DNA of 64,000 nt from Terfezia claveryi (Eukaryota > Ascomycota > Pezizomycetes > Pezizales > Pezizaceae). The translations under genes were made by a program, and so were the position numbers. Below the pieces are notes generated by a model. It was not told the DNA's origin, made no database searches, and saw only the letters and a program-made list of their open reading frames with translations. The stretch lies in NCBI GenBank assembly GCA_015179025.1, contig WHUX01000181.1, forward strand, positions 43,816 through 107,815, read 5' to 3'. This document shows positions 1 through 64,000 of the stretch, one piece after another. Numbering within the stretch: the stretch's first letter is position 1; each line of letters starts with the position of its first letter.

Positions 1-873
1 GCGTGCGCCAATCTGCCTTCCCGCCAATCACACATATTTGTCGGCCACATCAACTGAGACATATTTCCAGGCATGCGTGAACGAACCTAACACGAGAGCA
101 CGTGCGCCCCCTCTTTGCATAGGTAACTCAACCAGCCAGTCGGCGGCAGGTCAAGCTGAGGTTAGGACTCCCCCAGTGCACTCTCGAGATATTCCCCATC
201 TATATGCGGAGACATAGCTAGCTAGGTACGTGAACTCGTCAGAAAACCAGCGGACTCTATGTGAATGTATAGCTAATTGCTCTTAGGACTCCGCCAGTGC
301 AGTTCCGATATATCCCCAATCTATATGCGCAGACACTGGCATAGCTAGGTACGTGAACTCGCCAGAAAACCAGCGGACTCTAGCTAATTGCTCTTAGGAC
401 TCCGCCAGTGCAGTTCCGATATATCCCCAATCTATATGCGCAGACACAGGCATAGTTAGGTACGTGAACTGGCCAGAAAACCAGCGGACTCTATGTGAAT
501 GTATAGCTAATTGCTCTTAGGACTCCGCCAGTGCAGTTCCAGTATATCCCTAATCTATATGCGCAGACACAGGCATAGCCAGGTACGTGAACTGGCCAGA
601 AAACCAGCGGACTCAATGTGAATGTATAGCTAATTGCTCGACTCCGCCAGTGCAGTTCCGATATATCCCTAATCTATATGCGCAGACACAGGCATAGCCA
701 GGTACGTGAACTGGCCAGAAAACCAGCGGACTCTATGTGAATGTATAGCTAATTGCTCTTAGGACTCCGCTAGTACAGTTCCGATATATCCCCAATCTAT
801 ATGCGCAGACACAGGCATAGCCAGGTACGTGAACTGGCCAGAAAACCAGCGGACTCTATGTGAATGTATACAA
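1..873. repeat. Truncated arm of a long palindromic element with 123-bp tandem repeats
   Basis: This segment matches 52870-53400 in the same orientation and 49100-50140 in the opposite orientation, so it is part of the same 5.7-kb palindromic family found at 48398-54130. From about 272 to 873 it consists of about five to six copies of a 123-bp unit containing GACTCCGCCAGTGCAGTTCC and GAAAACCAGCGGACTC; some copies carry short deletions, giving spacings of about 110 and 118 bp. The array stops abruptly at 873, inside a unit, where a different palindromic element begins without its own terminus. No coding potential is seen. Confidence 0.85.
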
Positions 874-2786
874 AGCCGTCCGGACGGTGGTTGACATAAG
901 CTCAACGTCTGGATGTCAGAGCTCATTGCCATCGCGTCCTCAACTCAATTGAGGTTGTTAACGCTATAGGTTCCACGTCAGGCGTTGCTGAACCAGGGCC
1001 CCAAATCGCTCTCTTCTACAATGCACACCCGCTCACCGCTTGCATCTACGACGCTCTAACATCAGCCAGCTACGTACCACTATTGCAGCCATTGAATATG
1101 CATGGAGCCGAAATATCCATTGTATTCGCTAAAATTATATACACAGAAGTATTGAGCAATAGATATATATATAAAACATGCAATCGCTGCTTCAATCGCT
1201 TTAACACTCGCTCTAATACTCGCTCTAACACTCGCTCTAATACTCGCTCCAATACTCGCTTTAATAACTCGCTCCAATAGTCACTCTAATGCTAGCTGTA
1301 ATGTGCTGGGATAGAGAGCGAAGGGAAAATGCACGGGGAAGAGAGGTATATATACAGGAAAACGATAGTTGCCAAGGCCGACTCCTAAGGCCGACAATTT
1401 AGACTTTCCGAGGACAATGAGATAAGCGATAACAAGAGAAGTGGCATGACAGTGATCAATGGCGCTCAGCCCCCTTTCGCCCGCGGGTGCCGTACTATTC
1501 AATGCCTGGCCTGGAAATAGTCATATTGGGCAATCGTAGTCGTGGTATTGCGATATGTGCGGAGTTCACGCTTTGTTATATGTTTCGTAGGAATTCATGC
1601 ATTCGTGGGCTTATATATATATATGCGCGAGAAACTCGTGCTTTTGGAGACTTATATATATATGTGCGAGAAACTCATGCTTTTGGGGACATATATATAT
1701 ATTTACGAGAAATCCATGCATTCGCGGGCTTATATGTCTCCAAAAGCATGAGTTTCTCGCATATATATATATAAGTCTCCAAAAGCACGAGTTTCTCGCG
1801 CATATATATATATAAGCCCACGAATGCATGAATTCCTACGAAACATATAACAAAGCGTGAACTCCGCACATATCGCAATACCACGACTACGATTGCCCAA
1901 TATGACTATTTCCAGGCCAGGCATTGAATAGTACGGCACCCGCGGGCGAAAGGGGGCTGAGCGCCATTGATCACTGTCATGCCACTTCTCTTGTTATCCC
2001 TTATCTCATTGTCTTCGGAAAGTCTAAATTGTCGGCCTTACCAGTCGGCCTTGGAAACTATGGTTTTCCTGTATCTATACCACCCTTCCCCGCGCATTTT
2101 CCCTTCGCTCTCTATCCCAGCGCATTACGGCTAGCATTAGAGCGACTATTGGAGCGAGTATTACGGCTTGTATTAGAGCGAGTATTAGAGCGAGTATTGG
2201 AGCGAGTATTAGAGCGAGTATTAGAGCGAGTATTGGAGCGAGTATTGGAGCGAGTATTGGAGCGAGTGTTAGAGCGAGTATTAGAGCGAGTGTTAGAGCG
2301 ATTGGAGCAGCGATTACATGCTCTATATATATATCTATTAATCAATACTTCTGTGTATATAATTATTAGCGAATACAAGGGATATTTCCGCTGCGTGCAT
2401 ATTCAATGGCTGCAATAGTGGCTACGTACATGGCCGATGTTAGAGCGTCGTAGATGCAAGCTGGTAGCGGGTGTGCATTGTAGAAGAGAGTGATTTGGGG
2501 CCCTGGTTCAGCAACGCCTGACGTGGAACCTATAGCGTTAACAACCTCAATTGAGTTGAGGACGCGATGGCAATGAGCTCTGACATCCAGACGTTGAGCT
2601 TATGTCAACCACCGTCCGGACGGCTTTTGGGTCCCCAATGGCGTCAGGACGCAGCGCGGGGCCCGTTGTTGCGTCCGGATTGTAATGCAATACCCCGGGG
2701 CATCCGGACGCACAGGACGCACAGGACGCAAAATCGCGTCCGGACGCTTGGTGGTGCGTCCTGACGCATATTTCTTTTTGCTGATG
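874..2786. mobile_element. Palindromic CATCAG-family element, left end truncated
   Basis: A near-perfect long inverted repeat: the left arm (about 875-1690) is repeated in reverse at about 1745-2625, with the apex near 1735. The right end is complete and closes with TTTCTTTTTGCTGATG at 2771-2786, the terminus of the family that is intact at 56260-58782. The matching left terminus, about 160 bp including CATCAGCAAAAAG, is missing. The sequence after 2786 starts AACTCATGC, which fits insertion into the GAGAAACTCATGC repeat of the next element with AA as target duplication. The arms hold 12-bp minisatellites and TA-rich 39-bp repeats. No transposase is encoded. Confidence 0.8.
2140..2312. repeat. 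12-bp minisatellite (about 14 units)
   Basis: Tandem copies of a 12-bp unit close to TTAGAGCGAGTA. The same array is found inverted at 1195-1270 in the other arm, and in sister elements at 3250-3440, 56745-56820 and 58140-58290. Because 12 is a multiple of three, the array stays open in several frames and gives artificial L-E-R-V repeats. I treat it as a noncoding minisatellite. Confidence 0.9.
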
Positions 2787-3957
2787 AACTCATGCTTTTG
2801 GAGACATATATATATATATATGCGAGAAATCCATGCATTTGCAGGCTTATATATCTCTAAAAGCATGACTTTCTCACATATATATATATAAGTCTCCAAA
2901 AGAATGAGTTTCTCGTGCATATATATATATAACCCCACGAATGCATGAATTCCTACGAAACATATCACAAAGCGTGAACTCTACACATATCGCAATACCA
3001 TGACTACGATTGCCCAATATGACTATTACCAAGCTAGGCATTGAATAGTATGGCACACATGTGCAAAAGGGGGCTCAGCGCCATTGATCACTGTTATGCC
3101 ACTTCTCTTGTTATCACTGATCTCCTTGTCCTCAGAAAGTCTAAATTGTCGGCCTTAGCAGTAGGCCTTAGCAACTATCATTTTCCTGTATATATACCTC
3201 TCTTCCCCATGCATTTTCCCTTCACTCTCTATCCCAGCATATTACGGCTAGCATTAGAGTGACTATTGGAGCGAGTATTACGGCGAGTATTAGAGCGAGT
3301 ATTAGAGCGAGTATTGGAGCAAGTATTAAAGCGAGTATTAGTGCGAGTATTAGATCGAGTATTAGAGCGAGTATTTGAGCGAGTATTAGATCGAGTATTG
3401 GAGTAAGTATTAGAACGAGTGTTAAAGCGATTGAAGCAGTGATTGCATGTTTTATATATATATCTATTGATCAATACTACTGTGTATATAATTTTAGCGA
3501 ATACAATGGATATTTCTGCTACATGCATATATAATGGCTGCAATAGTAGTACGTAGCTGGCTGATGTTAGAGCGTCATAGATGCAAGCAGTGAGCGGGTG
3601 TGCATTGTAGAAGAGAGCGATTTGGGGCCCTGGTTCAGCAATGCCAAATGTGGAACCAATAGTATTGGGGACGAGCAGCCTATCTCATGTTGCATCCAAG
3701 AAGTGGTAGCATGCTTCTGTTGCGTCCCAGGCGTGGGAGCACACATTGTGTTATGTCCTTAGCGCTGGTGCGCACGAGTGTTGCATCCCGACGCTAGAGC
3801 GCACGAGTGTTGCATCCCGATGCTGGTGTGCACGAGTGTTGTATCCCGACACTGGCGCTCCAAGCGTTTGGCATCCTGATTGTAAGTTCCTGTCCCCTGC
3901 GTCCTGTGCGTCGGATGCACAGGAAGACATATGACACAAATATTTTTTTTGCTGATG
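2787..3957. mobile_element. Right arm of a second CATCAG-family palindromic element
   Basis: It starts within the GAGAAACTCATGCTTTTGGAG repeat interrupted by the preceding element and ends with the family terminus TTTTTTTTGCTGATG (3943-3957), followed by TT as the candidate duplicated dinucleotide. The stretch 3560-3957 matches 58440-58782, the right end of the intact copy at 56260-58782, including a run of short units around GTGTTGCATCCCGACGCTGG. Its left arm is not present in the window: upstream of the nested element lies unrelated 123-bp-repeat DNA, so the left half was lost or recombined away. Confidence 0.75.
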
Positions 3958-5254
3958 TTGAAAAATAATGTAAATATATATACAAACTTCTAGCCAGTAT
4001 GATATAGGTACTAGAACTTTTGTATATAATAAAAGGCTATTACCTTATATTGTAGTAGTATTATTTAAAAATAAAAAAACAATTACCTATCTATAATTTA
4101 GTAATTATCCTAAATCTATTTAAAATATTATTCTTATATATAAATTAGAGAAATATTTTAGTATAGGATTCTATTATAAATAAAAAGGCTATTGACGATA
4201 TATTATATATAGAATATTACTAGTAAGTATTAATTCTATAAATGTTATAGAGTGTATTTCATGATAATAGATATAGCTACGATAACAGATATATCTGTAA
4301 TCATAGATATATTTAAAATAATAGATATATCTATAACATTATGATATATAAAAATATAATTTTATTAGGTACTTAAAGTTTATTTTATGAAATAATTTAA
4401 TATTAACTATACCAAATATATATGAAAGTCCTAGGCTCAGAAAATTTACCTCAATAATTTAGAGTAATCTTATATTATATATTGCTTACAAGAGTAGCCA
4501 GTAACCAAATCAGAAAATATTTTGAAGATTAAGAAATACTTAACTAATAGTCTGGCTATACTAAATAGACAGTATCTCCTATTTTAGTAAAAGATACATA
4601 CTATTAAATACTTAATACTAGAATGAATAGTAAGAGATAAATTAAGTATTCCACTAATATCTATAGCTATTAAGTATATAATAAATAGTACTTAGGATAT
4701 TTTACCTTATTATTAGAACTAAATAGGTTTATAGATAATTATAATACTAATATTGACAAAATTTTGGGACTAAATACATATGAAATATATAAAACTAGAC
4801 TCTGAAAACACTTGTATATATATAAAAGAAGGATTAGCTAATTATAATGAAATTAATATAAGTTAGTAGAGATAGGCTCTTAGATATAATATAGAATTCC
4901 ACTACTATATAATATTAGTTACTCTAGTTAGACTATCAAGAAATAGTAATATAAAGTTAGAGTATGAGAGTAGTATATAGAGAGATTAAAAGTTTGAAGG
5001 TGATAATTATAATATAGGAGTTTCAACTTCTTGGATTTTTAGCTTATTTAACAATTTCAGTATATAGTTAGTAGGAGGAATTGGCTTATCATAAAGCAGC
5101 CTATTAAGGGAGAAAAGAAAGGCTCTAATACTCTATACTCTATGTCATAGGACTAAGCATCCTATTTCTCTATCTATTAACCTAATACCTTTAATAATAA
5201 TAAGGCTTCAGAAATACTTATAGCCCATTCAGTATAGGAATTATAAAGTATAAA
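3958..5254. other. AT-rich RIP-like DNA without recognisable gene
   Basis: Very AT-rich sequence with TpA far commoner than CpA or TpG and stops in all frames. I recognise no protein motif. The composition matches the RIP-mutated mariner and Gypsy relics elsewhere in the window, so this is probably a decayed transposon, but that is inference. It is the target into which the element ending at 3957 inserted. Confidence 0.6.
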
Positions 5255-5701
5255 TGTCACGGGCTATGTCACAGAACTTTGTCATGGACTTTATCATGGA
5301 TTCTGTCATGGATTATCACCTGTGATCACAAGCAATGGTTATTGCACTTTAAGAGTCAGACAGGGTTTAGTCCGAGTCTCAGATTGACAAGATGTTGAGT
5401 ATTATATACGTAATCTTCCAGATATGTGTGATAATATCATAAAGCGAACAGCTGTATATATATGAGGCCATAGTTGTATTTTTTATTCTTGCTCTTTACA
5501 CAATATCTTGTATATCGAGTCTTTCATACAAGTTGCCTTTTGTCTATAGTCTATGTCTATACTATTGTCTACCCAACCCACAACAATACATATAGTCACT
5601 TGAAACTATACCACGCTAGTGTAGTATAGTTTGGCTATTATGTACGCTCCTTAGAGTTACGTTCATAACCATTCGTCTATGCCATAGCCTACGCCATCAC
5701 A
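5255..5701. mobile_element. Solo LTR
   Basis: A 447-bp segment of ordinary base composition set inside AT-rich DNA. It begins TGTCACGGGC and ends GCCATCACA, the TG...CA ends of an LTR. The five bases on its left (ATAAA) and right (ATAAG) agree at four positions, as expected of a 5-bp target duplication with one mutation. It contains TATATATATGAGGCC-like promoter sequence near 5455 and no internal region of a retrotransposon next to it. The sharp composition change suggests it arrived after the flanks were mutated. Confidence 0.65.
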
Positions 5702-6340
5702 ATAAGTCTATATACTTAAGAGGGCCTGAACTGAGGTAGGTATAGTTAATTATCTTTTGTTTATTATTTTCTTCCTATTAACTTCTTTTATATATATAAG
5801 GTTTTTTATATATATAGGTTTTCTTACTATATTGTTTTTTGATTGAATTATAATTATTATGATAAGTAATACTAAGGTAGATTAGTTCTCATAGTAAATA
5901 TATAGTTAATACTTTTTTTAATTTTTTTTATTTTAATTATTAATTACTGATAAAATATAAATTTAGATTAAGAAGAATGAAAATAATTAACAATATAGAA
6001 TTGTAGGTACTTTTTAAGTAGATATAGAAATTTTAAAAGTATTTATATATAAAGTATTTATAAGATAGAGTAGATAGAGAGTTTAGGGATTGGTAGCAAA
6101 TATGAAAAATTTAGGTATTAAGAAAAGAATTACATAGAAATAAGTAAGTAGAACATTAGATCTAGAATATATAAATGTAAAGCAATATAAATATAACATA
6201 TAAAATATAAAAAGAGAAATTTAAAAAGAATAGTTTTAGAAATTATAATAGTAGAAGTAATTTATAATAAAAATGGTGATATTAGTAAAAATTATAGAAA
6301 GAGATAGGAATTAGAATTAGTAGAATTGGTACTATACTAG
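5702..6340. other. AT-rich RIP-like DNA, nothing recognisable
   Basis: AT-rich, TpA-rich sequence without an open frame or motif I can name. The plus strand is purine-rich between about 5980 and 6340, which could reflect an old plus-strand coding region. It abuts the left arm of the large degraded palindrome. Confidence 0.5.
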
Positions 6341-7189
6341 AAGATTTATTAAGTGATTTATAATAAAACTAGCAATCTGTAACTAGTATATATTATAGAT
6401 TAAGTTAGAGTAAATTTCACTAGTTATTAATCTACTTTAGAAATTAACTTAACCTACCTATTTTAGTAGCAACCTAATATAAACTTATTCACTAATTAAT
6501 TCATTAAAGTTTAGTTATTTACCTTTTTTCTGAATACTTACTAAGGCTATATATTATTACTAAGTAACTTAAAACTTATTAAAGTAGTTTTATAAATAGT
6601 AAGGTCTATTATATTACTTGCCAGACTTAGATTAAATAGTATTATATTTAAGCTATAGGGTTCTGTAGTCTAGTTAATTAGGTTTCAAAGCCTTCTATAA
6701 AATAGAGGGTAGACATATATAATTAAGGGTTCTATATAATTTACCTAATTATAAATTCATGAATGTCTATAGTATTTTATTTATATATATAAAAGTTTAT
6801 TATATATAAAAAATATAAATCACTATCTATTATAAATCCAACCTATACCTTTTTATATCATAGTCTAGCCATATCTAATATATAATAAATTTGTTTAATT
6901 AAATAAGTCTATACTTGCCTTTAATATAGTCCTGTAAAAATTAATTAGCCTGACCTTTAACATTCATAGGCCAAAACTAAGATTTAGATAGTAGCATCAA
7001 TATTAGAGATATATATTAGAGGTATATATTAGAGGAATAGTAGTATTCATATTGTAGCTAAATATAAAAGATATAGTAGTATTGATACCAAAAGTATATA
7101 TTAGAAGTATAATAGTATAGATATTAAAGGTATAGTAGATAAATAGTATATTACAGGTATGACTAAATCTTTTAGATAATTACAATTTG

Positions 7190-7803
7190 TGTTACAGGCG
7201 AGTTGTAACTACGAGAATACTTCGGAGAAAAGGATAGATAATAGCGGAGCAAAGTATAAACGCAGCTATAACTCGGGTGTAATACAGACTCGATAAGAGT
7301 AAAGCTATATGAGACTTAGAACACTACTTGGGTCTTAATGTATTAACTATATAGAAGCAGTGGGTTATATAGAAGCTTTAGATCTGATAACGAATAATCA
7401 GATCTGGACGATGCTTCCTATAACAGCTTAGTAGCATTGACGTCAGGTCATTACCTAAATGGGTAACCACTTCCCAATTAGGAACACTGCTGTCTGACAT
7501 ACATTGATTAGGCAGCCTGAACTTCAACGCATTGCAGTCAGGCTGACATACAGGACCTGAACTCGAGTACATCCAATAACGATATATGAATGATAAACAT
7601 AAGAATATAATGGAAATATATCGAAGAGAATACATGTATGAAAGCCAACCTCAGAGACACACACTTCAATAGCCACTCCCTTTAACGCTTTATTCCCAAG
7701 CATGCTACCCACATCTGTATGGGTGATCAGTCCATCACAGTTAGCAGCTATAGCAGGGTATTGGTTCCACCGGGGGTGTAGGTCTCTTACCTGAGCCATA
7801 ACA
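7190..7803. mobile_element. Solo LTR inserted in the mariner left TIR
   Basis: A 614-bp LTR starting TGTTACAGGCG and ending GAGCCATAACA, flanked by identical 5-bp duplications ATTTG at 7185-7189 and 7804-7808. A relative with an adjoining gag-like region lies at 39746 onward, where the internal region is on the low-coordinate side. That makes the minus strand the likely transcription sense. It is far less AT-rich than its surroundings. Open frames inside it are incidental. Confidence 0.88.
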
Positions 7804-8009
7804 ATTTGTAGGTATTAGTCAATATGAAATATAAATTGGTATAAAAAAAAAGCAAAGAATCACTAACTCAACAATAGATATTAAGCCCTATACTATAATA
7901 ACCATGCTTTCTACTGTATGACAAGAGATTACTATAGTAGAAAGACATATTATCCTTATTCTATTCCATTTATAATATACAATTACTATGATTTCTGTGA
8001 TTTCTGGCC

Positions 8010-8959
8010 ACTCTTAGTCAATAATCAAAAGTTTTCTAAATTGGGTAATAGAACAGGGATATATTGAAAATGCTCTTAGGTCTAGTAAACCAAAAAAGCT
8101 TAGCAAACAATATAGAAGGGCTATACTTTGATGAGTAAAGAAGAATATAATATGGACTAAAGAGCAAATTTGATAACATTATTGCCTTCATATATTACAA
8201 AATATCTTGGACCACTACCTAAAAGAGAATTGTCTATGTAAGAGGCTAGCAAAGAAAAGCCTAAAATTAAATATGGCAAGAGCTAAGGAGAGGCTATCAT
8301 AGGTACTAGAAAGAAAGAACTAGACTATAGAAGACTTTCAAAGTACAATTTGGAGTAATAAGTATACTATAGAACTGTCTACTCATGCAAGACAAATATA
8401 AGTATTTTATATACTTAAACAAAAGTAGAATAAGGATTGTATTAATGTAATTCCCAAAGAAAAAGGAACATCTATAATGGTTTAAAGATAGTTCTACGAA
8501 AAATAGTGTAGTACTTTTATATCTCTAGTAGTATGTTCTATTAATGTCTTTATTTATTATCACCTGCTTGAGTCCCTTCTTCTTCTAGTCATTGATCATA
8601 TTAATCATACTATTGGTAATGCCAAATCTTAATAAGATAATACTCTAGTTCATATAGTCAAGCTAGTAACTGAGTTTCTTAAGTAACATAATATTTTAGT
8701 TGACAGACACTCTCTCTATAGCTCTAATCTCAATCCTATTGAACATGTTTGGATTCATCTAAAATAGTTCTTATATACAAAGTATCCTGATATTACTAAT
8801 ACCTCTAGAGGATCAGATATAGTTTAAGCTCAACTTGCTGAAGTCTTATCTAAAGTATGAGAATCAATTTCAGAGTCTGCTTTTCAATTATTGTAGAGTA
8901 GTATGCCTAACCAGGTAGCAGCTATTATTGCTACCAAGGGCTGGTACACTCGCTATTAA
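8010..8959 (+). pseudogene. Mariner-type DDE transposase, RIP-killed
   Basis: One frame can be followed from about 8050 to the stop at 8957-8959. Recognisable parts are K-P-K-K-L-S-K-Q-Y-R-R in the N-terminal linker, A-K-E-R-L-S then E-R-K-N, the first catalytic block (W-S-N-K-Y-T from 8351), the third block N-L-N-P-I-E-H-V-W near 8730, and the C-terminus S-M-P-N-Q-V-A-A then K-G-W-Y-T-R-Y. This is the fungal Tc1/mariner DDE layout. In-frame stops fall at positions where the family has Trp, and the first catalytic Asp is Asn (codon 8357-8359). All are explained by G-to-A. It cannot be active. Confidence 0.85.
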
Positions 8960-9333
8960 CTATATTTTCAACCTTTTCTATTTGTATAATTTTTCTTTAA
9001 TTTGACTGAACTTTTGAGGTTTATTTCTCTACTACCTATACTTCTTTTATATTTTATTTTATACTTAAGTGATATCTAGTTGTTAAGATATAGTATAGAA
9101 TTGAGATTTTGATATAGTAGCATAAGGCTGGTTGGGAGGCTTAAATTTTGGTTTTATTATAACTAATGCCTATGGATTATAGATATGTTAGGTCTATGTG
9201 TATATATTGAATTATAAGAATATTCTTACCTATATCTATGTAACTTGTTCTATTACTTTTATGAATTATATTAGCTAAACAAATATATATTATAGACTTA
9301 GCTTTCTAAAAATAGCCAGTAAGAAAATTAAGA

Positions 9334-11727
9334 CATCAGCAAAAAAAAATTGGTGTCAGGATGCACGACATCTTCCTATACGTCAGGTCGCTTCCCATCA
9401 TTTAGGTGGTTGCATCCTGTGCTTTCTGTCAGCCAGTTTGCATCCCGTGCTTCCTATACCTTCTGTAGTGAGGTTGCATCCTCTGGCTTGCACGTTGCGT
9501 CCCATGCTTCCTGTTAGCTAGGTTGCATCTCGTTCTTCCTATTAGTAAGGCTGTGTCCCCTACTATTCATATATTCATGGCCTCTATATATGAATGAGTT
9601 CATGTATTCGCAGCCTCTAACAATGTATGTATTTATACATATTTGGGGAGGCCATAAATGCATGAATTAAAGGCTGCGAATGCGCATATACACAGGGCAC
9701 GAAAACATGAATTCAATACATAATAAATCCCATGTTTAAATGTACTACATCCAGCTATTTCCCCCTCTGTACTAGATTGTTCACATAAGTAGAGGAGCTC
9801 CATTCGACGCCTTCTATAGAGCAGGTTCTTTAACAATGCCATGCAGGTTCTAAGACAGCACACGGAACAAGTTCTAAGACACATTAAGGGGCTGGGGGAT
9901 CTCCAAGCCAGACTAGCAAATCCCCTATTTCAAAAGTGTGGCCGCCTGGGACTTAGAGGTTTTTTCCTGTCATTCCTTCCTAAGGCCACCGCACCATCAT
10001 AGGGAGCTTGTTACGATGCTGATTTGTGGTCTCTGGAATGCGGACATCGAGGTTGATATGGTCGTTGATATTGAAGGCTCAGTAGGCAGCTCTGCACGCA
10101 GATATCTAGGCTGGTTTGCTCGCTAGATTCTAGGCTCATTTACATGGTGATTTCTAAGCTAATTTGCTCGATCAATTTCAGACTCATTTGCTCGCTCAAT
10201 TCCAGGCTCATTTGCTCGCTCGATTCTAGGCTCATTTGCTCACTGATATCCAGGCTCATTTGCTGGCTCGATTCCAGGCTCATTTGCTCGCTCGATTCCA
10301 GGCTCATTTGCTCGCTCATATCCAGGCTGATTTGCTCGCTCGATTCTAGGCTTTGCTCGGTGATATCTAGGCTCATTTGCTCGCTCGATTCCAGGCTCAT
10401 TTGCTCGCTCGATTCCAGGCTGATTTGCTCGCTCAATTCCAGGCTCATTTGCTCGCTCATATCTAGGCTGATTTGCTCGCTCGATTCCAGGCTGATTTGC
10501 TCCCTCAATTCTAGGCTTATTTGCTCGCTCGATTCCAGGCTCATTTGCTCGCTCAATTCCAAGCTCATTTGCTCGCTCATATCCAGGCTGATTTGCTCGC
10601 TCGATTCTAGGCTTTGCTCGGTGATATCTAGGCTCATTTGCTCGCTCGATTCCAGGCTCATTTGCTCGCTCGATTCCAGGCTGATTTGCTCGCTCAATTC
10701 CAGGCTCATTTGCTCGCTCATATCCAGGCTGATTTGCTCGCTCGATTCTAGGCTGATTTGCTCACTCGATTCTAGGCTCGTTTGCTTGGTGATATCCGGG
10801 CTCATTTGCTCGCTCATATCCAGGCTGATTTGCTCGCTCGATTCTAGGCTCGTTTGCTCGCTCATAGCCAGGCTGATTTGCTCGCTGTTATCCAGGCTGA
10901 TCTGCTCGCTCGATTCTAGACTTATTTGCTCGCTGATATCCAGGCTGATTTGCTCTCCCAATTCCAGGCTCATTTGCTAGTCGCTCGATTCCCGGCTCAT
11001 TTGCTCGGTGATATCCAGGCTGATTTGCTTACTTTACATGCTGATTTCTAGGTCGATTTGCACGGTGGATTCCAGGCTGATTTGCATCGCTGATTTCTAG
11101 GTCTATTTGCATGGGAGATTCCAGGCTGATTTGCACGATGATTTCTAGGTCGATTTGCCCGGTGGATTTCAGGCTGATTTGCAGGTTGATTTCTAGGTCG
11201 ATTTGCACGGTGGATACCAGGCTTATTTGCACGGTGATATGGCACTGATTTGGGCAGTGATTTTGGTTTTACACGTATTTAGCTAGCTAGTTTTAGAGAT
11301 ATTATCAGAATCAATTACATTTTTGGAAATGCATAGAATGCAGGTATCAAGCGCGATCGTAAGGCCGCGCCTATACTAGCCGACTATTTGCGTCAGATGG
11401 TGAACTTAAACATAGTGAGATTTTGCATGCGTACAGGAAGAACAATACTTCATGTGCATATGATATAATAGGTGCGTGTCATAAAATATAGATTTAAATT
11501 AGCTGCGCAGTGTAAGTATTATAAGATAGGTGTACATCAGGAAATATGGATTAAAATTAGTTGCATAGGGAAAGTATTATAAAATAATTGTGTATCAGGG
11601 AATATTAATTTAAATGATTTACGTCAGGACGAAGTGCATGGCTATAGTTGGCTTCTGAATCTCGAGTTTTGCAAAAGAGCTTCATGTGCTTCCGAAGCAC
11701 CTGACGCAAACTTTTTTTTTGCTGATA
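9334..11727. mobile_element. CATCAG-family element with 24-bp minisatellite (inverse copy of 35173-37076)
   Basis: It begins CATCAGCAAAAAAAAA and ends TTTTTTTTTTGCTGATA, flanked by GA at 9332-9333 and 11728-11729. The opposite arm of the host palindrome (near 19110) shows the unoccupied site with a single GA, which fixes the ends. It is the reverse-oriented sister of 35173-37076: its right-end block GCTTCCGAAGCACCTGACGC reappears, inverted, at that copy's left end. Its TIR is about 30 bp. The interior holds a 24-bp minisatellite and related 48-bp units. No protein-coding gene is evident, so it must depend on a transposase encoded elsewhere. Confidence 0.88.
10107..11036. repeat. 24-bp minisatellite, about 38 units
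   Basis: Tandem copies of the 24-bp unit CATTTGCTCGCTCGATTCCA plus GGCT, with CATTTGCTCG/GATTTGCTCG and GATTCCA/ATATCCA variants. Because the unit is a multiple of three and free of stops in one frame on each strand, both strands carry open frames of about 277 codons over the same DNA (10140-10973 minus, 10144-10980 plus). I regard these as by-products. Followed at 11037-11250 by about four 48-bp units alternating TTTCTAGGTCGATTTGC and TTCCAGGCTGATTTGC. Confidence 0.9.
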
Positions 11728-11979
11728 GAGTATATTAGTCTACCTAACTAGGTATAATCAATCCTACTTAGTACCATATATAGTAGTTAGATTGAGTATA
11801 CAACCTCAGAATAGTAATGTATACTAACTTAGGTACATTATAATAGGTATACTATACCTATATAGATAATATATATATTGGGCTAGAATATTATTTGAAC
11901 TTAGCTTTATATAGGTTAAGGTGAGATTTAAAACTCTTCTATTTGCTAGGTTCATATGTTATAAGAACACCTGCTTTTG

Positions 11980-12600
11980 AGGCTTATTATATATATAAGA
12001 AACTTATACTTTTAGAGACTTATCTATATAGTATATATATAAAAAACTTCTAATATTTGAGATATATATATATATATATATATAACTTGTACTTTTAAGA
12101 CTGTTCTAGATATATATAAAAAACTTATACTTTTAGAAACTTATATATATATATATATGAAACTCATATATTTAAAGACTTATATATATATATGCAAGAA
12201 ACTTATACTTTTGTAGCTATTCTAAATATATATAAAAAACTCATACTTATAAAAACTTATATATATATATATAAAAAACTTATACTTTTAAAAACTTATA
12301 TATGTATATATAAAAAACTTATACTTTTAAAAACTTATATATATATATATATAAGAAGCTCATACTTTTGTAACTATTCTAGATATATATAAGAAACTTA
12401 TACTTTTTGAAACTCATATATATTAAAAAGTATAAGTTTTTTATATATATATATATAAAATAGCTTCAAAAGTATGAGTTTTTTACATAAATATATATAT
12501 ATTCTAAAAAGTATAAGTTTCTTATATATATATATATAAGTCTCCAAAAGTATAAGTTTCTCATATATATAATAAGTCATAAAAGTAAATGTTCCTATAA
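11980..12600. repeat. RIP-mutated (TA)n-rich ~39-bp repeats at the apex of the large palindrome
   Basis: Repeated units of AAACTTATACTTTT followed by (TA)n in one direction up to about 12415, then in the reverse direction. They are the degraded counterpart of the 39-bp units at 31640-32460. Small open frames rich in Y-I-Y-I-Y-K-K-L are artefacts of the repeat. Confidence 0.8.
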
Positions 12601-12709
12601 TATATAAACTTAGTAAATAGAGAAGTTCAGTACCTTACCTTGACTTATATAAAGCTAAGTTTTTATAAGGTTTAAGCCTAATATAACTATTATTTATATA
12701 GATATAGTA

Positions 12710-13273
12710 TGTAACAACGGCTCTAGGGACAAGGCGACCAAGGGGTATACCGGGGCAGTGGCAAGGGGAAATCGCACATGTAGGAGCGCTATATGTATGA
12801 TCTGGGGAATGGTTAGGGGCAAGGCAAGGGCAGGGCTAGAGTAACACACACGTAGGAACGCTACGTATGTGACTGGAGAAGGCTGAGACAGGGGCAAGGG
12901 CAAGAGGCAAGAGAGGTAGAGGGCAAGAGGTATGAGACACGTGGAAGCAGTTGTCACATGTGTCGGAGGGAGGCAGCTGTACTGCAGAGCTATTCATAAG
13001 ACAAAGGGGTGCATAAGAGAGGTGCACAAGCATTGGGAGAGGCAAGGTCCTGTATTGAATATACAAGACATTGGATGGGGATCCAACGAGAGGGCGGAGA
13101 GAGCAAGCTATATATACAGGCTTCCTTCCTGGCCAAGGCCACCAGAAAGAATAAGGTTCCCGAGACCCCTTATCTCAGAAACAGAGATAACAATGATATT
13201 AATCAACAATAACGAGAGTTGGACGGAATCCTGTCTGACTCTCAAACCCAGCTAGGAAAGAACAGTTGTGACA
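12710..13273 (-). repeat. G1 3' LTR
   Basis: 564 bp, in sense TGTCACAACTG...GTTGTTACA. It matches 18427-18989 with scattered substitutions, many of them transitions, so insertion was not very recent. It ends at the polypurine tract of the internal region. Confidence 0.93.
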
Positions 13274-13499
13274 CTATCCCCCCTTTAGGCTCGGAGCCCC
13301 AGCGACGCAAGGCAAGGCGAAAAAGCAAACAAATAAGACAGGCGAATAACCAATAACCCATAACACAACCCCAATGCCGGAAGTACATACCAACAACAAT
13401 CATGACAACAACAACAATAACAACCCTAATAACCAATTCCAGGATGACAAGAACATCATTGGATGGGGCAGGGTTTCTAGAGGTAACGCTGGTAGAACA

Positions 13500-13740
13500 G
13501 GGTGACCAAGTCCTGTGCGTTTTCTAGATCTTCGGCTGGTTGCCAGGTCGTCTCCTCGTCCTTCAGCCATTTGACCTTATATTGCAGGCGTCCATATCTT
13601 CTTCGGGAGTCTAGCACTTCCTCTACCTCCTATTCCTCCTCACCTTCGATAACCATAGGAGGAGGTGGGGGGTGTTCCTGGCCTGGCAGAGGGTCGCTAG
13701 CGGTAGGCTCGATCTCGGAGACATGGACAACTAGGTGTCA
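13500..13740 (-). pseudogene. G1 chromodomain at the integrase C-terminus
   Basis: Minus-strand translation after the integrase core gives E-V-L-D-S-R-R-R-Y-G-R-L-Q-Y-K-V-K-W-L then T-T-W-Q-P-A-E-D-L-E-N-A, the conserved core of a chromodomain (aromatic cage region and W-x-P-x-x-x-L). Chromodomains on chromovirus integrases bind histone marks and bias insertion to heterochromatin. It is fused in series to integrase, in a frame broken by a stop just upstream, so it is listed as part of a damaged polyprotein. Confidence 0.85.
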
Positions 13741-14995
13741 TTTGATGTCCTTGGGCAACCTCAATTGGTAGGCGTGAGTGCCCACAGCAGCCAACACCTC
13801 GAATGGACCCAGGAACTTGTGGTCGAGCTTGCGAGATGGCCATTCTGTCCGGAAGTGCCAGCTGGAGAGCCACACCTTGTCCTCTGGTTGATATTTGAGG
13901 GCTGGCAACTGTGATCCATTGGCATACTCGGCTTGCCTGGCTTGTGTATATCTCAGCTCAGCTTTCAGGGTAGAGTGGAGCTCAGCAATCCCAGCTGTGA
14001 ACTCCTTGGCCGGGGCATCTTTTTTGACTTTTTGCAGGGGTGCCAGGGCATCCACGAACCAGGGGTGCCAACCGTAGTTAGCCAGGAAAGGCGAGGTTTT
14101 GGAGAATTCTGAGAACTGGTTGTTCGCGGCGAATTCGCAGGTGGCCAGCAAAAAAACCCAGTTATCCTACTGGTAGTCAACAAAGGCCCGCAGATATTGC
14201 TCCATAATGGCATTCATCCTCTCCGATTGCCCATCTGTCTAGAGGTGGTATGCGGTTGACAAATGCACTTTGATTCTCAAAATCTCGCAGAAGGCTTGCC
14301 AGAATTCTAAGGTGAACTGAGGGCCGCGGTCGGATACGATAGATTCAGGGAGGCCATGATATCGGAATACATTATTAAGGTAGAGTTTGGCTAACTCTAG
14401 AGTAGAGCAGGTATCCCGGCAAGGTATAACATGCCTCATTTTCGTCAACTGATCTACCACCATCAAAATGGCATTGAACCCCCAAATCTTCTAGCAATCC
14501 TGTCACGAAGTCCATAGTCAGGTGCAGCCATGGTCGATCAGGGATATCCAGAGGTTTCAGGGTCCTATACGGAGCGTGGCGGACAGGCTTAGCATGCTTG
14601 CAAACGCGGTAGTTCTATATGTACTGCTCCACGTTCTTCCGTTGGTCAATCCATATGTATTCCCTGGCCAGAAGCTCTAATGTTTTGGCCACTCTAGGGT
14701 GACCTGCAACTAGGCTGTCATGGTGTTCCTTGATTAATCGAAGGCGCAGCTCTCCTTCCGACATATATATCCATTCGAGGTGGTAGAGGAGGCCTTCCTG
14801 GATGGTACACTTGGCTAGGGAGATCTTGGTATGGCAGCGCTGGCTAAAATCCACTGTGGTGATAATTTCCTTGGCCAGGGGGTCGTCCTTATATGCCTGT
14901 CTTACTAGTTGTCGGAGGTCAGCCTTAGCCTCAGCTTCCGCATCAGCCTCAGCCTCAGCTTCAGCTTCTGCATCAGCCTCAGCCTCTGCTTCCAT
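13738..14995 (-). pseudogene. G1 integrase (H2C2 zinc finger, DDE core, C-terminal domain)
   Basis: In sense: acidic repeat linker, H2C2 zinc finger beginning H-H-D-S-L-V-A-G-H-P, then catalytic Asp in V-V-D-Q-L-T-K-M near 14460, second Asp in V-S-D-R-G-P-Q-F near 14340, and Glu in Q-S-E-R-M-N-A near 14220. The GPF-like end reads K-L-D-H-K-F-L-G-P-F-E-V-L (about 13800-13840). Integrase joins the cDNA to the genome. In-frame stops (Q or W positions near 14160, 14250 and 14615) break the frame. The DDE triad itself is intact. Confidence 0.9.
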
Positions 14996-15050
14996 ATCAG
15001 CCTCAGCCTCAGCTTCCGCATCAGCCTCAACATCAGCAAGGATATTGGCT
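14925..15050 (-). repeat. Hexanucleotide repeat encoding an (E/D-A)n acidic linker in G1 pol
   Basis: Plus-strand repeats of GCCTCAGCTTCAGCATCA type; in sense the frame reads alternating Glu/Asp and Ala for more than 30 residues between RNase H and the H2C2 finger. This junction is normally a plain linker. Confidence 0.9.
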
Positions 15051-15099
15051 GCCAGGTCAAGGTTTTCGGGCTTCTATACCACCTGATTTTGGTATTTTA

Positions 15100-16485
15100 G
15101 CCTTTTATCCCCCCCTTTAGGGAAATCTCCTGATCTCCGGGTTAATGCATCGGGCTTGCCCCCAGCCTTTCCTGGCCAGTACCTGATCTTGAAGTTGAAC
15201 CGAAATAAGAACTCTGACCACCTAGCTTGCCTTCGGTTAAGCAGCTTAGTGGTTGTAAAATACTCAAGGTTTTTGTTGTCAGATAATACCTCGATGATCC
15301 CCTAGGCTGACTCCAGATGTGGCCTCCATTCTTTGAACGCTCGCACGATGGCCATCAGCTCTTTGTTATAGATCTCGTAGTTGCACTCGGCCGGGGAGTG
15401 TTTGTTCGAAAAGTAGGCCACGGGTGGAGGATCCCGTTGACATACTGAGACAAGATCCCCATAGAGACATAATTGGAGGCATCAGTTTCCACAATACATT
15501 TGCTGTCTGGGTCAAAGTGGGCCAAGATTGGTGCTGAGCAGAAGGCTTCCTTGAGGTTCTAGAAGGCAGATTGGGCTTCTGGATTCTGGTCTAAATGCCA
15601 GTCTTTTTTGGTCAGGTCGGTGAGGGGAGCTATAATCTTCGAATACCCTAGAATGAACCGTCAGTAGAAGTTAGCGAATCCCAGGAAGGCTTGGATGTCC
15701 TTGAGATTTGCTGGGATTTGCCATTCCTGGACAGTGGTGACCTTGGCAGAGTCCATCCTGATGCCTTCTGTAGTGATGATTAACCCCAGATACTTGACCT
15801 CCTGCATATGAAACTCGCACTTCTCAGGCTTGAGATACAATCCGGCTTGCTCCAGCTTTTCCAACACCTGCTGGACATGAATCTTGTGTTCTGCTAGGGT
15901 ATCTAAATAAATCAAGATATCATCAAGATAAGGTATGCAGAATACATCCAAGAAGTCTCGCAGGGTGTCATTAATAAAGTGTTGGAAAGAGGCCGGGGCA
16001 TTGGTTAAGCTGAAGAGCATGACATTGTACTCGAAGTGGCCATAGTGAGTTCGGAAGGCCGTTTTCCACTCCTCCCCTCAGCAATCTGTACCAAGTTGTA
16101 TGCCTCCCTCAAATCCAGTTTGGTGAACCATTTGGCCTTGGAAAGCCTGGCTAATGACTCCTGATTAGAGGCAGGAGATACCTGTTCTTGACCGTTATAT
16201 CGTTCAGCCCCCGATAATCCACACACAATGCAGAGAACCATCCGATTTTTTCACAAACAGCACAGGGGCACCCACTGGAGAAGAGCTATAGCGAATGAAG
16301 CTCTTGTTGAGGTTTTCCTCCAAGTATTTCTTCAGGACCTCCAGCTCCACTCGGTACATTCTGTAAAGGGGCCCATAGGGGGGGGTCTTACCCTCAACCA
16401 GTGGAATTGTGTAGTCATATGGTCGGTGGGGCGCTAGCTTCTCGCGGCTTTCTCGAGAACAGATCAATGAACTTGTGATATTCAT
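15100..16485 (-). pseudogene. G1 reverse transcriptase and RNase H
   Basis: RT runs from about 16485 with P-L-V-E-G-K-T-P-P-Y-G-P-L-Y-R-M through K-S-D-G-S-L, L-D-L-R-E-A-Y-N, and the catalytic P-Y-L-D-D box (codons at 15919-15930), to A-F-L-G-F-A-N-F-Y near 15665. RNase H follows (T-D-A-S-N-Y in sense near 15490), with the frame interrupted by stops at Trp positions (for example near 15303 and 15560) and by small indels near 16090-16250. RT copies the genomic RNA and RNase H removes it. Both would be non-functional as written. Confidence 0.9.
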
Positions 16486-16779
16486 CCAGGACCATGGACT
16501 TCCATTCTTCCTTGACCTTAGCTTATTGATTTCCAGGTTAACTTCGCAGATTGATAGAGTATGGGCTTTCAGCTTGTGCCTTCTGGTAAGGTAAGCAATG
16601 GCTTCTGCTCCAATAAGTTAATATCGAGGGGTTTTAGTGGGGGGGCTTCTATCATCACCTGGCTAGGATCCTCTACTGGGGGTAGTAGGACATATAATCC
16701 TTTAATGGTAGTCTGTGGGGTACTGCAGTGCTTCTCGCAATACTCGCTGTTGAAGTTCAAGGTGTAAGAGCAAAGTTAA

Positions 16780-17160
16780 TGAGATATCATGCATTCGAAG
16801 CTAGGGGATCCCCAGGACAATGGGGAATTTGAGCTTAGTTACAAACATGGGGAGGCTTTCCGAATGGTCTCCAATGGCACTAGGTAGGCATGCGAGGTCG
16901 TAATAGCTCCGGAAGAGATAGGGCGGCCATCAATGACATTAAGAAGGCGGGGGTCTTTAGCTTGGCTGTTGGTATCGAATTTTTACTGACAAAGGTCTGA
17001 TCAATGAAGGCTATTCCTGAAGCACCACAATCTATGAGAGCTGATGTTACCACTATTTTACCATTGAATTTAACAGTTATTGGTACTACAAAATGCTCGC
17101 CAAACAGGCGAGATTCATCAACAGACATAGATGCAGGAACAGAAAATGCAGACAAAGATA
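16780..17160 (-). pseudogene. G1 aspartic protease
   Basis: Sense translation contains V-T-S-A-L-I-D-C-G-A-S-G-I-A-F-I-D (about 17000-17055), the retropepsin active-site region with D-C-G in place of the usual D-S/T-G, followed by A-F-L-M-S. It lies between the zinc knuckle and RT as in other Gypsy elements. Small frameshifts separate it from its neighbours. Confidence 0.8.
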
Positions 17161-17179
17161 AATGACCTGGAGCAGGTCC

Positions 17180-18390
17180 CTTGCTAGTGTCAGTAACTAG
17201 GCAAGGGACTTTCCTTTTCCTGACTCTTCAACCTCTTCGATCCGTGATTCGGATATGGCGTAGACAGCCAGGGAGCGGTTCTTGCGGAGGGGACATGCTG
17301 CAATGTAGTGGTCCCCCTTTCCACATGCAATGCACAAACCGTTAGTGCGGTGGCAGTCCCTTTCTCCTGGTGAGGCGGGGTCTCCTAGATGAGAGATCCA
17401 TAGGGGTGGTCCCTCCTGCAACTAACAATAGGTGCGCAGGTTTGCTAGCCAAGGCCGGAACTTGGGCAGGCTTATGGGTTGGTTGCTGTTGCTGGTGCTA
17501 ATGCTGTTGCGGTAGTTGCTGAGGTGAGCAGGTGGCAGGGCGGAAGGTAGGGCGGTGTCTCAACCTAGCCATCTGGTGTTCCACCCTGTATACCTGGTCA
17601 ATTAATTCGTCGAGACTCTTGGTCTCTGGGAGGGTGACCATGGCTTGTTGAAGCTCGTTATTCAGTCCCTCTTGGAACTGCTCGAGCTTTGACTGGTCGT
17701 TCCATAATACTTCTGCTGCCAGCCTAGAGAACTCTGCCACATATGTGGACAAATCCGAATAACATTGTTTCAGGGCTCAGAGGGCTCGGCTAGCTATACC
17801 AATGGCATGGGGGTCCCCAAAAGCTATGTCCAGAATAGCGAAGAGTGCCGGGATGCCGTCCAGCTTAATCTCAGTCTCAAGGACATATGGCTGGATTTCA
17901 TCTACTGCCTTATGCTCCAGCAGGGCAAAGACATAAGCCAATCAGTGTTGCTCGAATGGGAATCTGGCTGAGTCCCCATTGAGTTTGAGGTTTACCAAGT
18001 TCTTCCAGGCTCGGAGGCAAGCCCTATCCCCATTGAATTTGGGGGGGTTGGAATACTTTCACTTTTGGTGGTTAGTGCAGAGGGTGGGGTTGCCGACATA
18101 GTGGCCATAGCACGGTTGAGGGTCTGGATTGTAGTTCGCTCGTTGGCCAGAGTGATGGTGGTATTGTCGAGGTCGTTTTGGAGTACTGTGATTTCTTCAT
18201 CAGCAGATATTAGTTTTCGTTCGGCCACAGCCAAGCTATTGCTGAGTTCGGCCCCGATGGCATCTATGGCCTTGAAAATGTTGATAACCTCTCGATGATA
18301 GGCATTCAATTCGTTCAGGCCTGAGAGTATAGGGGAGCTTCTCCAGGTCTGGAACTTGATGGCGGGTGGTGAGAGAGCTGCTCCTGACAT
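17180..18390 (-). pseudogene. G1 gag (coiled coil, capsid, CCHC zinc knuckle)
   Basis: A start codon at 18390 opens M-S-G-A-A-L-S. A coiled-coil-like segment (A-E-R-K-L-I-S-A-D-E-E-I) follows, then a frameshift near 18010, then a Retrotrans_gag-like capsid with A-E-F-S-R-L-A-A-E-V and Q-F-Q-E-G-L-N-N-E-L (17500-17760). The nucleocapsid zinc knuckle CIACGKGDHYIAAC (CX2CX4HX4C) lies near 17290-17330. Gag packages the element RNA in cytoplasmic particles. It is broken by several frameshifts and stops. Confidence 0.88.
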
Positions 18391-18426
18391 GACTGCGTAC
18401 CAGTTGGTCCAAAGGATCCAACATAG

Positions 18427-18989
18427 TGTAATGATGGCTCTAGGGACAAGGCGACCAGGGGTACGCCAGGGCAGTAGCAAGGGGGAATCGCACACGTAGG
18501 AGCGCTACGTGTGTGATCTGGGGAAAGGCTAGGGGCAAGACAAGGGCAGGGCTAGGGTAACACATATGTAGGAATGCTATATGTGTGACCAGGGAAGGCT
18601 AGGACGGGGGCAAGGGCAAGAGGCAAGAGAGGCAGAGGGCAAGGGGCACAAGACATGCGGAGGCAGTTGCTGCGTGTGTCGGAGGGAGGCAGCTGTACTG
18701 CAGAGCTGTTCACGAGACAAGGGGGTGCACAAGGGAGGTGCACAAGCGTTGGGAGAGGCAAGGTCCTGTATTGGATATACAAGACGTTTGATGGGGATCC
18801 AACGAGAGGGCAGAGAGAGCAAGCTATATATATAGGCTTCCTTCCTGGCCATGGCCACTGGAAGGAATAAGGTTCCCGAGACCCCTTATCTTAGAAACAG
18901 AGATAACAACGATATCAATCAACAATAATGAGAGTCGGACGGAATCCTGTCTGACTCTCAAACCCAGCTAGGAAAGGATGGTTGTGATA
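18427..18989 (-). repeat. G1 5' LTR
   Basis: 563 bp, sense TATCACAACCATCC (first TG mutated to TA) ... CATTACA. It is the upstream LTR of the minus-strand element; the internal region begins CTATGTTGGATCC just inside, where the primer-binding site would be expected. Confidence 0.93.
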
Positions 18990-19319
18990 TAGTATATCTA
19001 TTACAAAATATCTACTCTAGTATATATTACTATTTTAAGGTTATATACCTAACCTAGCTACTATATATAGTACTAACTAAAGTTAATCATATTTAGTCAG
19101 ATAGACTAATACACTCTTAATTTCTCTGCTAGCTACTCTTAAAAGGCTAGATCTTTAATATATATTTATCTAGCTAATATAATTTATAGAAGTGATAGAG
19201 TAAGTTACCTTAATATAGGTAAAAGTATTCTTATACTCCAATATATATATACAAAACTAACATATCTAATTATCTAGGAGATTTATTCATGTTTATAAGA
19301 TACTATCTATCTTTATATC

Positions 19320-19490
19320 TCTAATATCAATGCTACCTTACCTCTAAAATATTCTTTTAATATTAATACTACTATTCTTTTGATATATGCCTCTAATATT
19401 GATACTACTATTTGATATTAATACTACTATATTTTTAATATTAATCCTACTATACCTTTAATATTAATACTGCTATCTAAATCTTAGTTT
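19320..19490. repeat. AT-rich tandem repeat around TAATATTAATACTACTAT
   Basis: Six or so imperfect copies of a 20-35 bp unit. The inverted counterpart is at 6990-7160 in the opposite arm of the degraded palindrome. Confidence 0.7.
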
Positions 19491-20169
19491 CAATATATAA
19501 ATATTAGAGGCTAAGTCAATTACTTTTTATAGGACTATATTACAGAGAAAATATAGTTTTATTTAGTTAAGTAAGTTTATTATATATTGCCTACAACTGA
19601 GCTATAATATAGGGAAGTATAGATTAGGTTTATAAAGATAGTAATTTATATTTCTCATATATAATAAGCTTTTATATATATAAATAAAATATTATAAATA
19701 TTTATAAACTCCCAACTATATAAACTATATTAAACTCTTGATTATATATAGTAGACTTCTATTTTATAGGAGGCATTAGAACCCAATCAACTTGACTATA
19801 GAACCCTATAACTTAGGTATAATACTATTTACTCTAGATCTAGCTAATACTATATTTGACTTTGTATTATATAAAACTATATAAGTATATTTTACTAAGT
19901 TTCTGAGTACTTAGCAATAACTTATAGCTTTAATAAGTACCTATTATTAGAAAAAGTAACTTAGATTAAATTGTTATCTAAGCTAACCTATAATAAGTTA
20001 GGTTCTAGTAGAAGAAACTTGTCTAATGAAGTAAGTTTATCTGAGTTGGATTGGGTTGAAATTGACCTATAATATATACTATCTATAATGAAATAGGTAA
20101 TTTATAATAAGATAGACAATCTATAATAAGCTAGTAATAGTATATATATAAATGAATAAAGAAAAGAAC

Positions 20170-20366
20170 AGGAAATCTCTAGATTTGGCAAATATATAGG
20201 TATAAATAAGATTAGTAAGGAATCTTAGTAAGTAATCTATAGATTATTAATTAATCTATAAAGTAGTTTGAGGTAAGTTATAGTAAATAGAAATTGAAGC
20301 AAGGTAATAGCTAAATAAGTTGTAAGGATTAAATTCTTAGACTAACTTACCTTATAGTACATACTA
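20170..20366. mobile_element. RIP-fossil right end of the hAT-like palindromic family
   Basis: Aligns with 45380-45558, the right end of the intact element 42677-45558. Its terminal TAGTACATACTA is TGGCGCACACTA with G-to-A and C-to-T changes, and upstream AAGTTATAGTAAATAGAAAT corresponds to CGAGTTATGGTAGGCAGAGA. Differences are essentially all C-to-T or G-to-A. The left end could not be identified. It lies directly before the integrase part of the degraded Gypsy G0. Confidence 0.78.
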
Positions 20367-21183
20367 CTACTAGCTAGGTAATATATTTAGATTAATTAGT
20401 AGAAAGCCATAGAAAAGTATAAATAGAACTAGTATACTTATAAATAGTTGAAGTTTACTTACTATACCTATTATAAAACCTTAAAGCTCTTAGAGATCTT
20501 GAATGAGTTCTAATAATATCTAACTATAGACTTTATAACTAGGTTGTTAGAAGACTTAGGACTCAATACTATTCTAATAGTAGTAAATTAGCTAAGAAAG
20601 ATAAAGTATATTATATTTTTCTAGAATATATACTTTAATCTAAAGCTAGCTAATCTTTACCTCATTAATACATTCTAGTATTATTGTATTTCTAAATTAA
20701 TTATATCTAACTAAAGGCCTCAGTTTACCTCAGACTTTTAGAAAGTACTCTGTAAACTCTTAAAGATCAAAATATACCTTTCAACTACTTACTACCTCTA
20801 AATTAATAGCTAGTTGGAAAGAATAAATGTGATTATAGAATAATATCTATAAGTCTATATTAATTACTAATAGAATAACTAGGTTTTATTACTAGCTATC
20901 TGTAAGTTTACTACTAACAACTAATTCCTAAAGTTCTTAAATACCTCTTCCTTTCTAGCCAATTATAGTTAGTATTTCTAATTTATAGATAATTTATAGT
21001 TAGAATAATTAAACTCTATTATACTTTAAAAACTAAGCTAGAATATATTCAGACTAGATAAATAAAATATACTAATAGTTTACTTTTGCTAGCTTTAAAG
21101 TACTAGTTTAGAGATAATGTATAACTTTCTAGTAGATACTTCTAGACAGGATAGCTTTCCTATAAGCTAGATCATAAGTTTCT
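20367..21183 (+). pseudogene. Integrase relic of heavily RIPed Gypsy chromovirus G0 (first part)
   Basis: Plus-strand frame with recognisable integrase: I-L-I-V-V-N (first catalytic Asp now Asn, 20586-20588), then I-S-N-stop-R-P-Q-F-T-S-D-F (second Asp now Asn at 20709-20711), then I-Y-L-S-T-T-Y-Y-L and Q-L-E-R-I-N with Glu kept, then F-L-A-N-Y. Trp and Arg codons are stops throughout, always explicable by G-to-A or C-to-T. The closest relative in the window is G1. The sequence stops in the K-L-D-H-K-F-L block, where G2 inserted, and resumes at 37514. Confidence 0.88.
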
Positions 21184-21815
21184 TGTAATGTATTGTTAGA
21201 GGGACTGGAAGATCAGATTAGATAAAATAAGAATCTTATCTAATCAGATAATCTTAGACTAGTAATATATACTACAAAGTAGATTACCAATAGTGTATTG
21301 TTTATTCTCACTATTAAAGTTATTACCAATAGCATAAGATTACTGTAATAGGTAAAGTAGTATAGGAGTACCAAAGGCATTTAGAAGATTAACTAGTGGA
21401 ACTTCTATATTGATTGTACTCTAACTATGTTCTGAGTTCTAACTGTCTCTGTCCAACTGAAGGGAAATTCAGGAGACTATATGTGTTTCTAACGGGGTAG
21501 TACTGGGGCAGTGCTGAGGCAGTGCATCATCATCTGACCCTTACATGTGATTGAGATCCACATCATCTGATCTTCTAGATAGTACTTCCAAATACTATCT
21601 AGTACAAAATAGGTTAAGTCTTAACTTTTGACTTATACATGTGAAAGCATATGATAATATGTGAAAGCATATGAAAGTATGTGAAATATTAGCAAGACAG
21701 ATAGCATACAGAATGTTGTGTGTTTTGAGATGCTTGCTAAGTAAGAAAATATATAAGAAATACATTTGTGAAGTAGAGAGTTAGTCATAGGGTATTGGTA
21801 AGCCACTTCCTTACA
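21184..21815 (-). repeat. G2 3' LTR
   Basis: 632 bp, sense TGTAAGGAAGTGGC...CATTACA. The adjacent polypurine tract in sense reads CAGGGAGGCA. Around 21410 it preserves GTGGAACTTCTATATTG, the unoccupied version of the site where 35173-37076 inserted in the other LTR. Confidence 0.93.
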
Positions 21816-22249
21816 TGCCTCCCTGTTTAGATAAAAACTCCATCCTAAGAAATAAATAAGGTATGGGTTATACATATTAGTAGTTAACATTCAACCTATA
21901 ATACCTATTGTTTCTGTCCATATAGGTACTACTACAACTTGCTCCTGTATCAATCCTGACATTATCATACCCTTGCTTGAAATCTTTAACAATAAGGATG
22001 TCATCAAAATACTGACTAATTACTCTTTGTGGTTGTCTTTCTTTAAAGAAATATCTAAGCATTATTTGGGGTAAATCCACCTCTTTACTTTTGCCTTTGT
22101 CAATCTTGACTGTATTAGATAAAACAGAAGGAGCAAGGACTTTCTTCCTTTCATTATTAATTATCTCCAAAGTCTCTTTCCTTGTCTTATTTTTGCCAAG
22201 CTTATTCTCACTAACCTTTCTCTTTTTGTAAGCTGCTTACTTACTACCA

Positions 22250-22480
22250 GTCAACCAGAATTGTTTTTTCAATGACTCATCAACACTATCATCATACACC
22301 CACTCATTATACTTATAAGGCCATCCCTTCCATTTTATCTTGTACTGCAACTTTCCTGTTCTAGGTTGTGACCTGAATTCCAACACTCTTTCTACCTCAT
22401 ACCTATCTTCCTTAACTGGTCCTGGTTGTTACAAAGTCCTGAAAGGGAACATTTGTATTGGATTAGGGAAGAAGGGTTTC
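22250..22480 (-). pseudogene. G2 chromodomain
   Basis: After the integrase, sense translation gives R-Y-E-V-E-R-V-L-E-F-R then G-K-L-Q-Y-K-I-K-W-K-G-W-P-Y-K-Y-N-E-W, the chromodomain core with both Trp positions, in a frame offset from the integrase by small indels. It marks G2 as a chromovirus and would target heterochromatin. Confidence 0.82.
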
Positions 22481-23720
22481 AGAAGTGAGGTATGGAAGAA
22501 ATGTTGATATTATTGAGGTCAGAGAAGTCAGTGAAGTCAAGTTTAGCATTTTGACTCCATAGTGAATATTTGGTAATAGTGAAGGGGCCTATCCATTTAG
22601 GGGATAGTTTGGAGGAGTGGTACCTTACTGGTAGGTTTTTTGTTGATAGGATCACCTGATCATTAACTTGGTAATCAGGGGAGGCTCTTCTGTGTTTGTT
22701 GGCTTGCTGAATTTGGACCTTTTTTGCTTTAGTAAGGTTTTCAACAACCTAGTAAAATCTGGTTGTAGAGTTTGAGTAGGTAGGTATAGGGTAAGGTAGG
22801 ATAGGTGCAGACAAATTAGGCTGGTATTCTAGCTTAGTAAAGAATGGGGAATGTCCTCTTGTAGCACTAACTCTTGCATTTACTTCTGTTTGAATAGAAA
22901 GTATGGCTTGTACCCAATTCATTCCCTGTTCCAGCTTCTTAGCTGCAAATATAGGAGTAATTGTCCTATTCTTTCTTTCACTTATCCCATCAGTTTGGGG
23001 GTGATATGTAGAAGATGCTTTATGCATAATTCTATTTTTCTGCATCCAATCTTGAAATGTAGTAGATATAAACAAGGGGTCTTAGTCAGAAACAATTTCA
23101 TAAGGAAATCCCATATTAGGTTTAATAAATCTTTCAAAGATATCAATAACTCCTAATATGTCAACATTATCTGTAACAGGTAGTAAAAATGTAAAATCAG
23201 AATGCCTGTCAGTTATGACTAATAACTTATAAAATGTCAACATGTGAGGCTTATCATCAACAGGAGTTCTGTAACCAAGAGTAAATTCAGTACATGAAAT
23301 CATAACAGGTTCCATACTAAGAAAATCTATAGCTATGCTACCCTATGGCCTAGTAGGTACATTGAGAGGAGTAAGGAATCCAGGGGGTTTTTGTGTGGAT
23401 TCTTTGGTGATTTGGCAGGTTTCACAACTCCTCACAAATTCTTCCACCTACTTATAAAAATCCTGGAAGATGTACTTATTGGTAAGCTCATGTGTTGTTT
23501 TTGCAAGGCCTCCATGTCTAGTTGTGACATGTGCTTGTTGGATAAGGGCTTCAGAGGCAGGGTTACCTTTAACTTGTAGTCCCTTAAGAATAACCATCCT
23601 TCAAGCAAAATTCTTCAGCAGGTATATGAATCTATTCTATATCTTTGCTATAGGTACCTGTTCTCCTTTTTTAACTCTTAAGTACAGTGGTCCAAACACT
23701 GTATCTTTTTCCATCTCTTC
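22480..23720 (-). pseudogene. G2 integrase
   Basis: In sense: H2C2 finger (H-V-T-T-R-H-G-G-L-A-K then C-E-T-C), first Asp in V-I-T-D-R-H-S-D-F-T-F, second Asp near a stop in I-V-S-D-stop-D-P-L-F (a mutated Gln or Arg codon), Glu in G-I-S-E-R-K-N-R-T, and C-terminal K-L-S-P-K-W-I-G-P-F. The catalytic triad is kept, but at least four stops break the frame. Confidence 0.88.
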
Positions 23721-23924
23721 TCCATAATACTATTGTAACTCATGATCTCCTATCCACTCTGCAATTACCAAATCTGGTTCCATGCTCTTTTCATCATTAT
23801 CCTGGACTCCTATTGCATTTTTCAGATAGTCACTATTGTGGAAGGGCTTATTGAGGGCCTTTAGGTTATTTTTCCTAGTGTCATAGGAGCTGACAAAGTT
23901 TTTGTTCAAGTTATGGTAACTAAG

Positions 23925-24262
23925 ACAGTACTTGCATCTTGGTATAACTTTTTCTCCTGTAGTAGTGACATTTGGGAGTTCTGGGTATAGATGGGACCAG
24001 TGACCATCTTGGTTGTATATGCTGCATTTTTTGATGGTTTCTTTTGGTAGTAGATAGAGTTTGTTATCAAGGGGGCATTTGTTGCTAAGGTGAGTGGTTT
24101 CCATGCAATTGGTGCATCTGGGAGGAGAAAATTTGATCCCTCTGGAGCATTCCTCTTTAAAATGTCCAAATGCCCAATATTTGTCACAAAGATTAATACC
24201 AGAATCTTTGTTGTTGCATTGGTTGTATGTGTGGCCATTTTTACCACATTGGGAACAAAACT
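23925..24262 (-). pseudogene. Array of CCHC zinc knuckles inside G2 pol, between RNase H and integrase
   Basis: Sense reading gives CSQCGKNGHTYNQC (intact CX2CX4HX4C), then CDKYWAFGHFKEEC (second Cys changed to Tyr), then CTNCMETTHLSNKC (intact), then CSIYNQDGHWSHLY (two Cys-to-Tyr changes), and a weaker CKYCLSYHNLNKN. The Cys-to-Tyr changes are single G-to-A transitions, so four knuckles were probably functional. G2 also keeps the expected nucleocapsid knuckle in gag. These extra knuckles presumably bind nucleic acid; their place after RNase H is unusual. Confidence 0.85.
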
Positions 24263-25250
24263 GTTATGCCTGAGTTTTGTTGGAGGAAGATGGGAGGATT
24301 GGATCCTCAAGGGAGGTATCAGGAAGGGTGCTGACAGAGGATGCAGGTGAGGCTCCTGGAGGAGGAGGAGGCTAGAAGTGCACCTTCTTGTTGTCTGCCT
24401 CATCCTTGCACTTAGATGAGGCTGCCCTTCTTTTTAAGGTTCCTTCAAGAGTGGCGTTCTACTCCTGAAGGTTTCCCACAACTACAGAACCTCTGTCAGC
24501 CCTTCTCAAGGACTGTTCCATCTGTTCTGTAGTCCTGGGTTCTCTAGCTCTTTCACATTCCTCAGGTTTATCTGAGTCAGAGGATTGATCCATAAGGGTC
24601 CATTCCTGTAAGTCCTCTGCCTTAGGGGCAGCAAGAGTAGAGGGAGAGGATGTACTAGGTCTTTTGTTAATTACCACTTCTAACTTAGGTTTTCTTGTAA
24701 CTGACCTTCCTCTTTCCTCACTCTCTTGTTGTTGCTGTTGGGCTTGGGCCCTGGTAGTGGTAGCAGCAGTTTGGACTGCTGCTGGCTCCTGCTGGAGCTG
24801 TCTGAGCTTGAAATTTCTTTGTGGAGTATTAGATTCATTAGGTTCAGGGTCATCCTCAACTGTTGCTTTATACCTTTCAGCCTCAAAGACTGCATTTAGG
24901 CCTTCTCTGTTATGCCAGACAGGCCTGGTACTATCAACTTCCTGCACAGGCCTTTGTGGGAGGTTGGTGGTGGTGATCTGGAGAGGAGGGAGTCTCCTTC
25001 TCCTTTGGATAGTATTGGGAGAGTTTCTCCTAAGGATTAGTGGAGTCACTGGTCTTCCAGTAGCTCCTTTAATCCTGAGCTGTTGGTTTGGGGAAGGCAT
25101 TGTTGGTGATGGAGAATATGGGGGAGAAGTTCTTTTAAAAGTTTGTATGAGGACAGAGAGGTGGTTGCTTACTACTGGATATTGTAGTAAAGAAGTTGTG
25201 TGGTGAGAAGACTGTCCAGTAGAGGAGGAATTAGGGGGACTATATACTCC
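24262..25250 (-). pseudogene. Low-complexity, Q/S/P/R-rich region of G2 pol
   Basis: About 330 codons between the RNase H end (K-D-N-H-I-V-D-V-L-S-R-G) and the zinc knuckles, rich in Ser, Pro, Gln, Arg and Thr, with a poly-Gln run (A-Q-A-Q-Q-Q-Q-Q-E-S) and acidic stretches (D-Q-S-S-D-S-D-K-P-E-E). It is expected to be disordered. I recognise no domain. It is continuous with RNase H in one frame to a stop at 24459, after which the same frame resumes up to the knuckles. Confidence 0.75.
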
Positions 25251-25660
25251 TCTAGACAGTACATCTACTATGTGGTTGTCCTTGCCCTGAATATATTCTA
25301 GAGTTAGGTCAAACTGACTCATAGTCTCTTGCCACCTTCTCTTCATCTGACTTTCAGGGATACTATCTATAAATATGACTAAAGGTTTGTGATCTGTTTG
25401 GATGATCACTTTGTGACCCTGTAGTTTAGGCCTGAAATACTTCAGTAAGTCAACAATTACTAATAATTCCTTATCAGTTATTATGTTATTTATTTGTCCA
25501 TCAGTTAATTTCCTAGAGTGAAATTCTGCTGGCCTGATAACACTATTCTCTATTTGGCCAATCTATCTTGAGATCCCTATATTACTAGCATATGTAATTA
25601 AATAGATTGGAAGGCCTGAGTCATGATTAATTGGCTTGAGTACCTTATTACTCATTATTA
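25250..25660 (-). pseudogene. G2 RNase H
   Basis: Sense reading starts at Y-L-I-T-Y-A-S-N-I-G-I-S-R (family D-A-S with Asp now Tyr), then R-K-L-T-D-G-Q, D-K-E-L-L-V-I-V, and Q-T-D-H-K-P-L, ending T-L-E-Y-I-Q-G-K-D-N. One stop lies at a Trp position near 25563. It follows RT directly. Confidence 0.85.
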
Positions 25661-26520
25661 GCTCTTTAACTCTCACAAATGACTCATTATACAAAGGAGT
25701 CCATATGTGCTTCTTTATTGACCCTTGCAATTCTGATAGTGGTTTAGCTACAGCTCCCAATTCTGGACAAAATCTTTTCAAATAATTAACCATTCCTAGA
25801 AAATTCTGTAATTTCTTCTTTGAGTCAGGGATAGGGTAATTTGCTATTGAGTTGATTTTTTCTGGATCTATTTCTAACCCTTGCTTGGTGATAATGAATT
25901 CCAGTACTTTCAGCCTTGAAGCAAGGATCTGGCATTTCTTTTTGTTGAAGAAAAACTTTTCCTTAGCCAATATCCTGCAGATCCCTCTTAATACTTCCTT
26001 ATATTCTTTCAGGGTATCTGTTCCAATCAGAATATCATCTAAATAAACCATGACTGTTTTCCCAATATAATTCCTCTGTAACCAATTCATAGCCCTCATC
26101 ATAGTTACAAGTGCATTGCAATCCCCTTGCTACATGACTAGTAAGTCAAATTTCCCTAAATAATTTGTAAAGATGCTATGTTTTACTGATTCATATGTAT
26201 GCCTAATATTGTGATACCCATCTGCCAGATTAGCTGCAGAAATATATTCCTTGCTAGCTATCCAGTCCAATATTGCTTTGATATTTGGCATGGGTATTTT
26301 ATCCTTTTGTACTAGCTTATTTCTGGGTACACAGTGTAGCAAAAATCTGGCCTGTTGCTTGTCATTTTTATCTAAATCTCTTTTAGGCTGTATAAATATG
26401 AGGATAGTGTTCAGTAAGCTAGATGGTACTATTATTCCAGATTCTAGCTCAGTCCTTATTTTCTCTATTACTTGATCCAAGAACTTTGTATAGTTTGTAT
26501 AATATGCAAGCTCCTAGGTT
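25660..26520 (-). pseudogene. G2 reverse transcriptase
   Basis: Conserved blocks in sense: E-S-G-I-I-V-P-S, F-L-L-H-C-V-P-R-N-K, I-S-A-A-N-L-A-D-G-Y-H-N-I, and V-Y-L-D-D-I-L-I-G-T-D with the catalytic YLDD codons at 26037-26048, then N-F-L-G-M-V-N-Y. One in-frame stop near 26130 at a Trp/Gln position divides fingers from palm. The active site is intact. Confidence 0.9.
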
Positions 26521-26699
26521 GTACTATCAGGAACTATAATCTTATGTTGCATGATGTTATAAGGTTCTCTGATTGGTGGCAATGCAGTTGGTTTATCCTC
26601 TGGGAATAGTTTAGAGAATTTCTCAAATATATTAAACTCCACTTCTTCCAGATTAACTGAATTTGTAATAACTGGAGAGCTTTCATCATCTTCTAGCTC

Positions 26700-27416
26700 T
26701 GATCAGTCTGATGAGGTAAACCACTCTTGTGACCATTCCTGGTCTTCCTCTAGATCTTCTGACAGATTATGCTGTATTAAAGGTATTGCTGGAGTTGGTT
26801 TTGGGTGGTATGGTAATCTACCCCTAACTTCAGTTAATATAGTATGTGGGTCTTCATTATCATCCCAATCTTCTTTTGTCCTTCCTATATTCATGGCTGC
26901 AGTGGTGACTCTTCCAAGTGTATCCTTATTTTTAAGCATAGTAATGTCAATCCTTATTCTGCTTGTGGGTTGTATAGTAATTGCATTATCTTTGACATTT
27001 ATAATTGCTTTATAATCCCTTAGTGCAGGTTCACCAAATATAATATCCCAGTCTTTCAGGTTGGCTATATAGAATATCCTAGTTTCTTGGTATCCTTATA
27101 GATTTACTGTGACTATTGCTGTATTTGTCATTTGAGATCTGCTACCTTTAATTGCAGTTTTTAGAGGCTTCTTGCTGATCTCTTTCAAGGGTATGTTAAC
27201 CAGCTAACAATAATTTGCTGATATTAGGTCTCTACCTAATTTACATGGATCAAATAGTGCATAAGCAATATGTCTATTAATTTTAATTTCAGTTGCATTA
27301 GAAGTTCTATGGCTTTCTGGCACTAAGAACTTCCTTCTATTATTTAGATTTCTCATAACCTGGAGGGCAGCTGACTCTTGTTGTTTAACATCAATCTCCT
27401 GATAAGCTGTTTTCAC
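26700..27416 (-). pseudogene. G2 protease region
   Basis: Downstream of the zinc knuckle the frame reads I-A-Y-A-L-F-D-P-C-K-L-G-R-D-L-I, in the position and context of a retropepsin active site (A-L-x-D-x-G), but with D-P-C in place of D-S/T-G. After a stop it continues K-D-W-D-I-I-F-G-E-P-A-L, the flap/C-terminal hydrophobic block seen in Gypsy proteases. Identification rests on position and these blocks. Confidence 0.65.
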
Positions 27417-27419
27417 CTT

Positions 27420-27760
27420 CTATGGGGGCCATGCAGTTTTAGGTCTAAAAGGCTGGTAAGGAGAGAATCTTCTGACTCTTAGTCTAGATCCCATATATTG
27501 GTAAGCTAAAGATACCTTTTTATTAGGACAGTCCCTAGAACTGTGACCCTTCTGACCACAGTGATAGCAGGACCCTATTCTTGCAGCTTCTTCCCTTTTT
27601 TTCTCCTGTTCTACATAAGGTGTATATTTAGTTTTATCCTTTCTAGTATTAGGGAAGTTGCCATAGAGTCCTCCTGATCCACCCTTCTTGCCTACAACTT
27701 TAGCTGCATTCCTGGCCACCTTATCAGGTAATATAAATTCAGACTTAGTCCATTCCATAG
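27420..27760 (-). pseudogene. G2 gag nucleocapsid with CCHC knuckle
   Basis: Contains CYHCGQKGHSSRDC (CX2CX4HX4C) near 27530-27575, preceded by a basic K/R-rich stretch (R-N-A-A-K-V-V-G-K-K). It binds the element RNA. The frame is continuous from the capsid segment except for one stop near 27795. Confidence 0.88.
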
Positions 27761-27794
27761 GTTTACCAGGGCCCCATTGCTTATCAGCCTTCTT

Positions 27795-28564
27795 TTAGTA
27801 CTGTTGTAAGGATTTGGTCTCTTGTTTTAGCACATCTTCCTGAACTACAATTTTGTTTAATATTTCCTCAAAGGTTGACTCATATGATATTAACCCTTTG
27901 ACTTTAGCCTTAAGCAGGGGTACTAGTTCATCTACTAGTTTTATTTTTAGTATATGATTACTTATCATATCTTTACTATTTAGATCCTTGCACTTAATTT
28001 TAAACTCTTCCAGGTTCTGTGCATACTGTATGACAGTAACTTCTGGCCTTTGATGGTGTAACAGATATTGTTTCCACAAGACTTCAGGTGCTGCTATAGA
28101 GATGAGTTTACCTCTCAGTTTTAACATAAATTCATGGAAATTCCTGTCCTCAACATCAGCTTTTTCAGAGCAATACTGGTTATACCAAGTCTGAGCACTC
28201 TTCTCAAATATAAAACTTACTCTATCTGGGCTTTCCCAACTTGCTATATCCATCCCCTGATACTCTACCCACTTATGCAACTATTGCACATAATTGTCAA
28301 AGGTAGTTTGATCCCTCCATTTCTCTAATACTCCATCAATCATTAGGAGATTGGGAATCTTTGCAAGTTTGTTAGCCTTTTTGACTAGAGATTTGCTAAT
28401 CTATTGTGAGGGTATTTTTTGACCAGTCTTTTTAGACCATTCCAAGTAGTGAGGGCTAGGTTCCCTAGTTGACCTTTTCTTTCTGTCATCATTAGAGCTA
28501 TTATTTGACTCATTACTCTCAGATCCAGATCCTGGGTCCTCACTTACACCTCAGGCTGCACCAC
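27795..28564 (-). pseudogene. G2 gag capsid segment
   Basis: Sense translation contains W-V-E-Y-Q-G-M-D, F-E-K-S-A-Q-T-W-Y-N-Q-Y and F-H-E-F-M-L-K-L-R-G, a Retrotrans_gag-like capsid in which A-x-x-W is typical. Upstream it is joined, across the insertion 28567-33377, to the N-terminal gag at 33380-34149: deleting the insertion plus one TA keeps the reading frame. Confidence 0.82.
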
Positions 28565-28669
28565 TATATCAGCAAAAATAATATTTGCGTCCTGTGCATC
28601 AGACGCATGTAATCCATGGGACGATAACTCAAAATCAGGACGCGAACGCTTGTTGCGCCAGCGTCTTGA

Positions 28670-28930
28670 TGCACAGGGACGTTGCTTACATGCCTGGGAC
28701 GCAACACCAATTCTTGGCAGTTGCGCTTACGTCTAGGATACACTGTGACATTACTCACATGCCTGGGATGCAACACCAATGCTGGGCAGTTGCGCTTGCG
28801 TCTAGGATGCACTATGATGTTGCTCACATGCCTGGGACACAACACCAATGCTGGGCAGTTGCTCTCACATCTGGGACGCACTAGAACGTTGCCCCTATGC
28901 CTGGGACGCAAGCATATGTGCAATCTTTGT
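28670..28930. repeat. 69-bp tandem repeat in the left arm
   Basis: Three to four copies of a 69-bp unit containing CCTGGGACGCAACACCAATG and CTGGGCAGTTGCGC; the inverted counterpart is at 33120-33300. Spacing of 69 bp is seen between 28762 and 28831. Confidence 0.85.
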
Positions 28931-29588
28931 CCCAACACACTTGGTGGGTAAATACAACCCACTTACAGCTTGCATCTGCTTCGTTCTTACACCAGCCACC
29001 TATGTAGCCGAGTTTGCAACCTTTGAATATGTATGCAGCAGAAATATTCATTGTATTCGCCAATTATTATATATACAGAGAGGTATTTAGCAATAGATAT
29101 GGACATGGAACATGTGTGCAGCAACACTCGCTTTAACCCTTGGCCTAAGCTTCTCTCTAACTCTTGCTGTATCTATCGCTCTAACTCTCGGTGTAATGCT
29201 CGCTCTAATTCTCGCTCTAATGCTTTCTCTAATTCTCGCTGTAATATGCTAGAAATAATGCACAAAGGGAAAAAGCGCGGGGAAGGGAAGTATATATATA
29301 GGAAAACCATAGTTGATAAGGCCGACTGCTAAGGCCGACAATTTAGACTTTCCGAAGACAATGTGATAGGGGATAATAAGAGAAGTAGTACGACAGTGAT
29401 CAACGGCGCTCAGCCCCCCTTTCGCACGTGGGTGCCGCACTACTCAATGCCTGCCCTAGTAATAGTCATATTGGGAAATCGTAGTGGTAGTACTGCGAAC
29501 GAGACAAGTACTACAATATGTATGGAGTTCACGCTTTTTGATATATCCCGTAGGAATTTATGCATGTGCGGGCTTATATAAGTATATA

Positions 29589-31628
29589 TGTTCTGGTCCG
29601 TTCCAGGATCCAGGCCATACCAGTATGGCCCGGTCCATACCAGTATGGACTGGATATCGCAACGGACTAGGCCGTTACAGGATTAAATTGTTCAATGTCA
29701 CGGATAGCAACAAGGATTTACCACAATACTACAGTGGCCACAGCGACATTAAAAGTACTAAATAGGGACATATCCGATATGAAGGTAATTTTGTAGCAAT
29801 ATTTGGTCAAAGAACATCAGAGATAACATAAGTGACCTATCGAAGAAAATACTCAGTAGAGGTATACCCGAAATGAAGGTTATTATATAGAGAAACATTA
29901 GGTCAAAGAACAAGAGTTTGTAGCATGCGCAATAGTAGCCTCTAAAGATCACGATACCATAACTTCTTTGCAACAAACACAAGTGTTTTAACTATTGCTT
30001 TGCTTAATTACACTCTTACCGGTCTCTACAATATTACACTCTTACCACCAGTGGAAGCATGCAAAACACCATTATTTAGAGCCAGTGGAAGCATGAATTG
30101 CATGCATATATAGAGGCCGAAAAGCCATCATTTCTATATGTTTGTCTTCTCATTCGTTTCCCATATATGGGTATTTCCTACTTTGTTCTAGGTTTTGCCA
30201 ATTGCAGGAGGAGCCCCAACCGACTCGGCAGGATGATTGTAGGTAAAACATGTAATCTGGTTTTAAGACAGCGCCAGTCGATCCAATGGCTGGCGGCAAG
30301 ACACGGCAAGTCCCTATTTCCAAGGTATGCCCGGCTGGGACTTAGAGCTTTTCTCCTGTTCATTCCTTCCAAATAATTTTGCTCACTCAATTCTACCTGG
30401 TTTGCTCGCTCATTTTCTCGCTTATTTGCTTGCTCATTTTCTCGCTGATTTGCTTTCTCGATTCTAGGCTGATTTGCTCGCTCGATTATATGCTAATTTG
30501 CTCGCTCGATTCTAGGCTGATTTGCTCGCTTGATTATATGCTGATTTGCTCTCTTGATTATATGCTGATTTGCTCGCTCGATTATATGCTGAATTGCTCG
30601 CTCGATTCTAGGCTGATTTGCTCGCTTGATTATATGCTGATTTGCTCGCTCGATTATATGCAGATTTGCTCGCTCGATTATATGCTGATTTGCTCGCTCA
30701 ATTATATGCTGATTTGCTCGCTCGATTCTAGGCTGATTTCCTCACTCGATTATATGCTGATTTGCTCGCTCGATTCTAGGCTGATTTCCTCGCTCGATTC
30801 TATGCCAGTGGTGATTTCCTTACTCAATTCTCTGCTAATTTCCTTTCTCAATTCTAGGCTGATTTGCTTGCTCGACTCTATGCTGGTTTGCTCGCTTATT
30901 TTCTCGCTGATTTGCTTGCTCGATTCTAGGCTGATTTGCTCGCTCGATTGTATGCTGATTTGCTCGCTCGATTGTAGGCTGATTTTCTCGCTCGATTCGG
31001 TGATATTCTTGCGCAATTCTCTACTGATTTCCTTGCTCAATTCTAGGCTGATTTCCTCGCTCGATTCTAGGCTGAGTTGCTTGCTCAATTCTAGCGGATA
31101 TCCAGGTTAATATAGACAGTGAATTGCAGGTTCATATGGACGGCGAATCTAGGATTCTAGGGACACGGATGTGAAGGCTGGTACAGATGGGGGTTTTGGG
31201 GCGCAGCGTGTTAGATAGCCTTATTAGATAATCGTGAGAATAAAATGGATTATTTCAAAATGCATATAATGCAGGTGAACTACAAGAACAAGCACGGTAG
31301 CACGGGCGCGGATATGCTGGGAGACCATTTGCGTTGGAGTTTGGAATGGGATGGTGACTGCGTAGAGGGTAGAGGTTAAGGTAGACATGAATCTAGGAAT
31401 ATGGCATCAAATGATTTACGTTGGTTAGGCCAAATAAGTTGGGTGTGGGTAAGGAAATATAAGAAGATATAAATATTTATGCCATCCTGGAATGGCCTGG
31501 GTAATCTCGCAATCTCGCAATGGCCCGGTCCATACCAGTATAGGGGGCCATACCGGTATGGCCCGAGCAATCCTGGAACGGCCCGGTCTATACCGGTATG
31601 GCCTGGGATCCCGGAACAGACCAGAACA
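29589..31628 (+). mobile_element. TGTTCTGG-ended element at the apex of the 4.8-kb palindrome
   Basis: Inverted termini TGTTCTGGTCCGTTCC (left) and GGAACAGACCAGAACA (right) enclose 2.04 kb. It is inserted in a (TA)n run, so any target duplication, perhaps TA, cannot be resolved. Subterminal copies of the palindrome CCATACCGGTATGG (or one-base variants) occur at both ends. The interior has a two-unit repeat ending GGTCAAAGAAC (29760-29910) and a 24-bp minisatellite. Sister copies are 50560-51976 and from 61890. No transposase is visible, so it is non-autonomous. Confidence 0.85.
30379..31095. repeat. 24-bp minisatellite in the TGTTCTGG element
   Basis: About 30 copies of GATTTGCTCGCTCGATTATA plus TGCT and GATTTGCTCGCTCGATTCTA plus GGCT. 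The unit is the same as in the CATCAG-family element at 10107-11036, though the two element types have unrelated ends. The repeated Leu-Ile-Cys-Ser-Leu-Asp frames here are not considered genes. Confidence 0.9.
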
Positions 31629-31639
31629 TATATATACGA

Positions 31640-32460
31640 GAAACCTATGTGCTCGCTACTCATATTTATATATGCGAGAAATCCATGCATTTGCGGGCTT
31701 ATATATATATATATATGTGAGAAATCTATGCATTCACGGGCTTATATATATATATGTGCGAGACACACGTGCTTTTGGAGACTTATATATATATATGTGA
31801 GACACTCGTGCTTTTGGAGACATATATATATATGTATTCGAAACTCACGCTTTTGGAGACATATATATATATGTGTGAGAAACTCGTGCTTTTAGAGACA
31901 TATATATATATATTGGAGAAATCCATGCATTCGCGGGCTTATATATATATATATGCGAGAAACTTATACTTTTGGAGACATATATATATATGTGCGAGAA
32001 ACTGGTGCTTTTGGAGACATATATATATATATTGGAGAAATCCATGCATTCGCAGGCTTATATATATATATATGCGAGAAACTCATGCTTTTGGAGACAT
32101 ATATATATATGTGCGAGAAACTCGTGCTTTTGGAGACATATATATATATATTGGAGAAATCCATGCATTCGCAAGCTTATATATATATATATATGAGAAA
32201 CTTGTGCTTTTGGAGACATATATATATATGTGCGAGAAACTCGCGCTTTTGGAGACATATATATATATGTGTGAGAAACTCGTGCTTTTGGAGACATATA
32301 TATATATATTGGAGAAATCTATGCATTCGCAGACTTATATATATATATGTGAGAAATCCATGCATTCACAGACTTATATATATGTATGCAAGAAATCCAT
32401 ACATTCGCAGGCTTATATATATATGCGAGAAACTCATACTTTTGGGACATATATATATAT
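31640..32460. repeat. 39-bp (TA)n-rich repeats
   Basis: Some 20 units built from GCGAGAAACTCGTGCTTTTG, GAGACA and (TA)n, interspersed with GAGAAATCCATGCATTCGCG units. Exact 39-bp spacing, for example CTTTT at 32246 and 32285, keeps a frame of 13 codons open for 240 codons. The same units appear in every long palindrome in the window. Confidence 0.9.
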
Positions 32461-33379
32461 GTCTATGAATGTATAAATTCCTACGGGATATTTTACAAAG
32501 TGTGAACTCCGTACATATCGCAGTACTTGTTTCATTTGCAATACCACGACTACGATTTCCCAATATGACTATTACCAGGCCAGGCATTGAGTAGTATGGC
32601 ACCCGTGTGCGAAAGGGAGGCTGAGGGCCATTGATCACTGTCATGCCACTTCTCTTATTATCCCCTATCTCATTGTCTTCGGAAAGTCTAAATTGTCAGC
32701 TTAGCAGTCGGCCTTAGCAACTATGGTTTTCCTGTATATATACTTCCCTTCCCAGTGCTTTTTTCCTTTGCTCATTATTCCTAGCATATTACAGTGAGTA
32801 TTAGAGAGAGCAGAAGAGCGAGAATTAGAGCGAGCATTAGAGCGAGAGTTAGATCGATGGATACAACGAGAGTTAGAGTGAAGCTTAAGCCAAAGGTTAG
32901 AGCGAGTGTTGCTGCACACATGTTCTGTGTATATATCTATTGCTAAATACCTCTCTGTATATATAATAATTGGTGAATGCAATGAATATTTCTGCTGCAT
33001 GCATATTCAAAGGTTGCAAACCCGGCTCCATAGCTGGCTGCTATAAGAACGTAGCAGATGCAAGCTGTAAGCGGGGTGTGTTGACCCACTAAGTGCGTCG
33101 AGATAAAGGTTGTATGTATGCTTGCATCCCAGGCATGGGGGCAACATCCCAGTGTATCCCAGATATGAGATCAACTGCCCAGCATTAGTGTTGCGTCCCA
33201 GGTGAGGGGGCAACGTTCCAGTGCGTCCAGATGCGAGAGCAACTGCCCAGTATTGGTATTGTGTCGCAGGCAAGGGGGCAACGTTCTAGTGCGTTCAGAC
33301 GTACAGGATGCACAGGACGCAAACTCATGTCCGGACGCTTGGTGGTACATCCTGACAAACATTTTTTTTTGCTGATATA

Positions 33380-34149
33380 GAGCTCTTTCTAGACTTCTTG
33401 TTAGGAGTCTTACTCTTTTTGGTATATGTTGGCTTTTACCTATCTTTAGGTAGTGGTAGTATGTCCTTTTTAGATATTTCTTCTATATCTGTTTCATAAT
33501 CTCCATTATCTTCTTCTTCATACTGCATACTTTTCCCCTTACCCTTGCCTCTAGCTCCAAACAGCTTCCTTCCTATCTCTTCATGAGTTTCTACAGGTTC
33601 TGTTATTGGAGGCACTATTTCTAGAGTTTCCAGATCATACAGGTTACCCATAAGAATGTACTGTATTAGGAAAGGCCAGTTTAATACTAGCTATGGAACT
33701 CCTTTATATGAGTTATAGGTTAGGTAAGGCCATACTGCTTTTGAAGTAGATGAGAGTTGAAAGTCCATTTGAACTAACTTGTCAAATTAGTCTCTCTATT
33801 GAAAAATCATGAACTTTTCTGCTGCTTCAGCTAATAGTTCCTTTTTCCTTTTTGATAACATATTGTTTATTATTAGGTATATAAATACCTGTGATATCCT
33901 TTGGTACTATGATGACTCATTTTTATCCCAAAAGGCTTTTGTTGCAAGAGATGTTACAATCCTCACTTCAGGCATTGATGAATTAGGCCCAATGACTATT
34001 TTCCTTATTTCCATTTCCTTTTCTGGAATATCTTTCCCAGTTGGAACTTTCTTTTTAAGGGTATTGACTAACTTGGCCTTGAGTGCTTCTAGCTCCTCAC
34101 TTGTCATTACCTTTCTCCTGCCTTTCCTAGCTCTAGCTTCTCCTTCCAT
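33380..34149 (-). pseudogene. G2 gag N-terminal part
   Basis: Sense frame opening M-E-G-E-A-R-A-R-K-G-R-R-K at 34149, followed by E-E-L-E-A-L-K-A-K-L-V-N-T-L, a charged helical segment, then M-G-N-L-Y-D-L-E-T-L and E-E-E-D-N-G-D-Y-E-T-D. It reaches K-D-R-stop near 33430, after which the same frame continues with basic residues into the insertion site. I do not recognise a named domain; the position makes it gag. Confidence 0.7.
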
Positions 34150-34180
34150 TACACTAGTACTTTTCTATTTAGGAGTCTCC

Positions 34181-34693
34181 ATATCTATCAGATATCATAC
34201 TACTGATCCCTTGGACTCTGTATCTTCTATTCCTACTTTCTTTAAGGTGGATCCTAATGAGGAAGGATCTACTTCTTATTAACTTCCTTCTTATCCTTTT
34301 TCTATTACTTCTGATACCAAAGTTGACTATGGTAAGGGAGAGAGGATACAGAAGGGAAAAAGGGTTACTTTTATTGATGAGATTGTTGTAGGAGTAAGGT
34401 TTCCTTTAAATGCTGGGAAGAAAGTTGAGCGAAAGGATAGGGGTTAGACTGCTAGGTACTTGTGTTCTTTTTGGAGGGAGAGGTACAGAAACTTTCCTTA
34501 TTCTGCTTATTGAGAGAATTCCCAATTTTTTTTTAGGCTAGGTAGAGAGTGGGGCTGGGATACTCTCTAGAGTTTGGATGTTAATAGGACTTGTTCCTAT
34601 AATCTTTACCCTTATTGGACTTCTGAGGCAGTTTCTAGGTCTCAGAGTTACCAGATTAGGTAGTTTGTTATTTTCTTTGTATTTGTCAGTTAA
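34181..34693 (+). pseudogene. Antisense open frame between G2 5' LTR and gag
   Basis: On the strand opposite to gag, one frame can be followed for about 170 codons to a TAA at 34691-34693, interrupted by a TAA at 34280 and by TAG/TGA codons at 34445, 34511, 34568 and 34660. Segments read G-K-R-V-T-F-I-D-E-I-V-V-G, then Y-L-C-S-F-W-R-E-R-Y-R-N-F-P, then G-R-E-W-G-W-D-T-L and N-L-Y-P-Y-W-T-S-E-A-V. Four stops fit Trp codons changed by G-to-A and one fits a Gln changed by C-to-T, the same damage as in pol. A start may be the ATA at 34181 (former ATG). The function is unknown. It diverges from gag, which starts at 34149. Confidence 0.65.
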
Positions 34694-35172
34694 ATACAGT
34701 TGTTATTGCCCTCTTATGTTGTTTTGCTACTATTTGTAGGCTTTTACTAGTTGCTATTTATTGAATAGTTTTACTGTTGCTATTTGGAGGATAGTTTTAC
34801 TGCTGACTGTAGGACTTTGTACTACTATGTATTATGCTGTAGGCTTATACTGGCTCTAGTTTCTACTCTTGTTGGTAGAAACTTTGTTGATTAGGTAAGG
34901 TTGATTAGGCCTTCCTAGTTAGGTAAGTATCAAGTTCTTAGGTTAAAAAAATGTAATGTATTATTAGAGGGACTAGAAGATTAGATTAGATAAGATAAAG
35001 ATCTTATCTAATCAGATAATCTCAGGCTAGGAATGTATACTACAAAGTAGATTACCAATAGTATATTATTTATTCTCCCTATTAAAGTTATTACCAGTAG
35101 CATAAGATTACTGTAATAGGTAAACTAGTATAGGAGTGCCAAAGGTACTTAGAAGATTAACTAGTGGAACTT

Positions 35173-37076
35173 CATCAGCAAAAAAAAAGTTTGCATTAGG
35201 TACTTCGGAAGCACATGAAGCTCTTTTGTAAAATTCGAGATTCAGAAGCTAACTATAGCCATGTGCTCCATCCTGACACAAATCATTTAAATTAATATTT
35301 CCTGACACACAATTATTTTATAATACTTTCCCTTTGCAACTAATTTTAATCCATATTTCCTGATGTACAACTATCTTATAATACTTATACTGCACAGCTA
35401 ATTTAAATCTATATTTCATGACACGCACCTATTATATCATACACACATGAAGTATTGTTCTTCCTGTACACATGCAAAATCTCACTATGTTTAAGTTCAC
35501 CATTTGATGCAAATAGTCGGCTAGTATAGGCGCCACCTTGCAATCGCGCTTAATACCTGCATTCTATGCATTTCCAAAAATGTAATTGATTCTGATAATA
35601 TCTCTTAAACTAGCTAGCTAAACACATGTAAAACCAAAATCACTGCCCAAATCAGTGCCATATCATCGTGCAAATCAGCCTGGTATCTACCGTACAAATC
35701 GACTTAGAAATCAACCTGCAAATCAGCCTGGAATCCACTGGGCAAATCGACCTAGAAATCAGCATGCAAATCAGCCTGGAATCTACCATGCAAATCGACC
35801 TAGAAATCAGTATGCAAATCAGCCTGGAATCCACCATGCAAATCGACCTAGAAATTAGCATGCAAATGAGCCTGGAATCGAGCGTGCAAATCAGCCTAGA
35901 TATCACCAAGGAAATGAGCCTGGAATCGAGCGACTAGCGAATGAGCCTAGAATCGAACGAGCAAATCAGCCTGGAATCGAGTGAGCAAATGAGCCTGGAA
36001 TTGGGCGAGCAAATTAGCCTGGATATCGGCGAGCAAATTAGCCTAGAATCGAGCGAGTAGATCAGCCTAGATATCAGCGAGCAAATGAGCCTAAATATCA
36101 GTGAGCAAATGAGCATGGATATCAGTGAGCAAATGAGCCTGAAATTGAGCGAGCAAATGAGCCTGGAATCGAGCGAGCAAATTAGCCTGAAATTGAGCGA
36201 GCAAATGAGTCTGGAATTGAGCGAGCAAATTAGCTTAGAAATCACCATATAAATGAGCCTAGAATCCAGCGAGCAAACCAGCCTAGATATCTGTGTGTAG
36301 AGCTGCCTACTGAGCATTCAATATCAACGACCATATCAACCTCGATGTCCACATTCACGAGACCACAAATCAGCGTCGTAACAAGCTCCCTATGATAGTG
36401 CGGTGGCCTGAGAAAGGAATGTCAGAAAAAAACCTCTAAGTCCCAGGCGGCCACACTTTTAAAATAGGGGATTTGCTAGTCTGGCTTAGAGATTCCCCAG
36501 CCCCTTAATATGTCTTAGAACTTGTTCCATGTACTGTCTTAGAACCTACATGGCATTGTCTAAGAACCTGCTCTATAGAAGGTGTCAAATGGAGCTCCTC
36601 AACTTATGTGAACAATCTAGTACGGAGGGGGAAATAGCTGGATGTAGTACATTTAAACATGGGATTTATCATGTATTGAATTCATGTTTTCGTGCCTTGT
36701 GTATATGTGCATTCGGGCCTTTAATTTATGCATTTGTGGCCTCCTCAAATATGTATAAATATATATATAGTCAAAGGCTGCGAATGCATGAACTCATACA
36801 TATATAGAGGCCGTGAATATATGAATAGTAGGGGATACAGCCTTGCTAATAGGAAGCACGAGAGACAACCTGGCTAAAAGAAAGCATAAGACGCAACGTG
36901 CAAGCCAGAGGACGCAACCTCGCTAACAGAAAGTACAGGATGCAACCTTACTGACAGGAAGCATGGGACGGCAACTGCATGATAGGAAGTATAGGACGCA
37001 ACCACCTAAATAATGGGAAGCGACCTGATGCATATGAAGATGTCATGCGTCCTGACACAAATTTTTTTTGCTGATG
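35173..37076. mobile_element. CATCAG-family element in the G2 LTR
   Basis: It begins CATCAGCAAAAAAAAAGTTTG and ends AATTTTTTTTGCTGATG, with TT target duplications (35171-35172, 37077-37078) verified against the intact LTR at 21184-21815. TIRs of about 30 bp agree with the sister at 9334-11727, of which it is the inverted orientation. Internal features are 48-bp units at 35670-35930 and the 24-bp minisatellite at 35930-36290. No gene is apparent. Confidence 0.92.
35930..36290. repeat. 24-bp minisatellite, about 15 units
   Basis: Inverted version of the 10107-11036 array (unit AGCCTGGAATCGAGCGAGCA plus AATG). This copy has far fewer units, so the array expands or contracts between otherwise similar elements. 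Confidence 0.9.
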
Positions 37077-37513
37077 TTCTATATTGATTGTACTCTAACT
37101 ATGTTCTAAGTTCTAATGGTCTCTGTCCAACTGAAGGGAAATTTAGGAGACTATATGTGTTTCTAATGAGGCAGTGCTAGAGTAGTGCTAAGGACGTGCA
37201 CCATCATCTGACCCTTATATGTGATTGAGATCAATATCATCTGATCTTCTAGATAGTACTTCCAAATACTATGTAGTACAAAATAGGTTAAGTCTTTACT
37301 TTTGACTTATACATGTGAAAGCATGTGATAACATGTGAAAGCAGGTGATAATATATGAAAGCATGTGAAAGCATGTGAAATATTAGCAAGGCAGACAGCA
37401 CACAGAATGTTGTATGTTTTGAGATGCTTGCTGAGTAAGAAAATACATAAGAAATACATTTGTGAGGGAGAGGGTTAGTTATAGGGTATAGTAAGCCACT
37501 TCCTTATATTTCT

Positions 37514-37880
37514 AGATCTTTACAAGGTATTAGTAACTATAAGTATTTATACTTACTAACTAAAGTTTCTTAAAGATATTAAGTACTATCTAATTATTCA
37601 TATCTTAAAGATTAAGCTAGCTACTAATAATATTCTTATTAGGTAAAAGCATTCTCTATCCTCTCCTATAGTAATTATAAGTAAACAAGAGTAAGAACTT
37701 AAAAAGGTACTAAACTCTAGTAAGTATTATAAGTAAGTTTAATATAAAGTCAAGTAGTTAAAAGACAAAGAGGCTACTTAGTAACCTAAAAAAGACTTGG
37801 ATAATGTATAAACTTTAGTTATCCTATTCTACTAGTAATACTTAAGAAAGCTTTATTTAGTTAAATAATATTATACTTTT
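37514..37880 (+). pseudogene. Integrase C-terminus and chromodomain relic of G0 (second part)
   Basis: Continuing the frame broken at 21183, it reads L-Y-K-V-L-V-T then, further on, V-L-N-S-S-K-Y-Y-K and Y-K-V-K then L-K-D-K-E-A-T followed by two stops and P-K-K-D-L-D-N-V, then L-V-I-L-F-Y. This aligns with the chromodomain of G1 with Trp and Gln codons turned to stops. It proves that G2 inserted in the K-L-D-H-K-F-L block of an older chromovirus. Confidence 0.82.
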
Positions 37881-38440
37881 TGAGAGTTATATAATAGAGC
37901 CTATTTAACTCTCATTCTTATTATTATTTACAGTTAGGATTCTAGTTCTTATTATTATTTACACTATTGATTTTGCTAGTTTTTATACTTAAGGCTCTAT
38001 ATTACTATAACTTTAATCTAAAGAAGAGATACTATTACAACTATATTTTTAGTCTTATTTTAATATTTGAATAGACTTGTTAAGATATTATTCTACTTTT
38101 ATACTTAAATAGACTTATTTGAGTATTATTGATAAGTAATTATTATCTTAACTTTTAAAATAAGAGTCTTAAAAAGCTTATTTCTTCCATAGTCTTAGCC
38201 TAAAATTATATATATTTATCTTCATCTCTTTATCCTTTTATTGAATTTCTATCTAATATCTTATATATTTAATATAGAACTTTTTTTCTCTTTAAGAAAA
38301 TATATCTTTCTTATATACTCTCTACTATTATTATACTATACTTTTCTATATCTCTTACTTTTTACTTTTTACTTCTTGTCTTTGATCTATTTTAGACTTT
38401 CTCTAGATTATATCTATAGTATTTTTATATATATTATTCT
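37880..38440 (+). repeat. Probable RIPed 3' LTR of G0
   Basis: GAGAGTTATATAATAGAGCC and TTTAACTCTCATTCTTATTA correspond to G1 LTR GAGAGTCAGACAGGATTCCG and CCGACTCTCGTTATTGTTGA with C-to-T and G-to-A changes. Limits are taken from the G1 LTR length and are approximate. Confidence 0.55.
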
Positions 38441-39070
38441 CCTTTACTTAGTATTTTAGTATATATTTTAGTTACTTTATTTTCTAAAGCTTTTATTATA
38501 ACTATTATCTTACCTCTATTAGTATTATCTTATTTTTAGCAATATTAGTTTTTTTCTCATAATACTATATTTTTCTTTTAAGTATTTCTTATTATTTTTC
38601 TTTTTAATAAAGCTACTATATTTTTAGTAATATAATCTTTCTAGTAGTATTATCTTATCTTTAATAATACTATTTTACTTTTAATAATATTACCTTACTT
38701 CTAATAATATTATCTTACCTTTAGTACTATTACCTTGCCTTTAGTAATACCACTTTGCCTTTAGTAATACTACTTTACTTCTAGTAATATTGGCTTACTT
38801 TTAGTAATATTGCTTTAGCTTTATTAATATTGCTTTGCCTCTAATAATATTTAATAATTATACTACTACTTGTTTTATTTATTTATATCTTATATATATA
38901 TGTCTAATTATTTCACTTGGTTATTTCACTTAGTTATTTCACTTAGTTATTTCACTTGGTTATTTCCCTTGGTTGTTGTTTTGTTTAGTTGTCTTATTTG
39001 GTTGTTTTACTTATATGGATAGATAGTTCTATATATAATAATTTAGTCTGCCTTGCAATAATTATGCTAG
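38440..39070. repeat. AT-rich tandem repeats
   Basis: Units of about 18 bp around CTTTTAGTAATATTACTTTA (38520-38860), then four to five copies of the 13-bp unit TTATTTCACTTGG (38905-38990). No genes are seen. Confidence 0.75.
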
Positions 39071-39182
39071 AAAATTATTCCATAGCTGGATGAGTAGGTC
39101 ACTAGTGCTAAAGCTGAGTGGGTCATCCTACCCAGCTTTAGCGTCCCATACGTGGGCAGGACGTACCACTCTATGGGACAGA
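39071..39182. other. Cluster of perfect hairpins
   Basis: CTAAAGCTGAGTGGGT is followed closely by ACCCAGCTTTAG, and CCCATACGTGGG is itself palindromic. The outer ends TCCATAG and CTATGGGA are inverted. This could be the end of a transposon or a small MITE; no duplication is seen. Confidence 0.45.
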
Positions 39183-39189
39183 ACATATA

Positions 39190-39735
39190 TTTCGAATTCT
39201 ATTGTTTGAGCTTTCTGTACTGATATGATTAGATTCTATATCTGTTTGAGAGCCTCTTTTGTATTATTCGATAGTTGTGCATAGCAGGTAGAGGCAGCAT
39301 TGGCTGTTTTCTGTATATCGGCGGCTGTTCACTGGATGAAGTCGGTGTTCGATGCTTATGCTTGCTGGAGTTTCTTGACTTCGTTAAGTGCTGCTTCTTT
39401 TCTGCCTCTAATCGTTGGAGCTGAGCTTTTATGGTAGCATATTCAAGTACGGCGGGGGTGCGGTAGCAAGCTGCAGCCTGTTTGGCTTTTGTGGAGGGCT
39501 CTGGTGGGACTGATGGAGCTACTGACTACATGATAGGCTCGGGGGAGGTGGCGGATAATGATCCAACTCTTATCCACTAGTGGAGAGTATGCCATCAGTT
39601 ATGGAACTGTAGTGGTGTCTGAAACGGTGGGTTATACTGAGACTGAATAAATTCTTCAGCTTGTTGCTGTGCGTGGACAACAATAGATATCGTAGTGGGG
39701 AGGAATTGGTGTCTATAGAAGTATATAGATCACCG
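39190..39735 (-). pseudogene. Gag-like relic next to an LTR
   Basis: Minus-strand reading gives D-I-S-I-V-V-H-A-Q-Q-Q-A-E-E-F-I-Q-S-Q-Y, then after stops K-A-K-Q-A-A-A-C-Y-R-T-P-A-V-L-E-Y and A-Q-L-Q-R-L-E-A-E-K-K, a helical coiled-coil-like stretch. It lies just inside the LTR at 39746, in the place of a gag N-terminus. No domain is recognised and it stops near 39190 without the rest of a retrotransposon. Confidence 0.45.
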
Positions 39736-39745
39736 TTGTATGCAA

Positions 39746-40130
39746 TGTTACAGATAAGTTATGACTATGATAATACTTAGGAGTACCTAAAGGTAGAGAA
39801 GTGCAGAGGGAAGTATAAATGCAGATATAACTCAGGTGTAATGTGAACTTGATAAGCGTAAAGCTATATGAGACTTAGAACACCTCTTAGGTCATATTCT
39901 ATTAACTATGTAATTGCTACAAGTTATATCTGATCACATAACTCATTATTAGATCTCGACGCTGGTTCACTACCTCTAGCTTTGAAGTGCATGAAATATA
40001 CTATCAGCTACCTAGGATGACCAACCATGGTAAGTCAGAGGGTCTGGGCATGAGACATAGGCGAGCAGAGTGGTAAGCGGCCATTCTGGCTAAATTGGGA
40101 TCTATGAAAACAAATACACTCTATAACATA
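39746..40130 (-). repeat. LTR relic related to the solo LTR 7190-7803
   Basis: TGTTACAGATAAG at 39746 and the following 200 bp (AGCTATATGAGACTTAGAAC etc.) match 7190-7400. The outer limit is uncertain: ATAACA near 40130 could be the end, which would make it shorter than its relative. Confidence 0.6.
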
Positions 40131-40229
40131 GTATGACTCATGCCTTGCCAAAATCAGCCTAATATTTCAATATCTCCAGTTTATGATATGACCTCCCTGC
40201 AACCACTCAAGTCCCTCGACCCGCCATAC

Positions 40230-40925
40230 AGGCCGAATATCAGGCAGGTGAGCCTATGAGCACTAGGAGGCCTTCATCAAGTATCTGTATTTGTATTAAA
40301 ATAGCTTTGATAGTAGCAGCCTACATTATAGTAAAATGGTATGCTATCAAACAAGTTATTCACCACTACAAAATAAGTTTCTTTGATAATTCCCTAAATT
40401 TCTTTGATTTATCCTACCTTAAACCTGCTGGTCTCAAATCTGCTGCAAGATATGCATTCATAGTATTCTTAATCACCACGGAGAGGCTTCTAATAGTACC
40501 AATATGTCCTTGCATTGAAGACCACTATCCCTACCGACCATCCAAGCAGACCTCCCTCCCCCACACACCACTCGACCTCACCATATAAGCAAAATATCGG
40601 GCAGGTGAGCCTATGAGCACTAGAAGGCCTTTACTAAGCATCTATATTCGTATTAAAACAGCTTTTATAGCAGCAGCCTATAATATAGTGAAACGTTATT
40701 TTAAACAAGTCACTCACTGCTACAAAATAGATTTATTTGATAATGCAATTATGCTATCCTACAACCCCTGCTCTCAATCTGTGGCAAAAACTCACCCCAG
40801 CCACCATGCAGAGGTACAAATATGTCTCTGGACTGAAGACCACCACCTCCAATGACCATCCCAATGAGAACCTCCCCAAGCCCCCATTACCCTTATGGGC
40901 CGAATATCCCCCTTACAGCAGTCTG
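40230..40925. repeat. Imperfect tandem triplication of about 315-357 bp
   Basis: The block starting CGAATATCAGGCAGGTGAGCC (40233) recurs at 40590 as AAATATCGGGCAGGTGAGCC and a third partial start (GCCGAATATCCCCC) is at 40901. Units 1 and 2 align over most of their length, including CTATGAGCACTAG and GCAGCCTA. The small frames inside are not conserved between units, so no gene is called. Confidence 0.7.
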
Positions 40926-41592
40926 TACTCAAGCCCTAGCTCAAGCCCAAGCATACTCGATACTAGTCTGGCTTGCACAGTAGGAGATATATATAGGGTT
41001 AGGCCCTAGAGTAGACTAGGTAGGATACTAGGTTTGAAAAACTATAGACGTGCTCAATTAGATGCTGGTTGAATTTAGAGCAGACAGTTACAAAAAACTC
41101 CTATTACAAGCATACCCGATATAAGCATATATTTGTTATTAGCATACCCTTCCTGGTCCCCCTATACAAAACTACAGATTTAAGGAATAAATTCACCAAT
41201 TTGCATATGAATGCCATTTTCTCACTTAGTCACATACATATGCTTACAACGAATGTAGCTAGCAGGGCTTCCAATCGATAAGAAATCACCAAGCACCAAT
41301 ATTTGGGACAAAGATTCTGCATCCAAAGCCACCTCCTGCATTCCCGCCAAGCAGCTATTAATGCTATAGATAATGGGGCAGTTGGAGGAGATGTTGCAAA
41401 GGGAGAAATGTCGGATTGAGGTCTATTTATATCAAGAAAAGGCCAAACCAACCCAGCAGAGGACCACAGAGTTCCCACATCAATCAGAGTAGTCATTTCC
41501 TGTCTCATATGTCCATTTCATTAACTATATAATTTTCTTCCTGTATAAGCATATATTTGTTATAAGCATAACACCTCCAGTCCCGACCATAT
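40926..41592. other. No recognisable feature
   Basis: Ordinary base composition. A short motif ATATAAGCATATATTTGTTAT occurs at 41118 and again near 41545. Open frames are short and unlike any family I know. Confidence 0.5.
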
Positions 41593-41900
41593 TGTGGAGG
41601 GAGAAATGGACATGAGCAAGGGGAGTGGCTTCCTAGAACAAAAAAGAGGTATGAGACGTTGAATGCTTTCCTAGAACAGAAGTATGTATGATAGATACTA
41701 ATGGATGGGCACTGGCATATGAAGGGTCAAACTGTAAATAGACTTAAAAAAGACACCCCACACTCTACGTACATTCTGCCATCTTCAACTGGAGGTACTA
41801 GAAAGACAAGAGTGCAGCTAAGGTGCGGAGAACTTCATCTCGTTTGTATAAGGGCTATACCCTACTTCGTCATATTGAATATCGTACACTTGGGAGAGAA
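41593..41900 (+). repeat. G3 5' LTR (right limit approximate)
   Basis: From TGTGGAGGGAGAAATGG it matches 59834-60028 closely, including GGCACTGGCATATGAA and CATTCTGCCATCTTCA. The 3' copy is cut at 60030, so the inner end can only be guessed (a candidate CA end is at 41889). Confidence 0.75.
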
Positions 41901-42091
41901 AACGTAACTGGACATACACTGAGAAGCATCACGTCCGGAGAACTGACAAACTGGCCTCAACAATCCTGCAAGAGAGGAGAGATAAACCGGTGAAGTCAGG
42001 AGGACTGCTCAACCTGGAAAATGCAGACTTGTCGTGTTTTTCAGAAGAATAAGTCTTTGGAATCAGGAAAAAGATCTCGTCTTTTTCAACA

Positions 42092-42676
42092 ACGGCAGAC
42101 AATAGGATTGAACTTGTCATTCCGTCAGGCAGCAGCAAACTTGAGTACATTACGGAGTCAGGTGACTAGCCTCCTGAAACTAAAGTAGACACTACTACAG
42201 TTAACGCAAACCTCGAAGCAGCAGAAAAAAAAAAACGAATCATAACTTCAGTAGTGAAGGTTAGGCCATTCTTGGGAAGAGCAGATGCTAAGGAAAATGC
42301 AGAAGATTTTTTAGATGATGTGGAGTTTGCAGCAGAGCAGGTAGCCACAACGGAAACACTGGATGAGAAAACATTGATAAGGCTATTTAGGCAATATCTG
42401 GAGGATAAGGCATTGGACTTCTGGCTGCAGATGAGCTCAGCGGAGAAGAAGGACTGGGCAGTGGTGAAAGGGAAGTTCTTATCCAAGTTTGGTAACTCCA
42501 GAATACTAGATCAGATGGAGCGTATGAGTATTACAACTCAGATAATGGCTATGGGACAAGGTGGAAAAGGAATTGTGGCATATGTTGGGGAAGCGGAGCA
42601 GCTCTTCAAAAATGTACCAAACAACCTGTCGGAGATGTTCGCCCTATGTATTATAAAAGGGCTGAGTGATCCAACT
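42092..42676 (+). pseudogene. G3 gag, first part (capsid)
   Basis: The frame reads A-D-N-R-I-E-L-V-I-P-S-G near 42095 with no ATG (ACG at 42092 is a possible mutated start), has a stop near 42166 at a likely Trp codon, then V-R-P-F-L-G-R-A-D-A-K-E-N-A and F-R-Q-Y-L-E-D-K-A-L-D-F-W, V-K-G-K-F-L-S-K-F-G, a Retrotrans_gag-type capsid. It ends at the hAT-like insertion in K-G-L-S-D-P-T and continues, in frame, at 45567. Confidence 0.85.
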
Positions 42677-43199
42677 TAGTGTGCGCCATGGGGCGAGTAA
42701 AACTCGCCTCGCTCGCCAAGACTCGCCTCGGCGAGGGAGTTTTCGTCTCCTCCACAACTCGCCGAGTCAGCTTTTTCCAACCTCAACTCAACTCGCGATT
42801 AATCGGTGATCTACAGATTACTCGCCAAGATTCAAGGCTAGCCTGCTTTATACTGGGGCCTCTGCCACAGGCGCGGTATACGCCATGGCGCCTTAGGTAT
42901 ATGGTTGCACGCGCACGGGTGGGACCTTGGGTTTCTACGAAGAGAAGCTCTTTACCCTCCCTACAACTGAGGCCAGCTACGTGGAATGAAGTGAACCAAT
43001 GATCCAGTACGCATGTACGCATAAGTATAATAAATGTCTATAGTATTTCTAAATGTTTATGTACATAGTAGCTAATGCCACAAGAGACAGAAATATAATT
43101 AAACGGACCTTTCCTACCTTGCCATGTGCCTAGCAAACTCGAGGCCAAGAACCTGGCCCCTATGTTGGTCTGCGAACGAAAGTAGTGGGAGTACAGCAT

Positions 43200-43710
43200 A
43201 GACTAGGCTAGTGCAGGTGTAAGGCAAGCTGGACGACAGAAGCATGGCAAGCAAGACAATAGAGGTAAGGCAAGCTAGGCGATGGAGGGATGGCAAGCTG
43301 GACGGCGGAGGCATGGCAAGCTGGACGGCGGAGATATGGCAAAGGGGATGGCGGAGGGGAGACAAGCTGGACAGCAGAGGCATGGCAAGCTGGATGGCGG
43401 AGGCATGGCAAGTTGGATGGCGGAGGCATGGCAAGCTGGACGACAGAGGTAAGGCAAGCTGGACGATGGAGTGATGGCAAGCTGGACGGCAGAGATATGG
43501 CAAAGGGGACGGTAGAGGGGAGGCAAGCTGGATGGCGGAGGCATGGCAAGCTGGACGGCGGAGACATGGCAAGCTGGACGATGGAGGTAAGGCAAGCTAG
43601 ACGATGGAGGGATGGCAAGCTGGACGGCGGAGGCATGGCAAGCTGGACGGCGGAGGCATGGCAAGCTGGACGACGGAGGGATGGCTAGCTAGACGGCAGA
43701 GGGAAGGCAA
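43200..43710. repeat. 23-bp minisatellite, left arm
   Basis: About 20 units of GGCATGGCAAGCTGGACGGC plus GGA; the inverted array is at 44695-45020. The unit of 23 bp rotates through three frames, leaving open frames on both strands with a 23-residue period (69 bp). Confidence 0.9.
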
Positions 43711-43959
43711 TGCTCTCACCCAGATTGCAGGCAGTTCATGACTTGTGTTATTGATGAAAATTCCAGATGCTGGGGACAGAGAGCTTACTTGAAAGTTGTG
43801 CCTCGTGTGCCAGTGGTAGCTGCTGTACAGACTGTAATTTGGGGTGGCAAGCAGGGAGTTTAGGGGGGCGCTAGTCGACGCAACGGGCATGATCAACCCC
43901 GCTTGGCAGCTGGCTCGGGTATGCCAGCCTAGATTGGCAATATGCTAATGTTGCGCTAT

Positions 43960-44510
43960 GCCTGTGCAGGCAACAGTCTCATTCGGCTGAACAATGTACA
44001 ATACCTACGTCTTTGCATGGTTGAGATGTTGCAGCCATAATATATGTCCTTGTCGATATATTGGCCACCTGATATATATATGGAATTCATGTCTTTACGC
44101 CCTATATATATATATGATGTCCTAGCATATATCTAAGCCTCGAAGGCATGAATTCCGTACATATATGTATATAGGCCGCGAAGGTATGAATTCCAAAGCA
44201 AATATATAGCCAGCGGAGGCATGAATTCCCAAGCATATGTATAGCCAGCGAAGGCATGAATTCCCAAGCAAATATATAGCCAGCGAAGGTATGAATTCCC
44301 AAGCAAATATATAGGCCGTGAAGACATGAATTCCATATATATATCAGGTGGCCAATATATCGACAAGGACATATATTATGGCTGCAACATCTCAACCACG
44401 CAAAGACTTAGGTATTGTACATTGTTCAGCCGAATGAAACTGTTGCCTGTACAGGCATAGCGCAACATTAGCATATTGCCAGTCTAGGCTGGCATACTCG
44501 AGCCAGCTGC
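43960..44510. repeat. Apex of the hAT-like palindrome
   Basis: Inverted copies of GTACAATACCTACGTCTTTG and GGACATATATTATGGCTGC flank repeats of GAAGGCATGAATTCCCAAGC with short TA runs. Strong cruciform or hairpin potential. Confidence 0.8.
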
Positions 44511-45566
44511 CAAGCGGGGTTGATCATACCCGTTGCATCGACTAGCACCCCCCTAAACTCCCTGCCTGCCACCCCAAATTACAGTCTGTACAGCAGCTAC
44601 CACTGGCACACGAGGCACAACTTTCAAGTGAGATCTCCGTCCCCAGCATCTGAAATTTTCATCAATAACACAAGTCATGAACTGCCTGCCCTCTGGGTGA
44701 GAGCATTGCCTTCCCTCCGCCATCCAGCTAGCCATCCCTCTGTCGTCCAGCTTGCCATGCCTCCGCTGTCCAGCTTGCCATGCCTCTGCCGTCCAGCTTA
44801 CCATGCCTCCGTCGTCCAGCTTGCCTCACCTCCACCGTCCCCTTTGCCATATCTCTGCCGTCCAGCTTGCCATGCCTCCGCCGTCCAGCTTGCCATCCCT
44901 CCATCGTCCAGCTTGCCTTACCTCCGTCGTCCAGCTTGCCATGCCTCCGTCGTCCAGCTTGCCATACCTGCCTCCGCCGTCCAGCTTGCCATACCTCCAC
45001 CGTCCCCTTTGCCATATCTCTGCACCAGCCTAGTCTAAGCTGTACTCCCACCACTTTTGTTCACAGACCAACGTAGGGGCCAGGCTCTTGGCCTCGATTT
45101 CGCTAGGCACATGGCAAGGTTGGACAGGTCCGTTTAATTATATTTCTGTCTCTTGTGGCATTAGCTCCCATGTACATAAACATTTAGAAATCCTATAGAC
45201 ATTTATTATACTTATGCGTACATGCGTCCTAGATCATTGGTTCACTTCATTCCACGTGCTGGCCTCAGTTGTAGGGAGGGTAAAGACGCTTCTCTTCGCT
45301 TCTTTTCGTAGAAACCCAAGGTCCCCAGATGAAGTCAGTCGCATGCGTGCAAGGCACCGTGGCGTATACCGTGCCTGGGGCAGAGGCACCAGTATAAAAC
45401 AGGCTAGCCTTGAATCTTGGTGAGTAATCTGTAGATCACTGATTAATCGGTGAAGTGGTCCGAGGCGAGTTATGGTAGGCAGAGACCGAGGCGAGTTGAT
45501 AGCCGAATAAGTTGTCAGGGTGAGAAACTCAGACCGACTCACCCCGTGGCGCACACTAATCCAACT

Positions 45567-46390
45567 AACAAAGCAGCGGTATCATTTGCAATGAGACAAG
45601 GGAAGATGGAATTCGGGATAGCACTGGAAATAGTAAAAGCGTCGTACTGGGTGGTGGGAGAGCTTGATGTATTCACAACCTCACCAGAGAAAGTGGTGAC
45701 GACAACAACAAGTGATGTGATGGCCGAGTTATTGCAGTACTTAAGAAGTGCGAATATGAACCGGTATAGTGCACAACCAGGGCTGACGGCGCAGGCAGTA
45801 TAGAGGCCGGCACTGAGCAACCAGACAAATACATTACAAGCGCAGCACAGCCAAAATCAGAGAAGGGCAAACCCATATGTTACATATTACAACTGCGGTA
45901 AGATGGGACATTATTCCAATGAATGCAAAGAGCCAGCAGTGAACTGGGAAGTGCAACAAGGATATCGAGACAAAGCACAGAAAGAAGCAGCAGAGTATAG
46001 AGAGCGGAGAGATATGAGGACAATTATAGTAGCACCGGTACAAGTAGAGGGAGATACGATAGTTAAAGCCAATCTAAGAGCCATGATGGCAATAGCATAA
46101 ATAGACAATGAGCAGATCAAGAATACAGCGAGGGAAGAGAAACTCGCACACATCTGTGCTCTATTGACAAAAATTCCTAAGGCACAGGCACTGGTGGCAG
46201 CAGCAGCAGGAGAAAAGAGAGATAGGGAAAAGGGAGATGAGAATTTACCAAGAAGTAAGAAGTTGGTGGTAGAAGGAGGAGAAAGAGAAAGGCAAGGGAA
46301 GGTGGAAACGTATAAGATTCTGGTACCAGGGTTGCAGAAACGTAGGACGAAAGAGGAGAACAGGAGGGAAGAAACAGAAGAAAGCTAAAG
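45567..46390 (+). pseudogene. G3 gag, second part (nucleocapsid)
   Basis: Continues N-K-A-A-V-S-F-A-M-R-Q-G-K, then L-L-Q-Y-L-R-S-A-N-M-N-R-Y. The zinc knuckle reads YYNCGKMGHYSNEC at 45885-45926: the first Cys of CX2CX4HX4C is Tyr (TAT), a single G-to-A change. A glutamate/lysine/arginine-rich stretch follows (46200-46390). Stops near 45801 and 46100 break the frame. Confidence 0.85.
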
Positions 46391-46559
46391 AGAGACAGGA
46401 ACAACAGGAAAGGAGCAAGATAAAAAAAAAGGAACAAGATAAAGGAAGGGAAAGAGAAAAAGTGCAGAGCATAGGATTGGTAGGAGAAGGACAGCAGACA
46501 AGGAAGAAGATAGTTAAAACGGGATTGGCACCCATAAAGGCAATGGAGGGACTTCAAGG

Positions 46560-47170
46560 ATTTGACCTGGCAGAATACATGAAGGGCATGGTGATAGAGA
46601 TTAGATTGCCACAGTTACTACAAGGAAGCCCAAGTCTGCGAAGACAACTGGTACTGCTTTTGACAACAACAAATTCAAGAGCAAAGAAGATGACAAGAAC
46701 TACTCGAGCAGCAGGAGCACTGGCAAAACATGAAGGGGTGACAGAGGCACCGGAATTGGAAGAGACAGTAGAAGCTATGTTTATAGAGGTCTTTGTAGGA
46801 AGTACAAAGATCATAGCAGTACTGGTAGATGGGGGGTCATTGATTGACCTGATAAGTGCAAAGGTTGTGGCTACACTCAGACTGCCAGTATTTACAGGAG
46901 AAGTATAGTCTATTTTATTAGCGAATGATGTAGTAGTGAAGGTGAACAAGTATATGTGGGCAAGTGTTACAGTTGCAAGGGTAACAGCGAGGATGAAGCT
47001 GTATGTATTGGACAGTGACCAGTTATATACAATGTTGTTGTCATGACGGTGGTTGAAAAGAGTGAAGGCAACGGAAGAATATTTTGATCACAGGTTGATA
47101 ATTCAAGGGAGCGATGGCATCAGCCATACGGTGGTGGGGATACTAGCAGAAGAGAGTGTAGTGGAAATTT
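46560..47170 (+). pseudogene. G3 aspartic protease
   Basis: Sequence A-M-F-I-E-V-F-V-G-S-T-K-I-I-A-V-L-V-D-G-G-S-L-I-D-L-I-S at 46770-46855, a retropepsin active-site block with D-G-G-S in place of D-S-G-S, then V-V-A-T-L-R-L-P. A frame interruption follows at 46908; W-A-S-V-T-V-A and S-R-W-L-K-R-V are seen after it. It processes Gag-Pol in related elements. Confidence 0.78.
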
Positions 47171-47879
47171 TTTAATATACAGAAGAAAACATAGAAGAGG
47201 AGGAACAGAAAGACAGTAAAGACATAGAAGAGGTAGACAAAGCGATTGCAGAATTGTTAGATGAACTGGAAGAATGGGAATATGAAGAAGATATTAAAGG
47301 TGAAGAGGACGATACAGAGACAGGAAAAGAGAGGGAGCAGTAAGGGGCATAACCCCAACTGCTCTATAAGAGATCATGCAAGGGATGAGCAGTTGGAATG
47401 GATGACGGAAGATATAAAGAAAAGGAGGGAGGAGCATAGATATAGGAGAAAGGAGAAGAAAATAGGAACAATAAAACAACAACAAACAAAAACAGTTGGA
47501 GTAGTACAGATACAGGAGAATCTAGGAAGGATAGTATATAGAGAGGAAAGAACAGAGATAGCGTCCAGGGGAGGATTGGAAGATAAAGGCAAGGGAGCAA
47601 GGAATAAAAATGGAGGACAGGTAGAAATAGAGGATATTAAGATAGAAGGAGGAAGAATACAAATAGGGGTGAAAGGGGAGGAGAAAAGGAGAACAAGAGC
47701 ATGTGCAGTGCAGGTGAATTCAACATATGGAGAAAGATTATCATTTGGCAAGCTGCAGGGGTACCCAACAATACGTAGACTAGAGAAGAGGGGAATGTCA
47801 ATAGAGTCAGATGAGGAGATTGAGATATGGTTTTGGCGGACAGGAATAAGGATAGGAGCAGCAGTGGACACAGACAAAA

Positions 47880-48397
47880 AACAAAGGAGAACAATGAGAA
47901 TGCTATATACATGGAAGGATTGTTTTGCTACCAACCTGAAAGAGATAAAAGCAATGGATCTGGTAGAGCATGCAATAGAGCTGGTACCGAATATGAAGCC
48001 ATTTAAGTGCAAGATACCACTTTGGACAAAAGGAGAGAAAGGCTATGCTTGGAAAGTATTTCCAGAGATGACAGCAGCAGGAATAGTTGTAATGTATGAT
48101 AGCTCATGGAGATATAGGAAGAGGTTCATTCCAAAGGGGCATGGTAGTAGTAAGTTGCGTGTGATACACAATTTTATACCGATCAATAAATGGACCATTC
48201 CGAGTGCATACCCTACACCGAGGATAGAAAAAATTATGGACACTCTGGTGAAGCCGCAGTTCATGGTGTTTGCGGGAGTGGATGCTACGTTGGGATACTG
48301 GGCTATACCATTGAAAGCAGGGGATGAGCTAAAGACAGTATTCATATGTCCAGAAGGACAGTTTGCATACATCACAAAGGAATATAGTTTGCCTTTA
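47880..48397 (+). pseudogene. G3 reverse transcriptase, first part
   Basis: The frame begins upstream at 47261 with a charged spacer. RT blocks are M-L-Y-T-W-K-D-C-F, H-A-I-E-L-V-P, P-F-K-C-K-I-P-L-W, L-R-V-I-H-N-F-I-P-I-N-K-W-T-I-P-S-A-Y-P, V-F-A-G-V-D-A-T-L-G-Y-W-A-I-P-L and F-A-Y-I-T-K. The fingers and the first catalytic Asp (V-D-A-T) are present. It is cut by the insertion 48398-54130. Confidence 0.88.
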
Positions 48398-49109
48398 TGG
48401 CATCTGACGCCTTAGGTGCCACTAATGACAAACTGCCAGTTACCGGTGCGCTCCGCTGTTTCTCTGTCTCCCCGATGCTGGCTCTTCACAGGCTGCCTGC
48501 TGACGCTGGCACCACATGGTCCTCCTCCTGACCCTGACGTTCCTGCACAATCATCAGGAACGAGCTCTGACGCTATGTCTTAGGAGGTACCGCCCTGGCG
48601 CCGTGTTTTCTGAGGTGCCGCCATGATGCATGTCTTTAACATGGATGCCCTGGCACAACTACCTGATAGGCAAACCACTGTGTATACTCAGAGCATGGAG
48701 GTGATAGCAGCTATACATTGCAAGAACTATATACGTTTGAATTTCTATATACATAGCTGAGCTATAGATGCACTTCCAATGAACCATTCCCTCATGCATC
48801 CCACTTGAACTTATCCTGTGCATATGCCTCCAAAAATCCTAGCGGTTCCCTGATCTGAGCCGTCTGCAAAGTCGTTATCGCCATGCTTTGATCTAATAAT
48901 ATCCATATAGCTATTAACAACAGAACGCTGATATCGCGAGACTGCACATGCCTAGAGCTACCCAATTGCTAGCTGATGTAGTCATCCACTGCCATGAGCA
49001 ATGCCTATTACTAGAGCAATTAGCTATGCATTCACATAAAGTCCGTGGATTTGCTGGCGAGTTTATGTACCTAGGTATGTCTATGCATATAGATGGGGAA
49101 TATCTCGGG

Positions 49110-49985
49110 AGTGCACTTGCGGAGTCCTAAGAGCAATTAGCTATACCTTCACATACAGTCCGCTAGTTTTCTGGCGAGTTCACGTACCTGGCTATGCCTG
49201 TATCTGCGCATATAGATTGGGGATATATCGGAACTGCACTGGCGGAGTCCGTAGAGCAATTAGCTAGAGTCCGCTGGTTTTCTGGCGAGTTTACGTACCT
49301 AGCTATACCTGTGTCTACGCATATAGATTGGGGATATATCGGAACTGCACTGGCGGAGTCCTAAGAGCAATTAGCTATACATTCATATAGAGTCCGCTAG
49401 TTTTCTGGCGAGTTCACGTACTTGGCTATGCCTGTGTCTACGCATATAGATTGTGGATATATTGGAACTGCACTGGCGGAGTCCTAAGAGCAATTAGCTA
49501 TACATTCACATAGAGTCTGCTGGTTTTCTGGCCAGTTCACATACCTGGCTATGCCTGTGTCTGCGCATATAGATTGGGGATATATCGGAACTGCACTGGC
49601 GGAGTCCTAAGAGCAATTAGCTATACATTCACATAGAGTCCGCTGGTTTTCTGGCCAGTTCACGTACCTGGCTATACTTGTGTCTGCGCATATAGATTAG
49701 TGATATATCAGAACTGCACTGGCGGAGTCCTAAGAGCAATTAGCTATACATTCACATAGAGTCCGCTGGTTTTCTGGCCAGTTCACGTACCTGGCTATGC
49801 CTGTGTCTGCGCATATAGATTGGGGATATATCGGAACTGCACTGGCGGAGTCCTAAGAGCAATTAGCTATACATTCACATAGAGTCCACTGGTTTTCTGG
49901 CGAGTTCACGTACCTAGCTAGCTATGTCTCCGCATATAGATGGGGGATATCTCAAGAGTGCACTGGGGGAGTCCTAACCTCAGCT
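49110..49985. repeat. 123-bp tandem repeat, left arm (about 7 units)
   Basis: Units of GGAACTGCACTGGCGGAGTC ... GTCCGCTGGTTTTCTGGC spaced about 123 bp (for example 49478, 49600, 49723, 49848). The inverted array of about three units is at 53035-53400; the window start carries about six. Copy number therefore differs between the arms of one element. Confidence 0.92.
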
Positions 49986-50900
49986 TGACCTACCGCCGAC
50001 TAGCTGGTTGAGTTACCTATGCAAAGAGGGGGTGCACGTGCTCTCATGTTTTGTTCGTTCACGCATGCCTGAAAATATGTCTCTGTTGACGCAGCCGACA
50101 AATATGTGTGATTGGCGGGAAGGCAGATTGGCACACGCTGGTGTGACAGATTAGCACATGCATGTTTCAGGCCATATATACCCGCCAGCCGTGAGATTAC
50201 CGAAGTGGGTAATAGGTATGAAAAAGGAGCCCTCATGGCAGGCTTGTAAATATGGACTTGTTTATTCGAGAAACTCATGCTTTGAGACTTATATATATAT
50301 ATATGCGGGAAACTCGTGCTTTGGAGATATATATATATATATATGCGAGAAACTCGTGCTTTGAGACTTATATATATACTCATGCTTTTCGAGGCTTCCA
50401 GATATATATGCGAGAAACTCATGCTTTGAGACTTATATATATATATATACTAGAAACTCATGCTTTTCGAGGCTTATATATAGAAATGTGAGAAACTCAT
50501 GCTTTTCGAGGCTTATATATATATATGTGGGAAACTCGTGCTTTGGAGATATATATATATGTTCTGGTCCGTTCCGGGATCCAGTCTATACCGGTATGGC
50601 CTGGTCCATACCGGTATGGACTGGATATAGCAACAGACCAGGCCGTTACAGTATGGCTGGATATTGCAATGGACCAGGCCGTTACGGGATTAAATTGTTC
50701 AATGTCATGGATAGCAACAAGGATTTACCACAATCACAGCGGCCACAGTGGCCACAGCGACATTAAAATTACTAAATAGGGACATATCCGATATGAAGGT
50801 AATTTTGTAGCAACATTTGGTCAAAGAACATTGGAGATTACATAAAATGACCTATCGTAGAAAATACTCAGTAGAGGTATACCCGAAATGAAGGTTATTA

Positions 50901-51089
50901 TGTGGCGACCTAAGAAGTAGTGTGATGGCGCTCGTAGTATAGTGAACTGGGGTAACTCGTTTTGCCTTTTGACATAAGTGTCTTTCTTAGCGACCGCTCC
51001 AGGGATCGAGACTCCTTTTTTTCTATAACCTTTAATACAACTATGATCTTTGCCCGAGTAGTGATCGTTGCCAAATCAGGGTGACCACA
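50901..51089. mobile_element. 189-bp insert with TGTGG...CCACA ends
   Basis: Starts TGTGGCGACCTAAG and ends CAGGGTGACCACA, imperfect inverted ends. It replaces about 600 bp present in the sister elements. It could be a short solo LTR or a MITE; no target duplication is visible (left ATTA, right TCGA). Confidence 0.45.
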
Positions 51090-51109
51090 TCGACGTCAAC
51101 CTCAGTTAC

Positions 51110-51535
51110 CTTATATGCTGATTTGCTCGCTCGATTCTAGGCTGATTTCCTTGCTCGATTCTATGCCAGTGGTGATTTCCTTGCTCAATTCTCTGGTGAT
51201 TTTCTCTCTCAATTCTAGGCTAATTTGCTTGCTCAATTCTACGCTGGTTTGCTTGCTCATTTTCTCGCTGATTTGCTCCCTCAATTGTATGCTGATTTGC
51301 TCGCTCGATTGTAGGCTGATTTCCTCGCTCGATTCGGTGATATCCTTACTCAATTCTCTGCTGATTTCCTTGCTCAATTCTAGGCTGATTTCCTCGCTCG
51401 ATTCTTGCTCATTTGCTTGCTCGATTCTAGGCTGATTTGCTCGCTCTATCCTAGGCTGATTTCCTCGCTCGATTCTAGGCTGATTTGCTCGCTCGATTCT
51501 AGGCTGATTTGCTTGCTCAATTCTAGCGGATATCA
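51110..51535. repeat. 24-bp minisatellite
   Basis: About 17 units of GATTTGCTCGCTCGATTCTA plus GGCT, with GATTTCCTT variants. Same unit as in 30379-31095. Confidence 0.9.
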
Positions 51536-54130
51536 GGCTAATATGGACAGTGAATTGCAGGCTCATATGGACGGCGAATCTAGGATTCTAGGGAGGCGAA
51601 TGTGAAGGCTGGTACAGATGGGGGTTTTGGGGCGCAGCGTGTTAGATAGCCTTATTAGATAATCATGAGAATAAAATGGATTATTTCAAAATGCATATAA
51701 TGCAGGTGAACTACAAGAATAAGAGGGGCTATGCTGGGAGACCATTTGTGTTGGAGTTTGGAATGGGATGGTGACTGTGTAGAGGGTAGAGGTTAAGGTA
51801 GACATGAATCTAGGAATATAGCATCAAATGATTTACGTTGGTTAGGCCAAATGCATAAGGAAATATAAGAAGATATGAATATTTATGCCATCCTAGAACG
51901 GCCTGGGTAATCTCGCAATCTCGCAACGGCCCGGTCCATACCGGTATGGCCTGGAATCCCGGAACGGACCAGAACATATATATATATGCGAGAAACTCGT
52001 GCTTTGAGACTTATATATATACTCATGCTTTTCGAGGCTTCCAGATATATATACGGGAAACTCGTGCTTTGGAGATATATATATACTCATGCTTTTCAAG
52101 GTTTCTAGATATATATGCGAGAAACTCATGCTTTTGAGGCTTATTAGTATATATGCGGGAAACTCGTACTTTGGAGATATATATAAATATATGCGAGAAA
52201 CTCGTGCTCTTGAGGCTTATTAGTATATATGCGGCAAACTTGTGCTTTGGAGATATATATATATACATGCGAGAAACTCGTGCTTTGAGACTTATATATA
52301 TACTCATACTTTTTGAGGCTTCCAGATGAAACTAACGATGGGTTTCTCGCATATATATATATATAAGTCTCAAAGCATGAGTTTCTCACATATATATCTA
52401 GAGGCCTTGAAAAGCATGAGTATATATATATCTCCAAAGCACGAGTTTCCCGCATATATATATATAAGCCTCGAAAAGCATGAGTTTCTCGCATATCTAT
52501 ATATAAGCCTCGAAAAGCATGAGTTTCTTACATATATATATATATAAGCCTCAAAGCATGAGTTTCTCAATAAATATATATAAGCCTCGAAAAGCATGAG
52601 TTTCTCGCATATATATCTGGAAGCCTCAAAAAGCATGAGTATATATATAAGTCTCAAAGTACGAGTTTCTCGCATATATATATATATATATCTCCAAAGC
52701 ACGAGTTTCCTGCATATATATATATATAAGTCTCAAAGCATAAGTTTCTCACATAAACAAGTCTATATTTACAAGCCTGCCATAAGGGCTCCTCTTCCAT
52801 ACCTATTACCCACTTCGGTAATCTCACGGCTGGCGGGCATATGTGGCCTGAAATATGCATGTGCTGATCTGTCACACCAGAGTGCGCCAATCTGCCTTCC
52901 CACCAATCACATATATTTGTCGGCCGCGTCAACCAAGATATATTTCCAGGCATGCCTAAACGAACATAACACGAGAGTACGTGCGCCCCCTCTTTGCACA
53001 GGTAACTTAACCAGCCAGTCGGCGGCAGGTCAAGCTGAGTTTAGGACTCCCCCAGTGCACTCTCGAGATATCCCCCATCTATATTCGGAGACATAGCTAG
53101 CTAGGTACGTGAACTCGCCAGAAAACCAGCGGACTCTATATGAATGTATAGCTAATTGCTCTTAGGACTCCGCTAGTGCAGTTCCGATATATCCCCAATC
53201 TATATGCGCAGACACAGGCATAGCCAGGTACGTGAACTGGCCAGAAAACCAGCGGACTCTATGTGAATGTATAGCTAATTGCTCTTAGGACTCTGCCAGT
53301 GCAGTTCTGATATATCCCCAATCTATATGCGCAGACATACCTAGGTACATGAACTCGCCAGCAAATCCACGGACTTTATGGGAACGCATAGCTAATTGCT
53401 CTAGTAATAGGTATTGCTCATGGCAGTGGAGGACTACATCAGCCAGCAATTGGGTAGCTCTAGGTATGTGCAGTCTCGCGATATCAGCATTCTGTTGTTA
53501 ATAGCTATATAAATATTATTAGATCAAAGCATGGCGATAATGACTTTGCAGACAGCTCAGATCAGGGAACCGCTAGGATTTTTGGAGGCATATGTGCAGG
53601 ATAAGTTCAAGTGGGATGCATGAGAGAATGGTTCATTCGAAGTGCATCTATAGCTTAGCTATGTATATAGAAATTCAAACGTACATAGTTCTTGCAATGA
53701 ATAGCTGCTATTACCTCCATGCTCCGAGTGCACACAGTGGTCCACCTATCAGGTAGTTGTGCCAGGGCATGGATATACACACGCACCATGGTGGCACCTC
53801 GGAACACAAGGTGCCAGGGAGGTACCTTGGAAAATATGGCGCTCGAGCGACACAAGGGCTAGGGTTCCTAGAGTGCGCAGCTAGAAGAGGGCAATTGTCA
53901 GGGCGCCTGGTGATGGTGTTGTAGCATCAGGGCGACCTGACGCACAAGGCAGGTCAGGTAGAAGATAGTCTGTCAGGGTGCCGGGAGCGGGCGTTGCGGC
54001 ACAGAAATATATATCCTGATGCACCAGAAGTGGCGTCGGGGCGACCTAACGCAGAGGGCAGGAGAGGTACAAGGTGGTCCGTCAGAGCGCCTGCAGGGGG
54101 CGTTGCGGCACAGAAATATCTATCCTGATA

Positions 54131-55200
54131 TATAAGAGAATGGGGATGGATCTCAAGAATGGAATACATACCTACTCATAATTTCGCGATGTGGTGTTCG
54201 GACACATACTAGTATTAAAAAATGAAAGCGGAGAGATAATAGTTGGAGCTATGGAATCCCTTATTAGAGACCATTGGGATTGGGCATGTGACGGTATAAT
54301 TGACGATACATTTTCATCGCAAGTAGATTGGGAAACTGAATAAGAGGTGTGGCATAATATGATTTTTCCTAGGATTGCATTTGGCCCTATATACCTAAAA
54401 GGAACAAAGTGTATCTTCAGTATGATAAAATTGGACATAACGGGAATAGAAGGATTGTGGCAAGGATTGAGACCATTATTGGAAAAACAGAGCAAAATGG
54501 GAAATTGGCCTACACTAAGCTCAAGAGCAGATATAAAGGCATTTACATACTTAACACCCTTCTTGAGGAGATTTATTCCAGGAAGGACAGAACATGTGCG
54601 AATAATGAAACAAGTATATACAACAGAAAGTAGAGAAGAGAAGGATACTTTTGAATGGGGGCCGGATCAAGAGGCATCATTTAATTGGATAAAAAGGGCG
54701 ATATTGGAAAATGCATGCCTGGGCTCCGACGAAAACTTACAATATTACTTGTCCTCAGATGCGAGCAAAACTGGGATAGGAGGGGTGTTGTTTCAACTTC
54801 CAGAAGTAAAACTGGGGACCACAGCAGGTAACAAGCATAAAGACAATATGCGTATTGTAATGTTCATGTCGTTCAAACTATCAAAGGCAGAGAGTAAGTA
54901 TTTCATAAAGGAAAGAGAAGGGTTAGCAGTAATGCAGAATTTGGATAAATATGCATGGCTAGTTAAGGGATCAAGATAGCCAGTAAAGATATACACAGAT
55001 CATTATGCGCTGGTATCGATAATGGGAACTAATACAAAAGATGCTCATAGGAGGTTGGCCAGATGGCAAGACAGACTAACAGAATATGACTATGAGATCA
55101 TACATAAGGCAGGAGTAGATCACTATATGAAATTAGTAGATGGACTGAGTAGGCTACCATCAGAGTACTGCAATGATTTTAGGGGAGATCTATCAGACTG
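54131..55200 (+). pseudogene. G3 reverse transcriptase (end) and RNase H
   Basis: Reads Y-K-R-M-G-M-D-L-K-N-G, H-T-Y-S-stop-F-R-D-V-V-F-G, then P-F-L-R-R-F-I-P-G-R, F-E-W-G-P-D-Q-E-A-S-F, and RNase H L-S-S-D-A-S-K-T-G-I-G-G-V-L (54752), F-I-K-E-R-E-G-L-A-V, I-Y-T-D-H-Y-A-L, Y-E-I-I-H-K-A-G. Stops at 54178 (Gln), 54343 and 54977 (Trp) interrupt it. The YxDD box is not recognisable in the expected place, where the frame reads H-W-D-W-A-C-D-G-I-I-D-D, so it seems degenerate. Confidence 0.85.
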
Positions 55201-55750
55201 ATTGACAATATGCATGAGTAGAAGGTTAATGGGAAAGCAAAATAAAAAGGAAATGGGGGAAGGAGATATAGAAGATAGTATAACAGAAGAAGAAAAAGAA
55301 TGGTATGGCAGGATAAAGAAAATACATTTAAGAATAGGACACCATAGGAGAGAAAACATAGAAGGGAAAAACAAAGGAGTAGAGGTAAAAGAAGGAAGGG
55401 AAGAGACAGAAGTAAGAGATAAAGGAATAGAGCTAGGAAATACAAGGGAGAAGGAAGAAAGGGAAGTAATTAGGGAAGGAATGGAAGAGATAAGGGGAGA
55501 GGAGAAAGGACAAGCGGAGGAGATAATAGAGGAATGGGAAGAACAGAAAGAAGAAATAGAAAGGAAAGGGAGGGATAAAGTAGAGGACATTATGGAGAAA
55601 TTCAGACAATCAGCATGGTATAAGAATATAATGATATATGTGACAAAGGGGATAGATGGATTAGTAGAGGAAGGATTGAGCAGGAATGTAAGGAAGGTGG
55701 TAGCTAACAAAGGGCAAAGATATATGCAGATGAATGAAGAGCTATTCTAG
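55200..55750 (+). pseudogene. G3 pol Glu/Lys-rich linker
   Basis: About 180 codons dominated by E, K, R and I (for example K-E-G-R-E-E-T-E-V-R-D-K and E-E-W-E-E-Q-K-E-E-I-E), predicted helical, ending M-N-E-E-L-F next to a stop at 55748, then the integrase. No known domain. It is parallel to the extra linker regions of G1 and G2 at the same place. Confidence 0.7.
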
Positions 55751-56259
55751 AGGGAAAGAGATGGCTTGTTATCAAAGTGTATTCTGGAGGATGAGAGGGA
55801 GGAAATAATGAAAGAATTGCATGACAGTCATGGACATTTTGTAGGAGGACTGACAATCGGGAGAGCAATTGGGAGGTATTATTGGCCAACAAGAGAGAAG
55901 GACATTTGGTGGTACAGTATGTTATGTGAGACGTGCCAAAGAGTAGGTTCTCGACGGATATCTGGGGAACTGAAACTGATCATACAATTCAAACCACTCG
56001 ATATAATAGGCATGTACTATGTGGGTCCGATTTTACCTGCATGCAAGAAGACCGGATACAGATATATCCTGATTATGGTAGACTATTTCTCACGATTTGT
56101 GTTCATGAAAGGATTTGGGGAGGCAAATCAAATCTCCACACTGACAATGTTCTTTGAGAATGTTGTACCAATTTTCGAATAGCCTATGTCAATATACTAT
56201 GACAATGGTACACACTTTATGGGCTCGGAGGTGCAGGATACATTGAGAGCGGTTAGGGT
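55750..56259 (+). pseudogene. G3 integrase, first part
   Basis: H2C2 finger: L-H-D-S-H-G-H-F then L-C-E-T-C-Q-R-V (about 55815-55940). Catalytic Asp in I-M-V-D-Y-F-S-R-F (codon 56081) and Y-Y-D-N-G-T-H-F (codon 56201). A stop (TAG for Trp) lies at 56180. The core is cut after A-V-R by the element 56260-58782 and resumes at 58783. Confidence 0.9.
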
Positions 56260-58782
56260 CATCAGCAAAAAGAAATATGCATTAGGACGCACCACCAAGC
56301 ATCCGGACGCGATTTTACGTCCTGTGCATCCTGTGCATCCGAACGCCCTAGGGTATTGCATTACAATCCGGATGCAACTAGGGCCCCGCACTGCGTAGTA
56401 ATACCTTCCTGACGCTATTGGGGCCCCGTAAGCCGTCCGGACAGTGGTTGACATAAGCTCAACGTCTGGATGTCAGAGTTCATTGCCATCACATCATCAA
56501 CTCAATTGAGGTTGTTAACGCTATAGGTTCCATGTCTGGTGTTACTGAACCAGGGCCCCAAATCGCTCTCTTCTACAATGCACACCCGCTACCAACTTGC
56601 ATCTATGACGCTCTATCACCAGCCAGCTACGTAGCCACTATTGCAGCCATTGAATATGTACGCAGCGGAAATATCCATTGTATTCGCTAATAATTATATA
56701 CACAGAAGTATTGAGCAATAGATATATATATAGAACATGTAATCGCTGTAATACTCGCTTCAATACTCGCTCTAATACTCGCCCTAATACTCGCTCTATT
56801 ACTCGCTCTAATGCTCGCCATAATGTGCTGAGATATAGAGTGAAGGGAAAATGCGCGGGGAGGGAGGTATATAAACAGGAAAACCATAGTTGCCAAGGCC
56901 GACTGCTAAGGCTGACAATTTAGACTTTCCGAAGACAATGAGATAAGGGATAACAAGAGTGGCATGACAGTGATCAATGGCGCTCAGCGCCCTTTTACCT
57001 GCGGGTGCCATACTATTCAATTAGTCTCATGCCTATTCAATGCCTGGCCTGGTAATAGTCATATTGGGAAAACGTAGTCGTCGTATCGAGATATGTACAT
57101 AGTTCACGCTTTGTGATATGTTTCGTAGGAATTCATACATTCGCGGGCATATATATATATATATATATATGCAAGAAACTCGTGCTTTTGAAGACATATA
57201 GAGAAATACATGCATTCGCGGGCATATATATATATATGTGCGAGAAACTCGTGCTTTCGGAGACATATATATATATATGCGAGAAACTCGTGCTTTTGGA
57301 GATATATAGCGAAATGCATGCATTCGCGGGCATATATATATATACATCTGCGAGAAACTCGTCCTTTTGGAGACATATAGAGAAATGCATGCATTCGCAG
57401 GCATATATATATATATGTGTGAGAAACTCGTGCTTTTGGAGACTTATATATATATGTGCGAGAAACTTGTGCTTTTGGAGACTTATATATATATGTGGGA
57501 GAAACTCGTGCTTTTGGAGACTTATATATATATGTGCGAGAAACTCGTCCTTTTGGGATATATATATATGTATGCGAGAAACTCATGCTTTCACTGTCTG
57601 GTTGAGACGGCCACAATATATATAAGTCTCCAAAAGCATGAGTTTCTTGCATATATATATATATATATGAGCCCGCGAATGCATGGATTTCTCGCGCATA
57701 TATATATCTGTCTCCAAAAGCATGAGTTTCTCGCACATATATATATATATGCCCGCGAATGCATGGATTTCTCACACATATATATATTTATGCCCGCGAA
57801 TGCATGGATTTCTCGCATATATATATATATAAGCCCGCGAATTCATGGATTCCTACGAAACATATCACAAAGCATGAACTCCGCACATATCCCAATACCA
57901 TGACTATGATTTCCCAATATGACTATTACCAGGCCAGGCATTGAATAGTACGGCACCCGCGGGCGAAAGGGGGCTGAGCGCCATTGATTACTATTATGCC
58001 ACTTCTCTTGTTATCCCTTATCTCATTGTCTTCGGAAAGTCTAAATTGTTGGCCTTAGCAGTCGGCCTTGGCAACTATGGTTTTCCTGTATATATACCTC
58101 CCTTCCCCGCGTATTTTCCCTTCGTTCTATATCCCAGCACATTACGGCGAGCATTAGAGCGAGTAATAGAGCGAGTATTAGGGCGAGTATTAGAGCAAGT
58201 ATTAGGGCAAGTATTAGAGCGAGTATTGGAGCGAGTATTGGAGCGAGTATAAAAGCGAGTATTGGAGCGAGTATTAAAGCGAGTATTACACCGATTGCAT
58301 GTTCTATATATATATCTATTGCTCAATACTTTTGTGTATATAATTATTAGCGAATACAATGGATATTTCCACAGCGTGCATATTCAATGGCTGCAATAGT
58401 GGCTACGTAGCTGGCTGGTGTTTAGAGCATCGTACATACAAGCGGTGAGCGGGTGTGCATTGTAGAAGAGAGCGATTTAGGGCCCTGGTTCAGTAACGCC
58501 AGACGTGGAACCTATAGCGTTAGGGATGAGCAGCCCATCCCATATTGCGTCCAAGAAACAGTAGCATACTTCTGTTGCGTCCCAGGCCTGGGAGCACACT
58601 TGTGTTGCGTCCTGGGCGCTGGTGCACACGAGTGTTGCATCCCGACGCTGGTGCGCACGAGTGTTGCGTCCCGACGCTGGTGCACCAAGCGTTTGGCGTC
58701 TTGATTGTAAGTTCCTGTCCTATGCGTCCTGTGCGTCCGACGCATAGGAAGACACAAGACGGGAATATTTTTTTTGCTGATG
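56260..58782. mobile_element. Complete 2.5-kb palindromic CATCAG-family element in G3 integrase
   Basis: Starts CATCAGCAAAAAGAAATATG and ends TATTTTTTTTGCTGATG, with GT duplications (56258-56259, 58783-58784). Deletion of the element and one GT restores the integrase frame and places 35 residues between the second Asp and the Lys/Glu position, exactly the DD35E spacing. Two arms (about 56440-57590 and 57620-58490) are inverted copies, containing 12-bp and 39-bp repeats. The apex around 57600 is only TCTGGTTGAGACGGCC; no TGTTCTGG element is present. No coding gene. Confidence 0.95.
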
Positions 58783-59525
58783 GTAATGCAAATTAGAGCT
58801 CCGATATCACATCCAAGCTTGGTCGGATTAAGTAAAAGATATGTACAAATGATTGTAGCGATAGTTAGAAGACACTATATAGCATTGAAGAATATAGAGG
58901 AGTGGAGAATGCAGGTAGGCTCAGTAGCGATATCTATGAATACAAGGAGAGTGCGAGTCCATAGCCATACACCCTCTGAGATATTGTTGGGCTATAATGC
59001 AAGGATATCGTAGCCACCATTGAGAATAAGAGAATAAAGGGTACAAGCGGTGGCTGAAGAAATTGGAGAAAAAGTCTTCAACATGCACATGGTGGAAAAA
59101 TGGAATATAGAAGAAATACTGGCCACTAGAGATTACAGAGGAGATGATATAATTATGAAGCGGATCGTAGAACAAGATAAGGCGGCAGCAGTGCATGATA
59201 GCAAATTGAAGTAGATGACACCGAAAGAAGGAAATTTAGTTATGGTTTGGAGACATAAAGTAGACAAACACAAAGGACTGAAGCTGGAAACAAGGTGGGA
59301 TAGACTGAGGCTACTGGTAAAATTGTCGAAACAAGGGAATAGTGCAATGGTAAAAGAATTGCATGGCGGAAAAACAGACAAAAGGTATCATATCGATGAC
59401 TTGAAGGTATATATATCAAGGCAAGGGCACACCTATTTGACAGAGGGACCTTTCAGAGTGGTATATGAAGGAGGGCTAAGAGAAGAAGGTGAAAAGATAT
59501 TAGAAGGAAGGGTAGTAAGGTGGTA
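58783..59525 (+). pseudogene. G3 integrase, second part
   Basis: Reads V-M-Q-I-R-A-P-I-S-H-P-S-L-V-G-L-S-K-R-Y-V; Lys (AAA, 58834-58836) occupies the catalytic Glu position of DD35E. It continues W-R-M-Q-V-G, V-R-V-H-S-H-T-P-S-E-I-L-L-G, then V-W-R-H-K-V-D-K-H-K-G and L-K-L-E-T-R-W-D, H-I-D-D-L-K-V-Y, ending in a stop at 59524. No chromodomain was seen. Confidence 0.88.
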
Positions 59526-59833
59526 AAATACCGGAGACGGGATCTTGTCTGCGAGGGGAGGTGGTGAAAGGGAGGAGAGGATGGAGTGGAGGAGAAAGGG
59601 TTACGAAGTTGAGGAGAGGCGAGGATGGGGGGATGTGGAAGGAGGTGAGGTTGTTGGAGGGGAGGAGAAGACGAGGAAGATATGGAAGAGTTATAAAGCG
59701 AGGAGTGGAGAAGACGGAGAGGATATATAAGGTTGCGAAGTCAAGATCAGGAGAAGAGAGAAGTAGAGAATGATAGACAAGGTCAGGGAAAGGATCTCGT
59801 GAGGCCGCTCGATACAAAGGAGAGGGGAGTGCT
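59526..59833 (+). other. Purine-rich 3' untranslated region and polypurine tract
   Basis: The plus strand is almost purely G and A in blocks (GGAGGAGAAAGGG and similar), ending in AAAGGAGAGGGGAGTGCT directly before the LTR. The last part is the polypurine tract that primes plus-strand DNA synthesis. Confidence 0.8.
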
Positions 59834-60030
59834 TGTGCAGGGAGAAAGGGACATAAGCAAGGGGAGTGCCTTCCTAGGACAGAAAAGGGGTATGAGATGT
59901 TGAATGCTTTCCTAGAACAGAAGTATATATGATAGACACTAGTGGATGGGCACTGGCATATGAATGGTCAAACTGTAAATAGACTTAGAAAAGACACCTC
60001 ACATTCTACATACATTCTGCCATCTTCAGT
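59834..60030 (+). repeat. G3 3' LTR, truncated by an insertion
   Basis: TGTGCAGGGAGAAAGGGACA onward matches 41593-41788. At CATCTTCA the match stops and CATCAGGAAAGAAATTTTGG begins. Confidence 0.88.
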
Positions 60031-60789
60031 ATCATCAGGAAAGAAATTTTGGTGTCTGGACGCCCTGCAGAGGCGTCTAGATGCTACCGTTTTTTACTCT
60101 GCCCCATGTGGCGTCCCGGGCACCCTGAACATGCCCTTCTGCCCAGTTGCCTCCCAGGGCAACCTGTATATGAGCAAGAAATACATGGCATCATGACGCC
60201 AACCTTCTCCACCTCGCTTCCCCCAACACTAGGTGTTCAGCTCCTCTGCGTCAGGATGCCCGGAACCTGCTACCCTGCCTCTGGAGGCCAGCTGCCCACC
60301 TTCCCTGCCTCGGGGCACCAGGTGTCTAACTTCCTTACCTCTAGGCGCCAGGCGTCCACCTTCCCTGCCTCTGTTGGCTAGGCCAAATATGCCCCACGGG
60401 CCGAACCCGGCTCGGGAATACCCGCTGCAGTGGGCAGGTTCAACCCCACCCATTGCGAGTTCCCTGGGTCCCCAACCATGCCTTAGTTATTGTATTTAGA
60501 ACGGGTTGGCCTTTAGCTTCCCTAAAATACAGGCTAGCCCTATGCTATCAAGTGTACACATAACTGAGGGCGCACCTGCAAACAAGGATAATAAATGACA
60601 ATTGTATTTGGAAATCTTTATATATATAAACACGCATCCCATCCACCTCCCCATGTGACTCGTTAACTCCAGCTCATACCACCTGCCCCCGACGTAGACC
60701 CGCAGAGATAATTCAACGATGCTCTAGACTTACTTCGCTCGTGGCAAATACAGCTAATACTGCGCATGGCAGTATATTGAAGCAAAGGG

Positions 60790-61110
60790 ATGGTAGAGTT
60801 GATATTGGAGGTAAGGCATTGGCGAGTTTATTGGTGACTTCGGAGGTAAGGCATTGGCGAGTTCGGAGGCAAGGCATTGCCGACTTCAGAGGCAAAGCAT
60901 TGGTAAGTTCGGAGGCAAGGTATTGGTGACTTCGGAGGCAAGGCATTGGCGACTTCGTAGGCAAGGTATTGGGGACTTCACAGGCAAGGCATTGGTGACA
61001 TTGAAGGCAAGGCATTGGCGAGTTCGGAGGCAAGGCATTGGCGAGTTCGCAGGCAAGGCATTGGCGAGTTCGGAGGCAAAGCATTGGCGACTTCAGAGGC
61101 CAGGCAGTCC
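60790..61110. repeat. 23-bp minisatellite
   Basis: About 14 units of GGAGGCAAGGCATTGGCGAG plus TTC. Its first half is close to the 23-bp unit GGAGGCATGGCA... of the hAT-like element. Confidence 0.88.
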
Positions 61111-62149
61111 TCATATTTGCTGTATAGCCTAGATAATCCCGTCAAACTTGTCAGTTATGCTCGCACATTTCGGAGGCCTGCCAATGCTCTCACCTATATC
61201 AGCTGAACTTACGCACTCGTTGGAAGAACCCTATGAGCTCGGTTAGCTGTGCGTACACATATTGAAGGCCTGGCAATGCTCTCACCTTTAACAACTGAAC
61301 TTGCTTGCTGGTAGAAGAACCATATTAGCTAGGTCAGCTATGTGTGTATATATCAGAGGCCTGGCAGAGTGCTCTCATCTCGCTCATAGTTCTAGAGGTT
61401 TGTGGACTTGTGTTGGGGATAAAATCCTAATGCCCTTGGGAATATTGAGAAGTGTACCCGCATCAGCCACCGTATTATTGTAGTTGGGATGGCCGGGAAA
61501 CTTGGCGTATGCTGATCCACTTGACTGGGTATGATCAACCCCTCTTGGCAGCCTGCGGCTCAGGAATGCCTGGTAACTCGAGCTAGTGTTGTCTCGCAGC
61601 CAACCTGGCGCTATGCCTGTGCAGGCAATAGTCATATTTGGCTTCGTTGTCCCAAAGCCTGTGTACTTTAGTAGGGACGGAGCTCCTCCATTCGCCAGCT
61701 CTACATACTATGTCATGTATTCACCATGAGAAACTCATGCTTTTGAGGCACATATATATATATATATATATGCGAGAAACGCAAGTTGTTGATGCTTATA
61801 TGTATATATGCGAGAAACTCATGCTTTAGAGGCTTCTTTATATATGCGAGAAACTTATGCTTTTGAAGCACATATATATGTATATATATATTCTGGTCCA
61901 TTCCGGGATCCGGGCTATACCAGTTTTGACTGGATATCGCAATGGACCAGGCTATTACGGGATTAAATTGTTCAATGTCACGGATAGCAACAAGGATTTA
62001 CCACAACACCACAGTGGCTACAGCGACATTAAAATTACTAAATAGGGACATATCCGATATGAAGGTAATTTTGTAGCAACATTTAGTTAAAGAACATCGG
62101 AGATGCCCATTGTCATACTGGATCAGGGCCACACCTATGTACGAATTCA

Positions 62150-62870
62150 ATATAAGAGCTAGCAGGATGTTAAGCAAGCGGGGGATTGAGCAAGTGGATA
62201 TGAGGATTGAGTAAGCGGGGGATTAAGCAAGTGGGTATGGGGATTAAGCAAGCGGGGGATTGAGTAAGCGAGGGATTGGGTAAGTAGAGGATTGGGAATA
62301 CTAATTGCCTAGAATCGCCGCTTCTACAGTATGCACAATGAAACGAGCAAGTTTTTGTACTATTGACAACTCACCAAGTTGGCGTTTATGTCCTTGAGCC
62401 TGCAATCGGGGGTCCCTATTAGCCTGCGATCAGGGGTCCCTATTAGCCTGTGATTAGGGGTACCTATTAGTCTGGATATCCACATCCATATAAGTATGCA
62501 ATTGGGGTTCTTTCTTAGTCTAGATATCCATATCCATATGAGCCTGCAATTGGGGCCTGCAATTGGGGGTCCTTCTTAGCCTCTATATCTACGTCCATAT
62601 GAGAAATCATCTGCCTCAGTCTGCATTACGTAGCGTCCACTTCCGTCATGCTTCCTAGCATAAAACATACCAATATCTAGAGCTGGTGAAAGCATGCAAA
62701 AACCAATATACAGAGCCAGCGGAAGCATGAAAAACACCAATATATAGCACCAGCGGAAGCATTCCAAACACCAATATATAGCACCAGTGGAAGCATGCAA
62801 AACACTAATACCTAGAGCTAGCAAAAGCATGCAAAACACCAATATCTAGAGCCAGCGGAAGCATGAATTG
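62150..62870. repeat. Three short tandem arrays private to this copy
   Basis: Units of GCGGGGGATTGAGCAAG (62170-62290), then TGCAATCGGGGGTCCCTATTAGCC type (62395-62580), then about six 35-bp units of ACACCAATATATAGCACCAG plus CGGAAGCATGCAAAA (62640-62870). Confidence 0.82.
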
Positions 62871-63149
62871 CATGCATATATAGAGGCCGAAAAGCAATCA
62901 TTTCTATATGTTTGTCTTCTCATTCGTTTCCCATATATGGGTATTTCCTCCTTTGTGCTAGGTTTTGCCAATTGCAGGAGGAGCCCCAACTGACGCAGTG
63001 GGATGATTGTAGGTAAGACAAGTAATCTGGTTTTAAGACAGCGCCAGTCGATCCAATAGCTGGCAGCAAGACATGGCAAGTCCCTATTTCCAAGGTGTGT
63101 CCACCTAGGACTTAGAGCTTTTCTCTTGTTCATTCCTTCCAAATAATCT

Positions 63150-63660
63150 TGCTCACTCAATTCTACCTGGTTTGCTCACTCATTTTCTCGCTCATTTGCT
63201 TGCTTATTTTCTCACTCATTTGCTCGCTCATTTTCTCGCTGATTTGCTTGCTCAATTCTAGGCTGATTTGCTCGCTCGATTGTATGCTGATTTGCTTGCT
63301 TAATTCTAGGCTGATTTGCTCGCTCGATTATATGCTGATTTGCTCACGCGATTCTAGGCTGATTTCCTCGCTCGATTCTATGCCAGTGGTGATTTCCTTG
63401 CTCAATTCTCTGCTGATTTCCTTTCTCAATTCTAGGCTGATTTGCTTGCTCGATTATACGCTGGTTTGCTCGCTAATTTTCTCGCTGATTTGCTTGCTCA
63501 ATTCTAGGCTGATTTGCTCGCTCAATTGTATGCTGATTTGCTTGCTCGATTGTAGGCTGATTTGCTTGCTCGATTCGATAATATTCTTACTTAGTTCTCT
63601 GCTGATTTCTTCACTTAATTCTAGGCTGATTTCCTCGCTCTGAGTTGCTTGCTCAATTTA
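63150..63660. repeat. 24-bp minisatellite
   Basis: About 20 units of GATTTGCTCGCTCGATTCTA plus GGCT type, with CTCATTTTCTCG variants at the start. Same unit as in the other TGTTCTGG elements. Confidence 0.88.
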
Positions 63661-64000
63661 AGCGGATATTCAGGCTAATATGGACAGTGAATTGCAGGCT
63701 CATATGGACGGCGAATCTAGGATTCTAGGGATGCGGATGTGAAGGCTGGTACAGATGGGGGTTTTGGGGTGCAGTATGTTAGATAGCCTTATTAGATAAT
63801 TGTGAGAATAAAATGGATTATTTCAAAATGCATATAATGCAGGTGAACTACAAGAACAGCGGAGTAGTGCGGGCGTGGCTATGCTGGGAGACCATTTGCA
63901 TTGGAGTTTGGAATGGGATGGTGACTGTGTAGAGGGTAGAGGTTAAGGTAGACATGAATCTAGGAATATGGCATCAAATGATTTACGTTAGTTAGGCCAA

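Follow-up and report, generated by a model that had tools for sequence, protein, structure and literature searches.

The window, a 64,000-nucleotide stretch of the desert truffle Terfezia claveryi (contig WHUX01000181.1, here C92), contains four copies of one repeat family, W1 to W4, with the ends and positions that the original prediction gave them and with the same dinucleotide on both sides of each copy, see Table 1. The copies form three end-groups (A, B and C) and are rich in minisatellites. In W1, a 24-bp minisatellite occupies 10108-11029 and a 48-bp array extends from 11042 to 11238, and the interior of W4 is a foldback with 39-bp AT-rich minisatellites. The nested stretch of W2 is not present in the group B copies L026 and L015. 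W3 sits in one copy of another repeat, which was earlier read as an LTR. Two broken group C relatives and the nested insert of W2 did not figure in that earlier account; the inner limit of the first relative is approximate, as its interior is an inverted repeat. The family had been described as coding-free. The long ORFs within the window copies resemble read-through of tandem repeats, and none of the 127 Plavaka matches listed, from a scan that scores the best candidates, lies on C92.

Table 1. Elements, target site duplications (TSDs) and related features in the window.
Feature	Positions	Strand	Remarks
Broken group C copy	872..2786	-	one terminus at 2786, the opposite one not found
Right half of another group C copy	2787..3957	+	adjoins the broken copy
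W1 left TSD, GA	9332..9333	+	right GA at 11728-11729
W1, group A non-autonomous element	9334..11727	.	2394 bp
W2 left TSD, TA	28565..28566	+	right TA at 33378-33379
W2, group B non-autonomous element	28567..33377	.	4811 bp, of which about 2 kb are a nested insert
Nested insert in W2	29590..31627	.	ends GTTCTGGTCCGTTCC...GGAACAGACCAGAAC
W3 left TSD, TT	35171..35172	+	right TT at 37077-37078
W3, group A non-autonomous element	35173..37076	.	1904 bp
W4 left TSD, GT	56258..56259	+	right GT at 58783-58784
W4, group C non-autonomous element	56260..58782	.	2523 bp
W4 left end	56260..56443	+	84% identity (184 bp) to one of the two ends of transposase-bearing L022
W4 right end	58665..58782	+	92% identity over 118 bp to the other L022 end

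For all four copies, an empty target homologue was found at the DNA level, in no case with a gap at the junction. Those of W1 and W3 lie within the window (19264-18988, 277 bp, 79%, and 21256-21554, 299 bp, 91%, respectively), those of W2 are L058-L060 (92-93%), and those of W4 are L061 (91%) and L062 (88%). The W2 alignment is gap-free in L058 and contains small gaps away from the junction in L059 and L060, one of those in L060 lying about 12 bases from it. Judged by these uninterrupted homologues, exactly two bases are duplicated at each window copy, as predicted.

The 72.6-Mb genome contains 512 occurrences of the end pattern YATCAGCAAAAA, versus 7 of the reversed control. The genome-wide scoring of flanks, which the original prediction had proposed, was performed on 26 end pairs selected by their ends alone, i.e., the four window copies and 22 adjacent plus/minus pairs at most 10 kb apart, the latter being all such pairs among the first 100 of the 512 sites. 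An exact 2-bp duplication is present in 23 of the 26; the expectation from crossed flanks is 1.5, and 20,000 shuffles yielded at most 11. The duplications comprise 14 different dinucleotides, TA accounting for five of the 23, and the third flanking base matches in 5/23, i.e., at chance level. They are thus not restricted to TA as in Tc1/mariner, do not extend to the 8 bp (5-8 bp) of hAT and are unlike those of Mutator, all of which had been claimed from the window copies. The remaining pairs are L014 (CG/CC), L021 (AA/AC) and L016, which has a 3-bp CAA match in place of the 2-bp duplication. As the flanks of L014 resemble those of L012, the two are probably one duplicated site.

Looking for longer elements that combine these ends with a transposase gene, as had also been proposed, led to L022 (8.3 kb, TSD TT) and L020 (9.2 kb, TSD CA). 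These are 96.5% identical end to end, one insert excepted, and their terminal 118-184 bp show 84-92% identity to W4. Their ORFs match the Plavaka transposase (Pfam: PF18759; best piece E 1.1e-53): four of the seven pieces scanned score 40-183 bits at a curated cut-off of 26.3, and the other three, C-terminal or opposite-strand, gave no Pfam match. The transposase frames are interrupted in both elements. Six ends of group B align with the end of another Plavaka element, L052, whose tip is mutated, at 84-94% identity over 83-84 bp, and the same side of the group B ends is 79-92% identical to L022 over 85-88 bp. A third family, C19, is 9881 bp long, encodes Plavaka (PF18759, 157 bits) and ends in CATCAGCAA/TTGCTGATG. 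Three of four copies have TA/TA flanks; C794 has unequal flanks (GT/TA), the right one common to C645. With 99% identity between copies, the family is probably young.

Seventeen Plavaka matches lie on contigs C1-C56. Five of these have a listed end 1836-1852 bp past the domain in the correct orientation, a sixth with an end at 2775 bp is L020 plus its insert, and the other 11 have no listed end within 4 kb. Random placement yields 0.01 on average and 1 at most, with 9 of 15 contig sizes being rough guesses. A six-frame motif scan covered 12 loci, i.e., 11 distinct elements, since L029 and L052 are the same element. The D1 and E patterns are present in all 12 loci, CxxC in 11 and HLISH in 10; L031 has no HLISH, L034 has neither CxxC nor HLISH, and all four patterns occur together in 10 loci, in frames that are not always the same. 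The second D was matched in just 5 loci by the search pattern used. The published Plavaka motif, a putative catalytic D..D..E triad whose second D and E enclose C(2)C and H(3-4)H (PMC12730594), is recognisable in these elements.

The termini CATCA..TGATG and TSDs of 2 or 3 bp are the defining features of PlavakaB (Kojima 2025, PMC12730594). These termini are present in the 26 pairs by selection on [C/T]ATCAGCA, and also in L020, L022 and the C19 family; the TSD is 2 bp in 23 pairs, 3 bp in one and neither in two. From this definition, together with the coding elements that have the same ends, we conclude that W1-W4 very probably belong to the CACTA/EnSpm-related PlavakaB lineage as non-autonomous DNA transposons, presumably mobilised by the Plavaka transposase of longer elements. 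The lineage itself is assigned from ends and TSDs, which point to PlavakaB. The original prediction had found no superfamily to which the family could be assigned; its assignment to the known fungal Plavaka class, and not to a new superfamily, is well supported. CACTA-like elements had been set aside because of their ends, and the ends are indeed not CACTA, but this did not take into account PlavakaB, which is CACTA-related and has the termini and TSDs found here (PMC12730594). A repeat family with a 12-base end thus gains a name and a transposase.

The truffle elements also share with PlavakaB the C-x2-C and H-x3-H motifs described for Plavaka transposases (PMC12730594). Unlike PlavakaB, the window copies carry no transposase, and the ORF pieces scanned from coding elements (7 + 4) gave no TET/JBP match. 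The host also differs, being an ascomycete, whereas Plavaka reconstructions from Agaricomycotina are described in PMC12730594; the 26 end pairs and the four empty sites support the recently published terminal and 2-bp TSD signature in an ascomycete. PlavakaA has the Plavaka transposase and 2-bp TSDs as well, but its termini are TGT..ACA (PMC12730594). The Plavaka elements of Marasmius oreades, for which a TIR motif is described, are likewise defined by PF18759 but reside in a basidiomycete (PMC8290104, PMC9674265). The minisatellite-bearing DNA elements of PMC9659126 are comparable in that tandem repeats arise in or are carried by transposons.

We suggest that a Plavaka DDE transposase from the longer elements would excise the copies in trans. 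The CATCAGC tips kept in the window copies, and the subterminal repeats retained mainly in groups B and C, are likely what the transposase requires. For insertion, the target would be cut with a 2-bp stagger and little preference for sequence, and gap repair would then create the 2-bp duplication. Such a cut-and-paste cycle may still be active today.

Group A (W1, W3) speaks against this picture. It shares just the terminal ~32-36 bp with L020/L022, its ends contain few GCGTCC repeats, and a search in which one candidate, C221, was fetched gave no element that codes for Plavaka and has group A ends. C221 was rejected as the autonomous partner, as it consists of a 2.0-kb group A copy, with AT on both sides and outside the 26 pairs, and a separate broken copy of the C19 family. 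It could be speculated that the PlavakaB-like tips of group A arose by convergence, in elements of a different superfamily. However, the tip of group A, CATCAGCAAAAA, and its 2-bp TSDs are those of groups B and C, and the likeness extends past the tip, with the group A ends L010_R and L017_R being 92-94% identical to L022 over 36 bp. Convergence is improbable.

The subterminal repeats could also suggest canonical CACTA/EnSpm elements, whose non-autonomous forms have short subterminal repeats and 3-bp TSDs. GCGTCC, a motif picked by eye and counted without a shuffled control, is frequent near the group B and C ends, and the transposases are related, those of Plavaka being described as relatives of EnSpm (PMC12730594). 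Yet the tips are not CAC(TA), the TSD is 2 bp and not 3, and the transposase matches PF18759, which makes this reading very improbable. Even less credible is that the family consists of hAT elements. The group A copy L009 does hold a hAT-like transposase gene, as judged from its translation; Pfam gave no hAT match. This gene lies within a nested insert of 2.9 kb that has ends of its own and an 8-bp duplication, TTCCAAGC (junctions read by eye), while the outer TSD of L009 is the 2-bp TA. L009 was not retained as a carrier element, and neither was L019, which is large and has copia-like ORFs, judged from translations; in both, the genes are taken as nested or foreign.

Returning to the PlavakaB elements, the coding copies have in common another conserved protein, ORF2, which is encoded in the opposite orientation to the transposase; no such protein is mentioned for Plavaka in the part of PMC12730594 available to us. 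A helper role for ORF2 is a guess. CACTA elements carry subterminal repeats, and in En/Spm these are recognised by TnpA. By analogy, the truffle PlavakaB might be a two-component transposon, in which a DDE transposase acts with an ORF2 protein that recognises the subterminal repeats, and in which minisatellite-filled passengers arose repeatedly on those ends. This is a tentative and rather doubtful proposal, made slightly less likely by the C19 family, in which ORF2 is present but the terminal 250 bp lack GCGTCC. If it holds, the repeats recognised may be of the GCGTCC type in the L022 family and of a different kind in the C19 family. With its near-identical 9.9-kb copies and the conserved second ORF, the C19 family offers a tractable system for Plavaka mobility.

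All four coding-free copies in the window, W1 to W4, have the ends originally described for them and are flanked by the same two bases on both sides, see the table. To reconstruct each empty target, the two flanks were fused with a single copy of the duplicated bases between them, and the fused sequence was used to look for homologues. Such homologues are found for all four copies, the junction itself being free of gaps in every one, which shows an exact 2-bp target-site duplication (TSD) at each. The empty site of W3 is the other LTR in the original account. Among the empty sites of W2, L058 is gap-free and L059 and L060 have small gaps away from the junction, one in L060 about 12 bases off. 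The long ORFs within the window copies seem to result from read-through of tandem arrays.

Elements, empty sites, end-groups and repeats. Bare coordinates are window positions; L-numbers are sequences taken from the genome and C-numbers its contigs.
Feature	Location	Details
W1	9334-11727	TSD GA
W2	28567-33377	TSD TA
W3	35173-37076	TSD TT
W4	56260-58782	TSD GT
W1 empty site	19264-18988	277 bp, 79%
W2 empty sites	L058, L059, L060	295-298 bp, 92-93%
W3 empty site	21256-21554	299 bp, 91%
W4 empty sites	L061, L062	299 bp, 91% and 88%, gap-free
Group A	W1, W3, L009, L010, L017; L016	L016 less closely
Group B	W2, L011, L012, L014, L015, L018, L024, L026, L027	two copies in L018
Group C	W4, L013, L019, L021, L023, L025, L027b, L028	
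L018	C17:123752-129762	two group B copies 91 bp apart, minisatellite-like DNA, TSDs TG and TA
ORF2	L049 6050-7312 (+); L022 4505-5617 (+)	direction opposite to transposase
GTTCTGGTCCGTTCC...GGAACGGACCAGAAC family	29590-31627; 50561-51975; 61890; L027 1627-3765; L021 1110-2174	one end at 61890
Broken group C copies	872-3957	two copies
123-bp tandem repeat	162-870; 49013-49977; 53041-53402	
hAT-like element	L009 ~1259-4120 (element positions)	nested in group A copy

The 2-bp rule also holds in the genome containing the window (72.56 Mb, 794 contigs), where there are 260 forward and 252 reverse sites of YATCAGCAAAAA, against 4 and 3 for a reversed-pattern control. The proposed scoring of flanks was applied to the four window pairs and to every pair of adjacent plus and minus sites no more than 10 kb apart among the first 100 listed (22 pairs), the end pairs being picked by ends only. 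An exact 2-bp duplication is present in 23 of the 26 pairs, while 1.5 are expected when the left flank of one element is crossed with the right flanks of others. Shuffling the flanks 20,000 times, which may keep some pairs intact, gives 2.3 matches on average and 11 at most, and with the two flanks moved 1 to 10 positions further out, 0 to 4 pairs still match. The duplications are not restricted to TA, as 14 dinucleotides occur among the 23 (TA five times, GA three, three others twice and nine once), and the third base is identical in 5 of 23, i.e., at chance level. The misses are L016, with a 3-bp CAA instead, L021, with flanks AA/AC, and L014, whose flanks (CG/CC) resemble those of L012, so that the two are likely one site in duplicate. 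The original observation of ends and 2-bp duplications is confirmed and strengthened.

A search for a larger relative with the same ends and a transposase, also proposed earlier, identifies L020 (9171 bp, TSD CA) and L022 (8279 bp, TSD TT). They are 96.5% identical end to end, except for one stretch of about 0.9 kb in L020 that includes a minisatellite. Both encode a Plavaka transposase (PF18759) in interrupted frames, the best piece with an E-value of 1.1e-53. Proteins closely similar to this transposase are annotated in Terfezia claveryi, a desert truffle (Pezizales). W4 matches the ends of L022 over 184 bp on the left (84%) and 118 bp on the right (92%), W2 over 86 bp (83%) and 147 bp (71%), and W1 and W3 over about 32-36 bp. 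The original view that no superfamily could be assigned is not supported: given these PF18759 elements with the same ends, we classify the window copies as Plavaka.

PF18759 matches at least 127 stretches of the genome; among those listed, none is on the window's contig. On contigs C1-C56, 5 of 17 matches have a correctly oriented listed end 1836-1852 bp beyond the domain, and in a sixth (C31, which is L020) the distance is 2775 bp because of the insert. For the other 11, no end is found within 4 kb among the end sites listed. Random placement, on contigs whose lengths were known for 6 and roughly guessed for 9, gives an average of 0.01 and never more than 1. A six-frame scan of 12 Plavaka loci (11 distinct elements) detects the patterns of the first D and of the E at all 12 loci, CxxC in 11, HLISH in 10 and the second D in 5, the patterns not always sharing a single frame.

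Kojima 2025 (PMC12730594) describes Plavaka transposases with the motifs C(2)C and H(3-4)H, PlavakaA families with TGT..ACA termini and 2-bp TSDs, and PlavakaB families with CATCA..TGATG termini and TSDs of 2 or 3 bp. The truffle elements fit PlavakaB in their ends, in the 2-bp rule and in their one 3-bp case, and by ends and TSD we classify the window copies as its non-autonomous members. They are a new set of families of an already known kind. In that paper, the Ascomycota section (3.3) names only TET-bearing Helitron and IS3EU, and "Terfezia" is absent from the main text. A Marasmius paper (PMC8290104) reports a characterisation of Plavaka TIR motifs in its supplement. Among the Plavaka titles listed from the main texts of open-access journals, none concerns Terfezia or non-autonomous Plavaka families.

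From the ends and all-against-all matches we distinguish three end-groups. Group C ends match L022 and L020 at both sides. For group B, six copies were compared. One side matches the end of L052, which belongs to a Plavaka family 79% identical to L022 across its longest stretch and has a mutated tip; three copies reach 93-94% over 83-84 bp, L011 90%, and W2 and L024 85%. The same side matches L022 nearly as well (79-92% over 85-88 bp), and on the opposite side, identity to L022 is 71-75% across about 147 bp. Group B thus has a Plavaka relative, and L052-type and L022-type families are both candidates for driving it. No coding element carrying the ends of group A was found, one candidate locus having been opened.

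Another Plavaka family, opened from C19, C645, C794 and C112, has 99.0-99.5% identity between copies across more than 8.6 kb, ends CATCAGCAA and TTGCTGATG, and a length of 9881 bp at C19. TA is two-sided in three of the four copies; the C794 copy has flanks GT/TA, the right one common to C645. The C19 copy contains open frames of 279 and 698 aa that both match PF18759; a further frame, of 421 aa, lies on the opposite strand.

A second protein, ORF2, is 32% identical over 366 positions between the C19 family and L022 (E 4e-47, two-sequence comparison). The fact that two diverged Plavaka families both conserve it suggests a function together with the element. Scoring the 8000 candidates with most words in common gives at least 38 homologues; all organism-labelled ones come from Terfezia boudieri or T. 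claveryi and are annotated as hypothetical or uncharacterised. ORF2 scores 20.7 bits against the tri-helical domain PF24465, below the threshold of 27, and 3 of the 38 homologues carry this label. It can be speculated that ORF2 binds subterminal repeats. The motif GCGTCC, picked by eye from element ends and counted in either orientation without a shuffled control, occurs in the two terminal 250-bp stretches 3-16 times in B and C elements, 10 times in L020 and 15 in L022; inside these elements it occurs 0-0.5 times per 250 bp. Group A has 1-5. The C19 family has none at its ends, which counts against GCGTCC as the motif bound.

Internally, W1, W3 and the nested insert of W2 contain a 24-bp tandem unit, and W2 and W4 contain a 39-bp AT-rich unit and long internal inverted repeats; at the setting used, W1 and W3 have no such repeats. 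The insert in W2 (29590-31627) is separate, with ends GTTCTGG...CCAGAAC. It belongs to another element-like family, GTTCTGGTCCGTTCC...GGAACGGACCAGAAC, which has no evident genes and in which every copy sits inside an (AT)n stretch that hides any target duplication. Of the two broken group C copies in the window, one is apparently inserted reversed into the other, and the inner copy has lost its far end near the 123-bp tandem array at 162-870. The hAT-like element nested in L009 has an apparent 8-bp duplication, TTCCAAGC, read by eye.
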